Of a stretch of DNA of 64,000 nucleotides, positions 1 through 64,000 are shown in pieces. Positions within the stretch are counted from its first letter, which is position 1. Each line of letters begins with the position of its first letter. A program made the position numbers and the translations under genes. The DNA comes from Ascidia mentula. Lineage: Eukaryota > Chordata > Ascidiacea > Phlebobranchia > Ascidiidae. The notes under the pieces are model-generated. The model was not told the DNA's origin. It ran no database searches and worked only from the letters and a program-made list of their open reading frames with translations. The stretch covers positions 27,492,266 to 27,556,265 of the forward strand of contig OX387197.1 in NCBI GenBank assembly GCA_947561715.1, given 5' to 3'.

Positions 1-361
1 AGATGACAAACAGGTTGATGGTATGGAAGCAAATATTATAAAATATTCCTTAGACATTTATTGTCCTTCTGTTCCATAGTGTGATAATTGCGTCTAGGGT
101 TCCTCAACTTTCAACTCGACAACAAGATAGAAATACATTGGATTCGTTCTCATACGATTTACAACCTATGTTGTTCAAGCAGAAGAAGCCAATGGTGACC
201 CCGATGAACCGACTTACGCAACCGCTAAACCACGAAAGAATAGAAACCAACCCGACTCTGTGGCGCCACCACACGACGAAGTTTACAGTCGCGTGGAAGA
301 GGAACGACGTGAGGATGATGATAACGATACTCTGCACTGCTCTGGGTCGATTGAAACGTGA
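1..361 (+). CDS. L1: CTLD-receptor gene, 3' end only (type A tail)
   Basis: Last two exons of a gene entering from the left edge. Positions 1-20 are the end of the juxtamembrane linker exon (reads DDKQVD, donor gtatgg). The tail exon is 180-361, after acceptor ttgttcaag, ending in TGA. The phase-1 junction gives GCA (Ala), as in every other type A tail. The tail holds the PTYATAKPRK motif and EVYSRV, but the second tyrosine of the ITAM-like pair is changed: DDDNDTL instead of DDDYDTL. The tail is therefore hemi-ITAM-like at best. Assignment is by close similarity to the tails of L4, L10, L13 and L15. The ectodomain lies outside the window, so intactness cannot be judged. Confidence 0.75.
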
Positions 362-380
362 CCAGATGTAACTTATGGTT

Positions 381-1208
381 TAATATTTACAACTTCAAGT
401 GAAATGTTTAAGTTGATTCAACAAGAAGCTTTCATCGCCACTGTAGGCGGACATCACAACCATGATACATAGAAATACAATGCGAAATATTTTCTAATTT
501 AAGATCTCAGCACTACCAATGTAGTAAAACGTGCTAGGAGTTTAGTGTGGGTTTACCCACGTGCTTTTTGTTGTGTGTGTTTTGTTGTATGGGTTTGTTA
601 AGTTTAAACATTGTCGTATTCAAACTATCTGATACTTCTGATGATTTAGACACTATTATTTTTATTATTTTTCTTCAGTTTTATTTCGTTGTAAAACCAC
701 CTATGATTAAGTGGTTCCAAGCAACATCAAAATTTAATTTTGTTTTTGTCATTCGTGAGGTTAAGTTTGTTCTGTACCAACATTGCAGTCACGTGATGTT
801 TTCCGGCAACACTAATTCCACACTGTTTATTAGTTTTTGAAACTTCCAGAAACCAACAGATTTGCCTACAAGTACACGAGGAACAACAGTTGTCTGTAAC
901 ACAAAGGAAAAGTAAACTGACGTCATTGATTCTGTCTTCACAAACGAAGACATAAACACGCATAATAAAGTAAATAATTTTTACTTCAACTAAACACAGT
1001 AATATATTTTTGAACACATGCATCAGATCATAAACATCACAGAAAAACACTAACTAAATATCCGAATACAGACATAATAACCACAGCTTTAAATGTGACG
1101 TCATCAACACAGAGATTGTGACGTCATTCATAGGAATGTGAGATAAAACTCCGGAGGATACAGCACAAAACGACATGAAGCTTGACACAATTGTCCCATA
1201 ATTACTTC
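381..1208. other. Intergenic, duplicated non-coding blocks
   Basis: No convincing gene. Bases about 545-700 match, in inverse orientation, the upstream module of the type D genes (compare 9330-9440). Bases about 710-1130 match blocks at 15.1-15.9 kb and 38.5-39.1 kb, including the paired TGACGTCA sites. Short open frames here recur only because the DNA is duplicated and show no domain. Confidence 0.6.
1096..1126. promoter_or_regulatory. Paired TGACGTCA palindromes (23-bp spacing)
   Basis: Two perfect CRE/ATF-type palindromes at 1096-1103 and 1119-1126. Four other copies of this arrangement occur in the window (6428, 15863, 18764, 32376). The palindrome is a known bZIP (CREB/ATF) site; a regulatory role here is inference. 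Confidence 0.45.
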
Positions 1209-2234
1209 TTATTTCTTTCCTTTCCTGACCATCGCATAAGTTTGTTCCGCACCATTGCAGTCACGTGGTGTATCTACGTCATCGTTGTATCCACGTGCTT
1301 CCGTGTTATAAGTTTGTGCATGTAAGCTTGTGTGGTGGAGGTGGTCGTACGTGTCACAATCCTCATTATTATTAACTTGGTCGTAAACCGCTTCGTTGGT
1401 AGATTCAACCCTGGATGAGGTTCCTGCTTTTGGTTGGTTTTTCTTCTTTCGTGGTTTTGCGGTTGCGTAGATCGGGGTTGGGGTTTGGGAGGTTTCTTGT
1501 GCTTAGAAAACAAACGTTAAAAGTAGTACTTGTGCATAATTCACTACAACATATTTGTGGTTATGATAGTTTGCTGGTGTGTTGTTTCCTAATACTAAAA
1601 AACGACATTAAGTTATTTTGTTTCCGTTGAAAGAAACCTTTTGTTTAAAGCACGAAACCAACACAGGCGCGCAAACTGATTGCTTACCTTGCTCTTCTCC
1701 TTCCCTTGTCTCGTTGACAATCTGCTGGTTGTCAGCTCTTCTTGAATCGCAAACACAACACGGTTTACTTCGGTCAGTTGTGTCGGAACTTAAAAACTTT
1801 CTGTACCCCATTGTTACGTCATACTGATAACTTTACCTGCGTTTCCTCCATAAAACCAATCCAGTGGCGAGGATTAATAAGATGATGACGATCACAACCC
1901 CAACAACTGCACCAACGATAGATGATGAATCCGTAATGTTTAATGGTAAATTCACATCAACTGTAGTTGGGAAAGTGACTGAAAATAATGAACATTTGGA
2001 AACTTCTGCGAAACCGTGCGGGCATAAATTGGTAAAACCAAACTGTTTAAAACGAAACTTTTTTTCCGTATGGGAATTGGAGTGGATAGATTTGTTGTTC
2101 GAACATTGTAGTTTTTCGTAGTCGGCAGTCCATGCAACTTGCAAACATTACTGTACTATTTTACCTGGTTTACTTGAACTGTTGACCCCAACATTATGAA
2201 CGGTGACGTTTGTTATTCCATTGCTCGAATGTAG

Positions 2235-2304
<70 letters not shown>

Positions 2305-4784
2305 ATTGTGCTTGGTGGTGTGGCCATGGAGCTATGTTGAGTTGTGGTTTTCTTTGTGTTTGTAACTAAACAACATTTTAGATTCGCGTTTTTATTGATT
2401 TTAGTAACTTTAGGCTCGAAGTGTTTCTGGTACGCGAGCAACTGTAACGTTTTATGCTATGATGTAATGCTCAAATTAACTTTTCATGAGGTAATGGAGT
2501 GACTTCCAGTTTTTTTACCCTAGGAGATAACTCCCGTTCCTGGAACGGCATAGGAGAATGGCTCGTAAGATGTAATTATTGTATCGTGGTCTCACGCGAT
2601 CGAATACCTTTAGTGGTATATAATCGGTAGTTTTGTGGTGAAATATTATTATACATTTTGGCTTGCAATTGTGTAGAATCGCCGTCTGCTATCCTGCACA
2701 AGTATTTCGTTCGTATCCTGGAGACAAATAAACAAACTAACCAAAGTCTGGTTCGCTACCAATGAGAAGTCAGGAGTCAGGGAAACGCAGCCGCAGCTGA
2801 ACACGTAATCAACAAACAACAAACACACCCCTAAATCTTACACAACTAAATTAACATTGCTGAATACTGCCCTTCTGGCAAACTTTATTTTATTGACGTT
2901 TCTCAACGTTTCGGCTGTTATGCAGCAGCCTTCATAAAGGCTGAGAAACGTCAATAAAATCAAGTTTGCTAGAAGGGCAGTATTCAGCAATAGATATGCC
3001 TGGCAGCGTCAGTAACAATTTAAATTAACATTATTTACAACGACTTCAGACCTCACAATGCGCATTATTGCATGACAATTTTACCCGCATTCTAGTTACA
3101 AGTGTTTATGACGCACTCACACGGTTGTTCTTTTTCTCATAACTGTTAAACGGAAAAGGTTCTGACCTTTTCAACCAGAAACAGGTTGGAAAACAAAAAC
3201 ATTACGTCTTTAGTCAACCTAAGTGATGCGTACTACAGTCTGTGGCCATTAAGATCCCGAGGTAATGCAAGAAGTTGTTTACTTTAAAAGCAAATCTACA
3301 TAGTTTCACATCCATAGTGGTCTCACATATTTCTCGAAGCGAAAGAATGGCCTACAAAAGATGATAATGATAAAGGTTAGGAATAAAGGTTTGGAACCAC
3401 TGGTTTAAGGGATGTAATTAATATTATTGTGTACGCACACATCTTTATGAATATTTTAAAAATTATTCGTTCCTCAGCTTTTGGCCTTCACTGAAGTTTG
3501 CGTTTGTAGTGGAATTGTTCAAACCGTGAAAACAGTACAAACACAAAACGTGATCTAGTTAAAGAGGGATTCGATCAGAAAAAATAATGCGAACCAAGAT
3601 TTCATCTAAGAAGATCTTAATTAGTTTTTTTTGTTCGTTTTATGAGATTTACCTTCCGGCTTTCGTTGACAAATATATCTCGAAGTAACATTGCATTCCG
3701 TACTTCTCCACTTGTATGTTGGATCAAGTGAAGTTAATGAACCCATTATCACACAATACTTTTCTCCTGTTGCGATCGGTTCCCCTGTTGCCCACTGTCC
3801 ATTGTCAATATTTGATCCATCCGTCCACTTATAGATGTTTGTTCCTGCAGCTCGTTTCGCTCCAATGTAGAACGAGTTTGGCTTGGCTAAAAGCAACATC
3901 AGAAGATTCTTTATACCTTATTTGCATATTTCCATGTTATTTTCCGATATTTTACGTAAGGCATAATAACACAAAAACAAAAAATACTTTCAAAAAAATT
4001 ATTTAACCTTTTTTTGATTTGTGAACACAGTGTGTAATTTAGAGTTACGAACAAAACATTAAATAATTTAGATCTAAACCACCTGTAGTCCAGGCAACCA
4101 GAAAAATGGGCAAAATTTGTTGATGCACACGCAAACTTTCTTTAAGTTTAACTTGTAGCAGATGTTTGACTCAAATAAACTTTTGTAGCTTTGTTAAATG
4201 ACTAGAGAATCAAATATGATGCGAACACTGCATCCCCAATAGAGAAAGGGCCATGGACCTGCTCTAAGGACTTATACCGGTCACTGGTTCCACTGAATGG
4301 GCGAAATATGTTAATGTGATTCCGATTATGATAAAACCCAGTGTCGCCATTTTTTAACAACCTACATTATACCCTTACGTACCATACGGGGCGTTATGGG
4401 ACGTGAAAATATACAGAAATAATTACTTTGCAATCCTTAAGCAGTTAAGCATAGAACGTGAGCCACAAACATTGGGGACGTTGTTGATGTTATTTTCGCT
4501 ACAATATCACAGACAACAAACAATTTCATTACGTTTCAAATACCTGTTACTGTTCCAATCTTTCCCACCAGAAAGTTAAATATAGCTGTTGTTTTAGGCT
4601 GGGCGACGAAGGCTTTGTAGGCATTGCCAAGACCCGCATTATGCGAACTGCATGCAGTTTCAGCATCTTGGTATGAATTAACTTGAGGTCCGATCAAATA
4701 TTCATGATAGTCATCATCTTGGTGCCAAGTTTGTCCAAAAACAACAGAAAACATGAACCCAAGTATTATGGTCAATATTTTCAT
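1209..4784 (-). CDS. L2: transmembrane C-type lectin-like receptor, type B tail
   Basis: Complete-looking type I membrane receptor. Exons in coding order: 4544-4784 (signal peptide MKILTIILGFMFSVVFG, then TWH...YLIGPQVNSY..AETAC), 3653-3886 (FYIGAKRAAGTN, EPIATGEKYC, TECN, YICQR), 2165-2365 (Thr stalk including an uninterrupted (ACA)n/Thr run), 1837-1978 (TM, SSIVGAVVGVVIVIILLI then WRKRR), 1688-1740 (linker RADNQQIVNE) and 1209-1501 (tail). The four canonical CTLD cysteines are present, but no EPN/WND calcium motif is seen. Exon 1 has an insertion (AYKAFVAQP) shared with the exon at 30974-31220. The tail has PIYATAKPRK, YDQV-x8-YDHL and TYAMV. An upstream in-frame ATG at 4817 is possible, but 4784 gives the better signal peptide. 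Ligand unknown. Confidence 0.8.
2232..2306 (+). repeat. (GTT)n trinucleotide microsatellite inside the L2 stalk exon
   Basis: Roughly 24 uninterrupted GTT units, read on the minus strand as ACA (Thr) codons. Length changes would alter the receptor stalk in steps of one residue without a frameshift. Confidence 0.9.
2857..2990. mobile_element. Foldback/MITE-like element with 49-bp terminal inverted repeats
   Basis: Left arm 2857-2905 and right arm 2942-2990 are inverted copies with about two mismatches, around a 36-bp centre. It lies in the L2 intron between the stalk and second CTLD exons. No coding capacity. A non-autonomous DNA transposon is likely; the family is not identified. Confidence 0.7.
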
Positions 4785-5837
4785 CTTATCAAACTTAAAC
4801 CTGAAATTAGAAGCCATCTCAGAATAATTTTAAACAATAAATTTTGTTCATTGTCCGTGAGTAAATAGAAAAAAAAATTGATGGCGAACTTTCATTGATT
4901 TGTTTCTTGCCATTCTGGATTTTTCTTTTGACGATCTTGACAATGTATTCTTACCAGTGGAAGTATTATCTTATGTTACAATTAAAACGAACTTTGCAAC
5001 GAAAATAAATATAAGAATTATAATGTTGTTGATCAGACTGAAGTACTAAACTATCTAAAAAGCTGCTACAGTTGTTGCATCAATGCGTTATCTCTGACCA
5101 TTACTAGATGTGCAAAAAATGAACGCATCCCTAAGCTTTCTTTGTACGGATATGAGTAAATTGTGTGGGAATTCTAATCACGTAGTGTTGTCATCACAAG
5201 GCTCATACATAACTGCTGTGGTGGCTACATGATCTGAAAATGTAATACGGAGTTTTATTTGAGCGTTGGCTCTGCAACTAATCCCATTTTTAAACCATTA
5301 TAAGTATTGCCCTTATGTTGGTTAAGTATGAATGAGGTTCGAATAATTTATCCCTTTGGCCATCCAACTTAACCCAAGTTTAAGCAGCAACAACAGGAAG
5401 TGAAACATCATAATCAGAACTCTCATGTGTTGTCTTAACACCTGGAAATATCTCCTGATTTGAAATTAATTAGATATTTTGGATACAAGATTTGTTTCAG
5501 ATTCTGTGTGAGGCTGAGGGAGTGCAACTTGCACCAGGTTTGGTTGGTGGTGACGCGGAACAAAATAACATGGGCGTTGGTGACAATGCGATGTTCAGGC
5601 CAGAATGCCGAGCATAGAAGTGCGATATTTTTTCAAGGAAATAATTCACAATCAACAAAGATAAGAAACATCCAAACAATACACGTACGTAGCTGTACAA
5701 TATTGCTCACACGCGATTCAAACTGGCTGTTGTTCGTTTGTTGCCCAAAAACCTGTTGGTTTGTCCACTTTAATTAACTTATTGCTCATTCACCATAATG
5801 TATTCAGTAACTACCGTTGTAAAACATAATTAGGCAG

Positions 5838-7260
5838 CAAAACGTGGCTGTTTTTGCGCTGAGGTGAACACTGAAGCAACCGCAATACTTCCTGAACTGG
5901 TGAATGCTGACTGAAGGAATCACAACATCGCCTCTGACGCAGAAACAAACCTTCTTTCTCTGCACGGAAATGAGTAAATTGTAAAACGTGTGGGGATTCC
6001 AATGACGTAGTATTGTCATCGAACTAATTCTCACAGGTTGTAGCGACCATACATGAAGATGTGGTGCCTGAAATACGAATGACTTCTCGAATGGCTTCAG
6101 GTTCCTCGTAAATGTTTTTCTTGTGACTTTCTTAAATTTTTAAAACCGAAATTAATATTTGACGGTTCTGACGTATTTGGTGTTTCTCAATTTGTTTCCT
6201 GTCAACTTAAATAACGTTATTGTGTTCCGCAGACAAAACAGTTTGGAAACACTGATCTCGACAAATGTAATTTAGCTGCAGGAAAACTGTTGTAACTGTT
6301 GTAAGTCACATGCGCATTTTCTATCCTTTATGTTTAAAAAGTCTGCTTATTTGGGGAACTTCTGACATTTCAACTGCGCGTCAGCGGTGAAAACGATCGA
6401 CCTACTAAAAGTTGTTGAATAAAGGTGTGACGTCATTTACATAGGTTATGACGTCATATAAAGGAATTATGACAAAATGTAAAAAAACACTAAATTAAGA
6501 AGGCTCGGGCAAATATATTGTTTGTTCCATTATTACTTTTGTTTCCTTGCAGAACCGCATATTATACATACCAACTTGCATGGTTATATGTACGGATATG
6601 AATCGGTGTGTGGGAGTTCTATCTTGGGAACACAAAGACGCCTTCACACTTGAGACATGAAAACCATTTCTTATACTTATGTGCGCTTTTATTTAGACAA
6701 CACACGACTTAGTATGGGGAAATAATATCCACCTCCCACGTCCAGATACGAAATTAAAGGAACCGTCGCTCAACTGGTTGCTTTGATTTACTGGGTCATC
6801 TTTTTTGTGCTTGTTGGATCAAGCTCACCATTGTATCACGTTAAACGATTTTCACCCGACCTCGTAATCACAACACTTCAAGATAATGGTATTACAAATC
6901 CCCAACCTCGTACGATAATTTATATTTCCTGATGTTACAAAGCGACATAGAGATACGTGGACAACCAACTTACTGAAACACTAGAAACACGAACAAGGAG
7001 CAATGAGATTAAGAGAAAACGTCGGGGCCGTTGTTTATTCAACACTTCACTAACACACAGAATTATGCAAAGGACAACAAATGTTTGTATGTAAAGATTT
7101 CATCCAACTTATATCTTTGCAAACCCTGTCTCAACACGCCTTGCATTCTTCACCCGTGCATTTCAAGATGTGTTGCAGGTTGAACATTCGAAGATTGTTA
7201 ATTTTGCAAATTTATTTATGAATGAGCAAGGTGCCTACAGTTTTAATATAATTTAGTTCA
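5838..7260. repeat. Duplicated intergenic block X, copy 1
   Basis: About 1.4 kb non-coding block repeated at about 18276-19565 and 31912-33300, with a partial copy at 41270-41750. Each full copy lies between the 5' side of a type B or C gene and the 3' end of a type D gene, so it duplicated with the gene unit. It contains a paired TGACGTCA site. Confidence 0.75.
6428..6456. promoter_or_regulatory. Paired TGACGTCA palindromes (21-bp spacing)
   Basis: Perfect palindromes at 6428-6435 and 6449-6456, start-to-start 21 bp (two helical turns), directly followed by ATATAAAGG. About 1.6 kb upstream of the L2 start. Same arrangement at 18764 and 32376. Confidence 0.5.
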
Positions 7261-7290
7261 ACCACCATTGATTAAAAGAATGGCAACAAA

Positions 7291-8974
7291 TTATTCGACT
7301 TTCATGTACGAACTTTCACCCCCAGTCATGGAAGTGTTTCCCACATTCTTGTTTACGTATTCATTTTGCTTTATGACGTCATAGTCATGTTTGGTGTTTT
7401 TGGGTGGTTTGTGTTGGTTGTTTATAGGTCGGTGTTGGTTGGTTGATGGAATGGTTTGTGGAACTATGTACGTTTCATCTCCATCCTCTGTAACATTCAT
7501 TTTAAACCATGCGATATAACCTGGGGTTTTTATGTTAGTTTCCCAACAAAATATCCTCACTTACCAATAGGTTTGGTCCCTATCCCATGGTGACCAGCTC
7601 TGCGAATGTGAACAATAAGTTTTAACCTTTCTATAATAAACGTTATTTTCATCACTGAAAACCAGCAATCACAAGGTAAAGGAACAACGTTTTTGCCTTT
7701 TTATCGTTGAAACTTCGTCGAAATGTTTGTGGTAATGTTTATACTCAAACAATTTTGTCGATATAAGCAGGTTTTTATGTGGCTGCTTACTGGTGTTTTG
7801 TCCGGTTGTAGAGGAAAATCATAGAGGCGATATTCAATACGATGACGATGACCACAAGTACGACTAATACAGTAAATATCCTTAAAATGTTGTTGATTTC
7901 GTCCGATGAACGATTGTAGATTGCTGTTGAACAAAGGATCAACTTTAAAAGTGATGCAAATATTTCACAAAGAATGCGATTTGCTCACGTATGTAATTGG
8001 TGGTAAAAGTGGTTGGTTCAGATTCTCTGGTGGTTGGTTCCATTGTGATGGTGGTTTGTGTGGAACTGGTTGTGTTTGGAAAATGAGTGGTTGTTGTTGT
8101 GCTTGTGGTTGAAGGCGATGTAGAAATTGATGAAGCTTAAACATACGGAATAGACCGATTATTATTGTTGTTGTTACATATTAATACAAAATAAAATATA
8201 TCTTTAGCCCCACAGTTGTTATATGATTACGTTTTAAAGCAGCCTCGACGCCAACTTACCTTTTACGATACGTTGACAAATATATCCCGAAGTAACATTG
8301 CATTCCGTACTTCTCCACTTGTATGTTGAATCAAGTGAAGTTAATGAACTCATTATCACACAATACTTGGATCCTGTTGCGATCGGTTCCCCTGTTACCC
8401 ACTGTCCATTGTCAACATCTTTTCCATCCGTCCACTTATAGTTGTTTGTTCCTGCATCTCGTTTTGCTCCGATGTAGAACGAATATGGGGAGGCTGTAAA
8501 ACGTACACAAAAATCACCATCAGAAAAAATTAATTCAATTTGCTCTAACTTTGTAATCAGCATTGATGTTTTTCGTAGTTAAAGGCTTCCCCTCTGCATT
8601 CAATCCAAATTTTAATAATCTCGACTTCATTACTGGCTTTTAGTCTACGTCATTTGGAGGTGGAAGGTGATTCAATACTGGGTTCGCTTGAATAAAATTA
8701 CCAAAAAAGTGTTAGATTCACACACATGTGATTGTTGCCCATTCTCACTGCACTCACCTGATACTGTTCCAATCTTTCCCACCAGAAAGTTAAATATATC
8801 TGTTTTTTTTACATCGGCGAGACCTCCTCCCTTTCCACTGCATGCTGTTTCAGCTTCTGTGTATGAGTTAACTCGAGGTCCGATCAAATAATGCTTCACT
8901 TCGTCGAATTCGTGCCAAGTTTGTGCGAAACAACAAGGAAACAAAAGTAAACTTAAAACGACTTGAAACTCCAT
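7291..8974 (-). CDS. L3: transmembrane C-type lectin-like receptor, type D (ITIM-like) tail
   Basis: All expected exons are open. Coding order: 8758-8974 (signal peptide MEFQVVLSLLLFPCCFA, then TWHEFDEVKHYLIGPR), 8260-8493 (FYIGAKRDAGTNNYKW, EPIATGSKYC, TECN, YICQRIVKG), 7989-8135 (Thr stalk), 7791-7923 (TM, ILRIFTVLVVLVVIVIVLNI then FLYNRTKH), 7565-7599 (small linker AGHHGIGTKPI) and 7291-7520 (tail starting GYIAWFK). The tail tyrosines are ETYIV, DYDVI, EYVNK (pYxN, the Grb2 SH2 class) and a terminal SSYMKV matching the ITIM consensus [S/I/V/L]xYxx[V/L]. The TM has no charged residue, so signalling through its own tail is expected. An inhibitory role is inference. Confidence 0.82.
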
Positions 8975-8999
8975 GACCTCGGTCTGAATAGGTGTGAAA

Positions 9000-9440
9000 A
9001 TAAACGTTGAATAAATGAGATTTATTGTTGGAAAAACCTGTGCCTTGTTTCGTTCCCAGGAAACGTAAGTTTACACTGTATTAGTTCACTGCGTTTTTCT
9101 TTATAACTTCTGTATCCTGCATCGTAAAATTCAAACCTTGTTTATCATTGTGTTACCAACCTTCCCATCAGACACAACCACACAATACACGGATGTGGAT
9201 CAATGTTTGTTAAACGTGGGAGTTTATTTTCACAACGACTCATGTCCCCACACATCTGCTGTCTTATAGTGACGATCTCTATGGAACCAGACTGATGTTG
9301 TTTTCTGGCTTTCATGTTATGTAGTTTTGTTTGGTTTGATCATAAAAATATTAGTGTCGAAATCATCAGGCGTATCAGATAATTTGAATACGACATTCAA
9401 TAAAACACACACAACAAAAAGCACGTGGGTAAACCCACAC
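9000..9440. repeat. Conserved upstream module of type D genes, copy 1
   Basis: The roughly 400 bp upstream of the L3 start recurs upstream of L9 (about 35550-35960), L12 (about 43400-43800) and, on the opposite strand, L14 (about 46310-46730). A fragment lies at 545-700. Position immediately 5' of first exons suggests it contains the promoter; no TATA box is assigned. Confidence 0.65.
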
Positions 9441-9623
9441 TAAACTCCTAGCACGTTTTACTACATTGGTATTGCTGAGATCTTAAATTAGAAAATATTT
9501 CGCATTGTATTTCTATGTATCATGGTTGTGATGTCCGCCTACAGTGGCGATGAAAGCTTCTTGTTGAATCAACTTAAACATTTCACTTGAAGTTGTAAAT
9601 ATTAAACCATAAGTTACATCTGG

Positions 9624-10220
9624 TCACGTTTCAATCGATCCAGAGCAGTGAAGAGTATCGTAATCATCATCCTCACGTCGTTCCTCTCCCACGCGACTGT
9701 AAACTTTGTCGTGTGGTGGCGCCATAGAGTCGGGTTGGTTTCTATTCTTTCGTGGTTTAGCGGTGGCGTAAGTCGGTTCATTGGGGTCACCATTGGCTTC
9801 TTCTGCTTGAACAACATAGGTTGTAAATCGTTTGAGAATGAATCCAATATATTTCTATATTGTTGTCGAGTTGAAAGTTGAGGAACCTTAGACGCAATTA
9901 TCCCACAAAGTATCTCTGTATGGAACAGAAGGAAAATAATTGTCTAAGGAATATTTTATAATATTTGCTTCCATACCACCAGCTTGTTTGTCATCTGCCT
10001 GCTCATCACTGGTTTCTTGGTTGCTTCTGTAAACAAGTTGAAATGCTCAGATAGTTTTAAATGCTCCAAATTCACGTTTAAATTAAATCACGAGCGTTTA
10101 TTCACCTGTTGTGTTTTTTCCACCATAGGAAAACAACAACAACACAGATGATTATGAACATGAATATTCCGATCACTGCCCCGGTAACAGCCGACGAACT
10201 GTTGTTGTTTGTCAAAGCTG
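9624..10220 (-). pseudogene. L4: type A receptor remnant, TM and tail without ectodomain
   Basis: Three intact exons: TM 10106-10220 (SSAVTGAVIGIFMFIIICVV then FLWWKKHN), linker 9977-10026 (SNQETSDEQADDKQAG) and tail 9624-9805 (PTYATAKPRK, KVYSRV-x9-YDTL). Upstream, the intron sequence normally between TM and stalk (compare 36890-36990) runs at about 10490-10500 directly into sequence normally 5' of exon 1 (compare 38040-38170 and 44160-44260). Stalk and both CTLD exons are therefore deleted. Unless an outside exon is used, no receptor can be made. Confidence 0.75.
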
Positions 10221-10666
10221 CTACAAAAGATATTCAGTGTTTCACAAAAGATAAACAAACCAAAAACGTTAAGCATGTAATTGGATTTTTAAACATGTGC
10301 ATTTGGAGAATGTGTAAAAGTTGTTGCTGTTTATATTAAGCTTATAACCCAGTGTCTTTTGCCGTTAACAAGGTTTTGTTATCGCTAAAATATATCTTTG
10401 ACTTTATTGGCATCGTCAGTATCAAAAAGTCTGTGTATTTTTCCTTATTTTTGTTTAAACTATGTTGCTTTTTTAGCGATGATTTTGTTTTTTTTAGCGA
10501 AATCTTCCACGTTATTTTAATCATCATCTTCATCGGAGGCGATATTTTCCTTTTCCACAATTAAACAAAAAGTCCCGCACAAAAGAACTTTACACTTGAA
10601 AGTTTCCCGACCCTAAGGTATCTGATATACTCAGCATTGTTGGCACAGTCGGCAAATGCATAACAG

Positions 10667-10671
10667 AATCT
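10667..10671. repeat. Left target-site duplication (AATCT)
   Basis: AATCT at 10667-10671 matches 14800-14804. The paralogous uninterrupted site at 44088-44092 has a single AGATT, its reverse complement. Confidence 0.85.
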
Positions 10672-10805
10672 TAAAGCGTTACACAGCTTTATTCCGTTGC
10701 AAAGTTAAGAATGACTCAACGAGTCAACGCAACAGCGGCAAAAGAGAAACGCGGCGAAAAAGGCAATTAATCCGCTTCGCTAAAATGCGGTAATGTGCGC
10801 GCTAC
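10672..10805 (-). repeat. 3' LTR of the retrotransposon
   Basis: 134 bp, identical to 14666-14799 except one base (cagcGgca versus cagcAgca). Ends TAAAGCG...GCGCTAC on the plus strand. Unusually short for an LTR. Confidence 0.93.
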
Positions 10806-10820
10806 TTAACCCCCCGCCAG
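10806..10820 (-). other. Polypurine tract
   Basis: Minus strand reads CTGGCGGGGGGTTAA directly before the 3' LTR, the expected place for plus-strand priming. Confidence 0.7.
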
Positions 10821-10968
10821 AAGCGGACAACAAAATTTACAAACAAAAACTGGCAGGAGGGCGAGTAATGCGACCAGAGCGCGTGCGTTGAATATAGTCG
10901 GGTGATAATGTTGGTTGCCCGTTGGATGGAACTCGACCCTGTTTGCAAGGCCTTCCTCGACGCGGTGG

Positions 10969-13900
10969 TTAAGCCGTTTGGACCGATTGTGTCAGGTCGA
11001 CGTGGGCAGGTTTCAAACGGTCAACAGAAACTGTCTGTTGGCGTCCACCGAAGTCCAGCGTGAAACTTTTGTGTGTTCTTGCTATGACCCGGTATGGCCC
11101 TTCATACGGAGGTGTCAAAGGCGGGCGATGTTTGTCTGTGCGCAAGAATACATAAGCGCTAGTGTCCAATGACTTTGAAACATTTTCATGCGGATGTGAG
11201 TGACGCGACATTGGTGTCGGCAGGAACCTGCCAACAGCCGACCGCAAAGCGGGCAAAAGTTGACGCGGGGATGGTTCAGTGGGTGTTGAACCAATGAAAT
11301 CGCCAGGTACAGTCAACGGTGAACCGTAAACGAGCTCGGCAGACGATGTTCCGAGATCTTCTTTTGGAGCGGTGCGGATTCCAAGCATAACCCAGGGCAG
11401 CGCGTCCATCCAATTGCTGTCGGTGAGCCGAGCCATAAGGGCACTCTTCAAGTGGCGATGGAAACGTTCGACCAGACCATTTGATTGGGCATGATAAGCC
11501 GTCGTGCGATGAAGCTTTACACCAAGAAACCTATTGAAAGATGTCCATAAATCAGACGTGAATTGTGGACCACGGTCGGAGGAAATGTCCAAATGTACAC
11601 CAAAACGCGACACCCAGTGGTAAACAAATGCCCTAGCACACGTTGGCGTGGTAGCATCAGGAAGAGGCACAGCTTCTGGCCATCTCGTAAAGCGGTCGAC
11701 CATTGTAAACAAATAGGTATTGCCCCGTGAAGACGGAAGTGGACCGACTATGTCCACATTAACATGAGCAAAACGAGCCCGTGGAGGCGGGTAGTTTTCG
11801 AGCGGTGAACGTACATGTTGTTGGATTTTCGATTTTTGACATTGCATGCAGTTCCGTGTCCATAGTCCAACCTGTTGTTTCATCCCATGCCACACGAATT
11901 TGGAAGCAATTAGCTGGCGGGTGGCTCGAATAGATGGGTGCGACAAACCATGCACAATTTCAAAAATTTTACGCTGCCAAGACTTGGGTACAATGGGGCG
12001 TGGGACGTGTTTAGAGACATCACAGAGTATGGTGTTGTCGGAAATACCATACTGTATGTCTTGCAACTTGAGATTGGTCACAGCCGTGCGGTATGCTTGA
12101 ACTTCCGGATCAAGCTGCGCGGTTGCTAAAGCGGAGTAATCCAAATCCAAAGGAAATTCAATGGAGTCGATGGAGGCGCGGGATAGAGCATCTGCGACCT
12201 GATTTTGCTTTCCTTTGATGTATCGCACATCGGTAGTGAACTCGGAAATGGCGGTCAAGTGACGTTGTTGTCGCGCAGACCAAGGTTGGGAAACTTTGGT
12301 GAAGGCAAAAATCAACGGTTTGTGGTCAGTGTAAGCCGCAAAACAGCGACCTTCCAGAAAGTAGCGAAAATGTCTGATGGACAAATGCAAAGCGAGAAGT
12401 TCTCTGTCAAATGCACTATACTTTACTTCTGGTGGTCGAAGACGTTTACTGAAAAATGCTAACGGTCGCCAGACACCATCAATGAATTGCTGCAACACTG
12501 CTCCAACCGATGTTTGTGACGCGTCAGTAGTGAGGGCAGTTGGCGCTTGAGGCAGAGGGTGGTGTAAAAGCGTCGCGCGCACAAGTGCTGCCTTCGCATT
12601 TTCAAATGCTGAAGTCAGGCGATTGCTCCAGACGAATTGTGTTGCTTTGCCCGAAAACGCCTCATAGATTGGGGACATGATTCGTGCTGCGTTTGGTATG
12701 AACCTGTGGTAGAAATTTATCATACCCGCGAATTCCTGAAGGCCCTTGATGGTTGTAGGACGAGGAAACTGCTGGATTGCTTTCACTTTGTGAGGCAACG
12801 GACACGCACCATGCATATTGACTCTGTGACCGAGGAAATCAATTTGGTCAACGCCAAACTGGCACTTGGCGACGTTGATGACCAGACCATGATCTGCCAA
12901 CCGTGTAAAAAGTCGTTTTAAATGGTTGTAGTGATCAGCAGGTGTTTTGCTTGCTACTAAGATGTCATCTAGGTACACAAATACAAAATCAAGAGACTGG
13001 CAAACTGTGTCCATTAAACGTTGAAATGTTTGGGCGGCATTTTTTAACCCAAATGGCATGCGCAGAAATTCAAAAAGACCGAAAGGTGTAATTACCGCCG
13101 TTTTGGCAACATCCGCGGGGGTAACTGAAACTTGGTGGTAGCCACGCACAAGGTCGATTTTGGAAAAAATGGTAGATCCTGCCAAACTTGCTGAAAAGTC
13201 CTGAATGTGAGGAATAGAATAACGATCTGGCAGAGTAGCAGCATTTAATCGCCTGTAATCTCCACACGGCCTCCAACCGCTTGTAGATTTTGGAACCATG
13301 TGTAGCGGCGAAGCCCAGGGGCTGGACAAGAGTCTGACAATCCCCATTTTTAACATATTGGCGAACTCATTTCTTGCCAAAGTGAGTTTCTCAGGAGGAA
13401 GGCGCCGAGCACGCGCGTGAACTGGAGGTCCACTTGTTGTTATGAAATGCTGCACTCCGTGCCTGGGGAGCAATTCAGAGAAGTGAGGCGCTGTAACTGC
13501 GGGAAATGCGGCCAGCAAACGCGCGTAATCACACTTGTCTGAGGTGAGAACATTTATGCGTTGAAAGAAAGATCCGGCTTTTTGAATAGGAAAACTTGCA
13601 AACGTTTGTGCGCTGACCAAACGCTGTCGTTGAAGATCAACTAACAAAGAATGTGCTCTCAAGAAGTCGGCGCCGAGCAGTGGCCTGGAGACATCCGCCA
13701 AAACAAAATTCCATTTAAACTTCCCAGCGGGCAAATGAAGCGAGATCAGACGTGAGCCGTACGTCCGAATACTGCTGCCGTTCGCAGCCACAAGGGTTTT
13801 TCCGGGCCTGTTTGTGTGGCGCTCAAAGCGAGTCGGTGGAAAAACGCTGATTTCTGCCCCCGTGTCGACAAGAAAATTACGCCCAGATATGCGGTCCAGT

Positions 13901-13992
13901 AAAAAAAAGAGGCTGCTCGTTTTGCCGGCCGTCGCAGCAGCTAAAGACGGTCGGCTTGCTCGTTTCCCCGAAACGCACATGGAGGACAACAC
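10969..13992 (-). CDS. pol: Retrotransposon pol: protease, reverse transcriptase, RNase H, integrase
   Basis: About 1007 codons, uninterrupted. Aspartic protease motif DTG at residues 43-45 (numbered from 13992). RT has the YLDD catalytic motif at 340-343. RNase H TDAS has its Asp at 490. Integrase has an HHCC-type zinc region (CMQCQKSK) and catalytic D747, D806 and E842 (D,D35E). The first codon at 13992 is GTG; the first ATG is four codons on, near 13980. The frame is -1 relative to gag and overlaps its end (13941-13992), so expression probably uses a frameshift or reinitiation; no classical slippery heptamer is obvious. An intact frame implies recent or current mobility. Confidence 0.93.
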
Positions 13993-14609
13993 TGACGTGC
14001 GTTTTTACCGAAACGACGGTGGTAAAAGCAAAATTTTTGAGCGTTTCTTACTTGTTGTGGTGGAGTAGAACTGAACCTCAAGCGTCGCATCTTTAATACC
14101 TCGTATTCCTCGTCTTTTCTACTAGCCAAGAGCAGAGCATCCGCCTGTTGCGCTAAAACGCGAGCACAAGGAAAATCCTTTCCAGCCAAACCCGTGCGTA
14201 CGGCAGCGGGCATCTTCTCCAGGAATAATTCTTTGAACAAAAAACAAGGTTCCTCACTCCCAAGCAACGCCAGCATTTCGTCCATTAGGGCAGTTGGCAG
14301 CCGGTCACCCAAAGTTGGCATGTGGAGTAATTGTTGAGCTCTTTGTGACGGTGTTAAAGTAAAAGTAGTCAGCAATCGCTCCTTAATTGCTGCATACTTG
14401 TCTTCATGCGGCGATTGTTCAAGTAAATCAATCAAACGACTAGCTGTATTCTGATCGAGAGCTGACACAACGTAAAAGTACTTGGTTTCGTCAGCTGTCA
14501 CTTTCTTCAAAGCAAATTGAGCTTCCGCTTGCTGGAACCAAACACGTGGCTGTGACATCCAAAATGTGGGGAGTTTAATAGCCACAGCGTTTTGATCACT
14601 ACCATCCAT
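13941..14609 (-). CDS. gag: Retrotransposon gag (nucleocapsid-type)
   Basis: 222 codons starting [14 protein letters not shown]. It has the gag features KLPTFW near the N terminus and [10 protein letters not shown], and ends with a Cys/His cluster [14 protein letters not shown]...PC, a zinc-binding variant common in metazoan Ty3/gypsy Gag proteins rather than the classic CX2CX4HX4C knuckle. It starts just inside the 5' LTR and overlaps pol in a different frame. Structural protein of the intracellular particle. Confidence 0.85.
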
Positions 14610-14646
14610 CTTAACTAGAAATTTATGTCAAGAAATATACGTTTCT

Positions 14647-14664
14647 GACTCGTCGGGGTCACCA
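14647..14664 (-). other. Primer-binding site
   Basis: Minus strand reads TGGTGACCCCGACGAG one base inside the 5' LTR. The TGG start matches the complement of a tRNA CCA end; the priming tRNA is not identified. Confidence 0.65.
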
Positions 14665-14665
14665 C

Positions 14666-14799
14666 TAAAGCGTTACACAGCTTTATTCCGTTGCAAAGTT
14701 AAGAATGACTCAACGAGTCAACGCAACAGCAGCAAAAGAGAAACGCGGCGAAAAAGGCAATTAATCCGCTTCGCTAAAATGCGGTAATGTGCGCGCTAC
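14666..14799 (-). repeat. 5' LTR of the retrotransposon
   Basis: 134 bp, one difference from 10672-10805. Followed at 14800-14804 by the right AATCT target duplication. Confidence 0.93.
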
Positions 14800-14804
14800 A
14801 ATCT

Positions 14805-15960
14805 CATAATCGCCTCAAAGCGAATGTAGTGTTTCTCCAAGATAGATCTCCCGTTTCTTAACGAAATAAACTCCTTCCTGTTTCTCCGTCCACAATCTGA
14901 TTTCTAACTTTTATATATTTCTCTTGTTAAAAGGTAACTTTATTTGGACCGCATATTAGATATACTAGCTTGCATGGTTATGTGTGCTTACATGAATCGA
15001 TGTGTGGGTGGGAGTTCTATCTTGGGAACACAAACACGCCTTCACACTTTAAACATGATATACCGGGAAATACTTCAAATCAACAACATGTTTTCGATAC
15101 GCTGAAGAGATTTTAAGTGCTTCCAGCAACATTCCATTTTACTTTTGATGTTTCTCCAGCGTGAGGTTAAGTTTGTTCTGTACCAACATTGCAGTCACGT
15201 GATATTCCTATACGTCATCACCCACGTTGTACCGTGTTATATCTGGAAGAAGGAAACCCACGTCCTCACATCTTCCTTGTACAGATATGAGCTGATTACT
15301 TTGCTTTATATTCAGGGACTATTTCGTGCGTGTTTTCCATTCGTGTGACTACAGTGCTGAGTCAGTGAAATTTTAAAATCAATCGAATTTCCTTAAAGCT
15401 CCGCAACGTAAAATCCTGAATTACGTAATTTTTACCCAGAGGAAACTGGGAATGTGCTACGTTGACGATCGGTGTATAAACGTGACGTCAGCAATGTCGT
15501 TGTCATTTGCATCATGTAACACCGTATGTTGCAGAGATACTATAGTTTTGCGGGCAACACTAATTCCACACTGTTGATTACTTTATGAAACTTCCAGATA
15601 TCAACAGCTTTGCCTAGTACACAGTTGAATAACAGTTGTATGTAACACGAAGGAAAAGCAAACTGACGTCATCGCTTCTGTCTTAGCGAACGAAAATATG
15701 TAAACACGCATAGTAAAGTAAATATGTTTTTACTTCAAAACTAAACACAGTAATACATTTTTGAACACATACGTCATAACATAACCATCACAGAAAAACA
15801 CTAAATAAATACCTAGTTACAGACATAATAACCACAGCGGTGAAAGTTGTTGAATAAATTTGTGACGTCATCCACACAGAGATTGTGACGTCATTCATGG
15901 GATTCTGAAATAAAAATGCGGAAGAAACAACGCAATGCGACTTAAATCTTGACATAATGT
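14805..15960. repeat. Duplicated upstream block of type A loci
   Basis: Non-coding sequence matching about 38170-39090 (behind L10) and, inverted, about 43840-44120 (before L13), with part also at 700-1130. Here it continues the 10.5-10.67 kb sequence interrupted by the retrotransposon. Small open frames at 15145 (+) and 38538 (+) resemble each other but have no domain and lie in non-coding duplicated DNA. Confidence 0.65.
15863..15893. promoter_or_regulatory. Paired TGACGTCA palindromes (23-bp spacing)
   Basis: Perfect palindromes at 15863-15870 and 15886-15893, the same form as at 1096-1126. Both lie just beyond the 3' end of a type B tail. Confidence 0.45.
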
Positions 15961-15974
15961 CCCATTATTACTTC

Positions 15975-17770
15975 TTATTCGTTTCCTTTCCTGACAATCG
16001 CATAAGTTTGTTCCGCATCATTGCAGTCCCGTGATGTATCTACGTCATCGTTGTACCCACGTGCTTCCGTGTTATAAGTTTGTGCATGTAAGCTTGTGTG
16101 TTGGAGGTGGTCGTACGTGTCACAATCCTCATCATTATTAACTTGGTCGTAAACCGCTTCGTTGGTAGATTCAACCCTGGATGAGGTTCCTGCTTTTGGT
16201 TGGTTTTTCTTCTTTCGTGGTTTTGCGGTTGCGTAGATCGGTTGTGCTGGTGTTGTGGTTGGGGTTGGGGAGGTTTCTTGTGCTTGGGAAACAAACGTTG
16301 AAAGTAGCAGTTGTGCAAACACTGTAGTTATGATAGTTTGAGGATGTTGTGATCTCCAATACCAAGAAACGACGTTAAGTTACATTGTTTCCGTAGAAAG
16401 AAACCTTTTGTTAAAGCACGAAACCAAAACAACCGCGCAAACTGATTGCTTACCTGGCTCTTCTCCTTCCCTTGTCCCGTTGACAAACTGCTGGTTGTCG
16501 GCTCTGCTTAAATCGGAAACACAACACGGTTTACTTGAGTCGGTTGTTTTGGAACTGAAAAACATTCTGCAACCCATTATTACGTCATACTGATAACTTT
16601 ACCTGCGTTTCCTCCATAAAACCAATCCAGTGGCGAGGATTAATAAGAAGATGACGATCACAACCCCAACAACTGCACCAACGATAGATGAAGAATCCAT
16701 GACGTTTGATGGTGAATTTACATCAACTGTTGTTGAAGAAGTGACTGAAAAATATCGATTTAAATAATCTCCATTTAATTTTTTGACTGCGGCATTTAAT
16801 CAACCGTTTTTGACAAGAGAAATAATATTTAAAACAAAGGAATTTATTGGCATTGAAACCCGAAGAGTTATAATCACACCCTGGGCACCATTGTAGCTAT
16901 TTTTCTTGTGCTTTGTCGCTTGGCCTTCTGGCAAAATATAGGCAACGTTTACATAAATATGCTTGGCAAACAAAATGATTTTACCTTTCTTGTTGGTTGT
17001 TGATAGAAATGTGTCTTTGGCGTGGGTTGTTGTCACCAATGTTGATGTTTTGCTTGTTATTGTAGATGATGATATGCTCGCAGCTGAAGTTAGAAACCAT
17101 ATTACGCGGTACTATACTATATTTCCGAAGTGGACGACGCAATGTCAATAGTCTACATATTTAATATAAGCACTAACCTCCCGATATCCGTTGACAAATA
17201 TATCCTGATGTAACATTGCATTCCGTACTTCTCCATTTGTATGTTGAATCAAGTGAAGTTAATGAACCCATTATCACACAATACTTTTCTCCTGTTGTAT
17301 CCGGTTCCCCTGCAGCCCACTGTCCATTGACAGCATCTGCTCCATACGTCCACTTATAGTTTTTTGTTCCTGCAGCTCGTTTCGCTCCGATGTAGTACGA
17401 ATATGGTGGATCTTCAAATAAGAAATATATTTGTGACACAATCTAACAATTTTTTTCCAGTTGTAATAGACTGAATCTGTATGTTTCTTTGCTCTACTAA
17501 ACGTGGCCTATACTAATTTCAAGTACCTGTTAAAGACCTTATCTTTTCCGACAAGAAATTGAAAAGAGCTGATTTTGCTATGTTTGTCTTTAAAAGTGGT
17601 TTGACATGAGCAACCTGTGCTCCATGGTTAGCGCATGCGTTTTCGGCATCCTGATACGAATTCACTGATTGACCGAATAAATATTCGAAGTCAATGAAAG
17701 TTGGTGAGTGCCAGGTTTGGGACAAAGTGACAGGAAAGCAAATTAAAAACGACACCGTGAACAGCCTCAT
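15975..17770 (-). CDS. L5: transmembrane C-type lectin-like receptor, type B tail
   Basis: Intact compact gene. Exons in coding order: 17527-17770 (signal peptide MRLFTVSFLICFPVTLSQ, CTLD start with YLFGQSVNSY and NACANHG), 17178-17411 (YYIGAKRAAGTKNYKW, EPDTTGEKYC, TECN, YICQR), 16985-17093 (Ser/Thr stalk), 16603-16744 (TM plus WRKRR), 16454-16506 (linker RADNQQFVNGT) and 15975-16282 (tail). The tail carries PIYATAKPRKKKNQP, VYDQV-x8-TYDHL (ITAM-like spacing), QTYNTE and terminal TYAIV. First-half CTLD spacing differs from other members (KPLLKTNIAKSALFNF). Phases match all other loci. Ligand unknown; it probably acts on the cell surface. Confidence 0.85.
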
Positions 17771-18275
17771 GTTGCAAAGTTCCTGTTGATAGAAAGAAGC
17801 AGTGCCACTATGGTTGAACGTACGTGGTTTTGCAAACTACGTATTTAAATACAAACAAAACTAAAAACAGCAAGAATTATTATCCTTGAATGCTTACTTG
17901 CAAAAGATTTGCAACCGGCTTTTAACAATCTGCCTTTTCTCGTAATGTGATAACTCAACAAACCATTGCGTGAACAAATTATCTCCAGTGGTTTTGGTCC
18001 ATCTGTAGTTTATTTTTCGCAACTGTCTGTTTCAAATTTTTAATTTCCTAATCGACTATGATTCGTCGCAAATAATATCATGGTAGGTTTATAAAGTGAT
18101 GTTAACCCAATTATTGCGAAATCTGTGCACTAAACCTTTATGATTTACGGATGTCGGCTCACAAACCACATAGATTCGTTAATATTTACTGATTTGTTCC
18201 CAAATAACCTAATTTGCTTTTTGCCAACTTGACACTGCTGTAATTATTATAGATGACTGAACAATTGACCGTTGT

Positions 18276-19565
18276 TAAACATAACTTAGCAGCACAAGGT
18301 GGCTGTTCTTCCACTGAGGCGAACACAGAAGCAACCGCAATACTTCCTGAACTGGTCAATGTTGACTAAAGGAATCACAACATCGCCTCTAACGCAGAAA
18401 CAAACCGTCTTCCTCTGCACGGAAATGAGTAAATTGAAAAACATGTGGGGATTCTAATGACGTAGTTGTCATCGAAATAATTCGCACAGGTGTAGCGACC
18501 ACACATGAAAATGTGGTGCCTGAAATACGAATGACTTCACGAATAGCTTCAAGTCCCTCGTAACTGTTTTTCTTGTGACTTTTTCAAACTTTTAGAATCA
18601 AAATTACTACTTGACGGTTCTGACGTATTTGGTGTTTCTCAATTTGTTTCCTGTCATCTTTAATAACGTTGTTGTGTTCCGCAGACAAAAAAGTTTGGAA
18701 ACACTGATCTCGACGAACGTAATTTAGCTGCAAGAAAACTGTTGTGACTGTTGAAGAAAGGTGTGACGTCATTTACATAGGTTATGACGTCATATAAAGG
18801 AATGATGACAAAATGTTAAGAAAACTAAATTGAGGCCCGGGCAAATATATCGTTTGTTTCATCATTACTTTTGTTTCCTTGCTGAACCACATATTAGACA
18901 TGCCAACTTGCATGGTTATGTGTACGGATATGAATCGATGTGTGGGAGTTCTATCTCGGGATGTGAACACCGGAAATACTTGATTTCATTTATTTAGATA
19001 ATACACGATTTAGTATGGGGGGAATTATTCCCATCTCCCACGTCCACATACGAGTTTAAGGGAACCTTCGCTCAACTGGTTGCTTTGATTTCCTGGACTA
19101 CCTTTTTTGTGCTTGTTGGATTAATCTCACCATTGTATCACGTTAAACGATTTCCACCCGATCTCGTAAACACAACAACACGAGATAACAACATCACACA
19201 CCCACAACCTACTATGTGATAATTTATATTTCCTGATGTTACAAAGCGTCATAGACGCACGTGGATAAACAAGTAACTTACTGAAACACAACTAGAAGCA
19301 CAAACAAGGAGCAATGAAATTGACAGAAAACTTCGGGACCGTCGTTTATTCAACAAAGAAATACAAATGTTTGTATGTAAAGATTTCATCCAACTTATAT
19401 CTTTGCAAACCCTCTCTCAACACGCCTTGCATTCTTTACCCGTGTATTTTAAGCCGGGTTTACGTATTGAGGTTTTGTACATGCTCAACTACAAATAAAT
19501 AATTTTGTACATTTATTTATAAATAAGCAGGGGGGCCACAGTTTAAATACAATTTGGCTCAACCA
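18276..19565. repeat. Duplicated intergenic block X, copy 2
   Basis: Parallel to 5838-7260 and 31912-33300, with small indels. Non-coding. Contains a TGACGTCA pair at 18764-18792. The stretch 17771-18275 before it shows no recognisable gene. Confidence 0.75.
18764..18792. promoter_or_regulatory. Paired TGACGTCA palindromes (21-bp spacing)
   Basis: Perfect palindromes at 18764-18771 and 18785-18792 followed by ATATAAAGG, about 1.0 kb upstream of the L5 start. Conserved with 6428 and 32376. Confidence 0.5.
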
Positions 19566-19591
19566 CCATTGATTAAAAGAATGGCAACAAA

Positions 19592-20735
19592 TTATTCGAC
19601 TTTCATGTAAGAACTTTCACCCCCAGTCATGGAAGTGTTTCCCACATTCTTGTTTACGTATTCATTTTGCTTTATGATGTCATAGTCGTGGTTGGTGTTT
19701 CTGGGTGGTTTGTGTTGGTTGTTTGTAGGTTGGTGTTGGTTGGTTGATGGAGTGGTTTGTGGAACTATGTACGTTTCATCTCCATCCTCTGTAACATTCA
19801 CTTTATACCACGCGATATAACCTGGAGGTTTTCTGTTAGTTTCCCAACAAAATATCCTCACTTACCAATAGATCTGGTCCCTATCCCATGGTTGGTTTGG
19901 TGACCAGCTCTGCGAATGTGAACAACAAGTTTTAATTTTCTATGATTAAAACTAAGGTTGTGTTCATCACTGAAAACCAGCAATCACAAGTTAAAGGAAC
20001 AACGTGTTTGCCTTTTTGCTTCGTCGACTTTTAACGATGTTGTCCGATATAAGCAGGTTTTTATGTGGCTGCTTACTTGTGTTTTGTCCAGCAGCAGAAG
20101 AAAATCATCATGGCGATATTCAATACGATGACGATGACCACAAGTACGATTAATACAGTAACTATCCTTAAAATGTTGTTGTTGATTTCGTCCGATGAAC
20201 GATTGTAGAATGCTGTTGAAACAAAGAATCAAGTTTGAATGTGATGCAAATATTTGAGATAGAATACGATTTACTAACATATGGGAGTGGTGGTAAAAGT
20301 GGTTGGTTTAGATTCGCTGGTGGTTGGTTCCATTGTGATGGTGGTTTGTGTGGAACTGATTATTGTGGGAAAATGGGTGGTTGTTGTGGTGCTCGTGGTT
20401 GAACTTGGTTTGGTGGTTGTGGTGGCTTAGGTACAGGGAAATTGATCGATTAAAACTATGATTGTCGTTACACTTTTATTCCAAATGAATTACATGTTCA
20501 GCCTTTTTAACTTACCTTTTACGAAACGCAAACAAATATATTCCTAAGTAACATTGCATTCCTTACTTCTTCACTTGTATGTTGAATCAAGTGAAGTTAA
20601 TGAACCCATTATCACACATAAGTTTGTTCCGCATCATTGCAGTCACGTGATGTATCCACGTCATCGTTGTACCCACGTGCTTCCGTGTTATAAGTTTGTG
20701 CATGTAAGCTTGTGTGTTGGAGGTGGTCGTACCGG
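19592..20735 (-). pseudogene. L6: type D receptor pseudogene fused to a stray type B tail fragment
   Basis: Type D downstream exons are open: tail 19592-19821 (DYDIIKQNEYVNK, SSYMKV), linker 19866-19909, TM 20077-20212 and stalk 20279-20425. The second CTLD exon survives only as 20516 to about 20617 and has two stops (Trp to TGA in YKW, Ser to TAG before the last Cys). At about 20617 it joins part of a type B tail exon (about 20617-20735, including YDHL, AQTYNTEARGY and EQTY). The join shares the short CACA/CATA sequence. No first CTLD exon follows. The stalk acceptor also differs from paralogs (CTAAG used in place of CACAG). Confidence 0.8.
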
Positions 20736-21398
20736 TAATCAATCATCATTTACGTCTAACACAATGTTTCCGAACCGGTAGCATTCCAAGTGTTACGCGA
20801 GCACATTTCCATAATTTGCGGATATAGTTCGAATTTAGAGTAATTTCAAAATGTTTGTTACTTCATCTAGGTTACTTTGTAACACTAGAATAGGTGGTAC
20901 GCGTCTAAATTGTTTTACCTCCAAGTGGTACGCAACACAAAAAGGTTGGGAGTCACTGGGGTGACAAAAACCAGAAGTTTGCTTATGACAACCCTACCAT
21001 TCTCATCAGTATTAACACCATCATATCCTGCACCTTAACTAAGCACAACAAAACCTGACCCATGGAAGTTATTGATCACCACCAATGCTTGTGTTGATCT
21101 GACCAGTGGTCACAATAAACCTCATCAAACCACATGCCTTCTTTCTCTACACGGATGTAACCAACTTACGTAACTACAACGTGTAGGAGTTATTATATGA
21201 CATCACATGTTGGGCGTGAAACCACATCAAACCACAAACTGTTTGTCATAAGAATTGATCCCTTGTATATTTCCATTGCGCAATGAAACCAACCGACTCA
21301 ATGCTCGATGTTTAACATTCGGGCGGCAACTGTGACGTGTTTCGTAAATGAAACAACCAAGTGATTGGAAAAACAATACCATTCCGGCGGTTGTGTTT
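20736..21398. other. Intergenic, nothing recognised
   Basis: No CTLD, TM or tail exon and no clear repeat seen between the L6 chimera and the L7 tail exon. Confidence 0.5.
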
Positions 21399-24300
21399 TT
21401 AACTTTCTATATAAACTAGATTCCCATTTGGGGCTGGGGTGGTTTCTTGTGCTTGGAAACAAAATATATCAGTGTTGGGTCCAGAATATTATGTAATAAA
21501 TTTTGCTCGTAAGTTAACGGGTAAAGTGTACACGCGGTAGTGAAGAGTGATTTTGTTATTGGAAAATACATTCTATATATGTTAAATCCAGAAGGTTTAC
21601 TGGCATTGCAGCCAAGTTGGATCAACCACTTTTTCTCGATAGTCGAGGCGAGCTCCCGGTGAGGTTTGAACTCACGACCTATCTAGCGGTTGCACAAAAC
21701 GTTCCTATGTTAAATCTAAATTTAACGAAAAATTGACAAATACACGAAATCATTCAATGACAAACTATAACGTTCTCCGCCTACCTGCGGCTTCTCCGTA
21801 CATTGTGTTGTTTCCAATCTTGTCGTTTCCAGCTCTAACAAAAAGGAAAGTCTGTGTAAGTTGAGTAGGAAGTGATGGCGGCAACAACATGTAACCTATT
21901 GTTACGTCATACTGATAACTTTACCTGCGTTTCCTCCATAAAACCAATCCAGTGGCGAGGATTAATAAGATGATGACGATCACAACCCCAACAACTGCAC
22001 CAACGATAGATGAAGAATCCGTGACGTTTGATGTTGAATTCGTATCAGCTGTTGTTGGGAAAGTGACTGAAAAATGAACGTTTAGAAACTTCTGCGAAAC
22101 CGCTTAGTTAAAGTTATGAAACCAAAACTATTAAAAAACTTTACACACATTAAGAGATTGGATATTATATGTTTAACTACTGCTGGTTGACACGACAGTC
22201 GTTTTGTGCATTGTAATATTGCAATGAGTTCTCACATAATTAACCGAAGTCTTTAACATATTCTTGATAAGCAGTGTTTGAACTGTCTGTACTATCTTAC
22301 CTGGTTTGGTTGAACTATTGCTCCTGACATTATGAGTGGTGACGTTTGTTGTGGTTCCATCGTTCCTCTGTGTGGTTCGGGTGCCGTGTGTAGTTGGTGA
22401 TAATGATGTTGGTTGGACTCCTGGTGTTGTTGTTGTTGTTGCAGGTATGACATTGGAGCTCGGGCCGTTATGCGTGCTTGTTGTTGTGCTTGTGGTTGTA
22501 CTTGTGGCTAGTAGAAGCGGATTAATGACTTTTCGGACAGTTTATTTTTTAGCTACTGATATTATTTGCATTTTACGGTTGGTCACAAACTTTCCACAAG
22601 AGGGAGAAAGTGCCGATCGCCCACTAGGAAATGGCTTAACACAAAAGAAACATTGCATACTTACGTCTAGCGGCCGATACTGCTGTTTATTACGTCAGAT
22701 TGTCTTAGGATTCATAACCACCAACCATAGAAACTAATTCTCTTTTCTGTATGAGCAGTGTCGAATTCATATTTTTTTGACATAGTCATGTATTATGTTG
22801 TGTTTTCGTTGTATCAACCGTATTTTTATTAACGTCGGATAATAATCGTACGTCCTGAACCCGTATCAACTCATTTATGGCTAGCGTGCTATTCATTGGT
22901 TTGTATGGAAGACAACCAAATATCCGGCCGACCTATTTTGTAACTAACTTCCAGCCACAAGCTGTCTTTTCAAATGAGTCACGGTAATCCGAACTCAAAT
23001 AGCCCTGTATGCATATTCGCCACATGTCTTTTGCATAAGAACAGACAGACGACAAAGGACATATAGAACAGAGACTTTTAGTACGCGTGGTTTGTAACAT
23101 TTTGTGTTAGTAAAATTATTTATTTACCCCTAACAGGAGACAATTTTGGCTTAAATAGTAATGTCATTTGAATAAGCTGTTATTAGAAAACGTGGCCTGT
23201 TGAAAAACAGTTGGTGAGTGCTTGCTAGCATTTATTTTTTTTGGCTGTTTTGTGATCATGAACTTTTTATAGAAAACCGTCGTTACACAGTGAATTTAAT
23301 ACACCGGGAAAAGGAAACGGCGTGTTTCTAAAAAGCAGGCTACCGCTTATGAGACTTGGCCCTCGCAGGCCGGGCGTGCAGAGTCTACAAGTATTTTTGA
23401 CGAAATTTGCGAAAATGGACATTACTAAGCCATTATCACGTTAAAGATTGCGTCTATAGGGCAACTGTATATACGGTGAAACCCACTACAATTACGTAAT
23501 GCCACAAGCCTTGACGAACGCACAACTTGTCTGTTTTCCTGTAACAAACTGGTTAGTTCATTTGAATTACCTTCCGGTTTTCGTTGACAAATATATCTCG
23601 AAGCAACATTGCATTCCGTACTTCTCCACCTGTATTCTCGATCAAGTGAAGGTAATGAACCCATTAGCACACAATACTTTTCCCCTGTTGCGATCGGTTC
23701 CTCTGTTGCCCACTGTCCATTGATAACATTTACTGCATCCGTCCACTTATAGATGTTTGTTCCTGCAGCTCGTTTTGCTCCGATGTAGAACGAATATGGG
23801 GGAGCTTGCAAAGGAGAAACAGTATTTACTTGATAAGACTTGTTTTTCTGTTCTGATGCTACCTCGAAGTTACCGACAGAGCAACACTGTTACAATAATT
23901 TATTGATTACTATTTACTTATTTTGTTTTGTTTCATTATTTTTATAGTTTTAATAATAAATTCCTTGATAATTACTAACACGTGACAATAGTTGATAATT
24001 GCAAATTTTTGGGTGAACATAAAAGTGGGAAAATCCGCTCTTGCACTTTATGCTGGTTGTTACTGCTTCAGGTAACTGCTTTGCATACAGTTTACATGCA
24101 TTGTGTGCAAAATACTAAATAAAATGTTGAAAAGGAAAACCATAGATATACTGGTAAGCATGCGAAGCAAGCGTTTACATTGATGATGGACGCAGTGTAT
24201 GGTGTTCGAAAAAAAAAGATTTCACGCAATTTTAAGTCTTTCAATAATTCGCCACTGGTTTCTTAGCAAGAAGTTCTATGCTTGTATTATTATTATTACA

Positions 24301-25296
24301 GTAATATATATATGAGGAACCGGAAAAGGTTGATCGCGACCAAACTTTAGGCCGCCAAACTCTGCATTTTGGGAGATAAAAATTTAAATACAACGACCGG
24401 TTTTCTTTTACCAAACATTTAAAGCACACTTGGTGTTTTCCTTACCATTTCTTACATAAGTCGTTGCACCATTTTTTGCAATGGTCATTCTTACGTCATA
24501 GTTATACTGTGTTGAGATTGTTGCGGTCTAGATGCCTAAAGGAATTGCCATGCTCTTCATTGGTCGCGAGACATATTCCGAAAAAAGCATTTGCGGACCC
24601 CTGGTATTACCATCATTGAGGTTTGCAAAGATTTATTTGCATGTACAATTTGTAACAGTCTCGTATACGCTAGCGTTTCTTTGTATTTTTGTATTTGTAT
24701 CGGTTATTTTGCCAAAGTTACATCGCAGCCATAGTTGGACATTTCAAGTAAATGAAACTTAAATCCTGGTACTGTCTGTTACCTGCGATACAACTGTGAA
24801 ATTGACTGTAATAAAGAATACTGGTGCCTTTAATGGTAATAGATATTCACACAAATTCTAAGTGTTAAAACTCATGATGCTTTCAATACATGAGCAGAAT
24901 TGATATTCCTTTGCTGACATAAATTAGAGGCTTGTTGCTTCATAATCCATACAAATATAGATGGTTTGGTTCCTGTGTGGAAAGATTTCGTTATAAACCT
25001 GACCGATACATAATGCCAACGACACCAGCACTTTAGGTTTCGACCAACAATGATGTCTTTCTAGTTTTTTTTTAATTACCTGTCACAGTTCCAATCTTTC
25101 CCACTAGGAAGTTAAATATAGCCGTTGTTTTAACATTGGCGAGAAGTGCATTGTGTGAACTGCATGTTGATTCAGCTTCTGTATATGAGTTGACTTGAGG
25201 TCCGATCAAATATTCGTGATGGTCGTCCAACTTGTGCCAAGTTTGTGAGAGAACAACAGGAATCATAAATCCAATTATTATAATCAGTAATTTCAT
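21399..25296 (-). CDS. L7: C-type lectin-like receptor with short type B-derived tail
   Basis: Exons in coding order: 25080-25296 (signal peptide MKLLIIIIGFMIPVVLSQ, YLIGPQVNSY, STCSSHN), 23571-23804 (FYIGAKRAAGTNIYKW, EPIATGEKYC, TECN, YICQR), 22301-22507 (Thr stalk), 21925-22066 (TM as in L2/L5), 21785-21834 (linker RAGNDKIGNNTMYGEAA) and 21399-21451 (tail). The tail starts like type B (AQETTPAP) but then diverges and stops: NGNLVYIES-stop. All ITAM-like motifs and YATAKPR are missing, so it may be a decoy, a receptor that signals through a partner, or a degenerate copy. The TM has no charged residue for adaptor pairing. A SINE fragment sits in the last intron. Confidence 0.72.
21590..21695 (-). 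mobile_element. Fragment of tRNA-derived SINE
   Basis: Matches the SINE at 34203-34466: the B-box-containing stretch rc of gctcccggtgaggtttgaac plus the GCAGCCAAG...GGATCA body. Truncated; lies in the last intron of L7. Confidence 0.65.
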
Positions 25297-26077
25297 CTTG
25301 CTAAAACTTCATGTCTGTTTTCGCAATAACGAAATGAACTTACAGAATATACTACATGTTGTTCCTGCTTGTACATAAAAAACTGTTTGGTACCTGGCTA
25401 TGGTTACCCAATGTTCAGACGCTGACTGAAACGTACCACAAAGTAGACAATTCTGTGCCTGCTAGTTAAAAAACTTGGTCTGCTAGTTTAAAAAGGGGTA
25501 TTTTTTCTGTTAGACTTCAACATTGTCTTATATTTATGACTAAAGTAAACACAAAAATTTTGTTTTAATCACCCCCTACATTATCAAAAGAAACTGCAAT
25601 AATTGTTGAGCAAGTGACAACGAACCACGAGCTATCTTTCTTTGTACGGATATGAGTAACTTCTAATCACGTTGTTGTCATCATTGGACTCATACATAAT
25701 TGCTATGATGGCTTTATTTGTTAAGGATATAATAGAGAGTGGTTTGACAATTACAACAATTCACATTTAAACCGTTCTAAAGTATTATAATAATACGGTA
25801 GTGGTGGTTTTAAAAACAACCACGAAATGGAAACGTGATGTAAGAAATATTTGAAATAATTATGAGAAACAATATGCAACAATTACACTTAGGCGGTTGC
25901 TTAAGTTAACATACATAAGACGCAAACACTGCGACTTGTTCATTCGGTCGAAACAATCAAAGTCAATCATGTTGCAATGAGTCCAACATGCTTCTATGTG
26001 ATCAGACACAGCGTTGTTACAATTATTTGGTATTTGTTAACATGCATAACCAGGTGGTAATCAAACAGTCAACCCAT

Positions 26078-29000
26078 TCACTTCTTGGACTTTGTGACCA
26101 TGGCATAAGTTTGTTCAGCCTCAGGTAACGCTCTGAGGTTGCTCGGTCTGTCGTAAACATCTTCACCCACAACATGGCTCCGTTGCAACTGGTCGTAAGT
26201 TTCCGATTCATCTTCAACTTGTTGTGCGTCCCCACGTGTTTCAACGTTGTTTCTTCTAGGAAGTTGGTCGTATGTATCTTCCTGCTGGTTGGAGTAGTGC
26301 AGAGTGTCGTAACTCTCATCATTACCACCCTTGCTCATGTCAGTGTAAACCTCATCGTCATCTGTGGGGAGAGGGTTAGGAGTGACGTAATCCTCGTATT
26401 CGGGTTGTTCGTCTTCATGGTTCTTATGTTGGTTCCTGCGGGGTTTAGCGGTTGCGTAGATCGGTTCTCGGTCTTTCGGGTCGTCGCCTGTTTCCTCTGT
26501 TGATACCAAGCAGTTAGTTGAAGCTATGCTTAGTTAGGCTTCTATCACAAACCCAAGCCAGGAATTTGCCTATTGTGCTTCGGATAGGGGCGGCATTGTT
26601 TCCATATATTCAGGCTGTAGTTCGGTCTGTGTTTATTAGGTTATTATCAAGCTTATGTGCGTTCCTAAGGACTTCCTACAACCCTGTGTCGAGTTATGGT
26701 GGCGTTGTTATTTCTTGGAAACACTGATATAGACAAGCTCTGTGTTGTAACTCTGTATATATCCCAGCTATATTAAACCGAGCCCACAGTGGCTCCCACG
26801 TCAGGAAACAACCACGTATGTGACGTCACTGACTAAACAGGAAAACGGTTTATTTTCATATTCACGTGGGCTTGTGGGATTGCAAAGATACATGCCTGCC
26901 ATTGGTGTAAAGTTACATTGTCTCCAAACATGTTGTTATTAAACTGTTCTTTATAACGTTTGCTTACAGGGCATGTTGGTTATGATCAAATCCCCAATTA
27001 AAGTTTAAAACCCGGGTTCAGTGACTTTTAATTAATACATTTAATTATATGGCCTACCATTGCCCATTGTGCAGTTATTGACAAAATAAAATAAAGGCCT
27101 TGTATATTGCCATCACTACTGCGACATAGTCCCACCTAGCTTAACGTGGTAGCATCGTGTGATGGAAACTTCACCCCTTTATGCATAAAATATACATTCC
27201 TACCACAACAGATGGGAGCTTTGCGCTTTACTGGCGAATAATTGGTAGAAGATATAGTGACGTAACATACAAACACACAATATGTTCCTACCATCTCCAT
27301 TCTTCCTTCTTCCACCAGTTTTCGGTTGATTGGTTCTGAAAAAAACACGACAAATGTTTTGTAGAAATTCTTGCCATGTCGCTACTGACGATTACGTCAC
27401 ACCGACTGAGACTTTATTGAACGACTTTCAGTTTAAATGGGAAAATAGACCAAACTGTTTATGTTTTAATGCCAATGCTGTTGCAATATTTTCAAATATC
27501 TTCATGCCTTTCAGCAAGTTAGCACATTAACGAATGACAAACAATAATTTCTTGTGTTACGTCACCTTTTTCGTCGTAGTGACATCACAATAAGGATGAC
27601 AATGCATAATGTGATGATTCCGGCGACACTTCCAATGATTGCAGGAATTAAAGGATTATTGGTTGGCGGAGGGGAGGCTGAAAAGTAGTTGGTTAAAAAC
27701 ATTTCCAAAGTTGAATGTTGAAGTTTTAGTTGGCCGAAAATACGCAATGTACCGAATAAATATGAAGAAAAAGTATTATTCCGCCAAATGTTCAGCGAAA
27801 CGAAGTAAATAACCTTTGATCTGTAAGCTGCAAACTGATCATCATTGGCTTGTTTATTTCTACCTATACGATAATTTGTTTACTTGAATTGTTGATGTTA
27901 ATCGTCGTGTTCACTGACGTTGTAGTGGTCGTTGCTGGTGTTTCCCTGGTTGTCACATGGTTGGTTGAGCTGGCCGTTCTTGGTGTGGCTGAACTGGTGG
28001 TTGTGGTTGTAGTGGTGGTTGTGCTTTTCCTGGTTGTAGTAGGTCCGCTGGTTGTGCTTGTGGTGCTAGGGCCTGGTGGAGACAAGTTTAATGACCACGC
28101 ACGATAGAGGCTGTTGGAAAATACAAAAAAGCTGTGTTTATTTTATGTAAATTACCTTTCGGTATTCGCTCACAAACATATCCCGATGCAACATTGCATT
28201 CCGTACTTCTCCACTCATATGTTGGATCAAGTAAAGTTAATGAACCCATTATCACACAATACTTGGATCCTGTTGCGATTGGTTCCCCTGTTGCCCACTG
28301 TCCATTGGTAACATTTGATCCATCCGTCCACTTATAGACGTTTGTTCCTGCAGCTCGTGTTGCTCCGATGTAGAACGAGTATGGTGGAGCTTATAACAGG
28401 TAGTTGTGTTAAAGTCCTCGTTAGCCATTTTAACTTTAGTTCAAACAAATTTAAATAAGGACGCTATGTCTGTAGTTTGCTGAGTTCAACGCAGTTTGGT
28501 GCTTTCTATACCATTGTAATGCCATTGAATTTTTACCAAGTCTGGATGCCTAAATAAGGAGGTATGGAGCCCTAACGGTCAAAATAGAATTTAAGTTATA
28601 ATAACTCGGGAAAGATGAATTTCAGGGTTTTTGAAACTGTTTGGTTAAAAGGTTTCGGAAATGCATCTGAGGTAAACAACAAAAAAAAAAGCAACTGCAT
28701 AAAAATAATTAGGAGGCTGTTGAAATGCACTCTAGCATCTCGTTGGAAAGACAAGGTCACAAAAAACTTTCCATAGTTTCGTGTTGTTAATACCAGGGAG
28801 GAATACGAGAAACGTTACGAATCACCGACAATAGGCGACAAAATAACCATAACTCGTACGTGAGGACGATCACAACATATAAGGTTGCAAACATATTAAT
28901 TATTATGCCTTGCCACTTGTTGTATATTTGGAACACTGTTAACGTTGATTACTGGGTGGTAACAACCACAAAACACTTGCTTGCAAATTGGACCAGACTG

Positions 29001-29328
29001 GTGGAATTCAGGGATATATTATATTTTCCCCTAAAAAGGTCTATCAGTTTTGTAATTTTATGCTTTTTTTCAATACCTGTAGGCCTAAACATTTTTTTAT
29101 TTAATTAATACCCGTATCATTTCCAATCTTTTCCACCAGAAAGTTAAAGGTAGCTGTTGTTCCAACATCAGCTGGATATGCATTGTGTGAACTGCATGCA
29201 GCTTCAGCTTCTGTGTATGAACTAACTTGAGGTCCGATCAAAAATTCGTCTTAGTCATCCAACTTGTACCAAGTTTGTCTACAAACAACCGGAAGCATAT
29301 ATCCAAGTATTACGATCAGTAATTTCAT
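26078..29328 (-). pseudogene. L8: C-type lectin-like receptor, type C (ITAM-like) tail, nonsense codon in exon 1
   Basis: Exons in coding order: 29112-29328 (signal peptide MKLLIVILGYMLPVVCR; in-frame TAA at 29251-29253 after KLDD where paralogs have Tyr or His), 28156-28389 (second CTLD half), 27884-28072 (Thr stalk), 27566-27677 (TM, IIGSVAGIITLCIVILIVMS then LRRKR), 27292-27335 (linker) and 26078-26496 (tail). The tail is the longest in the main family: PIYATAKPRR, EYEDYVTP, EVYTDM, SYDTL-x9-TYDQL (ITAM spacing), a second ETYDQL, VYDRP and terminal TYAMV. All exons except exon 1 are open. An intact alternative exon 1 lies at 30974-31220, so the locus may still be expressed. Otherwise it is a pseudogene or a null allele. 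Confidence 0.72.
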
Positions 29329-29329
29329 C

Positions 29330-30973
29330 TTGTTTACATCTAAAAAGTGGTTGTTTCAGTGTAACCTGGACGGTATTTTTAACACTAGACTACTTATTTA
29401 TTATTTTTCATTATTTGTTACGTTGTATCATAAGCGCGCCCTATGGGAAACGATCATGTGTTACGACTTGACCGAAGGACACCGAAACACAGTAACTACG
29501 ATCTATCAACAAAAAATTGCTCTGACTTATCGCGTTTAAAGTCTGTAAATAAAGATTTCAATTCCAATGTATTTTTTTTCTGGTGCTCTCTGATCTGCGT
29601 TGTTTGTAAGGGAAAGTACCTCGTCCGTTTATGTTGGTAATAGTATTTCAGGCGATGGAATTTAAATATTTAACCAGCGTACTAAGCCCTAGCATAAGAA
29701 ACTAATCATTCCATACATACGTCCACCAACTGACCACACTAAAACTATTTGGAATAATCATGTTGTACCATCTATATACTGATGGTGTTTACTTCGTAAA
29801 ATCAGATCCCAGCCTAATACGTCCGTGCCATGCGTGGGAATTATTTGCGTTGTATTAAAGACCAGAATATGGAAGTACGGAGTCCGTTATATTTGTGTAT
29901 GAGTAACGACACCCGGATATATTGTGATGGACGACTTGGTTTACGTGTTCAGGTTTAAAAAAATCGCATAAAGCGTTGTGCAAATAACTGGGCTTTCATA
30001 TCCCTCTAGGTTCACGATTTGTCCTAAAAATTTCATCAATGATTTCTCCAACATTGCAGCTCGGATTCAACTGACAGAAATTTCGTATGGAAATTCTTCA
30101 CACATTTTAACGCTTTTTCAAATCGAAACTATTATTCTGAGAATAAAGAGACTGACACATCATACTGTTGGAAACTTGACATATTTTATTTATTTATGAC
30201 GTTTCGGCTAGTGCTTTTGCTATCATCTATTATTTTCTTTAAATGTTTTCAAATTAATATTAAGATCAAACTTATAAATAAAATAGTGTGCAACCAGCCA
30301 TCACGGGAGTCGAACCCGCCATCTTCGTGCTACATCCCTTTTGGCTTCTCTGCACTTCGAACCGTCGCTCAAGCACAAAACGATTAGCTACTGAATGACG
30401 TCACAAGCGAACCGGTTGACGTAATGCAGCATAAACTCGTCGCAGTCTTCAGCTACACCAAAAAATCATTGATTTTCTATAAAAGAATAAAAGCAAAAAG
30501 CAAAAAAATATTTTTGCCTGAAATTTGTCACGAAATTCTGGAATTAATTATTAAAACCCCCAAACATAGAAACAAAAACAATAACTTTTAATTTGACTCA
30601 AATAAGCTTTTTTAGCTTTGTTAGATGATTACATAGCTTTAACTATGATCTGGCGAACACTGCATCCCCGATAGAGAAAAGGCCATGGACCCTGTTGTAA
30701 GGAATTACCACTAAAGCCAAAATACCGCACATTGGTTTCACTGAATGGCGTGATATGTTAATGTGATTCCGATTATGCCATTATTTAACAACCTACATTA
30801 TACCCTTATATACCACTGGGGCGTTATGAGACGTAAAAATATGCCGAAATAATTCATTTGCAATCCTTAAGCAGTTAAGCATAGAACGTGAGGCACAAAC
30901 ATTGGGGACGTTGTTGATGTTATTTTCGCTACAATATCACAGACAACAAAAAATTTCATTACGTTTCAAATAC
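29330..30973. other. Intron or intergenic, nothing coding
   Basis: No recognisable exon. At about 30290-30390 the minus strand has two GGTTCGA-type B-box-like words, possibly a degenerate tRNA-derived repeat. Bases 30590-30970 resemble 4180-4540, the first intron of L2. Confidence 0.45.
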
Positions 30974-31220
30974 ATGTTACTGTTCCAATCTTTCCCACCA
31001 GAAAGTTAAATATAGCTGTTGTTTTAGGCTGGGCAACAAGGGCTTTGTAGGAATTGTCTAGATGTGCAGGCGCATTGTGTGCACTGCAAGCTGTTTCAGC
31101 TTCTGTATATGAACTAACTTCAGGTCCGATTAGAAATTCCTTGTATTCGTCCAACTTGTACCAAGTTTGTCCAAAAACAACAGAAAACATGAACCCAAGT
31201 ATTATGGTCAATACTTTCAT
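30974..31220 (-). CDS. Orphan first exon (signal peptide plus CTLD half), possible alternative exon 1 of L8
   Basis: Open exon MKVLTIILGFMFSVVFG, TWYKLDEYKEFLIGPE, ETACSAHNA, with an insertion (SYKALVAQP) like that of L2, ending in a phase-1 GT donor (last exon base T instead of G). No second CTLD exon, stalk, TM or tail follows before the L8 exons on the same strand. Splicing to the L8 exon at 28156-28389 would skip the nonsense-bearing exon and keep frame. Alternatively it is a duplicated fragment. Confidence 0.6.
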
Positions 31221-31911
31221 CTTATCAAACTTAAACCTGAAATTAGTAGCGATCCCAGAATAGTTGGACGATCATTTTAAACAATACATTTTGTTCAATA
31301 TCCGTGTGTTAAAAGAAAAAAACTTGTGTCAAGTTTTGAAAACAATGACAAGAAACAGAGTTAACATTTTCACATCTGCAGTTGAATAAAAATGCGCATT
31401 TCTTGTGCAAAAGTGTAGTTGTTTGTTAGGTCTTTGCAGTGGAGCGATGCTATTAACATTGGAAGTATTATCTTACGTTACAATAAAAATATAATTATAA
31501 TGTTACTGATCATCCTGAAGTACTAAACTATCTAAAAAAAGCTGCCACAGTTGTTGCATCAATGCGTTATCTCTGACCATTAGATTCGCAAAACATGAAC
31601 GCACCATCGAGCTGTCTTTGTGCGGATATGAGTAAATTGTGTGGGAATTCTGATCAAGTAGGGTTGTCATCACAAGGCTCATACATAACTGCTATGGTGA
31701 CTACATGGTCTGAAAATATATTACGGAGTTTTATTTGACCGTTAGATGCTTGTTAATTATGAATTAAGGTTCGAATAAATATTTCCTGTTGCCATCCAAC
31801 TTAACCCAAGTTTAAGCAGCAACAACAAGAAGTAAAACATCATAATCAGAACTCCCATGTGTTGTCTTATGGGAGTTGTTGTGTTGTCGTCTTAATACCT
31901 GGAAATATCAC

Positions 31912-33300
31912 TATGTGGCTGTTTTTGCGCTGAGGCGAACACTGAAGTAACCGCAATACTTCCTGAACTGGTGAATGCTGAATAAAGGAATCACAACATC
32001 GCCTCTAACGCAGAAACAAACCGTGTTTCTCAGCACGGAAATGAGTAAATTGTAAAACATGTGGGAGTTCTAATGACGTAGTGTTGTCATCGAACTAATT
32101 CTCACAGGTTGTAGCGACCAAACATGAAGATATGGTGCCTGAAATACGAATGACTTCTCGAAAAGCTTCAAGTCCCTCGTAACTGTTTTTCTTGTGACTT
32201 TCTCAAACTTTTAAAACCAAAATCAGTACTTGGAGGTTCTGACGTGTTTGGTATTTCTCAATTTGTTTCCTGTCAACTTAAATAACGTTGTTGTGTTCCG
32301 CAGACAAAAAAGTTTGGAAACTGGACGAACGTAATTTAGCTGCAAGAAAACTGTTGTGACTGTTGAATAAAGGTGTGACGTCATTTACATAGGTTATGAC
32401 GTCATATAAAGGAATTATGACAAAATGTTAAAAAACACTAAATTGAGAGGGCCCGGGCAAATATATTGTTTGTTCCATCATTACTTTTGTTTCCTTGCTG
32501 AACCGCATGTTAGACATACCAGCTTGCATGGTTATGTGTACGGATATTAATCGAAGTGTGGGTGTTTATCTTGGGAACACAAAGACGCCTTCACACTTGA
32601 GACATGAAAACCATTTCTTATACTTATGTGCGCGTTTATTTAGATAACTCACGACTTAGTATGGGAGGAATAATTTCCACCTCCCACGTCCAGATATGAA
32701 TTGAAAGGAACCATCGCTCAACTAGTTGCTTTGATTTCCTGGGCTACTTTTTTGTGCTTGTTGTATCAAGCACACCAGTGTATCACGTTAAACGATTTTT
32801 ACCCGACCTCGTAATCACAACACTTCAAGATAATGGTATTACAGATCTGCGACCTTATACGATAATTTATATTTCCCGACGTTGCAAAGCGACGTAGAGG
32901 TGCGAGGATAAACAACCAACTTACTAAAACACAACTAGAAGCACTAAACAAGATGCAATGAGATTAACAGAAAACGTCGAGGACAGAATATACAACACTA
33001 CGTCACAACCAACATGGTAATAGTCGCCTCGTTTTAACACTTAATTAAAAGCACAGAAGTATGCAAAGGAATACAAACGTTTGTATGTAAAGATTTCATC
33101 CAACTTACATCTTTGCAAACTCGGTCTCAACACGTCTTGCGTTCTTTAACTGTGCATTTCAAGCCTTGTTGCATTTTGGACATAAAAAGTTTTCGAAGAT
33201 TTTGTACATGGGCATTATAAATAAATAATTTTGTAAATAATTTAGTACATTTATTTATAAATAAGCAGGGCGGCCACAGTTTGGCTATAATTTGACTCAA
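31912..33300. repeat. Duplicated intergenic block X, copy 3
   Basis: Parallel to 5838-7260 and 18276-19565. It starts right after a cttaatacctggaaatatc sequence; in copy 1 about 0.4 kb separates these. Contains a TGACGTCA pair at 32376-32404. Confidence 0.75.
32376..32404. promoter_or_regulatory. Paired TGACGTCA palindromes (21-bp spacing)
   Basis: Perfect palindromes at 32376-32383 and 32397-32404, followed by ATATAAAGG. About 1.2 kb upstream of the first exon at 31220. Confidence 0.5.
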
Positions 33301-34393
33301 CCACCATTGATTAAAAGAATGTCAACAAATTATTCGACTTTCATGTACGAACTTTCACCCCCAGTCATGGAAGTGTTTCCCACATTCTTGTTTACGTATT
33401 CATTTTGCTTTATGACGTCATAGTTGTTTATAGTTTGGTGTTGGTTGGTTGATGGAATGGTTTGTGGAACTATGTACGTTTCATCTCCATCCTCTGTAAC
33501 ATTCACTTTAAACCACACGATATAACCTGGAGGTTTTTATGTTAGTTTCCCAACAAAATATCCTCACTTACCAATAGGTCTGGTCCCTATCCCATGGCTG
33601 GTTTGGTGACCAGCTCTGCGTATGTGAACGACAAGTTTTAATTTTCTATGATTAAACCAAGGTTGTGTTCATCACTGAAAACCAGCAATCACAAGTTAAA
33701 GGAACGACGTGTTTGCCTTTTTTATTTCAAATACTTTCTTGAAATTTTTATGCAATAAATTTTTGTGATAATCTTTATGCTCAAACAATTTTGTCCGATA
33801 TAAGCAGGTTTTATGTGGCTGCTTACTCGTGTTTTGTGCAGTAGAAAATCATCATGACGATATTCAATACGATGACGATGACCACAAGTACGACCAATAC
33901 AGTAACTATCCTTAAAATGTTGTTGATAATTTCGTCCGATGAACGATTGTAGATTGCTGTGGAAACAAGGAATCAAGTTTAAATGTGGTTTTAATATTTT
34001 ACACAAAAATCGATTTACTCACGTATGGAAGTGGTGGTAAAAGTGGTTGGTTCAGATTCGCCGGTGGTTGGTTCCATTGTGATGGTGGTTTGTGTGGAAC
34101 TGGTTGTGGTGGGAAAATGAGTGGTTGTTGTGGTGCTCGTGGTTGAACTTGGTTTGGTAGCTGTGGTGGCTTAGGCACAGGAAAATGATCAATTAAAATT
34201 ATGACAACGCAGAAGTAATGCCATGCTTACGCATAGCAAGGCGGGATCGCCCCACTCCGCAGGCCCTTTATATTTGGCGATCACAGCTCTAATATTCCGA
34301 TCATAAGGTTCACAGGCTTCGCAGCCAAGGCATTGCAGCCAAGCTGGATCAGCCACTTTTCCCGACAAGTCGGAGCGAGATCTGAAAAATCAA

Positions 34394-34466
34394 GCTCCCG
34401 GTGAGGTTTGAACTCACGACCCTGGGCTAACCAGGCCCAACGCTCTACCAACTGAGCTACAGGAGC
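34394..34466 (-). other. tRNA-like head of the SINE
   Basis: 73-nt cloverleaf-like sequence with A-box (GTAGCTCAGTTGG) and B-box (GAGTTCAAACC). An anticodon stem TGGGC/GCCCA around CTGGTTA would give GGT (Thr), but one extra base precedes the stem and a SINE body follows, so it is not called a functional tRNA gene. Confidence 0.65.
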
Positions 34467-34672
34467 TCAGTGGCTTCACGGGGTATATTGTGGCCAAGGT
34501 ACACTGGTGCGCAAGCACACAACTTGTCAGGCGACCTTCACATGCGTAGAGGATCTCCACCACCGTAATCAGACAACGCAGAAGTAATGCCATGCTTACG
34601 CATAGCAAGGCGGGATCGCCCCACTGCGCAGGCCCTTTATATTTGGCGATCACAGCTCTAATATTCCGATCA

Positions 34673-34780
34673 TAAGGTTCACAGGCTTCGCAGCCAAGGC
34701 ATTGCAGCCAAGCTGGATCAGGCCACTTCGGCTGATCCAGCTTGGCTGCAATGCCTTGGCTGCGAAGCCTGTGAACCTTA
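34673..34780. repeat. Perfect 49-bp inverted repeat (hairpin), 10-nt loop
   Basis: Arms 34673-34721 and 34732-34780 are exact reverse complements around gccacttcgg. It arose from SINE-body sequence in two orientations. Confidence 0.92.
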
Positions 34781-35549
34781 AAATTATGATTTTCGTATAC
34801 CAAACGAATTAGATGTTCAGCCTTTTTACCTTACCTTTTACAATGCGTTCACAAATATATCTCGAAGTAACATTGCATTCCGTACTTCTCCATCTATATT
34901 CTGTGGCACGTGAAGTTATTGAACCCATTATCACACAAAACTTGGATCCTGTTGTATCTGGTTCCCCATCCCCTGCTGTCCATTGTCCATTGACAACATT
35001 TGCTCCATCCGTCCACTTATGGACGTTTATTCCTGCATCTCGTGTTGCTCCGATGTAGAACGAGTATGGGGAGGCTGTAAAACGTACACAAAAAACATGA
35101 TCAGAAAAACATCATTCAATTTCTGCTCCAGCTTTGTAATCAGTAGTGATGTTTTTCGTGGTTTCCTCTCTGCATTCAATCAAAATGTTAATTATCTCGA
35201 CTTTGTTACTGGCTTTCGTCAAAGTTGGGTGATGGATGCTGATTCAAAGTTGGGTGCGCTTAAATAAAATTTACCAAAAAAGTGTTAGATTCACGCACAT
35301 GTGATTGTTGTCCAGTCTCTCTTCTCTCACCTGATACTGTTTTAATCTTTTCCACCAAAAAGTTGAATTTTGCTGTTGTTTTAACATCAGCTATATGTGC
35401 ATTGTGTCCATTGCATGCTGTTTCAGCTTCTGTATATGAGTGTACTTGAGGTCCGATCAAAAATTCGCGATGGTCATTCAGCTTGTACCACGTTTGTGCC
35501 GAACAAGAAGGAAGCAAAAGTAAACTTAGAACGACTACGAACTCCTTGA

Positions 35550-35960
35550 ACTCGGGCTGAATAGGTGTGAAAATCAACGTTAGATGAATGGGATTGATTG
35601 TTGAAAAAATATTTGGTTTGCTTCGCACCCTGACCACATAGGTTTAGACTGCGTTACTTCACTGTCTGTCTCTTCATAAGTTCTGTCTCCTGCATCGTAA
35701 AATCCAAACCATGTTTATCATCGTGTTACCAACCTTCCCATCAGACACAACCTCACAATACACGGATGTGGATCAACGTATGTTAAACGTGGGAGTTTGT
35801 TTTCACACCGACTCACGTCCCCACACATCTGCTGTCTTAGTGACGATTTCTATGGAACCAGACTGTTGTTTTCTGGCTTTTATGTCATTTAGTTTTGTTT
35901 GGCTGGTCACAAAATAATAGTGTCTAAATCATCAGGAGTATCAGATAATTTGAATACGTC
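35550..35960. repeat. Conserved upstream module of type D genes, copy 2
   Basis: Parallel to about 9000-9440. Lies between the L9 first exon and the L10 tail exon. Confidence 0.65.
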
Positions 35961-36184
35961 ACAAACACTTGCAATAAAAACTACAGTAAATTCTTAGCAC
36001 GTTTTACTACATTGGAAGTTTTGAGATCGTAAATTCGAAAATATTTCGCATTGTATTTCTACGTATCGTGGTTGTGATGTCTGATTACTGTGGTGAGGAT
36101 TCTGAGCAGAGGAAAGCTTCTTGTTGGATCAAACTAACTTACAAAATAATGAATGTATTGGAAATGTTACATCTGATCACGTTT

Positions 36185-37911
36185 CTATCGTCCAGATTCC
36201 GAGCAGTGCAGAGTATCGTAATCATCATCCTCACGTCGTTCCTCTCCCACGCGACTGTAAACTTCGTCGTGTGGTGGCGCCACAGAGTCGGGTTGGTTTC
36301 TATTCTTTCGTGGTTTAGCGGTTGCGTAAGTCGGTTCATCGGGGTCACCATTGGCTTCTTCTGCTTGAACAACATAGGTTGTAAATCGTATGAGAATGAA
36401 TTCAATGCATTTCTATATTGTTGTCGAGTTGAAAGTTGAGGAACCTTAGATACAATTATCCCACAAAGTATCCCAGTATGGAACAGAAGGAAAATAACTG
36501 TCTACGGAATATTTTATGATATTTGCTTCCATACCATCAACTTGTTTGTCATCTGTCTGCTCGTCACTGGTTTCTTGGATGCTTCTGTAAACAAGTTGAA
36601 ATGCTCAGATAGTTTAAAATGCTCCAAATTCACGTTTAAATTAAATCACGAACGTTTATTCACCTGTTGTGTTTTTTCCACCATAGGAAGGCAACAACAA
36701 CACAGATGATTATGAACATGATTATTCCGATCACTGCCCCGGTAACAGCCGACGAACTGTTGTTGTTTGTTGAAGTTGCTACAAGAGGCAACAAAGAACA
36801 TGCGACAGTGATTTGTGTTTCAAAATATGTGCATTTAGAAAATTTTGTAAAAGTTGTTGTTGTTTATATTGAGCTTAAAACCCTAATTATTTTTGTTATC
36901 GCTGAAATATATCTTTTTTGGCATCGTCAATATTAAAAAGTCTGTATATTTTTCCTTATTTTTGTTTAAACTGCGTTGCTTTTTTAGCGATGATGACGAT
37001 GCCTGGAAATATATATCAGTGAAAACAAACACATTGTTAGTGACAAACAACTTAGGGTTATGATATAAAGGTTCATACAAAAGTAGTCAAAAGTAAACTT
37101 AATTCTTTGTCGGCCGAAAGACTGACTGTGAAACTTTTCTGTATGACAAATAATTTAACCTGGCGAAGTGATTGGTTGGGCATCCGTGGCTGTGTTCACA
37201 CTGGTTGATGTTGATTTAATTGAGCTGGTTAAAGTTGTACTTTTGGTGTTTTTGAAGGAAGTGGTCGTTGTTGTAGCCGCTAAAAGGTACGAAGGAGGCA
37301 GGATTTCGAAATGAAATTTGTATCAAATATACTGCCAGTTACTCCATGAGAAATATAACTTACCTTCTGGTATTCGTTGACAAATATATCCCGAAGTAAC
37401 ATTGCATTCCGTACTTCTCCACTTGTATGTTGAATCAAGTGAAGTTAATGAACCCATTATCACACAATACTTGGATCCTGTTGCGATCGGTTCCCTTTTG
37501 GCCCATTGTCCATTGACATTATTTTTGTCATACGTCCACATGAAGTTGTTAGTTCCTGCAGCTCGTGTTGCTCCGAGGTAGAACGAATATGGTGGAACTC
37601 AAAGAAGAAGAAGAATAGAAAAAAATATAATTTAGAAACACGGAAGATTTACAGCAACTGTAATTAATTTTCTTTTGATTAAAATCATTTCAAAAACCCG
37701 TAATATTTCCAATCTTTCCCACAAGGAGGTTAAAGATTGCTGTTGTTTTCACACTGGCTACCAATGCACTGTGTGAACTGCATGCTTTTTCAGATTCTGC
37801 GTATGAACTAGTTTGGGGTCCGATCAAATATTCCCTGTAGTCATACAACTTGTACCAAGTTTGTGCCAGAATGCCAGGAAAGCCAAGCAAACACAACGCT
37901 ATCACAAGCAT
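36185..37911 (-). CDS. L10: transmembrane C-type lectin-like receptor, type A (ITAM-like) tail
   Basis: Complete-looking. Exons in coding order: 37698-37911 (signal peptide MLVIALCLLGFPGILAQ, REYLIGPQTSSY, KACSSHS), 37364-37597 (FYLGATRAAGTNNFMW, EPIATGSKYC, TECN, YICQR), 37160-37279 (Thr stalk), 36664-36778 (TM, AVIGIIMFIIICVVVAFLWW then KKHNR), 36535-36584 (linker SKKPVTSRQ-like, phase 2 to 1) and 36185-36363 (tail). The tail has PTYATAKPRKNRNQP and EVYSRV-x9-YDTL, ending HCSESGR. YxxV-x9-YxxL has ITAM spacing (x6-12), with Val in place of Leu/Ile at the first +3 position. The exon 1 donor is GG|gttttt, weaker than in paralogs. An activating role is inference from the motif. Confidence 0.8.
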
Positions 37912-38169
37912 TGCAATAACTCTCTAACACTTGCAAACCTAAACACAGCTAACGTGGAGTTGATTACTTTGAGCATTTTATTGCGGTTGATGAAATATAC
38001 ATGGTTATAGTTTAATCGGTTCAAAAAATCTTTCACGTTATTTTGATCATCATCTTTATCGGAGGCGGTATTTTCCTTTTCCGGAATTAAACAAAAAGTC
38101 TCGCATGAAACAACATTGCACTGAAAAGTTACCGGACCCCGAGGTATCTGATATATCCTCAATGTCGAC

Positions 38170-39090
38170 ACAGTCTAATACATGACGGAAACTTAAAATC
38201 GCCACAATGCGAATATCGTGTTTTTCCCAGGTTGATCCCCTGCCTTTTAACGTAAAAAACTCCACCCGGTTTCTCCATCCGTTCACAATCTGATTCTAAC
38301 TGTTATATATTTGTTTTGTTCTAAGCTAAGATATAACTCTTCAACCGCATATTACACGTACCAGTTGGCATGGTTATGTGTACGGATATGAATCGATGTG
38401 TGGGAGTTCTATCTTGGGAACACAAACACGCCTTCACACTTGAAACATTATATACAGGGAAATACTTCAAATCAACAACATAATTTCGAAACGACAAAGC
38501 GATATTCAAGTGGTTCCAGCAACTTCACAATTTACTTTTGATGTTTCTCCAACTTAAGGTTAAATTTGTTCTGTACCAACATTGCAGTCACGTGATGTAC
38601 CTATACGTCATCACCCACGTTGTACTGTGTTATATCTGGAAGAAGAAACCCACATCCTCCCCATTCAGATATGAGTATGAAGAGGTCAATGAACTGATTA
38701 CGTTGGTTTATATTCTGGGACCACTTCGTGCTTGTGTTGATGAGTTTTTCTGTGTCAGTGCAATTTTAAAATCAATCAAGAATTTCTTTAAAGTTTCGCA
38801 ACGTAAATAATTGGAATATATCTTTTTTAACCAGAGGAAACTAGGAATGTGCTACGTTGACGATTTGTGTATAAACGTGACGTCACCAATGTCGTTGTCG
38901 TTTGCATCATGTAACACCATATGTTGCAGAGATGATAGTTGGTTGCAGAGATGATAGTTGGGCAAAACTAATTCCACACAGTTGATTACTTTGTGAAACT
39001 TCCAGAAACCAACAGCTTTGCCTACAAATACACGAGGAACAACAATTGCCACTTGAGGGACAATAGTTGCCTGTAACACGACGGAAAAGC
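38170..39090. repeat. Duplicated upstream block of type A loci (second copy)
   Basis: Parallel to 14805-15960. Contains CGTGACGTCA at 38876-38885 but not the full pair. At 39091 it runs directly into the truncated CTLD exon of L11. Confidence 0.65.
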
Positions 39091-39091
39091 A

Positions 39092-39856
39092 ACTTCCGTA
39101 CTTCTCCACTTGTATGTTGAATCAGAGGAAGTTAATAAACTCATTATCACACAATATGTCTCTACTGTCGTAACAGGTTCCCCTGTTGCCCACGGTCAAT
39201 TCTTAATAAGCTTTCCATCCGTCCATTTGAAGTTGTTTGTTCCTGCAGTTCTTTTTGCGCCGATGTTGAACGAATGCGGAGAACCTTAAAGCACAAACAT
39301 CATGAGAATCAAAGGTAATATTACTGCGGTTTTGTTCAACTGTACTTGATACAGATACAGATAATATACAGCATGTTCCGGCGTGAATTACAAACAACTT
39401 TGTGCCACAAGAACATATTGATTGAAATACAAAAATACAAATAAAAGGACAATTTCTAAAAACATACAATGCCTGGTTTTTATATTCATTACCCGTTTTT
39501 TTTAAAAAAACTACTTATAGGTGCCAATATCGCCACAGACCGAAAACCTTCCATTCAGTCGTTTTTGCGTTCCAATGTTTACGTGATTTAATAACAACAA
39601 GTTTATACATTTACATACCTGCTTCAATCTTTTCCACTAAAAAGTTAAATATTTCTGGTATGAAAGATTTATCCGGTGCCTGTCTTGTTTTCACATTGGC
39701 AAGATGTTCGTTTCGCTTACTCCACGCTAATTCAGCTTCTGTGTAGGAATTTACCAGAGATCCGATGAAATACTCGTTATTGTCGTTAAACTTGTGCCAT
39801 GATTCTGACAAAACAGCAGGAAGCCAAAAAACCCACGACACATTTCTCAATAGCAT
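39092..39856 (-). pseudogene. L11: CTLD pseudogene (two broken ectodomain exons)
   Basis: Exon 1 at 39619-39856 is open (MLLRNVSWVFWLPAVLSESW) but the first conserved CTLD cysteine is Trp (AELAWSKR, codon near 39722), and it has an expanded loop (TRQAPDKSFIPEIF). The second half at 39092-39284 has an in-frame TGA at 39196-39198 (where paralogs read GQW) and is cut after TEC/STE, joining unrelated duplicated DNA at 39091. No stalk, TM or tail remains. Confidence 0.8.
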
Positions 39857-41753
39857 GGTAGTTCCATTACTTTTGTTCGTAAACATGGATGCTGTTAGTT
39901 TCTTTGGGTGTTGTGATAGACGTAAATTTTGAATGCCAGTTTAAATCGACATAACTCAGCCAATTCAAGAAACTGCATAACCTGTTAATTTACTTTTAGC
40001 AAAATGCTTCTGCTGTTGGTGATAATCAGTAAATCCTGTAAAATATAAACTGACGTCACACAACTGATGCCACGCGAATAACCTGATTTACTTTAAACAC
40101 TCATCTTGCCACTACTAATGCTTTCAAAAGTTGACCAAAGAAACAGCGCTTAACAAATACTTAGCTTTAAATATTTATTATTATCCGCCAATAATGCAAG
40201 CTGTTCTAGTTGTTATGTTTGTTGAGCTGAATGGTGGAACTGAATGGTGGTAACATTACATTGCCTGAAGCACCCACCTTCTCGTTACACGGATATGAGT
40301 GAGTTGCGAAACGCGTGAAAAGCCTAGCGCAGTTGTCATATCTGCTAGTCTGATGCCGGTTGCAGTGACAAAATCTCCTTATGCCCCCTGTTGCTTTTGA
40401 AACCAGCTGCATAAATAAACACAAATAACGCACCAAAAACTGTGTTATATTCATAAATATATTGACCCGGCAAGTTTTATGTTAATGTGACTGAAGCTAA
40501 CCATCAGCTTTTAAAGTAAAACATTTGTGTATCTGGTTACTGCACCATGCTACTGGTTTATCTTCCTCTGGTTTTGCGATTGCGTTGATCGGTCATTCGG
40601 CCGATTGTGGTTTAAATACATAAATGTGCAATCAATCGCTTGTGTTTTTCACGCGGCATAAATGTTACTTCGAAGCCACCACATCTTCCCTCTTTCAAAA
40701 GTTAAGAATACGTTGTATCGAAATATCTTTTCTACCACCAACCTCTTTATCATTTGTCATCTTGTTAACTTTCTGTTATTCTTTATCCTCGTTGTCATCA
40801 GGTTCTTTGTATCTTAAACTTAACGTCATACGATGATTTTGCTATAGTTTATTGGGAAAACAGTTTTCTTTAGCAAACTTTTTCCAATGCAATTTCACAC
40901 TATGTAGTTGTGCATGTTGGATCAAGTCCATCAATTTCTTCAGTGTATTCAATCTATTGTATTCATGGCCCTTGTTTGATATTCATGTCTCCCTAGACTC
41001 GTACAGGCCTTGGTGAGCCGCACTGGATGCATGTGTGACCTGGTTGTTGTTGGTTTATCTTCCTGTGGTTCTGTGATATTGGTCAGTCGTTGGTGGCGGT
41101 GTGTGCAGCTTTCTGTTATTGTTATTCTTTATCGTCAATCTTGAGCAGATTCCTTGCATCTCTTCTATAGTTGGGAAAGCAGTTTTCTTTGACTGTTCTC
41201 AATCAAATAACACACTATGTAGATGTACATGTTGGATCCAGTCTATCAGTGTAGTGACAATTTTTTTTTTCACCCGATCTCGTAATCACAACTTCAAAAG
41301 ATTACAATACCACACACACACAATATTATATATGGTAACATGTATTTCCTGGTGTTTCAAGGCGACATAGAGGCACGTGGACAACCAACTTACTAAAACA
41401 CAACTAGAAGCACAAACAAGGAAGCAAGGAGATAACAAACAACGTCGGGGACAAAATATACAACACTATACGTCACCACCAACACATTAGAAGTTGCCTC
41501 GTCTTTTAAACCCTTAAACCCAGAATTACGCAAAGGACAACAAATGTTTGTATGTGAAGATTTCATCCAACTTATATCTTTGCAAACCCTGTCTCAACAC
41601 GCCTTGCATTCTTCACCCGTGCAATTCAAGATGTGTTGCAGGTTGAACATTCGAAGATTGTTAATTTTGCAAATTTATTTATGAATGAGCAAGGTGCCTA
41701 CAGTTTTAATATAATTTAGCTCAACCACCATTGATTAAAAGAATGGCAACAAA
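39857..41753. other. Intergenic L11-L12, no gene recognised
   Basis: No CTLD or tail exon. Bases 40880-41260 resemble, inverted, part of 48.9-49.2 kb (GTGCAGCTTTCTG..., TTCTTTGACTG). From about 41270 to 41750 the sequence is the 3' part of block X. Confidence 0.5.
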
Positions 41754-43399
41754 TTATTCGACTTTCATGTACGAACTTTCACCCCCAGTCATGGAAGTGT
41801 TTCCCACATTCTTGTTTACGTATTCATTTTGCTTTATGACGTCATAGTCGTGGTTGATGTTTCTGGGTGGTTTGTTTTGGTTGTTTATAGTTTGGTGTTG
41901 GTTGGTTGATGGAATGGTTTGTGGAACTATGTACGTTTCATTTCCATCCTCTGTAACATTATCTTTAAACCACACGATATAACCTGGAGGTTTTTATGTT
42001 AGTTTCCCAACAAAATATACTTACTTACCAATAGGTCTGGTCCCTATCCCATGGTTGGTTTGGTGACCAGCTCTGCGAATATGAACAACAAGTTTTAACC
42101 TTTCTATAATAAACGTTATTTTCATCACTGAAAGCCAGCAATCATAAGTCAAAGGAACAACGAGTTTGCCTTTTTGTCGTTGATACTTCGTCGAAATGTT
42201 TGTGGTAATTTTTATACTCAAACAATTTTGTCCGATATAAGCAGGTTTTAATGTGGCTGCTTACTGGTGTTTTGTCCGATTGTAGAAGAAAATCATGGAG
42301 GCGATATTTAATACGATGACGATGACCACAAGTACGACTAATACAGTAACTATCCTTAAAATGTTGTTGATTTCGTCCGATGAACGATTGTAGATTGCTG
42401 TTGAAACAAAGGAATCAAGTTTAAAAGTGATGCAAATATTTCACAAAGAATGCGATTTGCTCACGTATGGAAGTGGTGGTAAAAGTGGTTGGTTCAAATT
42501 CGCTGGTGGTTGGTTCCATTGTGATGGTGGTTTGTGTGGAACTGGTTGTGGTGGAAAAATCAGTGGTTGTTGTTGTGCTTGTGGTTGGAGTCGATGTAGA
42601 AATTGACGAAGCTTAAACATAGACCGATTAATATTATTATAACATTTTGATACAAAATAAAATATATCTTTAGCCCCACAGTCGTTATATGATTACGTTT
42701 TAAAGCAGCCTCGACGCCAACTTACCTTTTACGATTCGTTGACAAATATATCCCGACGTAACATCACATTCCGTACTTCTCCACTTGTATGTTGAATCAA
42801 GTGAAGTTAATGAACCCATTATCACACAATACTTTGTTCCTGATGTATCCGGTTCCCCTGTTACCCACTGTCCTTTGACAACATTCGATCCATCCACCCA
42901 CTTATAGTTGTTTGTTCCTGCATCTCGTTTTGCTCCGATGTAGACTGAATATGGGGAGGCTGTAATACGTGCACAAAATCACCATCAGAAAAAATTAATT
43001 CAATTTGCTCTAACTTTGTAGTGAGTAGTGATGTTTTTCGTAGTTAAAGGCTTCCACTCTGCATTCAATCCAAATTTTAATTATCTTAACTTTGTTACTG
43101 GCTTTTAGTCTACGTCATTTGGTGGTGGAAGCTGATTCAATACTGGGTTCGCTTGATTGTTTCCCATTCTCACTGCACTCACCTGTTACTTCTCCAAGCT
43201 TTCCCACCAGAAAGTTAAATATAGCTGTTGATTTTACTTCGGCGAGACCTCCTCCCTTTCCATTGCACGCAGTTTCAGCTTCTGTGTATGAGTTAACTTG
43301 GGGTCCGATCAAATAATGCTTCACTTCGTCGAATTCGTGCCAAGTTTGTGCGAAACAAGAAGGAAACAAAAGTAAACTTAAAACAACTACGAACTCCAT
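41754..43399 (-). CDS. L12: transmembrane C-type lectin-like receptor, type D (ITIM-like) tail
   Basis: Intact. Exons in coding order: 43183-43399 (signal peptide MEFVVVLSLLLFPSCFA, TWHEFDEVKHYLIGPQ, CNGKGGGLAEVK), 42726-42959 (VYIGAKRDAGTNNYKW, EPDTSGTKYC, TECD, YICQRIVKG), 42465-42611 (Thr stalk), 42265-42397 (TM), 42029-42072 (linker AGHQTNHGIGTRPI) and 41754-41983 (tail). The tail has ETYIV, DYDVI, EYVNK (pYxN, Grb2-type) and terminal SSYMKV (ITIM consensus). Exon 1 is closely similar to that of L15, whose tail is type A, so the two look like a paired inhibitory/activating set. The 5' flank carries the conserved type D module. Confidence 0.85.
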
Positions 43400-43800
43400 A
43401 ACCTCGGTCTGAATAGGTGTGAAAATAAACGTTACATGAATAAGAATTATTGTTGGAAAACCTGTGGTTTGTTTCGTTCCCAGGCAACGTAGGTTTACAC
43501 CTGTGTTAGATGATCTCTGATAAAATTCACTGTCTGATTCTTCATAACTTCTGTCTCCTGCATCGTAAAGTCCAAACCTTGTTTATCATCGTGTTACCAA
43601 CCTTCCCATGAGACACAACCACACAATACACGGATGTGGATCAATGTTTGTTAAACGTGGGAGTTTATTTTCACAACGACTCATGTCCCCACACATCTGC
43701 TGTCTTATAGTGACGATCTCTATGGAACCAGACTGTTGTTTGCTGGCTTTCATGTTATTTTGTTTTGTTTGGTTTGGTCGATACTTGCGACTTGCTTTTA
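43400..43800. repeat. Conserved upstream module of type D genes, copy 3
   Basis: Parallel to 9000-9440, and inverted relative to about 46310-46730. Together with the L12 and L14 exons these form the arms of a large inverted duplication around L13. Confidence 0.7.
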
Positions 43801-44087
43801 GGTACACGTAACAAATTTAACTTCCGAGGTTATTTTGTAAAACTCAATATTCAGCATTAAAGTGTTGAAGGCGTCTTTGTGTTCCCAAGATAAAACTCCC
43901 ACACACTGATTCATATCCGTACACATAACCATGCAAGCTGGTATGTATAATATGTGCGGTTCAAAACAAGTTATCTTTAAAAAGTTAGAAATCAGATTCT
44001 GAAAGGAGAAACAGGGAGGAGTTTATTTCGTTAAGGAACGGGGGATCTACTTGGGAGAAACACGACATTCGCCTTGAGGCGATTATG

Positions 44088-44092
44088 AGATT
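44088..44092. other. Paralogous empty site of the retrotransposon
   Basis: AGATT lies in the same context (GATTATG-AGATT-CTGTTATGCAT) that, reverse complemented, flanks the element at 10667 and 14800. Only one copy of the 5-bp target is present, with no LTR. Confidence 0.85.
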
Positions 44093-44374
44093 CTGTTATG
44101 CATTAGCCGACTGTGCTAACATTGCGGGTATAACAGATACCTTAGGGTCGGGAAACTTTCAAGTGCAAAGTTCTTTTGTGCGGGACTTTTTGTTTAATTG
44201 TGGAAAAGGAAAATATCGCCTCTGATGAAGATGATGATTAAAATATCGTGGAATATTTTTGGAACAGACAAACCGATTAAACCATAACCATGTATTTCTT
44301 CAACTACATTTGCTCAAAGTAATCAACTCCACATTAACTGTGTTTAGGTTTACAAATGTTAGAGAGTTATTGCA

Positions 44375-46126
44375 ATGCTTGTGATTGCGTTGTGTTTACT
44401 TGGCTTTCCTGGCATTCTGGCACAAACATGGTACAAGTTGGATGACTACCACTACTATTTGATCGGACCTCAAGTTAACTCATATACAGATGCTGAAACT
44501 GCGTGCAGTTCACACAATGCATAGTTGATTGTTGGTTATTTTGCAACCTTAAAAACGTTGAAAAATAGTTATTACAGTTCGTCCATTTAAAATATGCCCT
44601 TGAATTTGGTTTGAGTATCGACTTCCAACAAAGTAGTTTGTTTGCTTGTGTGATGAAAGTTACGCTGAGCAGCTGTAAATCTTCCGTGTTTTCAAATTTT
44701 ATTTTTTTCGATTTTTCTTCTTCTTCGAGTTCCACAATATTCCTTTTACATCGGAGCAACACGAGCCGCAGGAACAAACAACCATAAGTGGACGGATGGA
44801 TCAAATATTGTCAATGGACAGTGGGCAACAATGGAACCGGATACAACAGGAGAAAAGTATTGTGTGATAATGGGTTCATTAACTTCACTTGATTCAACAT
44901 ACAAGTGGAGAAGTACTGAGTGCAATGTAACATCGAGATATATTTGCCAACGAAAACCTAAAGGTAACTCGCATTATATTCCATATCAACGACACAGAAA
45001 ATAAATGTTGAAATTATGTCTTATTTGTACCTTTTAGCTGCTACAACAACGACCACTACTGTCAAAAACAGCAAAAGTACAACTTTAACCAGCTCAGGTA
45101 AATTAACATCAACCAGTGTGAACACAACCACGGGTTCCCAACCAATCACTTCACAAGGTTCAATTATTTGTTATAAAGAAAACATTCACCGTCAGTCTTA
45201 TGGCCGACAAAGAATTCAGTTAACTTTTGACATCCCCTAAGTTGTTTGTCAATAAAAATGTTTTTGATTTTACGGATAAATATTTCTGCCTACTCCTGGG
45301 CATCCTTAATATCAAGTTTAAAGTTTAAAATGTACTGTTTTGAAACGGACGATGAATATCAGGCGAAATATCTATTTCAGCGATAACAATACCTTGTTAA
45401 CGACTAAAGAATCAGGGTTATAAACTTAATATAAATCGAAACAACTTTAACAACATTTTCTAAATGCACATATTTTCGAAAACAAATCACTCACGTACGT
45501 TCTTTGTTGCCTTTTGTAGCAGCTTCAACAAACAACAACAGTTCGTCGGCTGTTACCGGGGCAGTGATCGGAATAATCATGTTCATAATCATCTGTGTTG
45601 CTGTTGCCTTCCTATGGTGGAAAAAACACAACAGGTGAATAAACGTTCGTGATTTAATTTAAACGTGAATTTGGAGCATTTAAAACTATCTGTGCATTTA
45701 AAACTTGTTTACAGAAGCAACCAAGAAACCAGTGACGAGCAGACAGATAACAAACAAGTTGATGGTGAAGAAGCAAATATTATGAAATATTCTTTAGACA
45801 GTAATTTCCCTTCTGTTCCATACTGAGATACTTTGTGGGATAATCGTATCTAAGGTTCCTCAACTTTCAACTCGACAACAATATAGAAATATATCAGATT
45901 CATTCTCATACGATTTACAACCTATGTTGTTCAAGCAGAAGAAGCCAATGGTGACCCCGATGAACCGACTTACGCAACCGCTAAACCACGAAAGAATAGA
46001 AACCAACCCGACACTGTAGCGCCACCACACGACGAAGTTTTCGTGGGAGAGGAACGACGTGGGGATGATGATTACGATACGCTGCACTGCTCTGGATCTA
46101 GACGACAGAAACGTGAACAGATGTAA
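44375..46126 (+). pseudogene. L13: type A C-type lectin-like receptor with broken exon 1 and damaged ITAM-like motif
   Basis: Exon 1 starts MLVIALCLLGFPGILAQTWY like L10 but ends CSSHNA-stop (TAG at 44522). The rest of exon 1 (LANVKTTAIFNFLVGKIG in paralogs) and its donor are missing. Later exons are open: 44730-44963 (FYIGATRAAGTNNHKW, EPDTTGEKYC), 45038-45157 (Thr stalk, 120 nt as in L10, with an internal gtaaat read through), 45520-45634 (TM), 45715-45764 (linker) and 45936-46126 (tail). The tail has PTYATAKPRK and YDTL, but a 6-nt in-frame deletion turns EVYSRVGEE into EVFVGEE, removing the first ITAM-like tyrosine. It ends RRQKREQM. Probably a pseudogene unless another exon 1 is used. 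Confidence 0.78.
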
Positions 46127-46309
46127 CACTTCCAATACATTGATGGTTATTGTAAGTTAGTTTGATCCAACAAGAAGCTTTCCTCTGCTCAGAATCCTCA
46201 CCACAGTAATCAGACATTACAACCACGATATATAGAAATACAAAGCGAAATATTTTCTGATTAAAGATCTAAGAGTTTACTGCAGATCCTTTTTATTGTA
46301 TGTGTTTGT

Positions 46310-46730
46310 TAAGTTTAAACAATGTCAAATTATTTGATACTCCTGATGATTTAGACACCATTAATTTTAAGACCAGCCAAACAAAACTAAATAACATGAA
46401 AGCCAGCAAACAACAGTCTGGTTCCGTAGAGATCGTCACTAAGACAGCAGATATGTGGGGACATGAGTCGTTGTGAAAATAAACTCCCACGTTTAACAAA
46501 CCTTGATCCACATCCGTGTATTGTGAGGTTGTGTCTGATGGGAAGGTTGGTAACACGATGATAAACACGGTTTGGACTTTACGATGCGGGTGACAGAAGT
46601 TATGAAGAGACAGGCAGTGAAGTAATGCAATCTAAACTTGCGTTCCCTGGGTACGAAACAACGCACAGGTTTTCCAACAATAAATGTCATTTATTTAACA
46701 TTTATTTTCACACCTATTCAGCCCGAGATC
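46310..46730. repeat. Conserved upstream module of type D genes, copy 4 (inverted)
   Basis: Reverse-complement match to about 43400-43800, directly 5' of the L14 start on the plus strand. Confidence 0.7.
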
Positions 46731-48088
46731 ATGGAGTTCGTAGTCGTTTTAAGTTTACTTTTGCTTCCTTCTGGTTTCGCACAAACTTGGCACAAATTTA
46801 ATGACTTGACATATTTTTTGATCGGACCCCAAGTTAATTCATACATAGAAGCTAACACAGCATGCAGTGCATGGAATGCATATCTCGCCAACGTAAAATC
46901 TACAGCTATATTTAACTATCTGGTGGAAAAAGATTGGAGCAGTAACAGGTGAGTGAAGCCTTTATACACAGTGCCGCAATCACATTAAAGTGTTTCTAGT
47001 GTTTAAACTTTTTTCTGGCAAGAGTGACTTTGCGGTTGTTTACTATTCCTTGCCCCATAGGACAACAATCACACGTGTGTGAATCCAACAATGGTTTAGT
47101 ATTTGTAAATTTGATTCAACCGTTCCAAGTAACGAATGTACTTCCCACTGACGTTAGTGAAAGCCAGCAACAAAATCGAGATAACTAAAATTTTCGACAA
47201 AATCCAGATTGGAAACCTTTAAACTGAAAATAACATCATATTTCAAAAACAAACCTGATTCTAGTTTGAAACGTCACTGAATATTAAGCAGAAATTTATC
47301 AATGTTTTTCTTAAGCTCTCCCACACTCGTTCTACATCGGAGCGAAACGAGCTGCAGGAACAAATAACTACAAGTGGACGGATGGATAGAATATTGTCAA
47401 TGGACAGTGGACGCCAGGGGAACCGATCGCAACAGATGAAAAGTATTGTGTGATAATGGGTTCATTAACTTCACTTGATTCAACATACAAGTGGAGAAGT
47501 ACGGAATGCAATGTTACATCGGGATATGTTTGTCAACGTTACGAGTATCCTAGTAAGTTAAAAGTTATTTTTCAGTTTTGTATAAAAGTGAAACAACAAC
47601 AACAACAACAACAACCACAATATTTATCGATCATTTTCCTGTGCCTAAGCCACCACAGCTACTAAACCAAGTCCAACCACGAGCACAACAACAACCACTC
47701 ATTTTCTAACCACAACCAATACCATCAGTTCCACACAAACCACCACCACGATGGAACCAACCACCAGCGAATCTGAACCAACCACTTTTGCCACCACTTC
47801 CATACGTGAGTAAATCGCATTTTATGTCAAATATTTGCATCACATTTAAACTTGCTTCAACAGCAATCTACAATCGTTCATCGAACGAAATCAACAACAA
47901 CATTTTAAGGATAGTTGCTGTAATGGTCGTACTCAACCAACCAACACCAACCTATAAACAATCAACACAAACCACCTAGAAACACCAACCACGACTATGA
48001 CGTCATAAAGCAAAATGAATACGTAAACAAGAATGTGGGAAATACTTCCATGACTGGGGGTGAACGTTCGTACATGAAAGTCGAATAA
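46731..48088 (+). pseudogene. L14: type D receptor pseudogene (frameshift, stop, internal fusion)
   Basis: Exon 1 at 46731-46948 (MEFVVVLSLLLLPSGFAQTWH) is 218 nt, one more than its 217-nt paralogs: an extra A in the run at 46927-46931 shifts frame (VEKDWSS). The second CTLD exon 47316-47552 has TAG at 47387-47389 in WTDG-x-N. The stalk 47659-47805 is open. The TM exon begins at 47864 (IYNRSSNEINNNILRIVAVMVVL), but near 47935 it is fused directly to the middle of the type D tail exon, deleting most of the membrane span, the linker and the tail start; the join is out of frame. The tail remnant to 48088 retains YDVI, EYVNK and SYMKV coding sequence. Confidence 0.85.
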
Positions 48089-48431
48089 TTTGTTGTGAAA
48101 TCACATACAAACGTTTGTATTCCTTTACGTACTTATGTGCTTTTAATTAAGTGTTAAAACGAGGCAGCATGTTGGTTGTGACTTGGTGTTGTATATTCTG
48201 TTTTCGACGTTGTTAGTTACCTCCATGTTTCTTATACTGCTATTTTTGCTGCCGGGCAGAGTAATTAATAGGAATTGTTCTTCTGGCGTTTACGTTTCGA
48301 AAGCGTTTATTGAAACCGACGTTTCGTCCACCATCCGGCGAGACTTCCTCGGGGTTACATAGCAATGATATTGCACCAAGCGCATAAACACTAAAAACGC
48401 AAGAAAAACGTAAGAAAAACACAGAAAAAGA

Positions 48432-48735
48432 GGAAAAGGATAACATTGACACCGCTTGTGTGGTCACGTGACCAGGTGTGCAGCGGGGCGTAACACGCTG
48501 CCAAACTCGGCCACTGAGTTGACTTTGACGAGGTCCGAGTCCTAGAGATAGAGGAGGATCACACAAAACGTCTATTCCTAGAGACGCCCCACATTCACAA
48601 GAACAACTATTGCGTGAATGACAAGCAGCAATGTGTGTATTTTCCAGCAGTTTACAACAACTTGTTGTAAGTGTTACGCCCCGCTACACACCTGGTCACG
48701 TGACGACACAAGCGGTGTCAATGTTATCCTTTTCC
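48432..48735. mobile_element. Foldback element with 65-bp inverted repeats
   Basis: Left arm 48432-48496 and right arm 48671-48735 are reverse complements with about two mismatches (core TGGTCACGTGA near the centre of each arm), spacer 174 bp. Sequence at 48270-48350 contains ACGTTTCG words typical of invertebrate repeat ends. Family not identified; no coding capacity. Confidence 0.7.
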
Positions 48736-50021
48736 TTGTTCATTGCTTGTGCTTCTAGTTGTGTTTCAGTAAGTTGTTGTATATGTACGTGCCTCTACGT
48801 CGCTTTGCAACAACGTCGGGAAATATAAATTATCAAAAATAAGGTTGTGGGTGTGTGGTATTGCAATCCTGTAATCTTGTGTTGACGTAGATCGGGTGTA
48901 AATTATTTGATAACTACACTGATAGATTTGATCCAACATGCACAACTACATAGTGTGATATTTCATTGAGAAAATTTTGCCAAAGAAAACTGCTTTCCCA
49001 AATAACAATAGCAGAAAGCACCTTGTGACGAAACAAGTTGTGATAAAGATACAAAGAATCTGCTTGGGATTGTCGATAAAGAATAACAATAACATAAAGT
49101 TACACACACCGCCACCAACGACCGACCAATACCACGGAACCAGAGGAAGATAAACCAGCAACAACCAGGTCACACAAGCAGCCATTGCGGCTCACCTAGG
49201 CCTGTACGAGTCTAGGAGACCGTGAATATCAAACGGAGGCCATAAATACAATAGATTGACTTTACACAAAATAATTCCCCCGCAAACACTATGTTGTTTC
49301 ACCTTGACCTCCCAAAACGCATTTGTTCTACTTAAGGGCACTCTCAGCAACTGTGTATGTGTTTGTTTGCACAAAAATATTTACCACAAGTAAATGGCAC
49401 TTCACAATACTCAACTTTAGACAACCTCTACCACACAAACTCACGCGAACAAAATTATATCACGAAAGCACGTGGGTACAACTGTGACGTAGAAGCACCA
49501 CGTCACAATGACTGTTATGGTCCACACCAAATATAGAAACATCACGTGACTGCATTGGTACAGAAGATAACGCCCAGCCAGGTTTTTAGGACGCGTCACT
49601 AACCACGTGACGTCACCTACCACGACTGTAGATTCACAACTTGGTTTATTTGGTGAAAACAACCATCAGCAAATAACAGATGGTCACCTGATCGCCCCTG
49701 ATGTTGTTTTTAAAACATCGCTCTGTGAGCTAACAAAGAATGGAGAGTCATCTCATTGTCCAACAATAATCATCTGAGAGGAGCGAAACGAGAGCAGGAG
49801 GCGCTAGGATTTAAATTCAACATGTGGTCATTTAGTTTCCCCTAAACCATGAAGAGCGGCATATCACAACACGTGGACACTAAAGACAGGTAAAAGAACT
49901 AAAAATAAAGGGAAAGTGTCGAAAAATGTTGAGCTGCATACAGTGGTGTGCATTGATCGACATATATGGTATCATTCGCCGAAACACTGTGCATTACTGT
50001 CTTCAGTAGAATGATAATATT

Positions 50022-50228
50022 ATGCCTTCATTAATAATAAAAACAAAGGTCATGCAATTTATAACTGCTTTCAGGAAAACTTTTGAAGTTTCACCTCCAC
50101 CAATGGAAGATTATGATGGTTGTTCCAGGCTTACGAGAGCAAGCCGATCTGATGAAAACAAGTGTCTAGTGGTGATTAACAGCGCACCAGGTTTAAGCAA
50201 AGGCAAGAAAGCTAGAAAACACCAGTAG
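50022..50228 (+). CDS. Unidentified small open frame, possible terminal exon
   Basis: After a polypyrimidine/AG (ctgctttcag near 50075) the frame reads SPPPMEDYDGCSRL...KGKKARKHQ-stop. It contains one acidic-tyrosine stretch (EDYDG) and a basic C terminus, and could be the cytoplasmic last exon of an unrelated gene. No partner exons are seen. It may be chance. Confidence 0.2.
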   Translation: MPSLIIKTKVMQFITAFRKTFEVSPPPMEDYDGCSRLTRASRSDENKCLVVINSAPGLSKGKKARKHQ

Positions 50229-50610
50229 GTTTTCTGTGTAGGCGAGTCTGGATATAGAACTCCTACGTGTAATGAACACAGAACCACATCCGTCCAACGG
50301 TGTCTTGTGTGTTACTGAATTACTTGACTGGGTTGGTTGGTATGTTGAGAGTTGGTTGTATGTTGAATTTAATGAAAGGAATGACATGTTTGCTTATTTG
50401 TTTAGCGTTGGATTGAAATAATGTTATCTAAACTTAGCTTCCTGTTATATTTAAAGGATTGTGCTGTTGCCTAATACTGACCTTTTTTATTCCTTTTTTT
50501 TTATAAACAATTCATGCGTGAGGATTTTGTAGATTTTAACTTCCGCTTGCATAAACTGAATTTACACAAACTTGGTGCGAAGCAAAAGGTGTTTTTACCG
50601 TTCAGAGGTC

Positions 50611-52773
50611 ATGAAGTTCAAAGTCATTTTAGGCTTACTTTTGTTTCCTTGTTGTTTCGCACAAACTTGGCACGAATTCGACGAAGTAAAGCATTATGTA
50701 ATCGGACCCCAAGTTAACTCATACACAGAAGCTGAAACAGAATGCAATGGAAAGGGAGGAGGTCTCGCCGAAGTAAAATCAACAGCTATATTTAACTATC
50801 TTGTGGGAAAGATTGGAACAGCATCAGGTGAGTAAAGTTTGAATCGCACATTACCAGAAGTTTGTCACTCAAAGTCCCGATGTTTCTTGTTTAATTAATA
50901 TGTCAAAAACAACAGAACAACAACAACAACCAGTAGCATCGCAAATTGTTTGTATTTTTTTTCCTTCAGAAACAAAATGATAAATATTAAGTTAAGTGAA
51001 TGGGGTTAAGTATGTGCGGCTTGGTTCGCAACATTTGCATCATTTTGGCAAATATACATTGGGATGAAACGATTCAAGTTTAGACTTAATGCATAGTCGT
51101 GTTGGTCAAAAATGCAAAAGAAAGTTAAATATAAGTACAAAAATATGTTTGTCAACTGTGGCTTCGGTCGGTAACTTTGAGGCAGCATCAGGACATAAAA
51201 CCAAGTCATATCAAGTAAATACTGTTTCTTTCTTGCAAGCTTCACCATATTCGTTCTACATCGGAGCAAAACGAGCTGCAGGAACAAGCATCTATAAGTG
51301 GACGGTTGGATCGAATGTTGTCAATGGACAGTGGGCAACAGGGGAACCGATCGCAACAGGATCCAAGTATTGTGTGATAATGGGTTCATCAACTTCACTT
51401 GATCCAACATACAAGTGGAGAAGTACGGAATGCAATGTTACATCGAGATATATTTGTCAACGTATCGTAAAAGGTAAGCGGAGTGCTAAGCATTGAAAAT
51501 TATTTTGAGTCTTTACAAACAAAGGTGATTTATAAATTAGAAGCAGATTGTGCGGTGACATGAAAGTATAATTTTCCTAGCTTAACAGAAAAATGCGTTT
51601 CCGAACAAATATTCGTACAAACATGTCAACAGCAGACAACACAAATGACATCCAAGAAACCTCGCACTGTTCTGTGTTTGTAACACATCAACTTGTTTCT
51701 GTTTTCACGCTTGTTCGGTATAAATGACTGACATGATTTTATATCCCCCTTAGCTACCACTGTGTCAACGATTTCCACAACCACTACGAAATCCAAGACC
51801 TCTTTAACAAGTTCATCCGAAACCACAACTCTGAAAAAATCAAGTGCGGGAACCACAAGGAACACCACGGATTATATTTCAACAACGGAAAGTTAGTGAA
51901 AATTCACATATCAGTGTACAGTTACATTGTGCTAGTCTAACACAAAACACTAAAACAGGCTAGAGTTTTGCGTATTTAATTTGAAATCTCACCTTTTTTT
52001 TCTGATCAAGTAAAATCAAGATAGACACAAAGCACCTGCTGATGTACAAAGGTTTTAAGATTATGTATTCCTGTTTTCTGCATAAGGTTTGTTAGCTTCA
52101 ATGCAACAAAAATATGTCAAAGGAGAATGTTTACGTTGAAAAAACAATTGAAAGCCGTTGGTTGAAAAAGAGACCTAAACTTACTTTAATAATTGCTTTC
52201 CACTGCACTCCCACAACCAATACATTGTAAGATGCAGGTTTGAATCCACCACCCAATAATTCAACCGTGGTCGGAGTCACAGTTGGAGTTTCCATTCCAG
52301 TTATCATATTACTTGCAGGAATAACTTTTGTGATGTGGAGAAGGAAGAGGTGAAAGTATGATTTAATACAAATATTGATATAGTTCTCTCGATGTTATTG
52401 CAACAATCCCCAGATATTTATATGTTTTTGCGCAAAATAAACAAAGTTTTGATGTAAACAGATCTGACGAGCCGAGGAATTTCAATGAAGTGAGAACCGG
52501 AAATGATGCTGGTTAGAATATGATTTCTATCTTTGTTTTTGTTCGGGGAAATCCCGCAACGGTGTTTAGACATTCACGTTTTTCCTCCCTCAAGCAGAAG
52601 AAGCCAATGGTGACCCAGATGAACCGACTTACGCAACCGCTAAACCACGAAAGAATAGAAACCAACCCGACTCTGTGGCGCCACCACACGACGAAGTTTA
52701 CAGTCGCGTGGGAGAGGAACGACGTGAGGATGATGATTACGATACTCTGCACTGCTCTGGATCTCGAAGATAG
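50611..52773 (+). CDS. L15: transmembrane C-type lectin-like receptor, D-like ectodomain on type A (ITAM-like) tail
   Basis: Complete six-exon gene: 50611-50827 (signal peptide MKFKVILGLLLFPCCFA, TWHEFDEVKHYVIGPQ, ECNGKGGGLAEVK), 51240-51473 (FYIGAKRAAGTSIYKW, EPIATGSKYC, TECN, YICQRIVKG), 51754-51891 (Thr/Ser stalk), 52238-52349 (TM, VVGVTVGVSIPVIILLAGIT then MWRRKR), 52462-52511 (linker SDEPRNFNEVRTGNDA) and 52595-52773 (tail). All phases are canonical (1,1,1,2,1). The tail has PTYATAKPRKNRNQP and EVYSRV-x9-YDTL, ending HCSGSRR. The ectodomain resembles L3 and L12, which carry ITIM-like type D tails, while TM and tail are of the other class. This indicates exon shuffling and a possible activating partner. 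Intact on + strand. Confidence 0.87.
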
Positions 52774-54693
52774 AAACGTGCTTTTGCTTATTTAAGAAAA
52801 AACAAAATGTCGCTGCCGATTAAATACCGCTTTAGATTAAGAAGACATTGATGTCGCCAGTTTCATTTTATGCATGCTGAAAGAATTTTTGCTTGTTGTG
52901 ATTAAAACATTTTCGATTCTGGTCCAATCTATCCACGCACCTCTTAAGAAATATGAAACGTTTGTTGTGAATAAACAGACGACCTAACTTAGCCGCGGAC
53001 CAAACCCAAACTCTGCAATGTATCAGCGGGCGCGATATTCTTCCGCTGACAATCTTATTCTCTTTACTGTTTATTGTGTTGTTAAACGTTGTGTAATTTT
53101 ATTTAGATTATTTTCTAACTAAACTACAACCGCATTCGGAGGGGTCGTTACTGCAATTTGTAAAAGGGCTACGGCCGAATGATGTTGTTGAACCTTAAGT
53201 TGCCGACCCTCGTTAAGAGTTTTGTAGATGGGATGATTAGACTTGTTTGCTGCGTGAAAAGATGTTCTTGTTTTCCAAACTTAACATTGTGGACGTTTAT
53301 GTGTCAACAATCAAAACAGTAAAACCAGGATGTAAGTAAGGGAAAGTAATGGGGAAGTGTTTTCGATATTTCATTTACATGTGAAACGTCGCATGTTCTT
53401 TGCATTTAAACGTGAATGCAATTAAATATCCAATATTAAATAAATGAAACATAAAGCTTTACAAACAATTCATTGCACTGTAATTGTGTCTTCCATACGA
53501 CCAAAATATTTGTAAATTCTATTACTTGCAGCAACAGCATTTGTAATCATGTCTAAGGTTTTTATTAATGTCAAATTCGTGACAATCCTTATTCTGCATG
53601 ATTTGTTCAACAAACGAATGCATGACAAGACACCAACCATGGAAATAATGAACAATTCCTCATTATTTCCTGTGTATTTTCACTCCCACTCATTTTGCAT
53701 GAAATAGACAATGCGCCTATTTTAAGGTATGGGAAGGGGTTTCTCAGTCGTGTTATAGTTGCATTTCATGACAAAGTTTCACAAGAAACTACCCGTAAAC
53801 ATTTTGTGATCTTTTATAAACATGAATCGCCACCACCACTTCCCTCCCCTTAAATACACAATGGTTAACTACGTCATAGATACATAGTCAGATTGTTGTC
53901 ACGTAGCCACGTTTCTGAAGCCGAGTCAACGGAAGGTTGCCTGCAGCGGCAAAACGTCTGATGTGAATTAATAAAGGAAAACCAAGGGCTATTGATATAA
54001 TTTGGCCACCATATTCATGTACATTCGTTTGTGTATCATCTATGACATCATATATACTCTGTTGTCCTCATGTGACTTTTCCATCTTAAAATGCTTCAAC
54101 TTTAAATCATTTCCACACAAAATTTCTCAAAAACTCAATCATTACTTTGCAAAACCCGTTCGGTTTCAACGAAACTTTAATCCCGAAACATTCGTGGGCG
54201 GTCGGTAAACACGGTCGAACCCCCACCAACGCCATAACATTTGATACAAAACGCCATCACGTCAGTTTCTTGTATCTGTCTGCAGACTATTTGATGCGGT
54301 GGTCGCTGACACACTTTTCTATGACAGGAATGATTACAGATAATCCATAGAAGAATCATTATTTTATTGAATAATCTTGTTGATCCCAACGATGTGTCAC
54401 AGTGGACGTTTAGGGGGTGACAGACCCCAAGTTAACAAACCCCTGGTTGACCTTAAGTAAAGTAGTGATGACGTATGTAATTTCCATAACCTTTCTGTGA
54501 CCATGATAAAGAGGTGATGCACTATGAAAGACAATACGAAGCTGATTGGGAATTTCCAGCGAAACTATTTCTGACAGAATCTGTGGAGCGTGCTTGTGTA
54601 AAAGGCACAAGGTTCTTATAAATTAGGGTTGAGTTTGTTTAAAACTTGAAACGTGATTTCAAGTGAGGAAACTTCAGTGCCCGGAAAACCAAC
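52774..54693. other. Intergenic L15-L16, nothing recognised
   Basis: About 1.9 kb without CTLD, TM or tail exons or obvious repeats. Marks the change from the main family to the divergent L16-L18 genes. Confidence 0.55.
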
Positions 54694-57600
54694 ATGAAGT
54701 TGTTGTTGCTGATGTGTTTTCTGTCCCTCTCACAAAGTTGGCAACGGTTGGGGAACAAGGAATATCTTATAGGAGCAAAAGTTGATCTTTTTAACGAAGC
54801 CGAAGCACTTTGTGGTGCACAGAATGCGCATCTGGCCAAAGTCAACACAATACATGTTTATAATTTCCTGGTGGTTGTGATTGGAGCATTGTCAGGTCCG
54901 TCAACCTTAGAGTGATTTTAAAACTTGAAGCAAATCGATTTGTGGCGTTAAACTTTACGGAATATTAAAATCTTAAGACAAAAAATCGTCTTACTTTAAT
55001 CATAATTATGTGATCTGTAGACAGATGGCCACTGATTCGACATACTGGGTCTCATCAGTGTAGCTTGGTGGGATGTTGTCTCTCTAATCACTAAATTTGC
55101 TTTGTACACTTTGTATTACTTTCTCGGTCTAAATTACGTTTTACGAGCAGATAATTTTCCACTTCATAGAGTTCCCATATTCGTTGTACATCGGAATCAC
55201 CCGCATCCCTGGAACAAACCTCTTCCAATGGTCGGATGGGACAAGAGTGGGAAGTTCGAACTGGGCGAGGGGAAATCCCAACAACGTAGGAGGGAACAAG
55301 GATTGCGTCACAATGGGATCACTCGATAAACTCACAAACCCTCCGTTCTACTGGGTGACGGTCCCATGTACTTATCCTTCCAGATATATTTGCGAAAGAA
55401 GTTTTCCAAGTATGTGCTTAAAACAGGGTGGAGTTTTACATATCAACGGGGGTGCGGCGAGTACAAATTGCTAACTTCAGAAGATCGTTTGCACGCTATA
55501 TTATACAGGTTATAACATCTTTCATGTTAACAAGTGTTTTAGCCTGCGATGTAAGTAATTGCCGATCGAAAAAAATTGACGAAACGTGGTTTTAAATAAA
55601 TGCCGTTGCGACGAACTCAGTGGGAATTTTCTTTACATAAACGATAACGTTATTTCGCTTGTGTTGCGTAATTATAGATCGCAATTTCGAGGCATACGAA
55701 ACTGCGCGTTAAGCGCCTTTACACGGATAATTAGAGAAATGTGCCTTCATTTTACTGTGGTTTGAACCGAAGGAAGCCGAAAAACGCGTGGATTGTGTGG
55801 ATAAATTTAGGAAAAAGGCCGGGTTTGCGCGGCACCTCTGCACCCCTGCACCCTCTGTACTCTACGCCAATGGATTAAAAGTTACACTATAGGGTTGCTC
55901 GAAAAGTTGTTCATTAAGCTACAAGATTACTGATATCACAAATTGATTAGGGTAAGTGTCTGCTGGGCAAAGTTATAGCGCTTCAATACGACTGCGCACA
56001 AAGTAATTCAGAACCGGATTATTTGTTGATCTCGCTTTGACACTGGAAGGCATGTGAAGAAATGTTGCCGTGAAATATATTTATGTTTTAGACAATGACC
56101 AGACAACCATAATCAACCGAAGACGGACAAGCAACAAAACAAGCAGATTGACAACCGAAGTAATTAAAAGCCTCGAACAGAAACAAACTAGTCAGAAAAT
56201 GTACAACAAGGAATATCTGATTGGACCTCAAGTTGATTTGCATTCCGAAGCCGAAACAGTTTGCAAAGCACAGAATGCACATCTGGTCAAAGTCAATACA
56301 ATACATGTTTACAATTTCCTGGTGGTTGCAATCGGAGCATTGTCAGGTGCGTCAACTTTAGTGCGATTTTATCACATAAATCTTATCGATTTGTGGCGTT
56401 AAACTATACGGAATATTAAAATCGTACGGCAAAATATTTGTCTTACATTAATCATAAAATTTGCTTTGTAGACTTTGTATTTCTTTCCCTGTCTTAATCA
56501 CGTTTTACGAGCAGATAATTTTCCACTTCATAGAGTTCCCATATTCGTTGTACATCGGAATCACCCGCATCCCTGGAACAAACCTCTTCCAATGGTCGGA
56601 TGGAACAAGAGTGGGAAGTTCGAATTGGGCGAGGGGAAATCCCAACAACGTAGGAGGGAACAAGGATTGCGTCACAATGGGATCACTCGATAAACTCACA
56701 AACCCTCCGTTCTACTGGGTGACGGTCCCATGTACTTATCCTTCCAGATATATTTGCGAGAGAAGTTTTCGAGGTAAAGAAAATTGAAATGCCCAGATAG
56801 GTTACTAAAGTTTAGGCTTTGGTTCCCTTGGGATTCCGGACAGTGAAAGTACCATAAAAATGTTACATTTTTTAGAGTCAACTACAAGTGAAACCACCCA
56901 GGTACCAACTACCAAATCAACAACCGCCAGAACCAAATACACTGCACCACCAACAACAACTTCTACAGTCAAACCATCTACAGCCAAACCACCGACAACC
57001 AAAGCAACGGCCAAACCATCCCTAACCAAAGCAACAGCCAAACCACCCCCAACCAGATCTACGGCCAAACCACCCACAACAACTTCTACAGTCAAACCAC
57101 CGACAACCAAAGCAACGGCCAAACCACCCCCAACCAGATCTACGGCCAAACCACCAACAACCAGATCTACGGTCAAACCACCAACAACCAGAACAACGGC
57201 CAAACCATCCCCAACCAGATATACAGCGAAACCACCAACAACTAGATCAACGGTCAAACCACCAACAACCAGATCTACGGTCAGACCACCAACAACCAGA
57301 ACAACGGCCAAACCATCCCCAACCAGATATACAGCGAAACCACCAACAACCAGATCTACTTTCAAACCACCGACAAGCAGAACAACGCCAAAACCACCCA
57401 CAACCAGATCTACGGCCAAACCACCAACAACCAGATCTACGGCCAAACCACCAACAACCAGATCTACGGTCAGACCACCGACAACCAGATTTACGGCCAA
57501 ACCACCAACAACTAGATCAACGGTCAAACCACCAACAACCAGATCTACGGTCAGACCACCAACAACCAGATCTACGGCCAAACCACCATCAACCAGATCC

Positions 57601-58248
57601 ACGGTCAAACCACCTACAACCAGATCTACGGCCAAACCACCAACAACCAGATCAACGGTCAAACCACCAACAACCAGATGTACGGTCAGACCACCAACAA
57701 CCAGATCTACGGCCAAACCACCAACAACCAGATCAACGGTCAAACCACCAACAACCAGATCTACGGTCAGACCACCAACAACCAGATCTACGGCCAAACC
57801 ATCTACAACCAGATCTGTGGTCAAGCCATCTACAACGAACACAACTATTGACGATGCGTCATCACCGCCGATTACAGCCATTGCATCACCAAGTAACACG
57901 AGATACTGTGTAAACAGTTAATAAAATGTACCGTAATGGTCGAATGGAATTCTATTTACGACTAATTTCTGCGATAATATTTGTGATTAACTCTCAGTCT
58001 AAGACGGACCTTCCGCTAACTTAATACGTTTTATCAACAGCTGGTTTAACCGACATGTGTATTTACATTATCGTCGGTTCAGCGGTTGCTGGGGTTTGGA
58101 TCGTTGTGATTATTATAGTTGCTGTTGTTCGAATGAAGTCGAAGAAACGGAATCACAGGTGAGGATTTGTTCGATTCGAAACTAAACTATTTAAAACAGT
58201 GGTTATTGCAGGAGAACGCCTGTAGTGGAACTGGCCGATGTATATTAA
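54694..58248 (+). CDS. L16: mucin-stalk transmembrane C-type lectin-like receptor with duplicated CTLD exons
   Basis: Exon 1 at 54694-54895 (signal peptide MKLLLLMCFLSLSQSW, KEYLIGAKVDLF, ALCGAQNAHLAKVN). The second CTLD half is present twice, almost identical: 55170-55409 and 56534-56773 (LYIGITRIPGTNLFQW, GNPNNVGGNKDC, VPC, YICER). Between them is a copy of exon 1 at about 56196-56346 without a signal peptide. Then comes stalk exon 56876-57907 (about 34 KPPTTRSTV-type 9-residue repeats), TM exon 58041-58158 (IVGSAVAGVWIVVIIIVAVV then MKSKKR) and a short last exon 58212-58248 (RTPVVELADVY-stop). Phase 1 joins exon 1 to either second-half copy; the downstream copy has the better stalk-joining donor. 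The NPN motif replaces the mannose-type EPN. The short tail has one terminal Tyr, so signalling is uncertain. Confidence 0.78.
56940..57840 (+). repeat. 27-bp coding minisatellite (KPPTTRSTV/A)
   Basis: Tandem 27-bp units encoding Lys-Pro-Pro-Thr-Thr-Arg-Ser-Thr-(Val/Ala), in frame throughout. Every unit offers several O-glycosylation-type Thr/Ser. Expected to vary in copy number between alleles. Confidence 0.93.
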
Positions 58249-60036
58249 AGGGAAGAAGTTGCTTTCGCTGTGAATAGCCACCGGATGTTACGTCACAGTT
58301 TCACACCAAAGGAGCCAGATGAAAACAAGTCAGCCCACCAACTTTCCAGTTTTATATTACCACAACAACCAATCGCCGCCACTAACAAGGATGACGTCAC
58401 GCAACCACATATGTAACGATTTATAGTAAGATATATTTAACCATGCTGTATCTGGCGTGTGTTGGATTTTGCCGATTTCATTTGTGTACTTTTCATGGTA
58501 TCTTATTGTTGTTGCCATTTTACTGTTCTGCATTTAACCATGTGCAAAAAAACTGTATAAAACGACCCCCTCCCCACAACACACATTTGATATTCAATAC
58601 CCTGGTTTCAATTCAGAATAAAAGTTGACTTGAAAATATCTTGGGAAGCAATTGTAAGTTTGGTGTTTCAAGCCTTACTTTGTAAATGAGAGCAAATATG
58701 TATCCACCACGTGGTTTGACTCCATCACAATGCGGTCTATAAAGAAGACGTTAATTCCCTTTTATTCCTGTATGCAAATATTTCTCTTAACCGATTTCCG
58801 ATTCCAACGTCATTCGGTTTCTGAATTGTTTAATTTTTTTATTGTTTAACAAATTAAACCTACATCCACTCGTAACTTGTTATTTTCAATCTGAATGTTG
58901 GAAGTTCCGCGGCGACGCATGCATGGAAACAAACGTTGCAAAAGTCAACTATATAATGAACTTTGGTTAACTTCACAGTGTAAATATAGAGTGAGCATGA
59001 ACGGAATAGCGAGGTCAAGTCCCGAGCTAAACAATAGAAATAAAAAGTTTACTGTGGTCAATCGACGTCACCACTCTTGTGACCTTTCATTTGAAATCTG
59101 CACGGAGGATGACGGGAAGACACTTAATTAATACCATCGTAAAAACTATATAGGGGATCACCACAAATATTAATGTATTATAAACTGAGGAGGTATTTTG
59201 TAATATTTATGCAAATGCAAGTGTGTGTACGGTTACATGACATGTCAAAAGTTACCAGACAACTTTTAACAATTCCCATTTAAAATTGCAACAACCCAGC
59301 TAATGAAATGTTGTTTGTTAATTTTATTCGGAGCAATTCTGACACACAGCGTCATAATGAATCCTGATCCAGACAAAACTGACCGTGAACTTTGGAGGTT
59401 TATTTTAGGCTATGAGAGTTAATCTTAGTTCTTTCAAAATAAATTCCCATAAAATTAGTGTTTGAGTTGTTCGACAATTTTACTAGTAAAGTCAAAGCTA
59501 ATATGCTATAAACACAGCACTGATGATGAAACGTTTGCTTGTAATGATCAGCTTTGGATTTTTTATTCCATGCAACCAAAAGTTATTCGCAACTTTTGTA
59601 TCTACAAATTGTTGAAAGTGGCAAATATTTATTCGGTAGCTTTCAAAATACAAAATATCCAACCGGAAATCCATTGTGACATAACAAGGGGCAAAGATGG
59701 GATGAACGCGGATGAATATAGTCAGCTTCAACGCGATGGAAACTTTACACAAAATTCACTGCGCGATGACGAACAATAAACTGAAAACTTTGTTAACTCT
59801 CCGTTTTGGGATGCTGCAGTTCAAATATAGAACAATGAAGGCCCGTATGAACGAATCGAAAGCAGACGACCTGAAATAAACAATAGAACGTTGACCGACG
59901 TCATTACTCACACCGTCTAGGATACTTGTTTGGAAGATGGACTATCAGCCTCACAAAGTTAGGCTTCGTTAAGGTTAGTTCAGCGAGATTCCCAAACCAT
60001 ATAACTGAGGCTTGGGATTATTTTCACACCTTAGCC
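58249..60036. other. Intergenic L16-L17
   Basis: No CTLD exon. Contains the tail-exon remnant at about 59640-59779. The open frame at 58895-59131 shows no recognisable domain. Confidence 0.5.
59640..59779 (+). pseudogene. Remnant of an L17-type cytoplasmic tail exon
   Basis: Reads PEIHCDITRGKDGMNADEY, SQLQRDGNFTQNS, then stop at 59777-59779. This closely matches the middle of the L17 tail (PEIHCDITRGQDGEDADEY, QQLQRDGNFTQTS). The rest of that tail and the other exons are missing nearby. Could be an alternative last exon of L16, but a truncated duplicate is simpler. Confidence 0.65.
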
Positions 60037-62230
60037 ATGAAAGGTTTGCTGATGTTGATATTATTGGAGAGCTTCGTGTACGCAGTAGAATGGAAGGACT
60101 GTGGGGATGTGAAGGTTTTTATCAACGAAACATTCGTCTTGCGGAAAAAGGCTGCCAAGGCATGCAAAGTGATTGGCGCGCATCTGGTCAACGTCAAAAC
60201 CGAATCACTTTTTGAGTGTTTAAAACAGAAATTGGAAAGTAAGTTATGGCTTAATGGGAGTTTTGAACAGAGCGATGCAAAGTGACGTAGGGGAATGTCA
60301 CGCTACTTCTTACACACAGATTTTGCTTTAAATGGGATTAGAATATGATAAAGGGTTTCCCAACTGTCAGCATGGCATTTACGACATGCAATCATTTCAG
60401 AAACCGAACATCACGGAAGGTCGTTTCACATTGGCGCAAAACTAAAAAGTGGAAAACAAGAATATTTGTGGACAGATGGGACTGAACTAAGTTTCACCCA
60501 CTGGAAATCTGGCAAACGAGGGGAAAAAATATGTGTGATAATGGGAGATTTACATAACTCTGACAAACGATATTTTTGGAGGGATGTTCCGTGTAAATCC
60601 AGATCAAGATTTATTTGTGAAAGAAACGGTGAGAAGTTGAGTAACAAAATACAACAAATGTTGGTGAAAAAAGTTACACGGCCATTGTGCCTCACTCCAT
60701 GTTGATGCATTACTGGTAGGAATTACACAAGTGCCTAGAGCTTCAAATTGTCAAATTGTGCTCCACGTGTAGACGACTGGCGTTGACAAAAACTCGGTAT
60801 TTATTGACAGATAATAAATTGTCAACCAACAAATCGACCACCACAACCCGCGAACCGACCACCACAACCCGCGAACCGACCACCACAACCCGCGAACCGA
60901 CCACCACAACCAGGAAACCGACCACCACGACCCGCGAACCGACCACCACAACCCGCGAACCGACCACCACAACCCGCGAAACGACCACCACAACCCGCGA
61001 ACCGACCTCCACAACCCGCGAAACGACCACCACAAACCGCGAACCAACCACCACAACCCGCGAACCGACCACCACAACCAGGAAACCGACCACCACAACC
61101 CGCGAACCGACCACCACAACCAGCACACCAACCACCACAACCCGCAGCAAACCAATGACAACCTTTCCCAAAAAAACGAAAACACCAATCAGTGAGACAC
61201 CAGTTGAAACAACCCAGAGTGTTTCTTTTCCACCTGGTAAACAGGATGCTTAGTTTACATCCAATAATTACAATAAACAAGATTTGTTTACAGTTTCAAA
61301 AAATACCAGCTTTCTTATTCTCATCGCGTCAACTACAGTCGGTGTCGTTGTGTTCATCATTGTTGTGGTCATCGTCGTTTGCGTGATACAAAGACGCAGG
61401 AAACAAAGGTTGGTAAAAGTTGCGTGCGGTTATTTTGCGATTTACACACACGAGTTGATTTTGAAAACATGTGTTTATCATTTGAAACACTCAACTATTT
61501 TGGTTCAGAAACGTTCAACAAGAAGACCTTTACGGGATACAAGATCAGCTTCCTGGTAAGCAAAAACATGTGACCACCAACTAAAGGTTGTTTCTGTAAA
61601 GCAATAATAAAACCAAGCTATATCGAGAGTGTAGACTACCACTGGGTATAAGTTGTCATCAAAATAGTTTTTGCCGCGCTGTTTTTCACAAAGATTTCGT
61701 TTTAAGGTTTGGGAAGCTTCGAGTCTGTTGGCAGCCACCCACTACCTCAATATGGAGGCACTTCTTTCGTCGGTTCGCCGAAACGGTCAATCCAGCACCA
61801 GGAAGTTTCAACCCTTAATGACGTCACCATTGAACCGAATGACGCTGATAATGACGTGACAGTTGGTTTACAAACGTTTGGAACGACCAACAATGAAGAA
61901 ACAGTGGTTTCAAGCAACTACAGCAAAGTAAACAAGCTTCGAAAATCAGGAAGTTTTTTCCAAATACAAAATCCTCCCAATGAATTGAAACCGGAAATCC
62001 ATTGTGACATAACAAGGGGACAAGATGGGGAGGACGCGGATGAATACCAGCAGCTTCAACGCGATGGAAACTTCACACAAACTTCCCGGTGCGATGACGA
62101 GGAACTTTCAGGCTTGCCAGGACCGTCTGCTGCTGATTGTGCAAGCTATGGGGGAGTAGAGAGTGGTGACACTACCGATATCACGGCTTCAATTCACACT
62201 CCAGACGTTTATGCTGTACTTAAAAAGTAA
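60037..62230 (+). CDS. L17: mucin-stalk C-type lectin-like receptor with long multi-tyrosine tail
   Basis: Exons: 60037-60238 (signal peptide MKGLLMLILLESFVYAV, WKDC, AKACKVIGAHLVNVK), 60401-60628 (FHIGAKLKSGKQEYLW, GEKICVIMGDL, FWRDVPC, FICERN), 60811-61236 (TTTTREP stalk repeats), 61294-61408 (TM, FLILIASTTVGVVVFIIVVV then VIQRRRKQR), 61509-61555 (linker NVQQEDLYGIQDQLP) and 61707-62230 (tail). Phases 1,1,1,2,1 match the main family, which decided the linker boundaries. CTLD: four main cysteines plus two extra in exon 1 (KDC, FEC); no EPN, and WRD in place of WND. Tail motifs: SNYSKV (fits ITIM consensus SxYxxV), DEYQQL, ASYGGV and terminal DVYAVLKK. No close ITAM pair, so it looks inhibitory or docking; inference. 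Confidence 0.8.
60835..61145 (+). repeat. 21-bp coding minisatellite (TTTTREP)
   Basis: About fourteen 21-bp units encoding TTTTREP (variants TTTTRKP, TTTTRET), in frame inside the L17 stalk exon. Open frames on the opposite strand (60743-61280) are products of the repeat and are not genes. Confidence 0.93.
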
Positions 62231-63148
62231 ACACGTGGCTACAGTACTTGATTCAGACTATTCCCAACTGAAAACATACAGATGTTTCAAATATTACTTT
62301 TTTAAAGCAATAACCAAGTGAGAATGTTATTATTATTCAGAAAACCAAACGTACTTTGGACTTAGTGACGCGCCAAGTTATGTCAAAAAATAGGTAAAAC
62401 GTGAATCTAGTGACAACAAATCACTGCAACCCGAGATTGTTCCATGTTTGTATTCAGTTAAGTAATGTAAGACAACCAACAACGGGAACAGTTTGCGCTA
62501 AATCCTTTTCCACATTCATGTGAGTTTTTTGTGCCCAGTTGTCTTTCACGATATTCATGAGACCTGTTGTATATTATGTGCAGTAAAGTGTTGATCACGT
62601 GGTGTGAGTAATGATCATTTTGTCGGTCCTGAGCTCCTGTCTCGTGTTCACCTCGTGGTGACGTCATAAGTCGTGTGTGGCGTAACTCGCGATAAAAAGT
62701 TGTTGCTTCCTCAACGGTGGAAACAAAAATTTTCTTTGAAGCGCAAGGAGTGGAGGTGGCTTAACCGGCGCTCGGGTCGGTTTCAACCATGTTGAACTCA
62801 ACGGTAACCACCTGGTTTAAACAGAATAAATCGCAAATATTTTATGCGTGGATTTAGAATTAGCAGCCAAGGTTTGCAGCGGAAGAAATACAGCACTGTT
62901 AATTTGAAATTTCACCAAACGTTTCAGTCAGAAGATGCGAAAAGTTTGCGATCAGAGAGTTACAAATATTCAGCATTCTTCTGATAATCGGGTTTAGGAT
63001 TCGTTAACAAATAAAAATGTTTAAACAATAGTGGTTTGGTGCAAATGCAGGAGAAAAGTTTTTAAGCAAACCAAACCGAGTTTCTGTGAGTTCATTTTTG
63101 TTCACTAAATCCTAATTTCTTTCCAGCGATTTACCCGAAGAACTAAAC
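62231..63148. other. Intergenic L17-L18, nothing recognised
   Basis: No exon of the family and no clear repeat. The acceptor-like ttctttccag near 63115-63125, just before the L18 ATG, may mark a 5'-UTR intron. Confidence 0.45.
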
Positions 63149-64000
63149 ATGAAGTTTTTGTTGGTGTGTTTTCTATCTGTGGTCTCTGCAAAAATCTGGC
63201 ATAAAAATCCCACAATCGACTTTGAGTATTTCATCGGACCTCGAGTCTCTTCATATTACGAAGCGGTAAAAGCATGTAAGGAAATTGATACTGGAGCCAG
63301 CGTCGCTAATGTTAAAGATGTTGACACCTTCAATTTCCTGGTGCAAACAATTGGGGATGTGTCAGGTGGGTATTTCTGAATGCCGTCCTCAGGGGAAGTC
63401 CCTAAATCAGTCGCAGATAACTGTTTTGTTTTCAAAACTTTTTAATTTATCTCAAAAAAATAGTTTCTAAGTTGATGATAAATAAAGTTAACAGTCTTGA
63501 TCACCACGCTTTGTTTGTTTAAACATTTCATGGTCATCGTGTCTCTTTTATACACAAAAAAAGAAGAAAAATGCGAAGCACAAAGTAATGTCGTGTACTG
63601 TGGGTTTGACATCTGTCAAAAAACTACGCATGTTAATAACGTTACACTTTTAGCGACGACGTTAACCTAAATTGCAATATTTTCAATTTTATGCTTTATT
63701 TTCAAACTTTGTTAACGTTACAGCAGCATACATCTAGTGTGAAACCTAGTCCAGTGCCACAATTACCAGCTGCATTGATGAGATCTTTCAGGGGAAACAT
63801 TGTTTTCACCTGTCTGCATCTCTCAAGGATTATTATTGCTTTTTTAACACCTACTCTACATTTCCAGCTTTCCCGTACTCGTTCTATATCGGAGCAACAC
63901 GAGTTCCGGGAACAAATAATTTTATATGGACGGGTGGAACGAGTGCTGACAGTGGACAGTGGAGTGGAGGCGAACCAAACAACCAGGGTGGAAATGAGAA
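63149..64000 (+). CDS. L18: C-type lectin-like receptor, 5' part, with EPN motif
   Basis: Exon 1 at 63149-63365 (217 nt, the family length): signal peptide MKFLLVCFLSVVSA, WHKNPTIDFEYFIGPRVSSY, KACKEIDTGASVANVK. Exon 2 starts at 63868 and runs off the window: FYIGATRVPGTNNFIW, SGQWSGGEPNNQGGNE. EPN followed by a downstream Glu is the classic calcium/mannose-type motif of C-type lectins, absent from the other loci here. This copy may bind sugar. Stalk, TM and tail are beyond the edge. Confidence 0.75.

Follow-up and report, generated by a model that had tools for sequence, protein, structure and literature searches.

The 64,000-nucleotide stretch analysed here (the window) contains a series of CTLD genes ending in tyrosine-rich tails of several kinds, and the question it raises is how one recognition scaffold comes to be joined to different tails. 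In the reading that we prefer, to which a probability of roughly 0.65 is given, these are CTLD receptors of type I whose tails carry tyrosine motifs, and exon 2 has been exchanged between the signalling classes. The host is a tunicate, as demonstrated by mitochondrial AGR being read as Gly in its genome, which confirms the invertebrate origin supposed in an earlier note on this DNA.

Plan, content and extent of the array

The genes share a six-exon plan, comprising a leader with the first CTLD half, the second CTLD half, a Ser/Thr-rich stalk, the TM segment, a short juxtamembrane exon and a tyrosine-rich tail. It can be observed in the eight window genes modelled in full that the junction phases are constant (1,1,1,2,1) and that GT/AG is present at all five introns. 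The frame is open except in G6 (one internal stop) and G8 (ATG missing), leaving six of eight intact. The six splice sites that were checked lie at the homologous place and in the same phase in 27 of 33 genes within 264 kb around the window, with displacements of up to three codons tolerated. The earlier note had claimed at least 14 loci built in this way; the plan and the phases were borne out but the count was not, since 11 window units have exon 1, exon 2, TM and tail matches, including the eight full models. The remaining loci are fragments, broken copies or members of other CTLD subfamilies at 54.7-64 kb, and many window copies are broken.

The left part of the array lies mainly on the minus strand, beyond a class A tail (185..349, plus strand) whose gene starts approximately 1.3 kb to the left of the window. 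G1 (1209..4784, minus) is an intact class B receptor with GT/AG throughout and no internal stop, its exons located at 4784-4544, 3886-3653, 2365-2165, 1978-1837 (TM), 1740-1688 and 1501-1209 (tail). The fully modelled, intact class D receptor G2 (7291..8974, minus) has exons at 8974-8758, 8493-8260, 8135-7989, 7923-7791 (TM), 7599-7565 and 7520-7291; its exon 2 (8260..8493, minus; 234 bp, phase 1-1) exemplifies the CTLD half that was probably exchanged. An orphan class A TM and tail (9636..10212, minus), the 5' half of which was not found, lies beside a retroelement. Also on the minus strand are the intact six-exon class B receptor G3 (15975..17770), a class D remnant with two stops in exon 2 (G4, 19595..20630), the class B gene G5 (21785..25296; exons 1-5 open), the class C receptor G6 (26078..29328; strict ITAM YDTL-x9-YDQL, internal stop in exon 1), a lone exon 1 (30975..31220), the class D receptor G8 (33330..35547; a Lys codon in place of the ATG of the others, otherwise open), the intact six-exon receptors G9 (class A, 36185..37911) and G11 (class D, 41754..43399) and, between these two, exons 1-2 of G10 (39073..39829), with a stop in exon 2. 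G5 is followed only by a tail fragment at 20731-20618, which is its tail match among the 11 units.

The right part lies on the plus strand. In the class A gene G12 (44372..46126) a stop ends exon 1 early and the exon 1 donor is absent from its usual place, while the class D gene G13 (46731..48085) has a stop in exon 2 and lacks the TM donor and the tail acceptor at their usual places. G14 (50611..52773) is intact, with six exons, and joins a class A tail to a different TM, labelled E. A second CTLD subfamily (C2b), only about 45% identical to the main one in exon 2, is represented by exons 1-2 of G15 (54694..55405; no TM or tail match with the queries used), by the partially modelled G16 (56211..59776), which has a Thr/Pro stalk of 27-bp repeats (56976-57816), a TM-like frame (58025-58159) and a partial 'L17'-like tail, and by G18 (63149..64000), which leaves the window and has its TM at 64470-64571. 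The 'L17' gene G17 (59887..62230, partial model) comprises a probable exon 1 by eye in the frame 59887-60282, a C2c CTLD (60418-60630), a 21-bp-repeat stalk (60835-61145), a TM in the frame 61254-61556 and a tail (61892-62227).

The PF00059 Lectin_C profile matched the three spliced models searched, G1 (E = 5.3e-7), G3 (1.2e-8) and G14 (5.3e-9), at profile positions 3-107 of 107 and above its cut-off. Since these values range from 5e-7 to 5e-9 and homologues of tail B elsewhere in the same genome reach E = 4e-62, chance is ruled out as an issue, and the tandem array of CTLD receptors with one exon plan is real. Among 2212 word-sharing candidates in the protein database, none matched the G1 model at E <= 0.001, and the matches listed in open-licence PubMed Central (titles and abstract starts) gave no account of such a tunicate CTLD array. 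The array runs on through both 100 kb flanks of the window. Furthermore, related tails are found at other places on contig C1, spread over megabases, and on contigs C73, C71, C69 and C52, which contradicts the single-locus system that had been proposed.

Tail classes and their tyrosine motifs

Four tail classes (A, B, C and D) and a distinct 'L17' tail at 61.9-62.2 kb were recovered, as the earlier note had described, and TM type corresponds to tail type in 44 of 45 genes. That note had also placed an ITAM-like pair on the A, B and C receptors themselves and had divided the cluster into activating and inhibitory members. The motifs do lie on the receptor itself; however, the strict ITAM (YxxL/I-x6-12-YxxL/I) was matched by both C-type tails (2/2) and by no A (0/16), B (0/14) or D (0/8) tail, those of A and B fitting only with V or M allowed at +3. 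One of these two C-type tails, the only strict match among the tested window tails, belongs to the gene with a stop in exon 1. At C1:25.68 Mb, a gene with several ITAMs was recognized by eye.

Among classes A-D, the ITIM pattern [SIVL]xYxx[LV], which arises in 10% of shuffled tails, was found only in D, as SSYMKV in all eight D tails of the 264 kb. In two diverged relatives of tail D the site reads DAYMRV in both, the -2 Ser having been lost, whereas Y[IN]VP, YDVI, YVNK and YM[KR]VE are kept; 16/19 and 14/16 tyrosine-window positions are conserved in the two relatives, compared with 17/54 and 18/53 elsewhere in the tail. An inhibitory class is therefore not established, and the activating and inhibitory labels, read from sequence, are weak. 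Within classes, tyrosines were not conserved in excess of other residues (losses: A 6/48; B 1/84, p 0.06; D 0/40, p 0.16).

It is possible, though doubtful, that the activating/inhibitory split does not exist, and that all classes are activating or of adaptor type, A and B acting as weak ITAM or hemITAM-like tails and D through the Grb2-type YVNK site, possibly with an ITAM adaptor held by an Arg at the outer end of the TM. The retention of YVNK in both relatives beside the lost -2 Ser is consistent with this, as is DDDY[DN]TL in 12 of 16 A tails. Moreover, Arg stands just ahead of the best TM window in 11/11 D copies, while in A and C it occurs neither at that position nor within the TM window; no charged residue lies within the best window of A, B, C or the TM-E variant. 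Such an outer-end Arg resembles FcR-gamma-coupled receptors. On the other hand, SSYMKV is present throughout the D tails of the 264 kb, and the D-type TM was not found in the two diverged relatives, where the outer end of a hydrophobic frame has, by eye, Glu rather than Arg. A search with the zeta-chain adaptor profile PF11628 gave no adaptor match, its controls being equally silent.

Candidate partners were found in the genome. Two SH2-SH2-kinase frames are present, and for the one that was fetched, SYK/ZAP-70 is the best-matching kinase family; Syk-type kinase frames are thus present. SH2 and phosphatase matches both occur, and no SHP-type pair with the two side by side was seen by eye among the matches listed (150 of 532 phosphatase candidates scored). 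Each receptor would begin with a signal peptide, followed by a single CTLD encoded by two exons, a mucin-like stalk, a TM helix and a tail with tyrosine motifs for SH2 proteins, and would probably be expressed at the surface, phosphorylated and read by Syk or Grb2.

Decoupling of exon 2 from tail class

The earlier note regarded the tails as interchangeable on one ectodomain, and it is at exon 2 that ectodomain and tail were found to be decoupled, in trees, nearest neighbours and dS alike. Trees were built for genes with a C2a exon 2, TM and tail, rows below 75% of the exon length being dropped (39 rows kept for exon 2, 34 for exon 1, 40 for TM and 35 for tail), with the gene at +117490, which has a D-type TM and a downstream B-tail fragment, labelled D by its TM. 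On the ML tree of exon 2, 19 changes of tail label were counted, against 20.7 ± 1.5 after shuffling (228 of 1000 shuffles as low); the corresponding numbers were 12 (shuffled 18.4) for exon 1, 4 (20.8) for TM and 5 (18.9) for tail. A single exon 2 clade was rejected by the AU test for B (p 9e-7) and D (p 0.0086) and was not rejected for A (p 0.21).

The nearest-neighbour, pooled dS, identity, PHI, simulation and sister-pair comparisons, like the splice-site check, started from 33 of the 35 SCTL genes, the two with a C-type TM being left out. In exon 2, the nearest neighbour is of the same tail class in 13/33 genes (232 of 2000 shuffles as high), compared with 23/33 in exon 1, 24/33 and 25/33 at the two ends of intron 1, 32/33 at the start of intron 2, 33/33 in TM and 27/33 in the tail exon, where tail A is common to the TM-E genes and the tail segment of G5 is extrapolated from its fragment. 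Pooled dS within and between classes, calculated with copies containing stops left out per exon, was 0.20 and 0.23 for exon 2 (31 copies), 0.62 and 0.73 for exon 1 (30), 0.07 and 1.62 for TM (31), and 0.085 and 1.25 for tail (30). The start of intron 2 is alignable in 4/383 between-class pairs versus 69/145 within-class pairs. Even in two genes 1.3 Mb away, picked for a well-matching exon 2, dS is 0.17-0.23 in exon 2, 0.45-0.78 in exon 1 and 1.23-1.38 in the tail. The recognition exon is thus common to the tail classes and its flanks are not. Exchange is not universal, since 8 of 17 exon 2 matches at C1:26.09-26.18 Mb have only 52-77% identity to the query (the other nine 81-91%) and the C2b and C2c genes at 54.7-64 kb lie outside the shared pool.

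Strong constraint on exon 2, silent sites included, might produce the same sharing without any exchange. Identity is indeed similar whether a pair comes from one class or from two (0.876 and 0.872, in the equal-length pairs: 75/145 within, 210/383 between), and neither the PHI test nor simulation revealed excess recombination inside exon 2, its homoplasy being not above that simulated without recombination; in exon 1 PHI was positive (0/1000 permutations as low). Constraint nevertheless appears quite improbable. Between classes, dS of exon 2 is a third of that of exon 1 and under a fifth of that of the tail in the same genes, and it is flat (~0.25) along exon 2 while dN varies threefold: dN/dS is 1.04 in the loop, whereas the adjoining segments, with equal dS, have 0.43 and 0.33. 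The divergence of C2b demonstrates that this sequence is not a requirement of the fold. When exon 2 was set against the mean of its two flanking introns in 11 sister pairs, it proved the more divergent in 10, although these pairs share genes and their selection on intron identity biases the intron distance downwards; their tail dS (0.175) was unused, a frameshifted class A copy being present in 3/11 pairs.

An alternative that we consider unlikely is that the 3' modules moved rather than exon 2, crossing-over in introns having set the same tails behind old ectodomains. Exon 1 is likewise old and only partly tied to tail class, and TM and tail are young within classes, as would be expected. However, tail class is followed more closely by the flanks on both sides of exon 2 than by exon 2, so a double exchange around it would be required.

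In the exchange of exon 2, as we prefer to read the data, the 3' module from intron 2 to the tail would be transmitted as one unit per class (A, B, C, D or TM-E), while exon 2, the second CTLD half with the long loop, would be swapped between copies of different classes. Ectopic gene conversion is the most likely mechanism, because between-class homology extends only a few tens of bases beyond exon 2. One recognition half could thus sit on different signalling outputs, and the copies may be used as matched receptors. There has been no very recent between-class exchange of exon 2; the best cross-class identity is 94% (210 equal-length pairs).

Relation to known receptor systems

Paired receptors of the mammalian CEACAM1/CEACAM3 type resemble the array in carrying ITAM-like motifs on the receptor and in the replacement of cytoplasmic exons between paralogues, and marsupial members share the Grb2-type YxN motif (PMC2832619). 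As described there, they differ in being mammalian, with an Ig-like ectodomain, while the array combines a CTLD with four or more tail classes, dozens of copies and exon 2 sequences that are closely similar in genes separated by 1.3 Mb. In Siglec-11/Siglec-16, an inhibitory receptor and an activating one, gene conversion is described around the exon of the ligand-binding domain, although that account concerns one gene pair of primate Ig-like lectins (PMC5701461). A broader proposal, offered tentatively and at somewhat less than even odds, is that exon 2 forms a shared pool dealt by gene conversion over more than 1 Mb to at least four kinds of tail, placing the same recognition surface on different outputs in an independently arisen, lectin-based and many-membered counterpart of the CEACAM, Siglec and KIR paired receptors. 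If right, keeping paired receptors in step through exon-limited conversion would be no mammalian oddity, having been arrived at a second time, on a different fold, in the sister group of vertebrates. The array would also constitute dozens of natural recombinants with recognition already separate from signalling, rendering the rules of tail choice directly testable.

Within tunicates, the Botryllus fester co-receptors of the fuhc locus are likewise type I and multigene, with ITIM, hemITAM or YxxI/L/V core motifs in their tails, but the described plan has Ig and sushi domains and no CTLD, and they are encoded beside a fester partner (PMC12065747). Polymorphic recognition systems of other kinds in tunicates, of which fuhc/FcoR is one example (PMC12065747), lend some weight to a purpose of the array other than immunity, in gamete recognition, allorecognition or tissue adhesion, which we regard as somewhat unlikely. 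The Halocynthia hemocyte aggregation glycoprotein is an ascidian receptor with two ITAMs of its own; the likeness lies in these ITAMs, by description, and it is described as one glycoprotein (PMC5465252). In the three models searched here, Lectin_C is the sole domain above its cut-off, unlike a fester-type Ig and sushi ectodomain.

Vertebrate NK complex CTLD receptors form a tandem cluster with tyrosine signalling and have type II topology. The array receptors depart from this topology: as read from the sequence, exon 1 begins with a hydrophobic, signal-like start, and TM and tail lie C-terminal to the CTLD. The CTLD is common to the array, the NK complex and the tunicate CD94-like lectins, but the CD94-like proteins are described as type II, in contrast to the type I array receptors with their C-terminal tail, and CiCD94-1 is described as being without carbohydrate binding (PMC5465252). 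At the calcium/sugar site the exon 2 consensus of the array reads, by eye, EPI and WRS. The motifs of this site in CTLDs are EPN or QPD, followed by WND, from which the consensus deviates. Copies of C2b have NPN or EPN there, with WVT or WRD, again by eye.

Gene anatomy and tail motifs

Gene models were obtained from exon-by-exon search combined with splice-site search (TM exons, other exons and four stalk exons). A six-exon plan emerged: exon 1 encodes a signal-like start and the first CTLD half, exon 2 (usually 234 bp) the second CTLD half, exon 3 a Ser/Thr-rich stalk and exon 4 the transmembrane segment (TM), followed by a short exon 5 and the tail in exon 6. In the window, eight models display GT/AG at 5/5 introns, with phases 1,1,1,2,1. 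G1, G2, G3, G9, G11 and G14 have a Met start and an uninterrupted reading frame. G6 is interrupted by a single stop, and G8 carries Lys at the position of the others' start. The common exon plan of the earlier note is therefore retained, although the counts, with six intact genes, are below those claimed. Pfam Lectin_C spans the exon 1-2 join in 3/3 models tested, and in the PDB the G14 CTLD is most similar to domains of the PLA2 receptor and the mannose receptor. With 100 kb added on each side (264 kb), 35 units have exon 1, exon 2, TM and tail matches, and all six checked splice sites are present in 27 of 33 genes tested. The minus-strand gene block at 1.2-43.4 kb of the window is flanked on both sides by plus-strand genes. 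Neighbouring CTLD genes have Thr/Pro-rich stalks of very unequal length, with tandem repeats of 27 bp (56976-57816) and 21 bp (60835-61145).

TM type matches tail type in 44 of the 45 genes having both; in the single mismatch, a fragment of a B tail lies downstream of a D-type TM. The best 21-residue TM window contains no charged residue in classes A (14 copies), B (15) and C (3) and in the E TM (3), a different TM on the class A tail. In class D, Arg stands immediately before this window in 11/11 copies, with an additional Lys within it in 2/11. A strict ITAM occurs in 2/2 C-type tails but in 0/16 A, 0/14 B and 0/8 D tails; when V or M is permitted at +3, 11/16 A and 14/14 B tails display the relaxed form. 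The ITAM-like tails proposed previously thus hold strictly for the C type and not for A or B, and the sole window gene with a strict ITAM, G6, is broken. Strict ITAM repeats adjoining CTLD exons do occur in the genome, since the open tail frame of a gene at C1:25.68 Mb carries three such pairs by eye (YSQL-x9-YNAL, YNAL-x9-YNQL and YDSL-x9-YDQL). A further CTLD gene at window +137978 to +140216 (C1:27.630-27.632 Mb) has a 201-codon open tail frame in which YDTLQQSAQHAD is repeated, forming a series of overlapping ITAMs.

The ITIM pattern is present in 8/8 D tails (SSYMKV) and in 2/2 copies of the G17 tail (SNYSKV), and about 10% of shuffled tails reach the pattern in each case. In two diverged relatives of D, located 1.3 Mb away and close kin of each other, 16/19 and 14/16 positions of four tyrosine motifs are kept, versus 17/54 and 18/53 non-motif positions (p = 8e-5 and 2e-4). 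Both have DAYMRV where the window D tails have SSYMKV. The tyrosine motifs of D are therefore constrained but the ITIM reading is not, and the division into activating and inhibitory receptors is weaker than first claimed. In the within-class test, conservation of the tyrosines did not significantly exceed that of other residues.

Two neighbouring Syk-type frames lie on C67 (7964865-7966748 and 7976934-7978697). Two SH2 domains and a kinase are open in each, so that the frames are apparently intron-free over SH2-SH2-kinase. The one compared matches full-length SYK chains at 1e-91 and ZAP-70 at 4e-87; the only row above SYK is labelled EGFR, its best stretch being the kinase domain. Phosphatase-domain exon clusters, several with stops, lie at C2:3.8-6.4 Mb and C72:16.9-17.4 Mb among the matches listed, which suggests expanded phosphatase-domain families.

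Decoupling of exon 2 from tail class

Class linkage along the gene has its lowest point at exon 2. The share of same-class nearest neighbours is 0.70 for upstream sequence and exon 1, 0.73-0.76 in intron 1, and 0.39 in exon 2 (chance 0.27 ± 0.09; 232/2000 shuffles as high). Intron 2 and the sequence preceding the TM reach 0.97 and the TM itself 1.00; the share is 0.94 ahead of the tail and falls to 0.82 within the tail exon, tail A being common to A and TM-E genes. The ML tree of exon 2 requires 19 changes of tail label, versus 20.7 ± 1.5 when shuffled (228/1000 shuffles as low); the corresponding numbers are 12 (18.4) for exon 1, 4 (20.8) for the TM and 5 (18.9) for the tail. The modular ectodomain and tail of the earlier note are more strongly supported than could have been known from its reading. 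A single exon-2 clade was rejected by the AU test for B (9e-7) and D (0.0086), and not for A (0.21). Pooled dS within/between classes is 0.62/0.73 in exon 1, 0.20/0.23 in exon 2, 0.07/1.62 in the TM and 0.085/1.25 in the tail. Exon-2 distances did not correlate significantly with exon 1 (r = -0.04), TM (0.08), tail (0.05), map distance (-0.05) or tail class (0.08; 133/2000 as high).

The decoupling has sharp borders. The start of intron 2 is alignable in 4/383 between-class pairs versus 69/145 within-class pairs. Measured at fixed offsets, identity between classes spans 0.74-0.99 across the exon-2 bins and falls to about 0.3 farther than 20-30 bases outside. Because the PHI test within exon 2 is not significant and homoplasy there has no excess over a no-recombination simulation, the exchange is read as whole-exon, not piecewise. 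Exon 1 in the 264 kb displayed a strong PHI signal (0/1000 permutations), and its within-class dS of 0.62 is far above that of exon 2 or the tails.

Sister genes were also compared, as 11 within-class pairs whose introns on either side of exon 2 are at least 85% alike. Exon 2 was less similar than the mean of its two flanking introns in 10/11 pairs, with a dS of 0.18 versus 0.077 for the introns; this exon-2 dS lies near the 0.20-0.23 found for any pair. Exon 1 behaved similarly (dS 0.25). As the pairs share genes and were picked by intron likeness, p-values are unreliable here. When exon 2 is divided into three parts, dS over 38 copies is a uniform 0.25, and dN/dS rises from 0.43 ahead of the stretch between YKW and YCVIM to 1.04 within it and drops to 0.33 behind it. 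We take this stretch to be the ligand-contacting long loop of CTLDs. A value of about 1 in this variable loop would also be expected under relaxed constraint.

The decoupling is also seen in two distant genes at C1:26.125-26.171 Mb. Chosen for high exon-2 identity, they share the window genes' order of exon 1, exon 2 and tail. Against window D tails, the D-like tails of these genes have a dS of 1.23-1.38; against classes A, B and D, dS is 0.45-0.78 for exon 1 and only 0.17-0.23 for exon 2. In the genome-wide list, 17 exon-2 matches lie at C1:26.09-26.18 Mb, nine at 81-91% and eight at 52-77% identity to the query; the exon-2 pool is therefore common to some, not all, genes there. Six D-like tails in this region match at 44-53% identity.

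Proposed pool of recognition halves and genome setting

Conversion, as we infer, would maintain a common pool of recognition halves across receptors with different outputs. With the same half on several tails, one ligand would meet several signalling tails, as the outcome of such pooling. Comparable cases are the CEACAM paired receptors of mammals (PMC2832619) and Siglec-11/16, where gene conversion around the ligand-binding-domain exon affects an inhibitory/activating receptor pair (PMC5701461). Among tunicate systems in the literature consulted, the nearest is fester/FcoR, whose Ig/sushi receptors carry ITIM and hemITAM tails (PMC12065747). In its presumed working the array resembles paired receptors; its ectodomain, a CTLD, sets it apart from the CEACAM, Siglec and FcoR families.

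The genome comprises 196 Mb in 79 contigs, and the window (C1:27,492,266-27,556,265) is close to the end of C1, since this contig measures 27.92 Mb. In a Lectin_C profile search, 150 of 770 candidates were scored; 150/150 were above cut-off, most of them on C1 at 22.4-27.6 Mb. Tail searches, whose counts take in partial and broken copies, gave 42 matches for B (31 on C1, 5 on C71, 4 on C73, 1 on C69 and 1 on C52), 30 for A and 33 for D, eight of the last at C1:25.3-26.2 Mb. The spread of B over five contigs contradicts the single locus envisaged earlier. The tandem-tyrosine tail at window +138 kb (C1:27.63 Mb) gave 24 matches on the same basis, including itself, all on C1, the other 23 being weak and at 25.35-26.39 Mb. 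A near-identical, reverse-order copy of the array part at C1:27.466-27.513 Mb lies at C73:5.412-5.446 Mb, with 99.6% identity over 3.3 kb at the single place compared; it may be a recent inter-chromosomal duplication or a misplaced haplotype.

A retroelement on the minus strand (10972-14627) separates G3 from an orphan class A tail; it has domains for reverse transcriptase, RNase H and integrase, and a frame upstream of them matches DUF7041. A tRNA-Thr match at 34392-34467 adjoins repeated ORFs, repeats being present at 34.2-34.8 kb and also at 21.4-21.7 kb; this is perhaps a short interspersed element derived from a tRNA. The mitochondrial COX1 gene lies on C79 and matches chain 5j4z best among COX1 chains, with 16 AGA/AGG codons in the aligned part. 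By our own count 13/16 are opposite glycine, the remaining three opposite Ala, Gln and Ala, and none opposite Ser or Arg; the host is therefore a tunicate by its mitochondrial code, AGA/AGG in COX1 being glycine in this alignment, as in the ascidian code.
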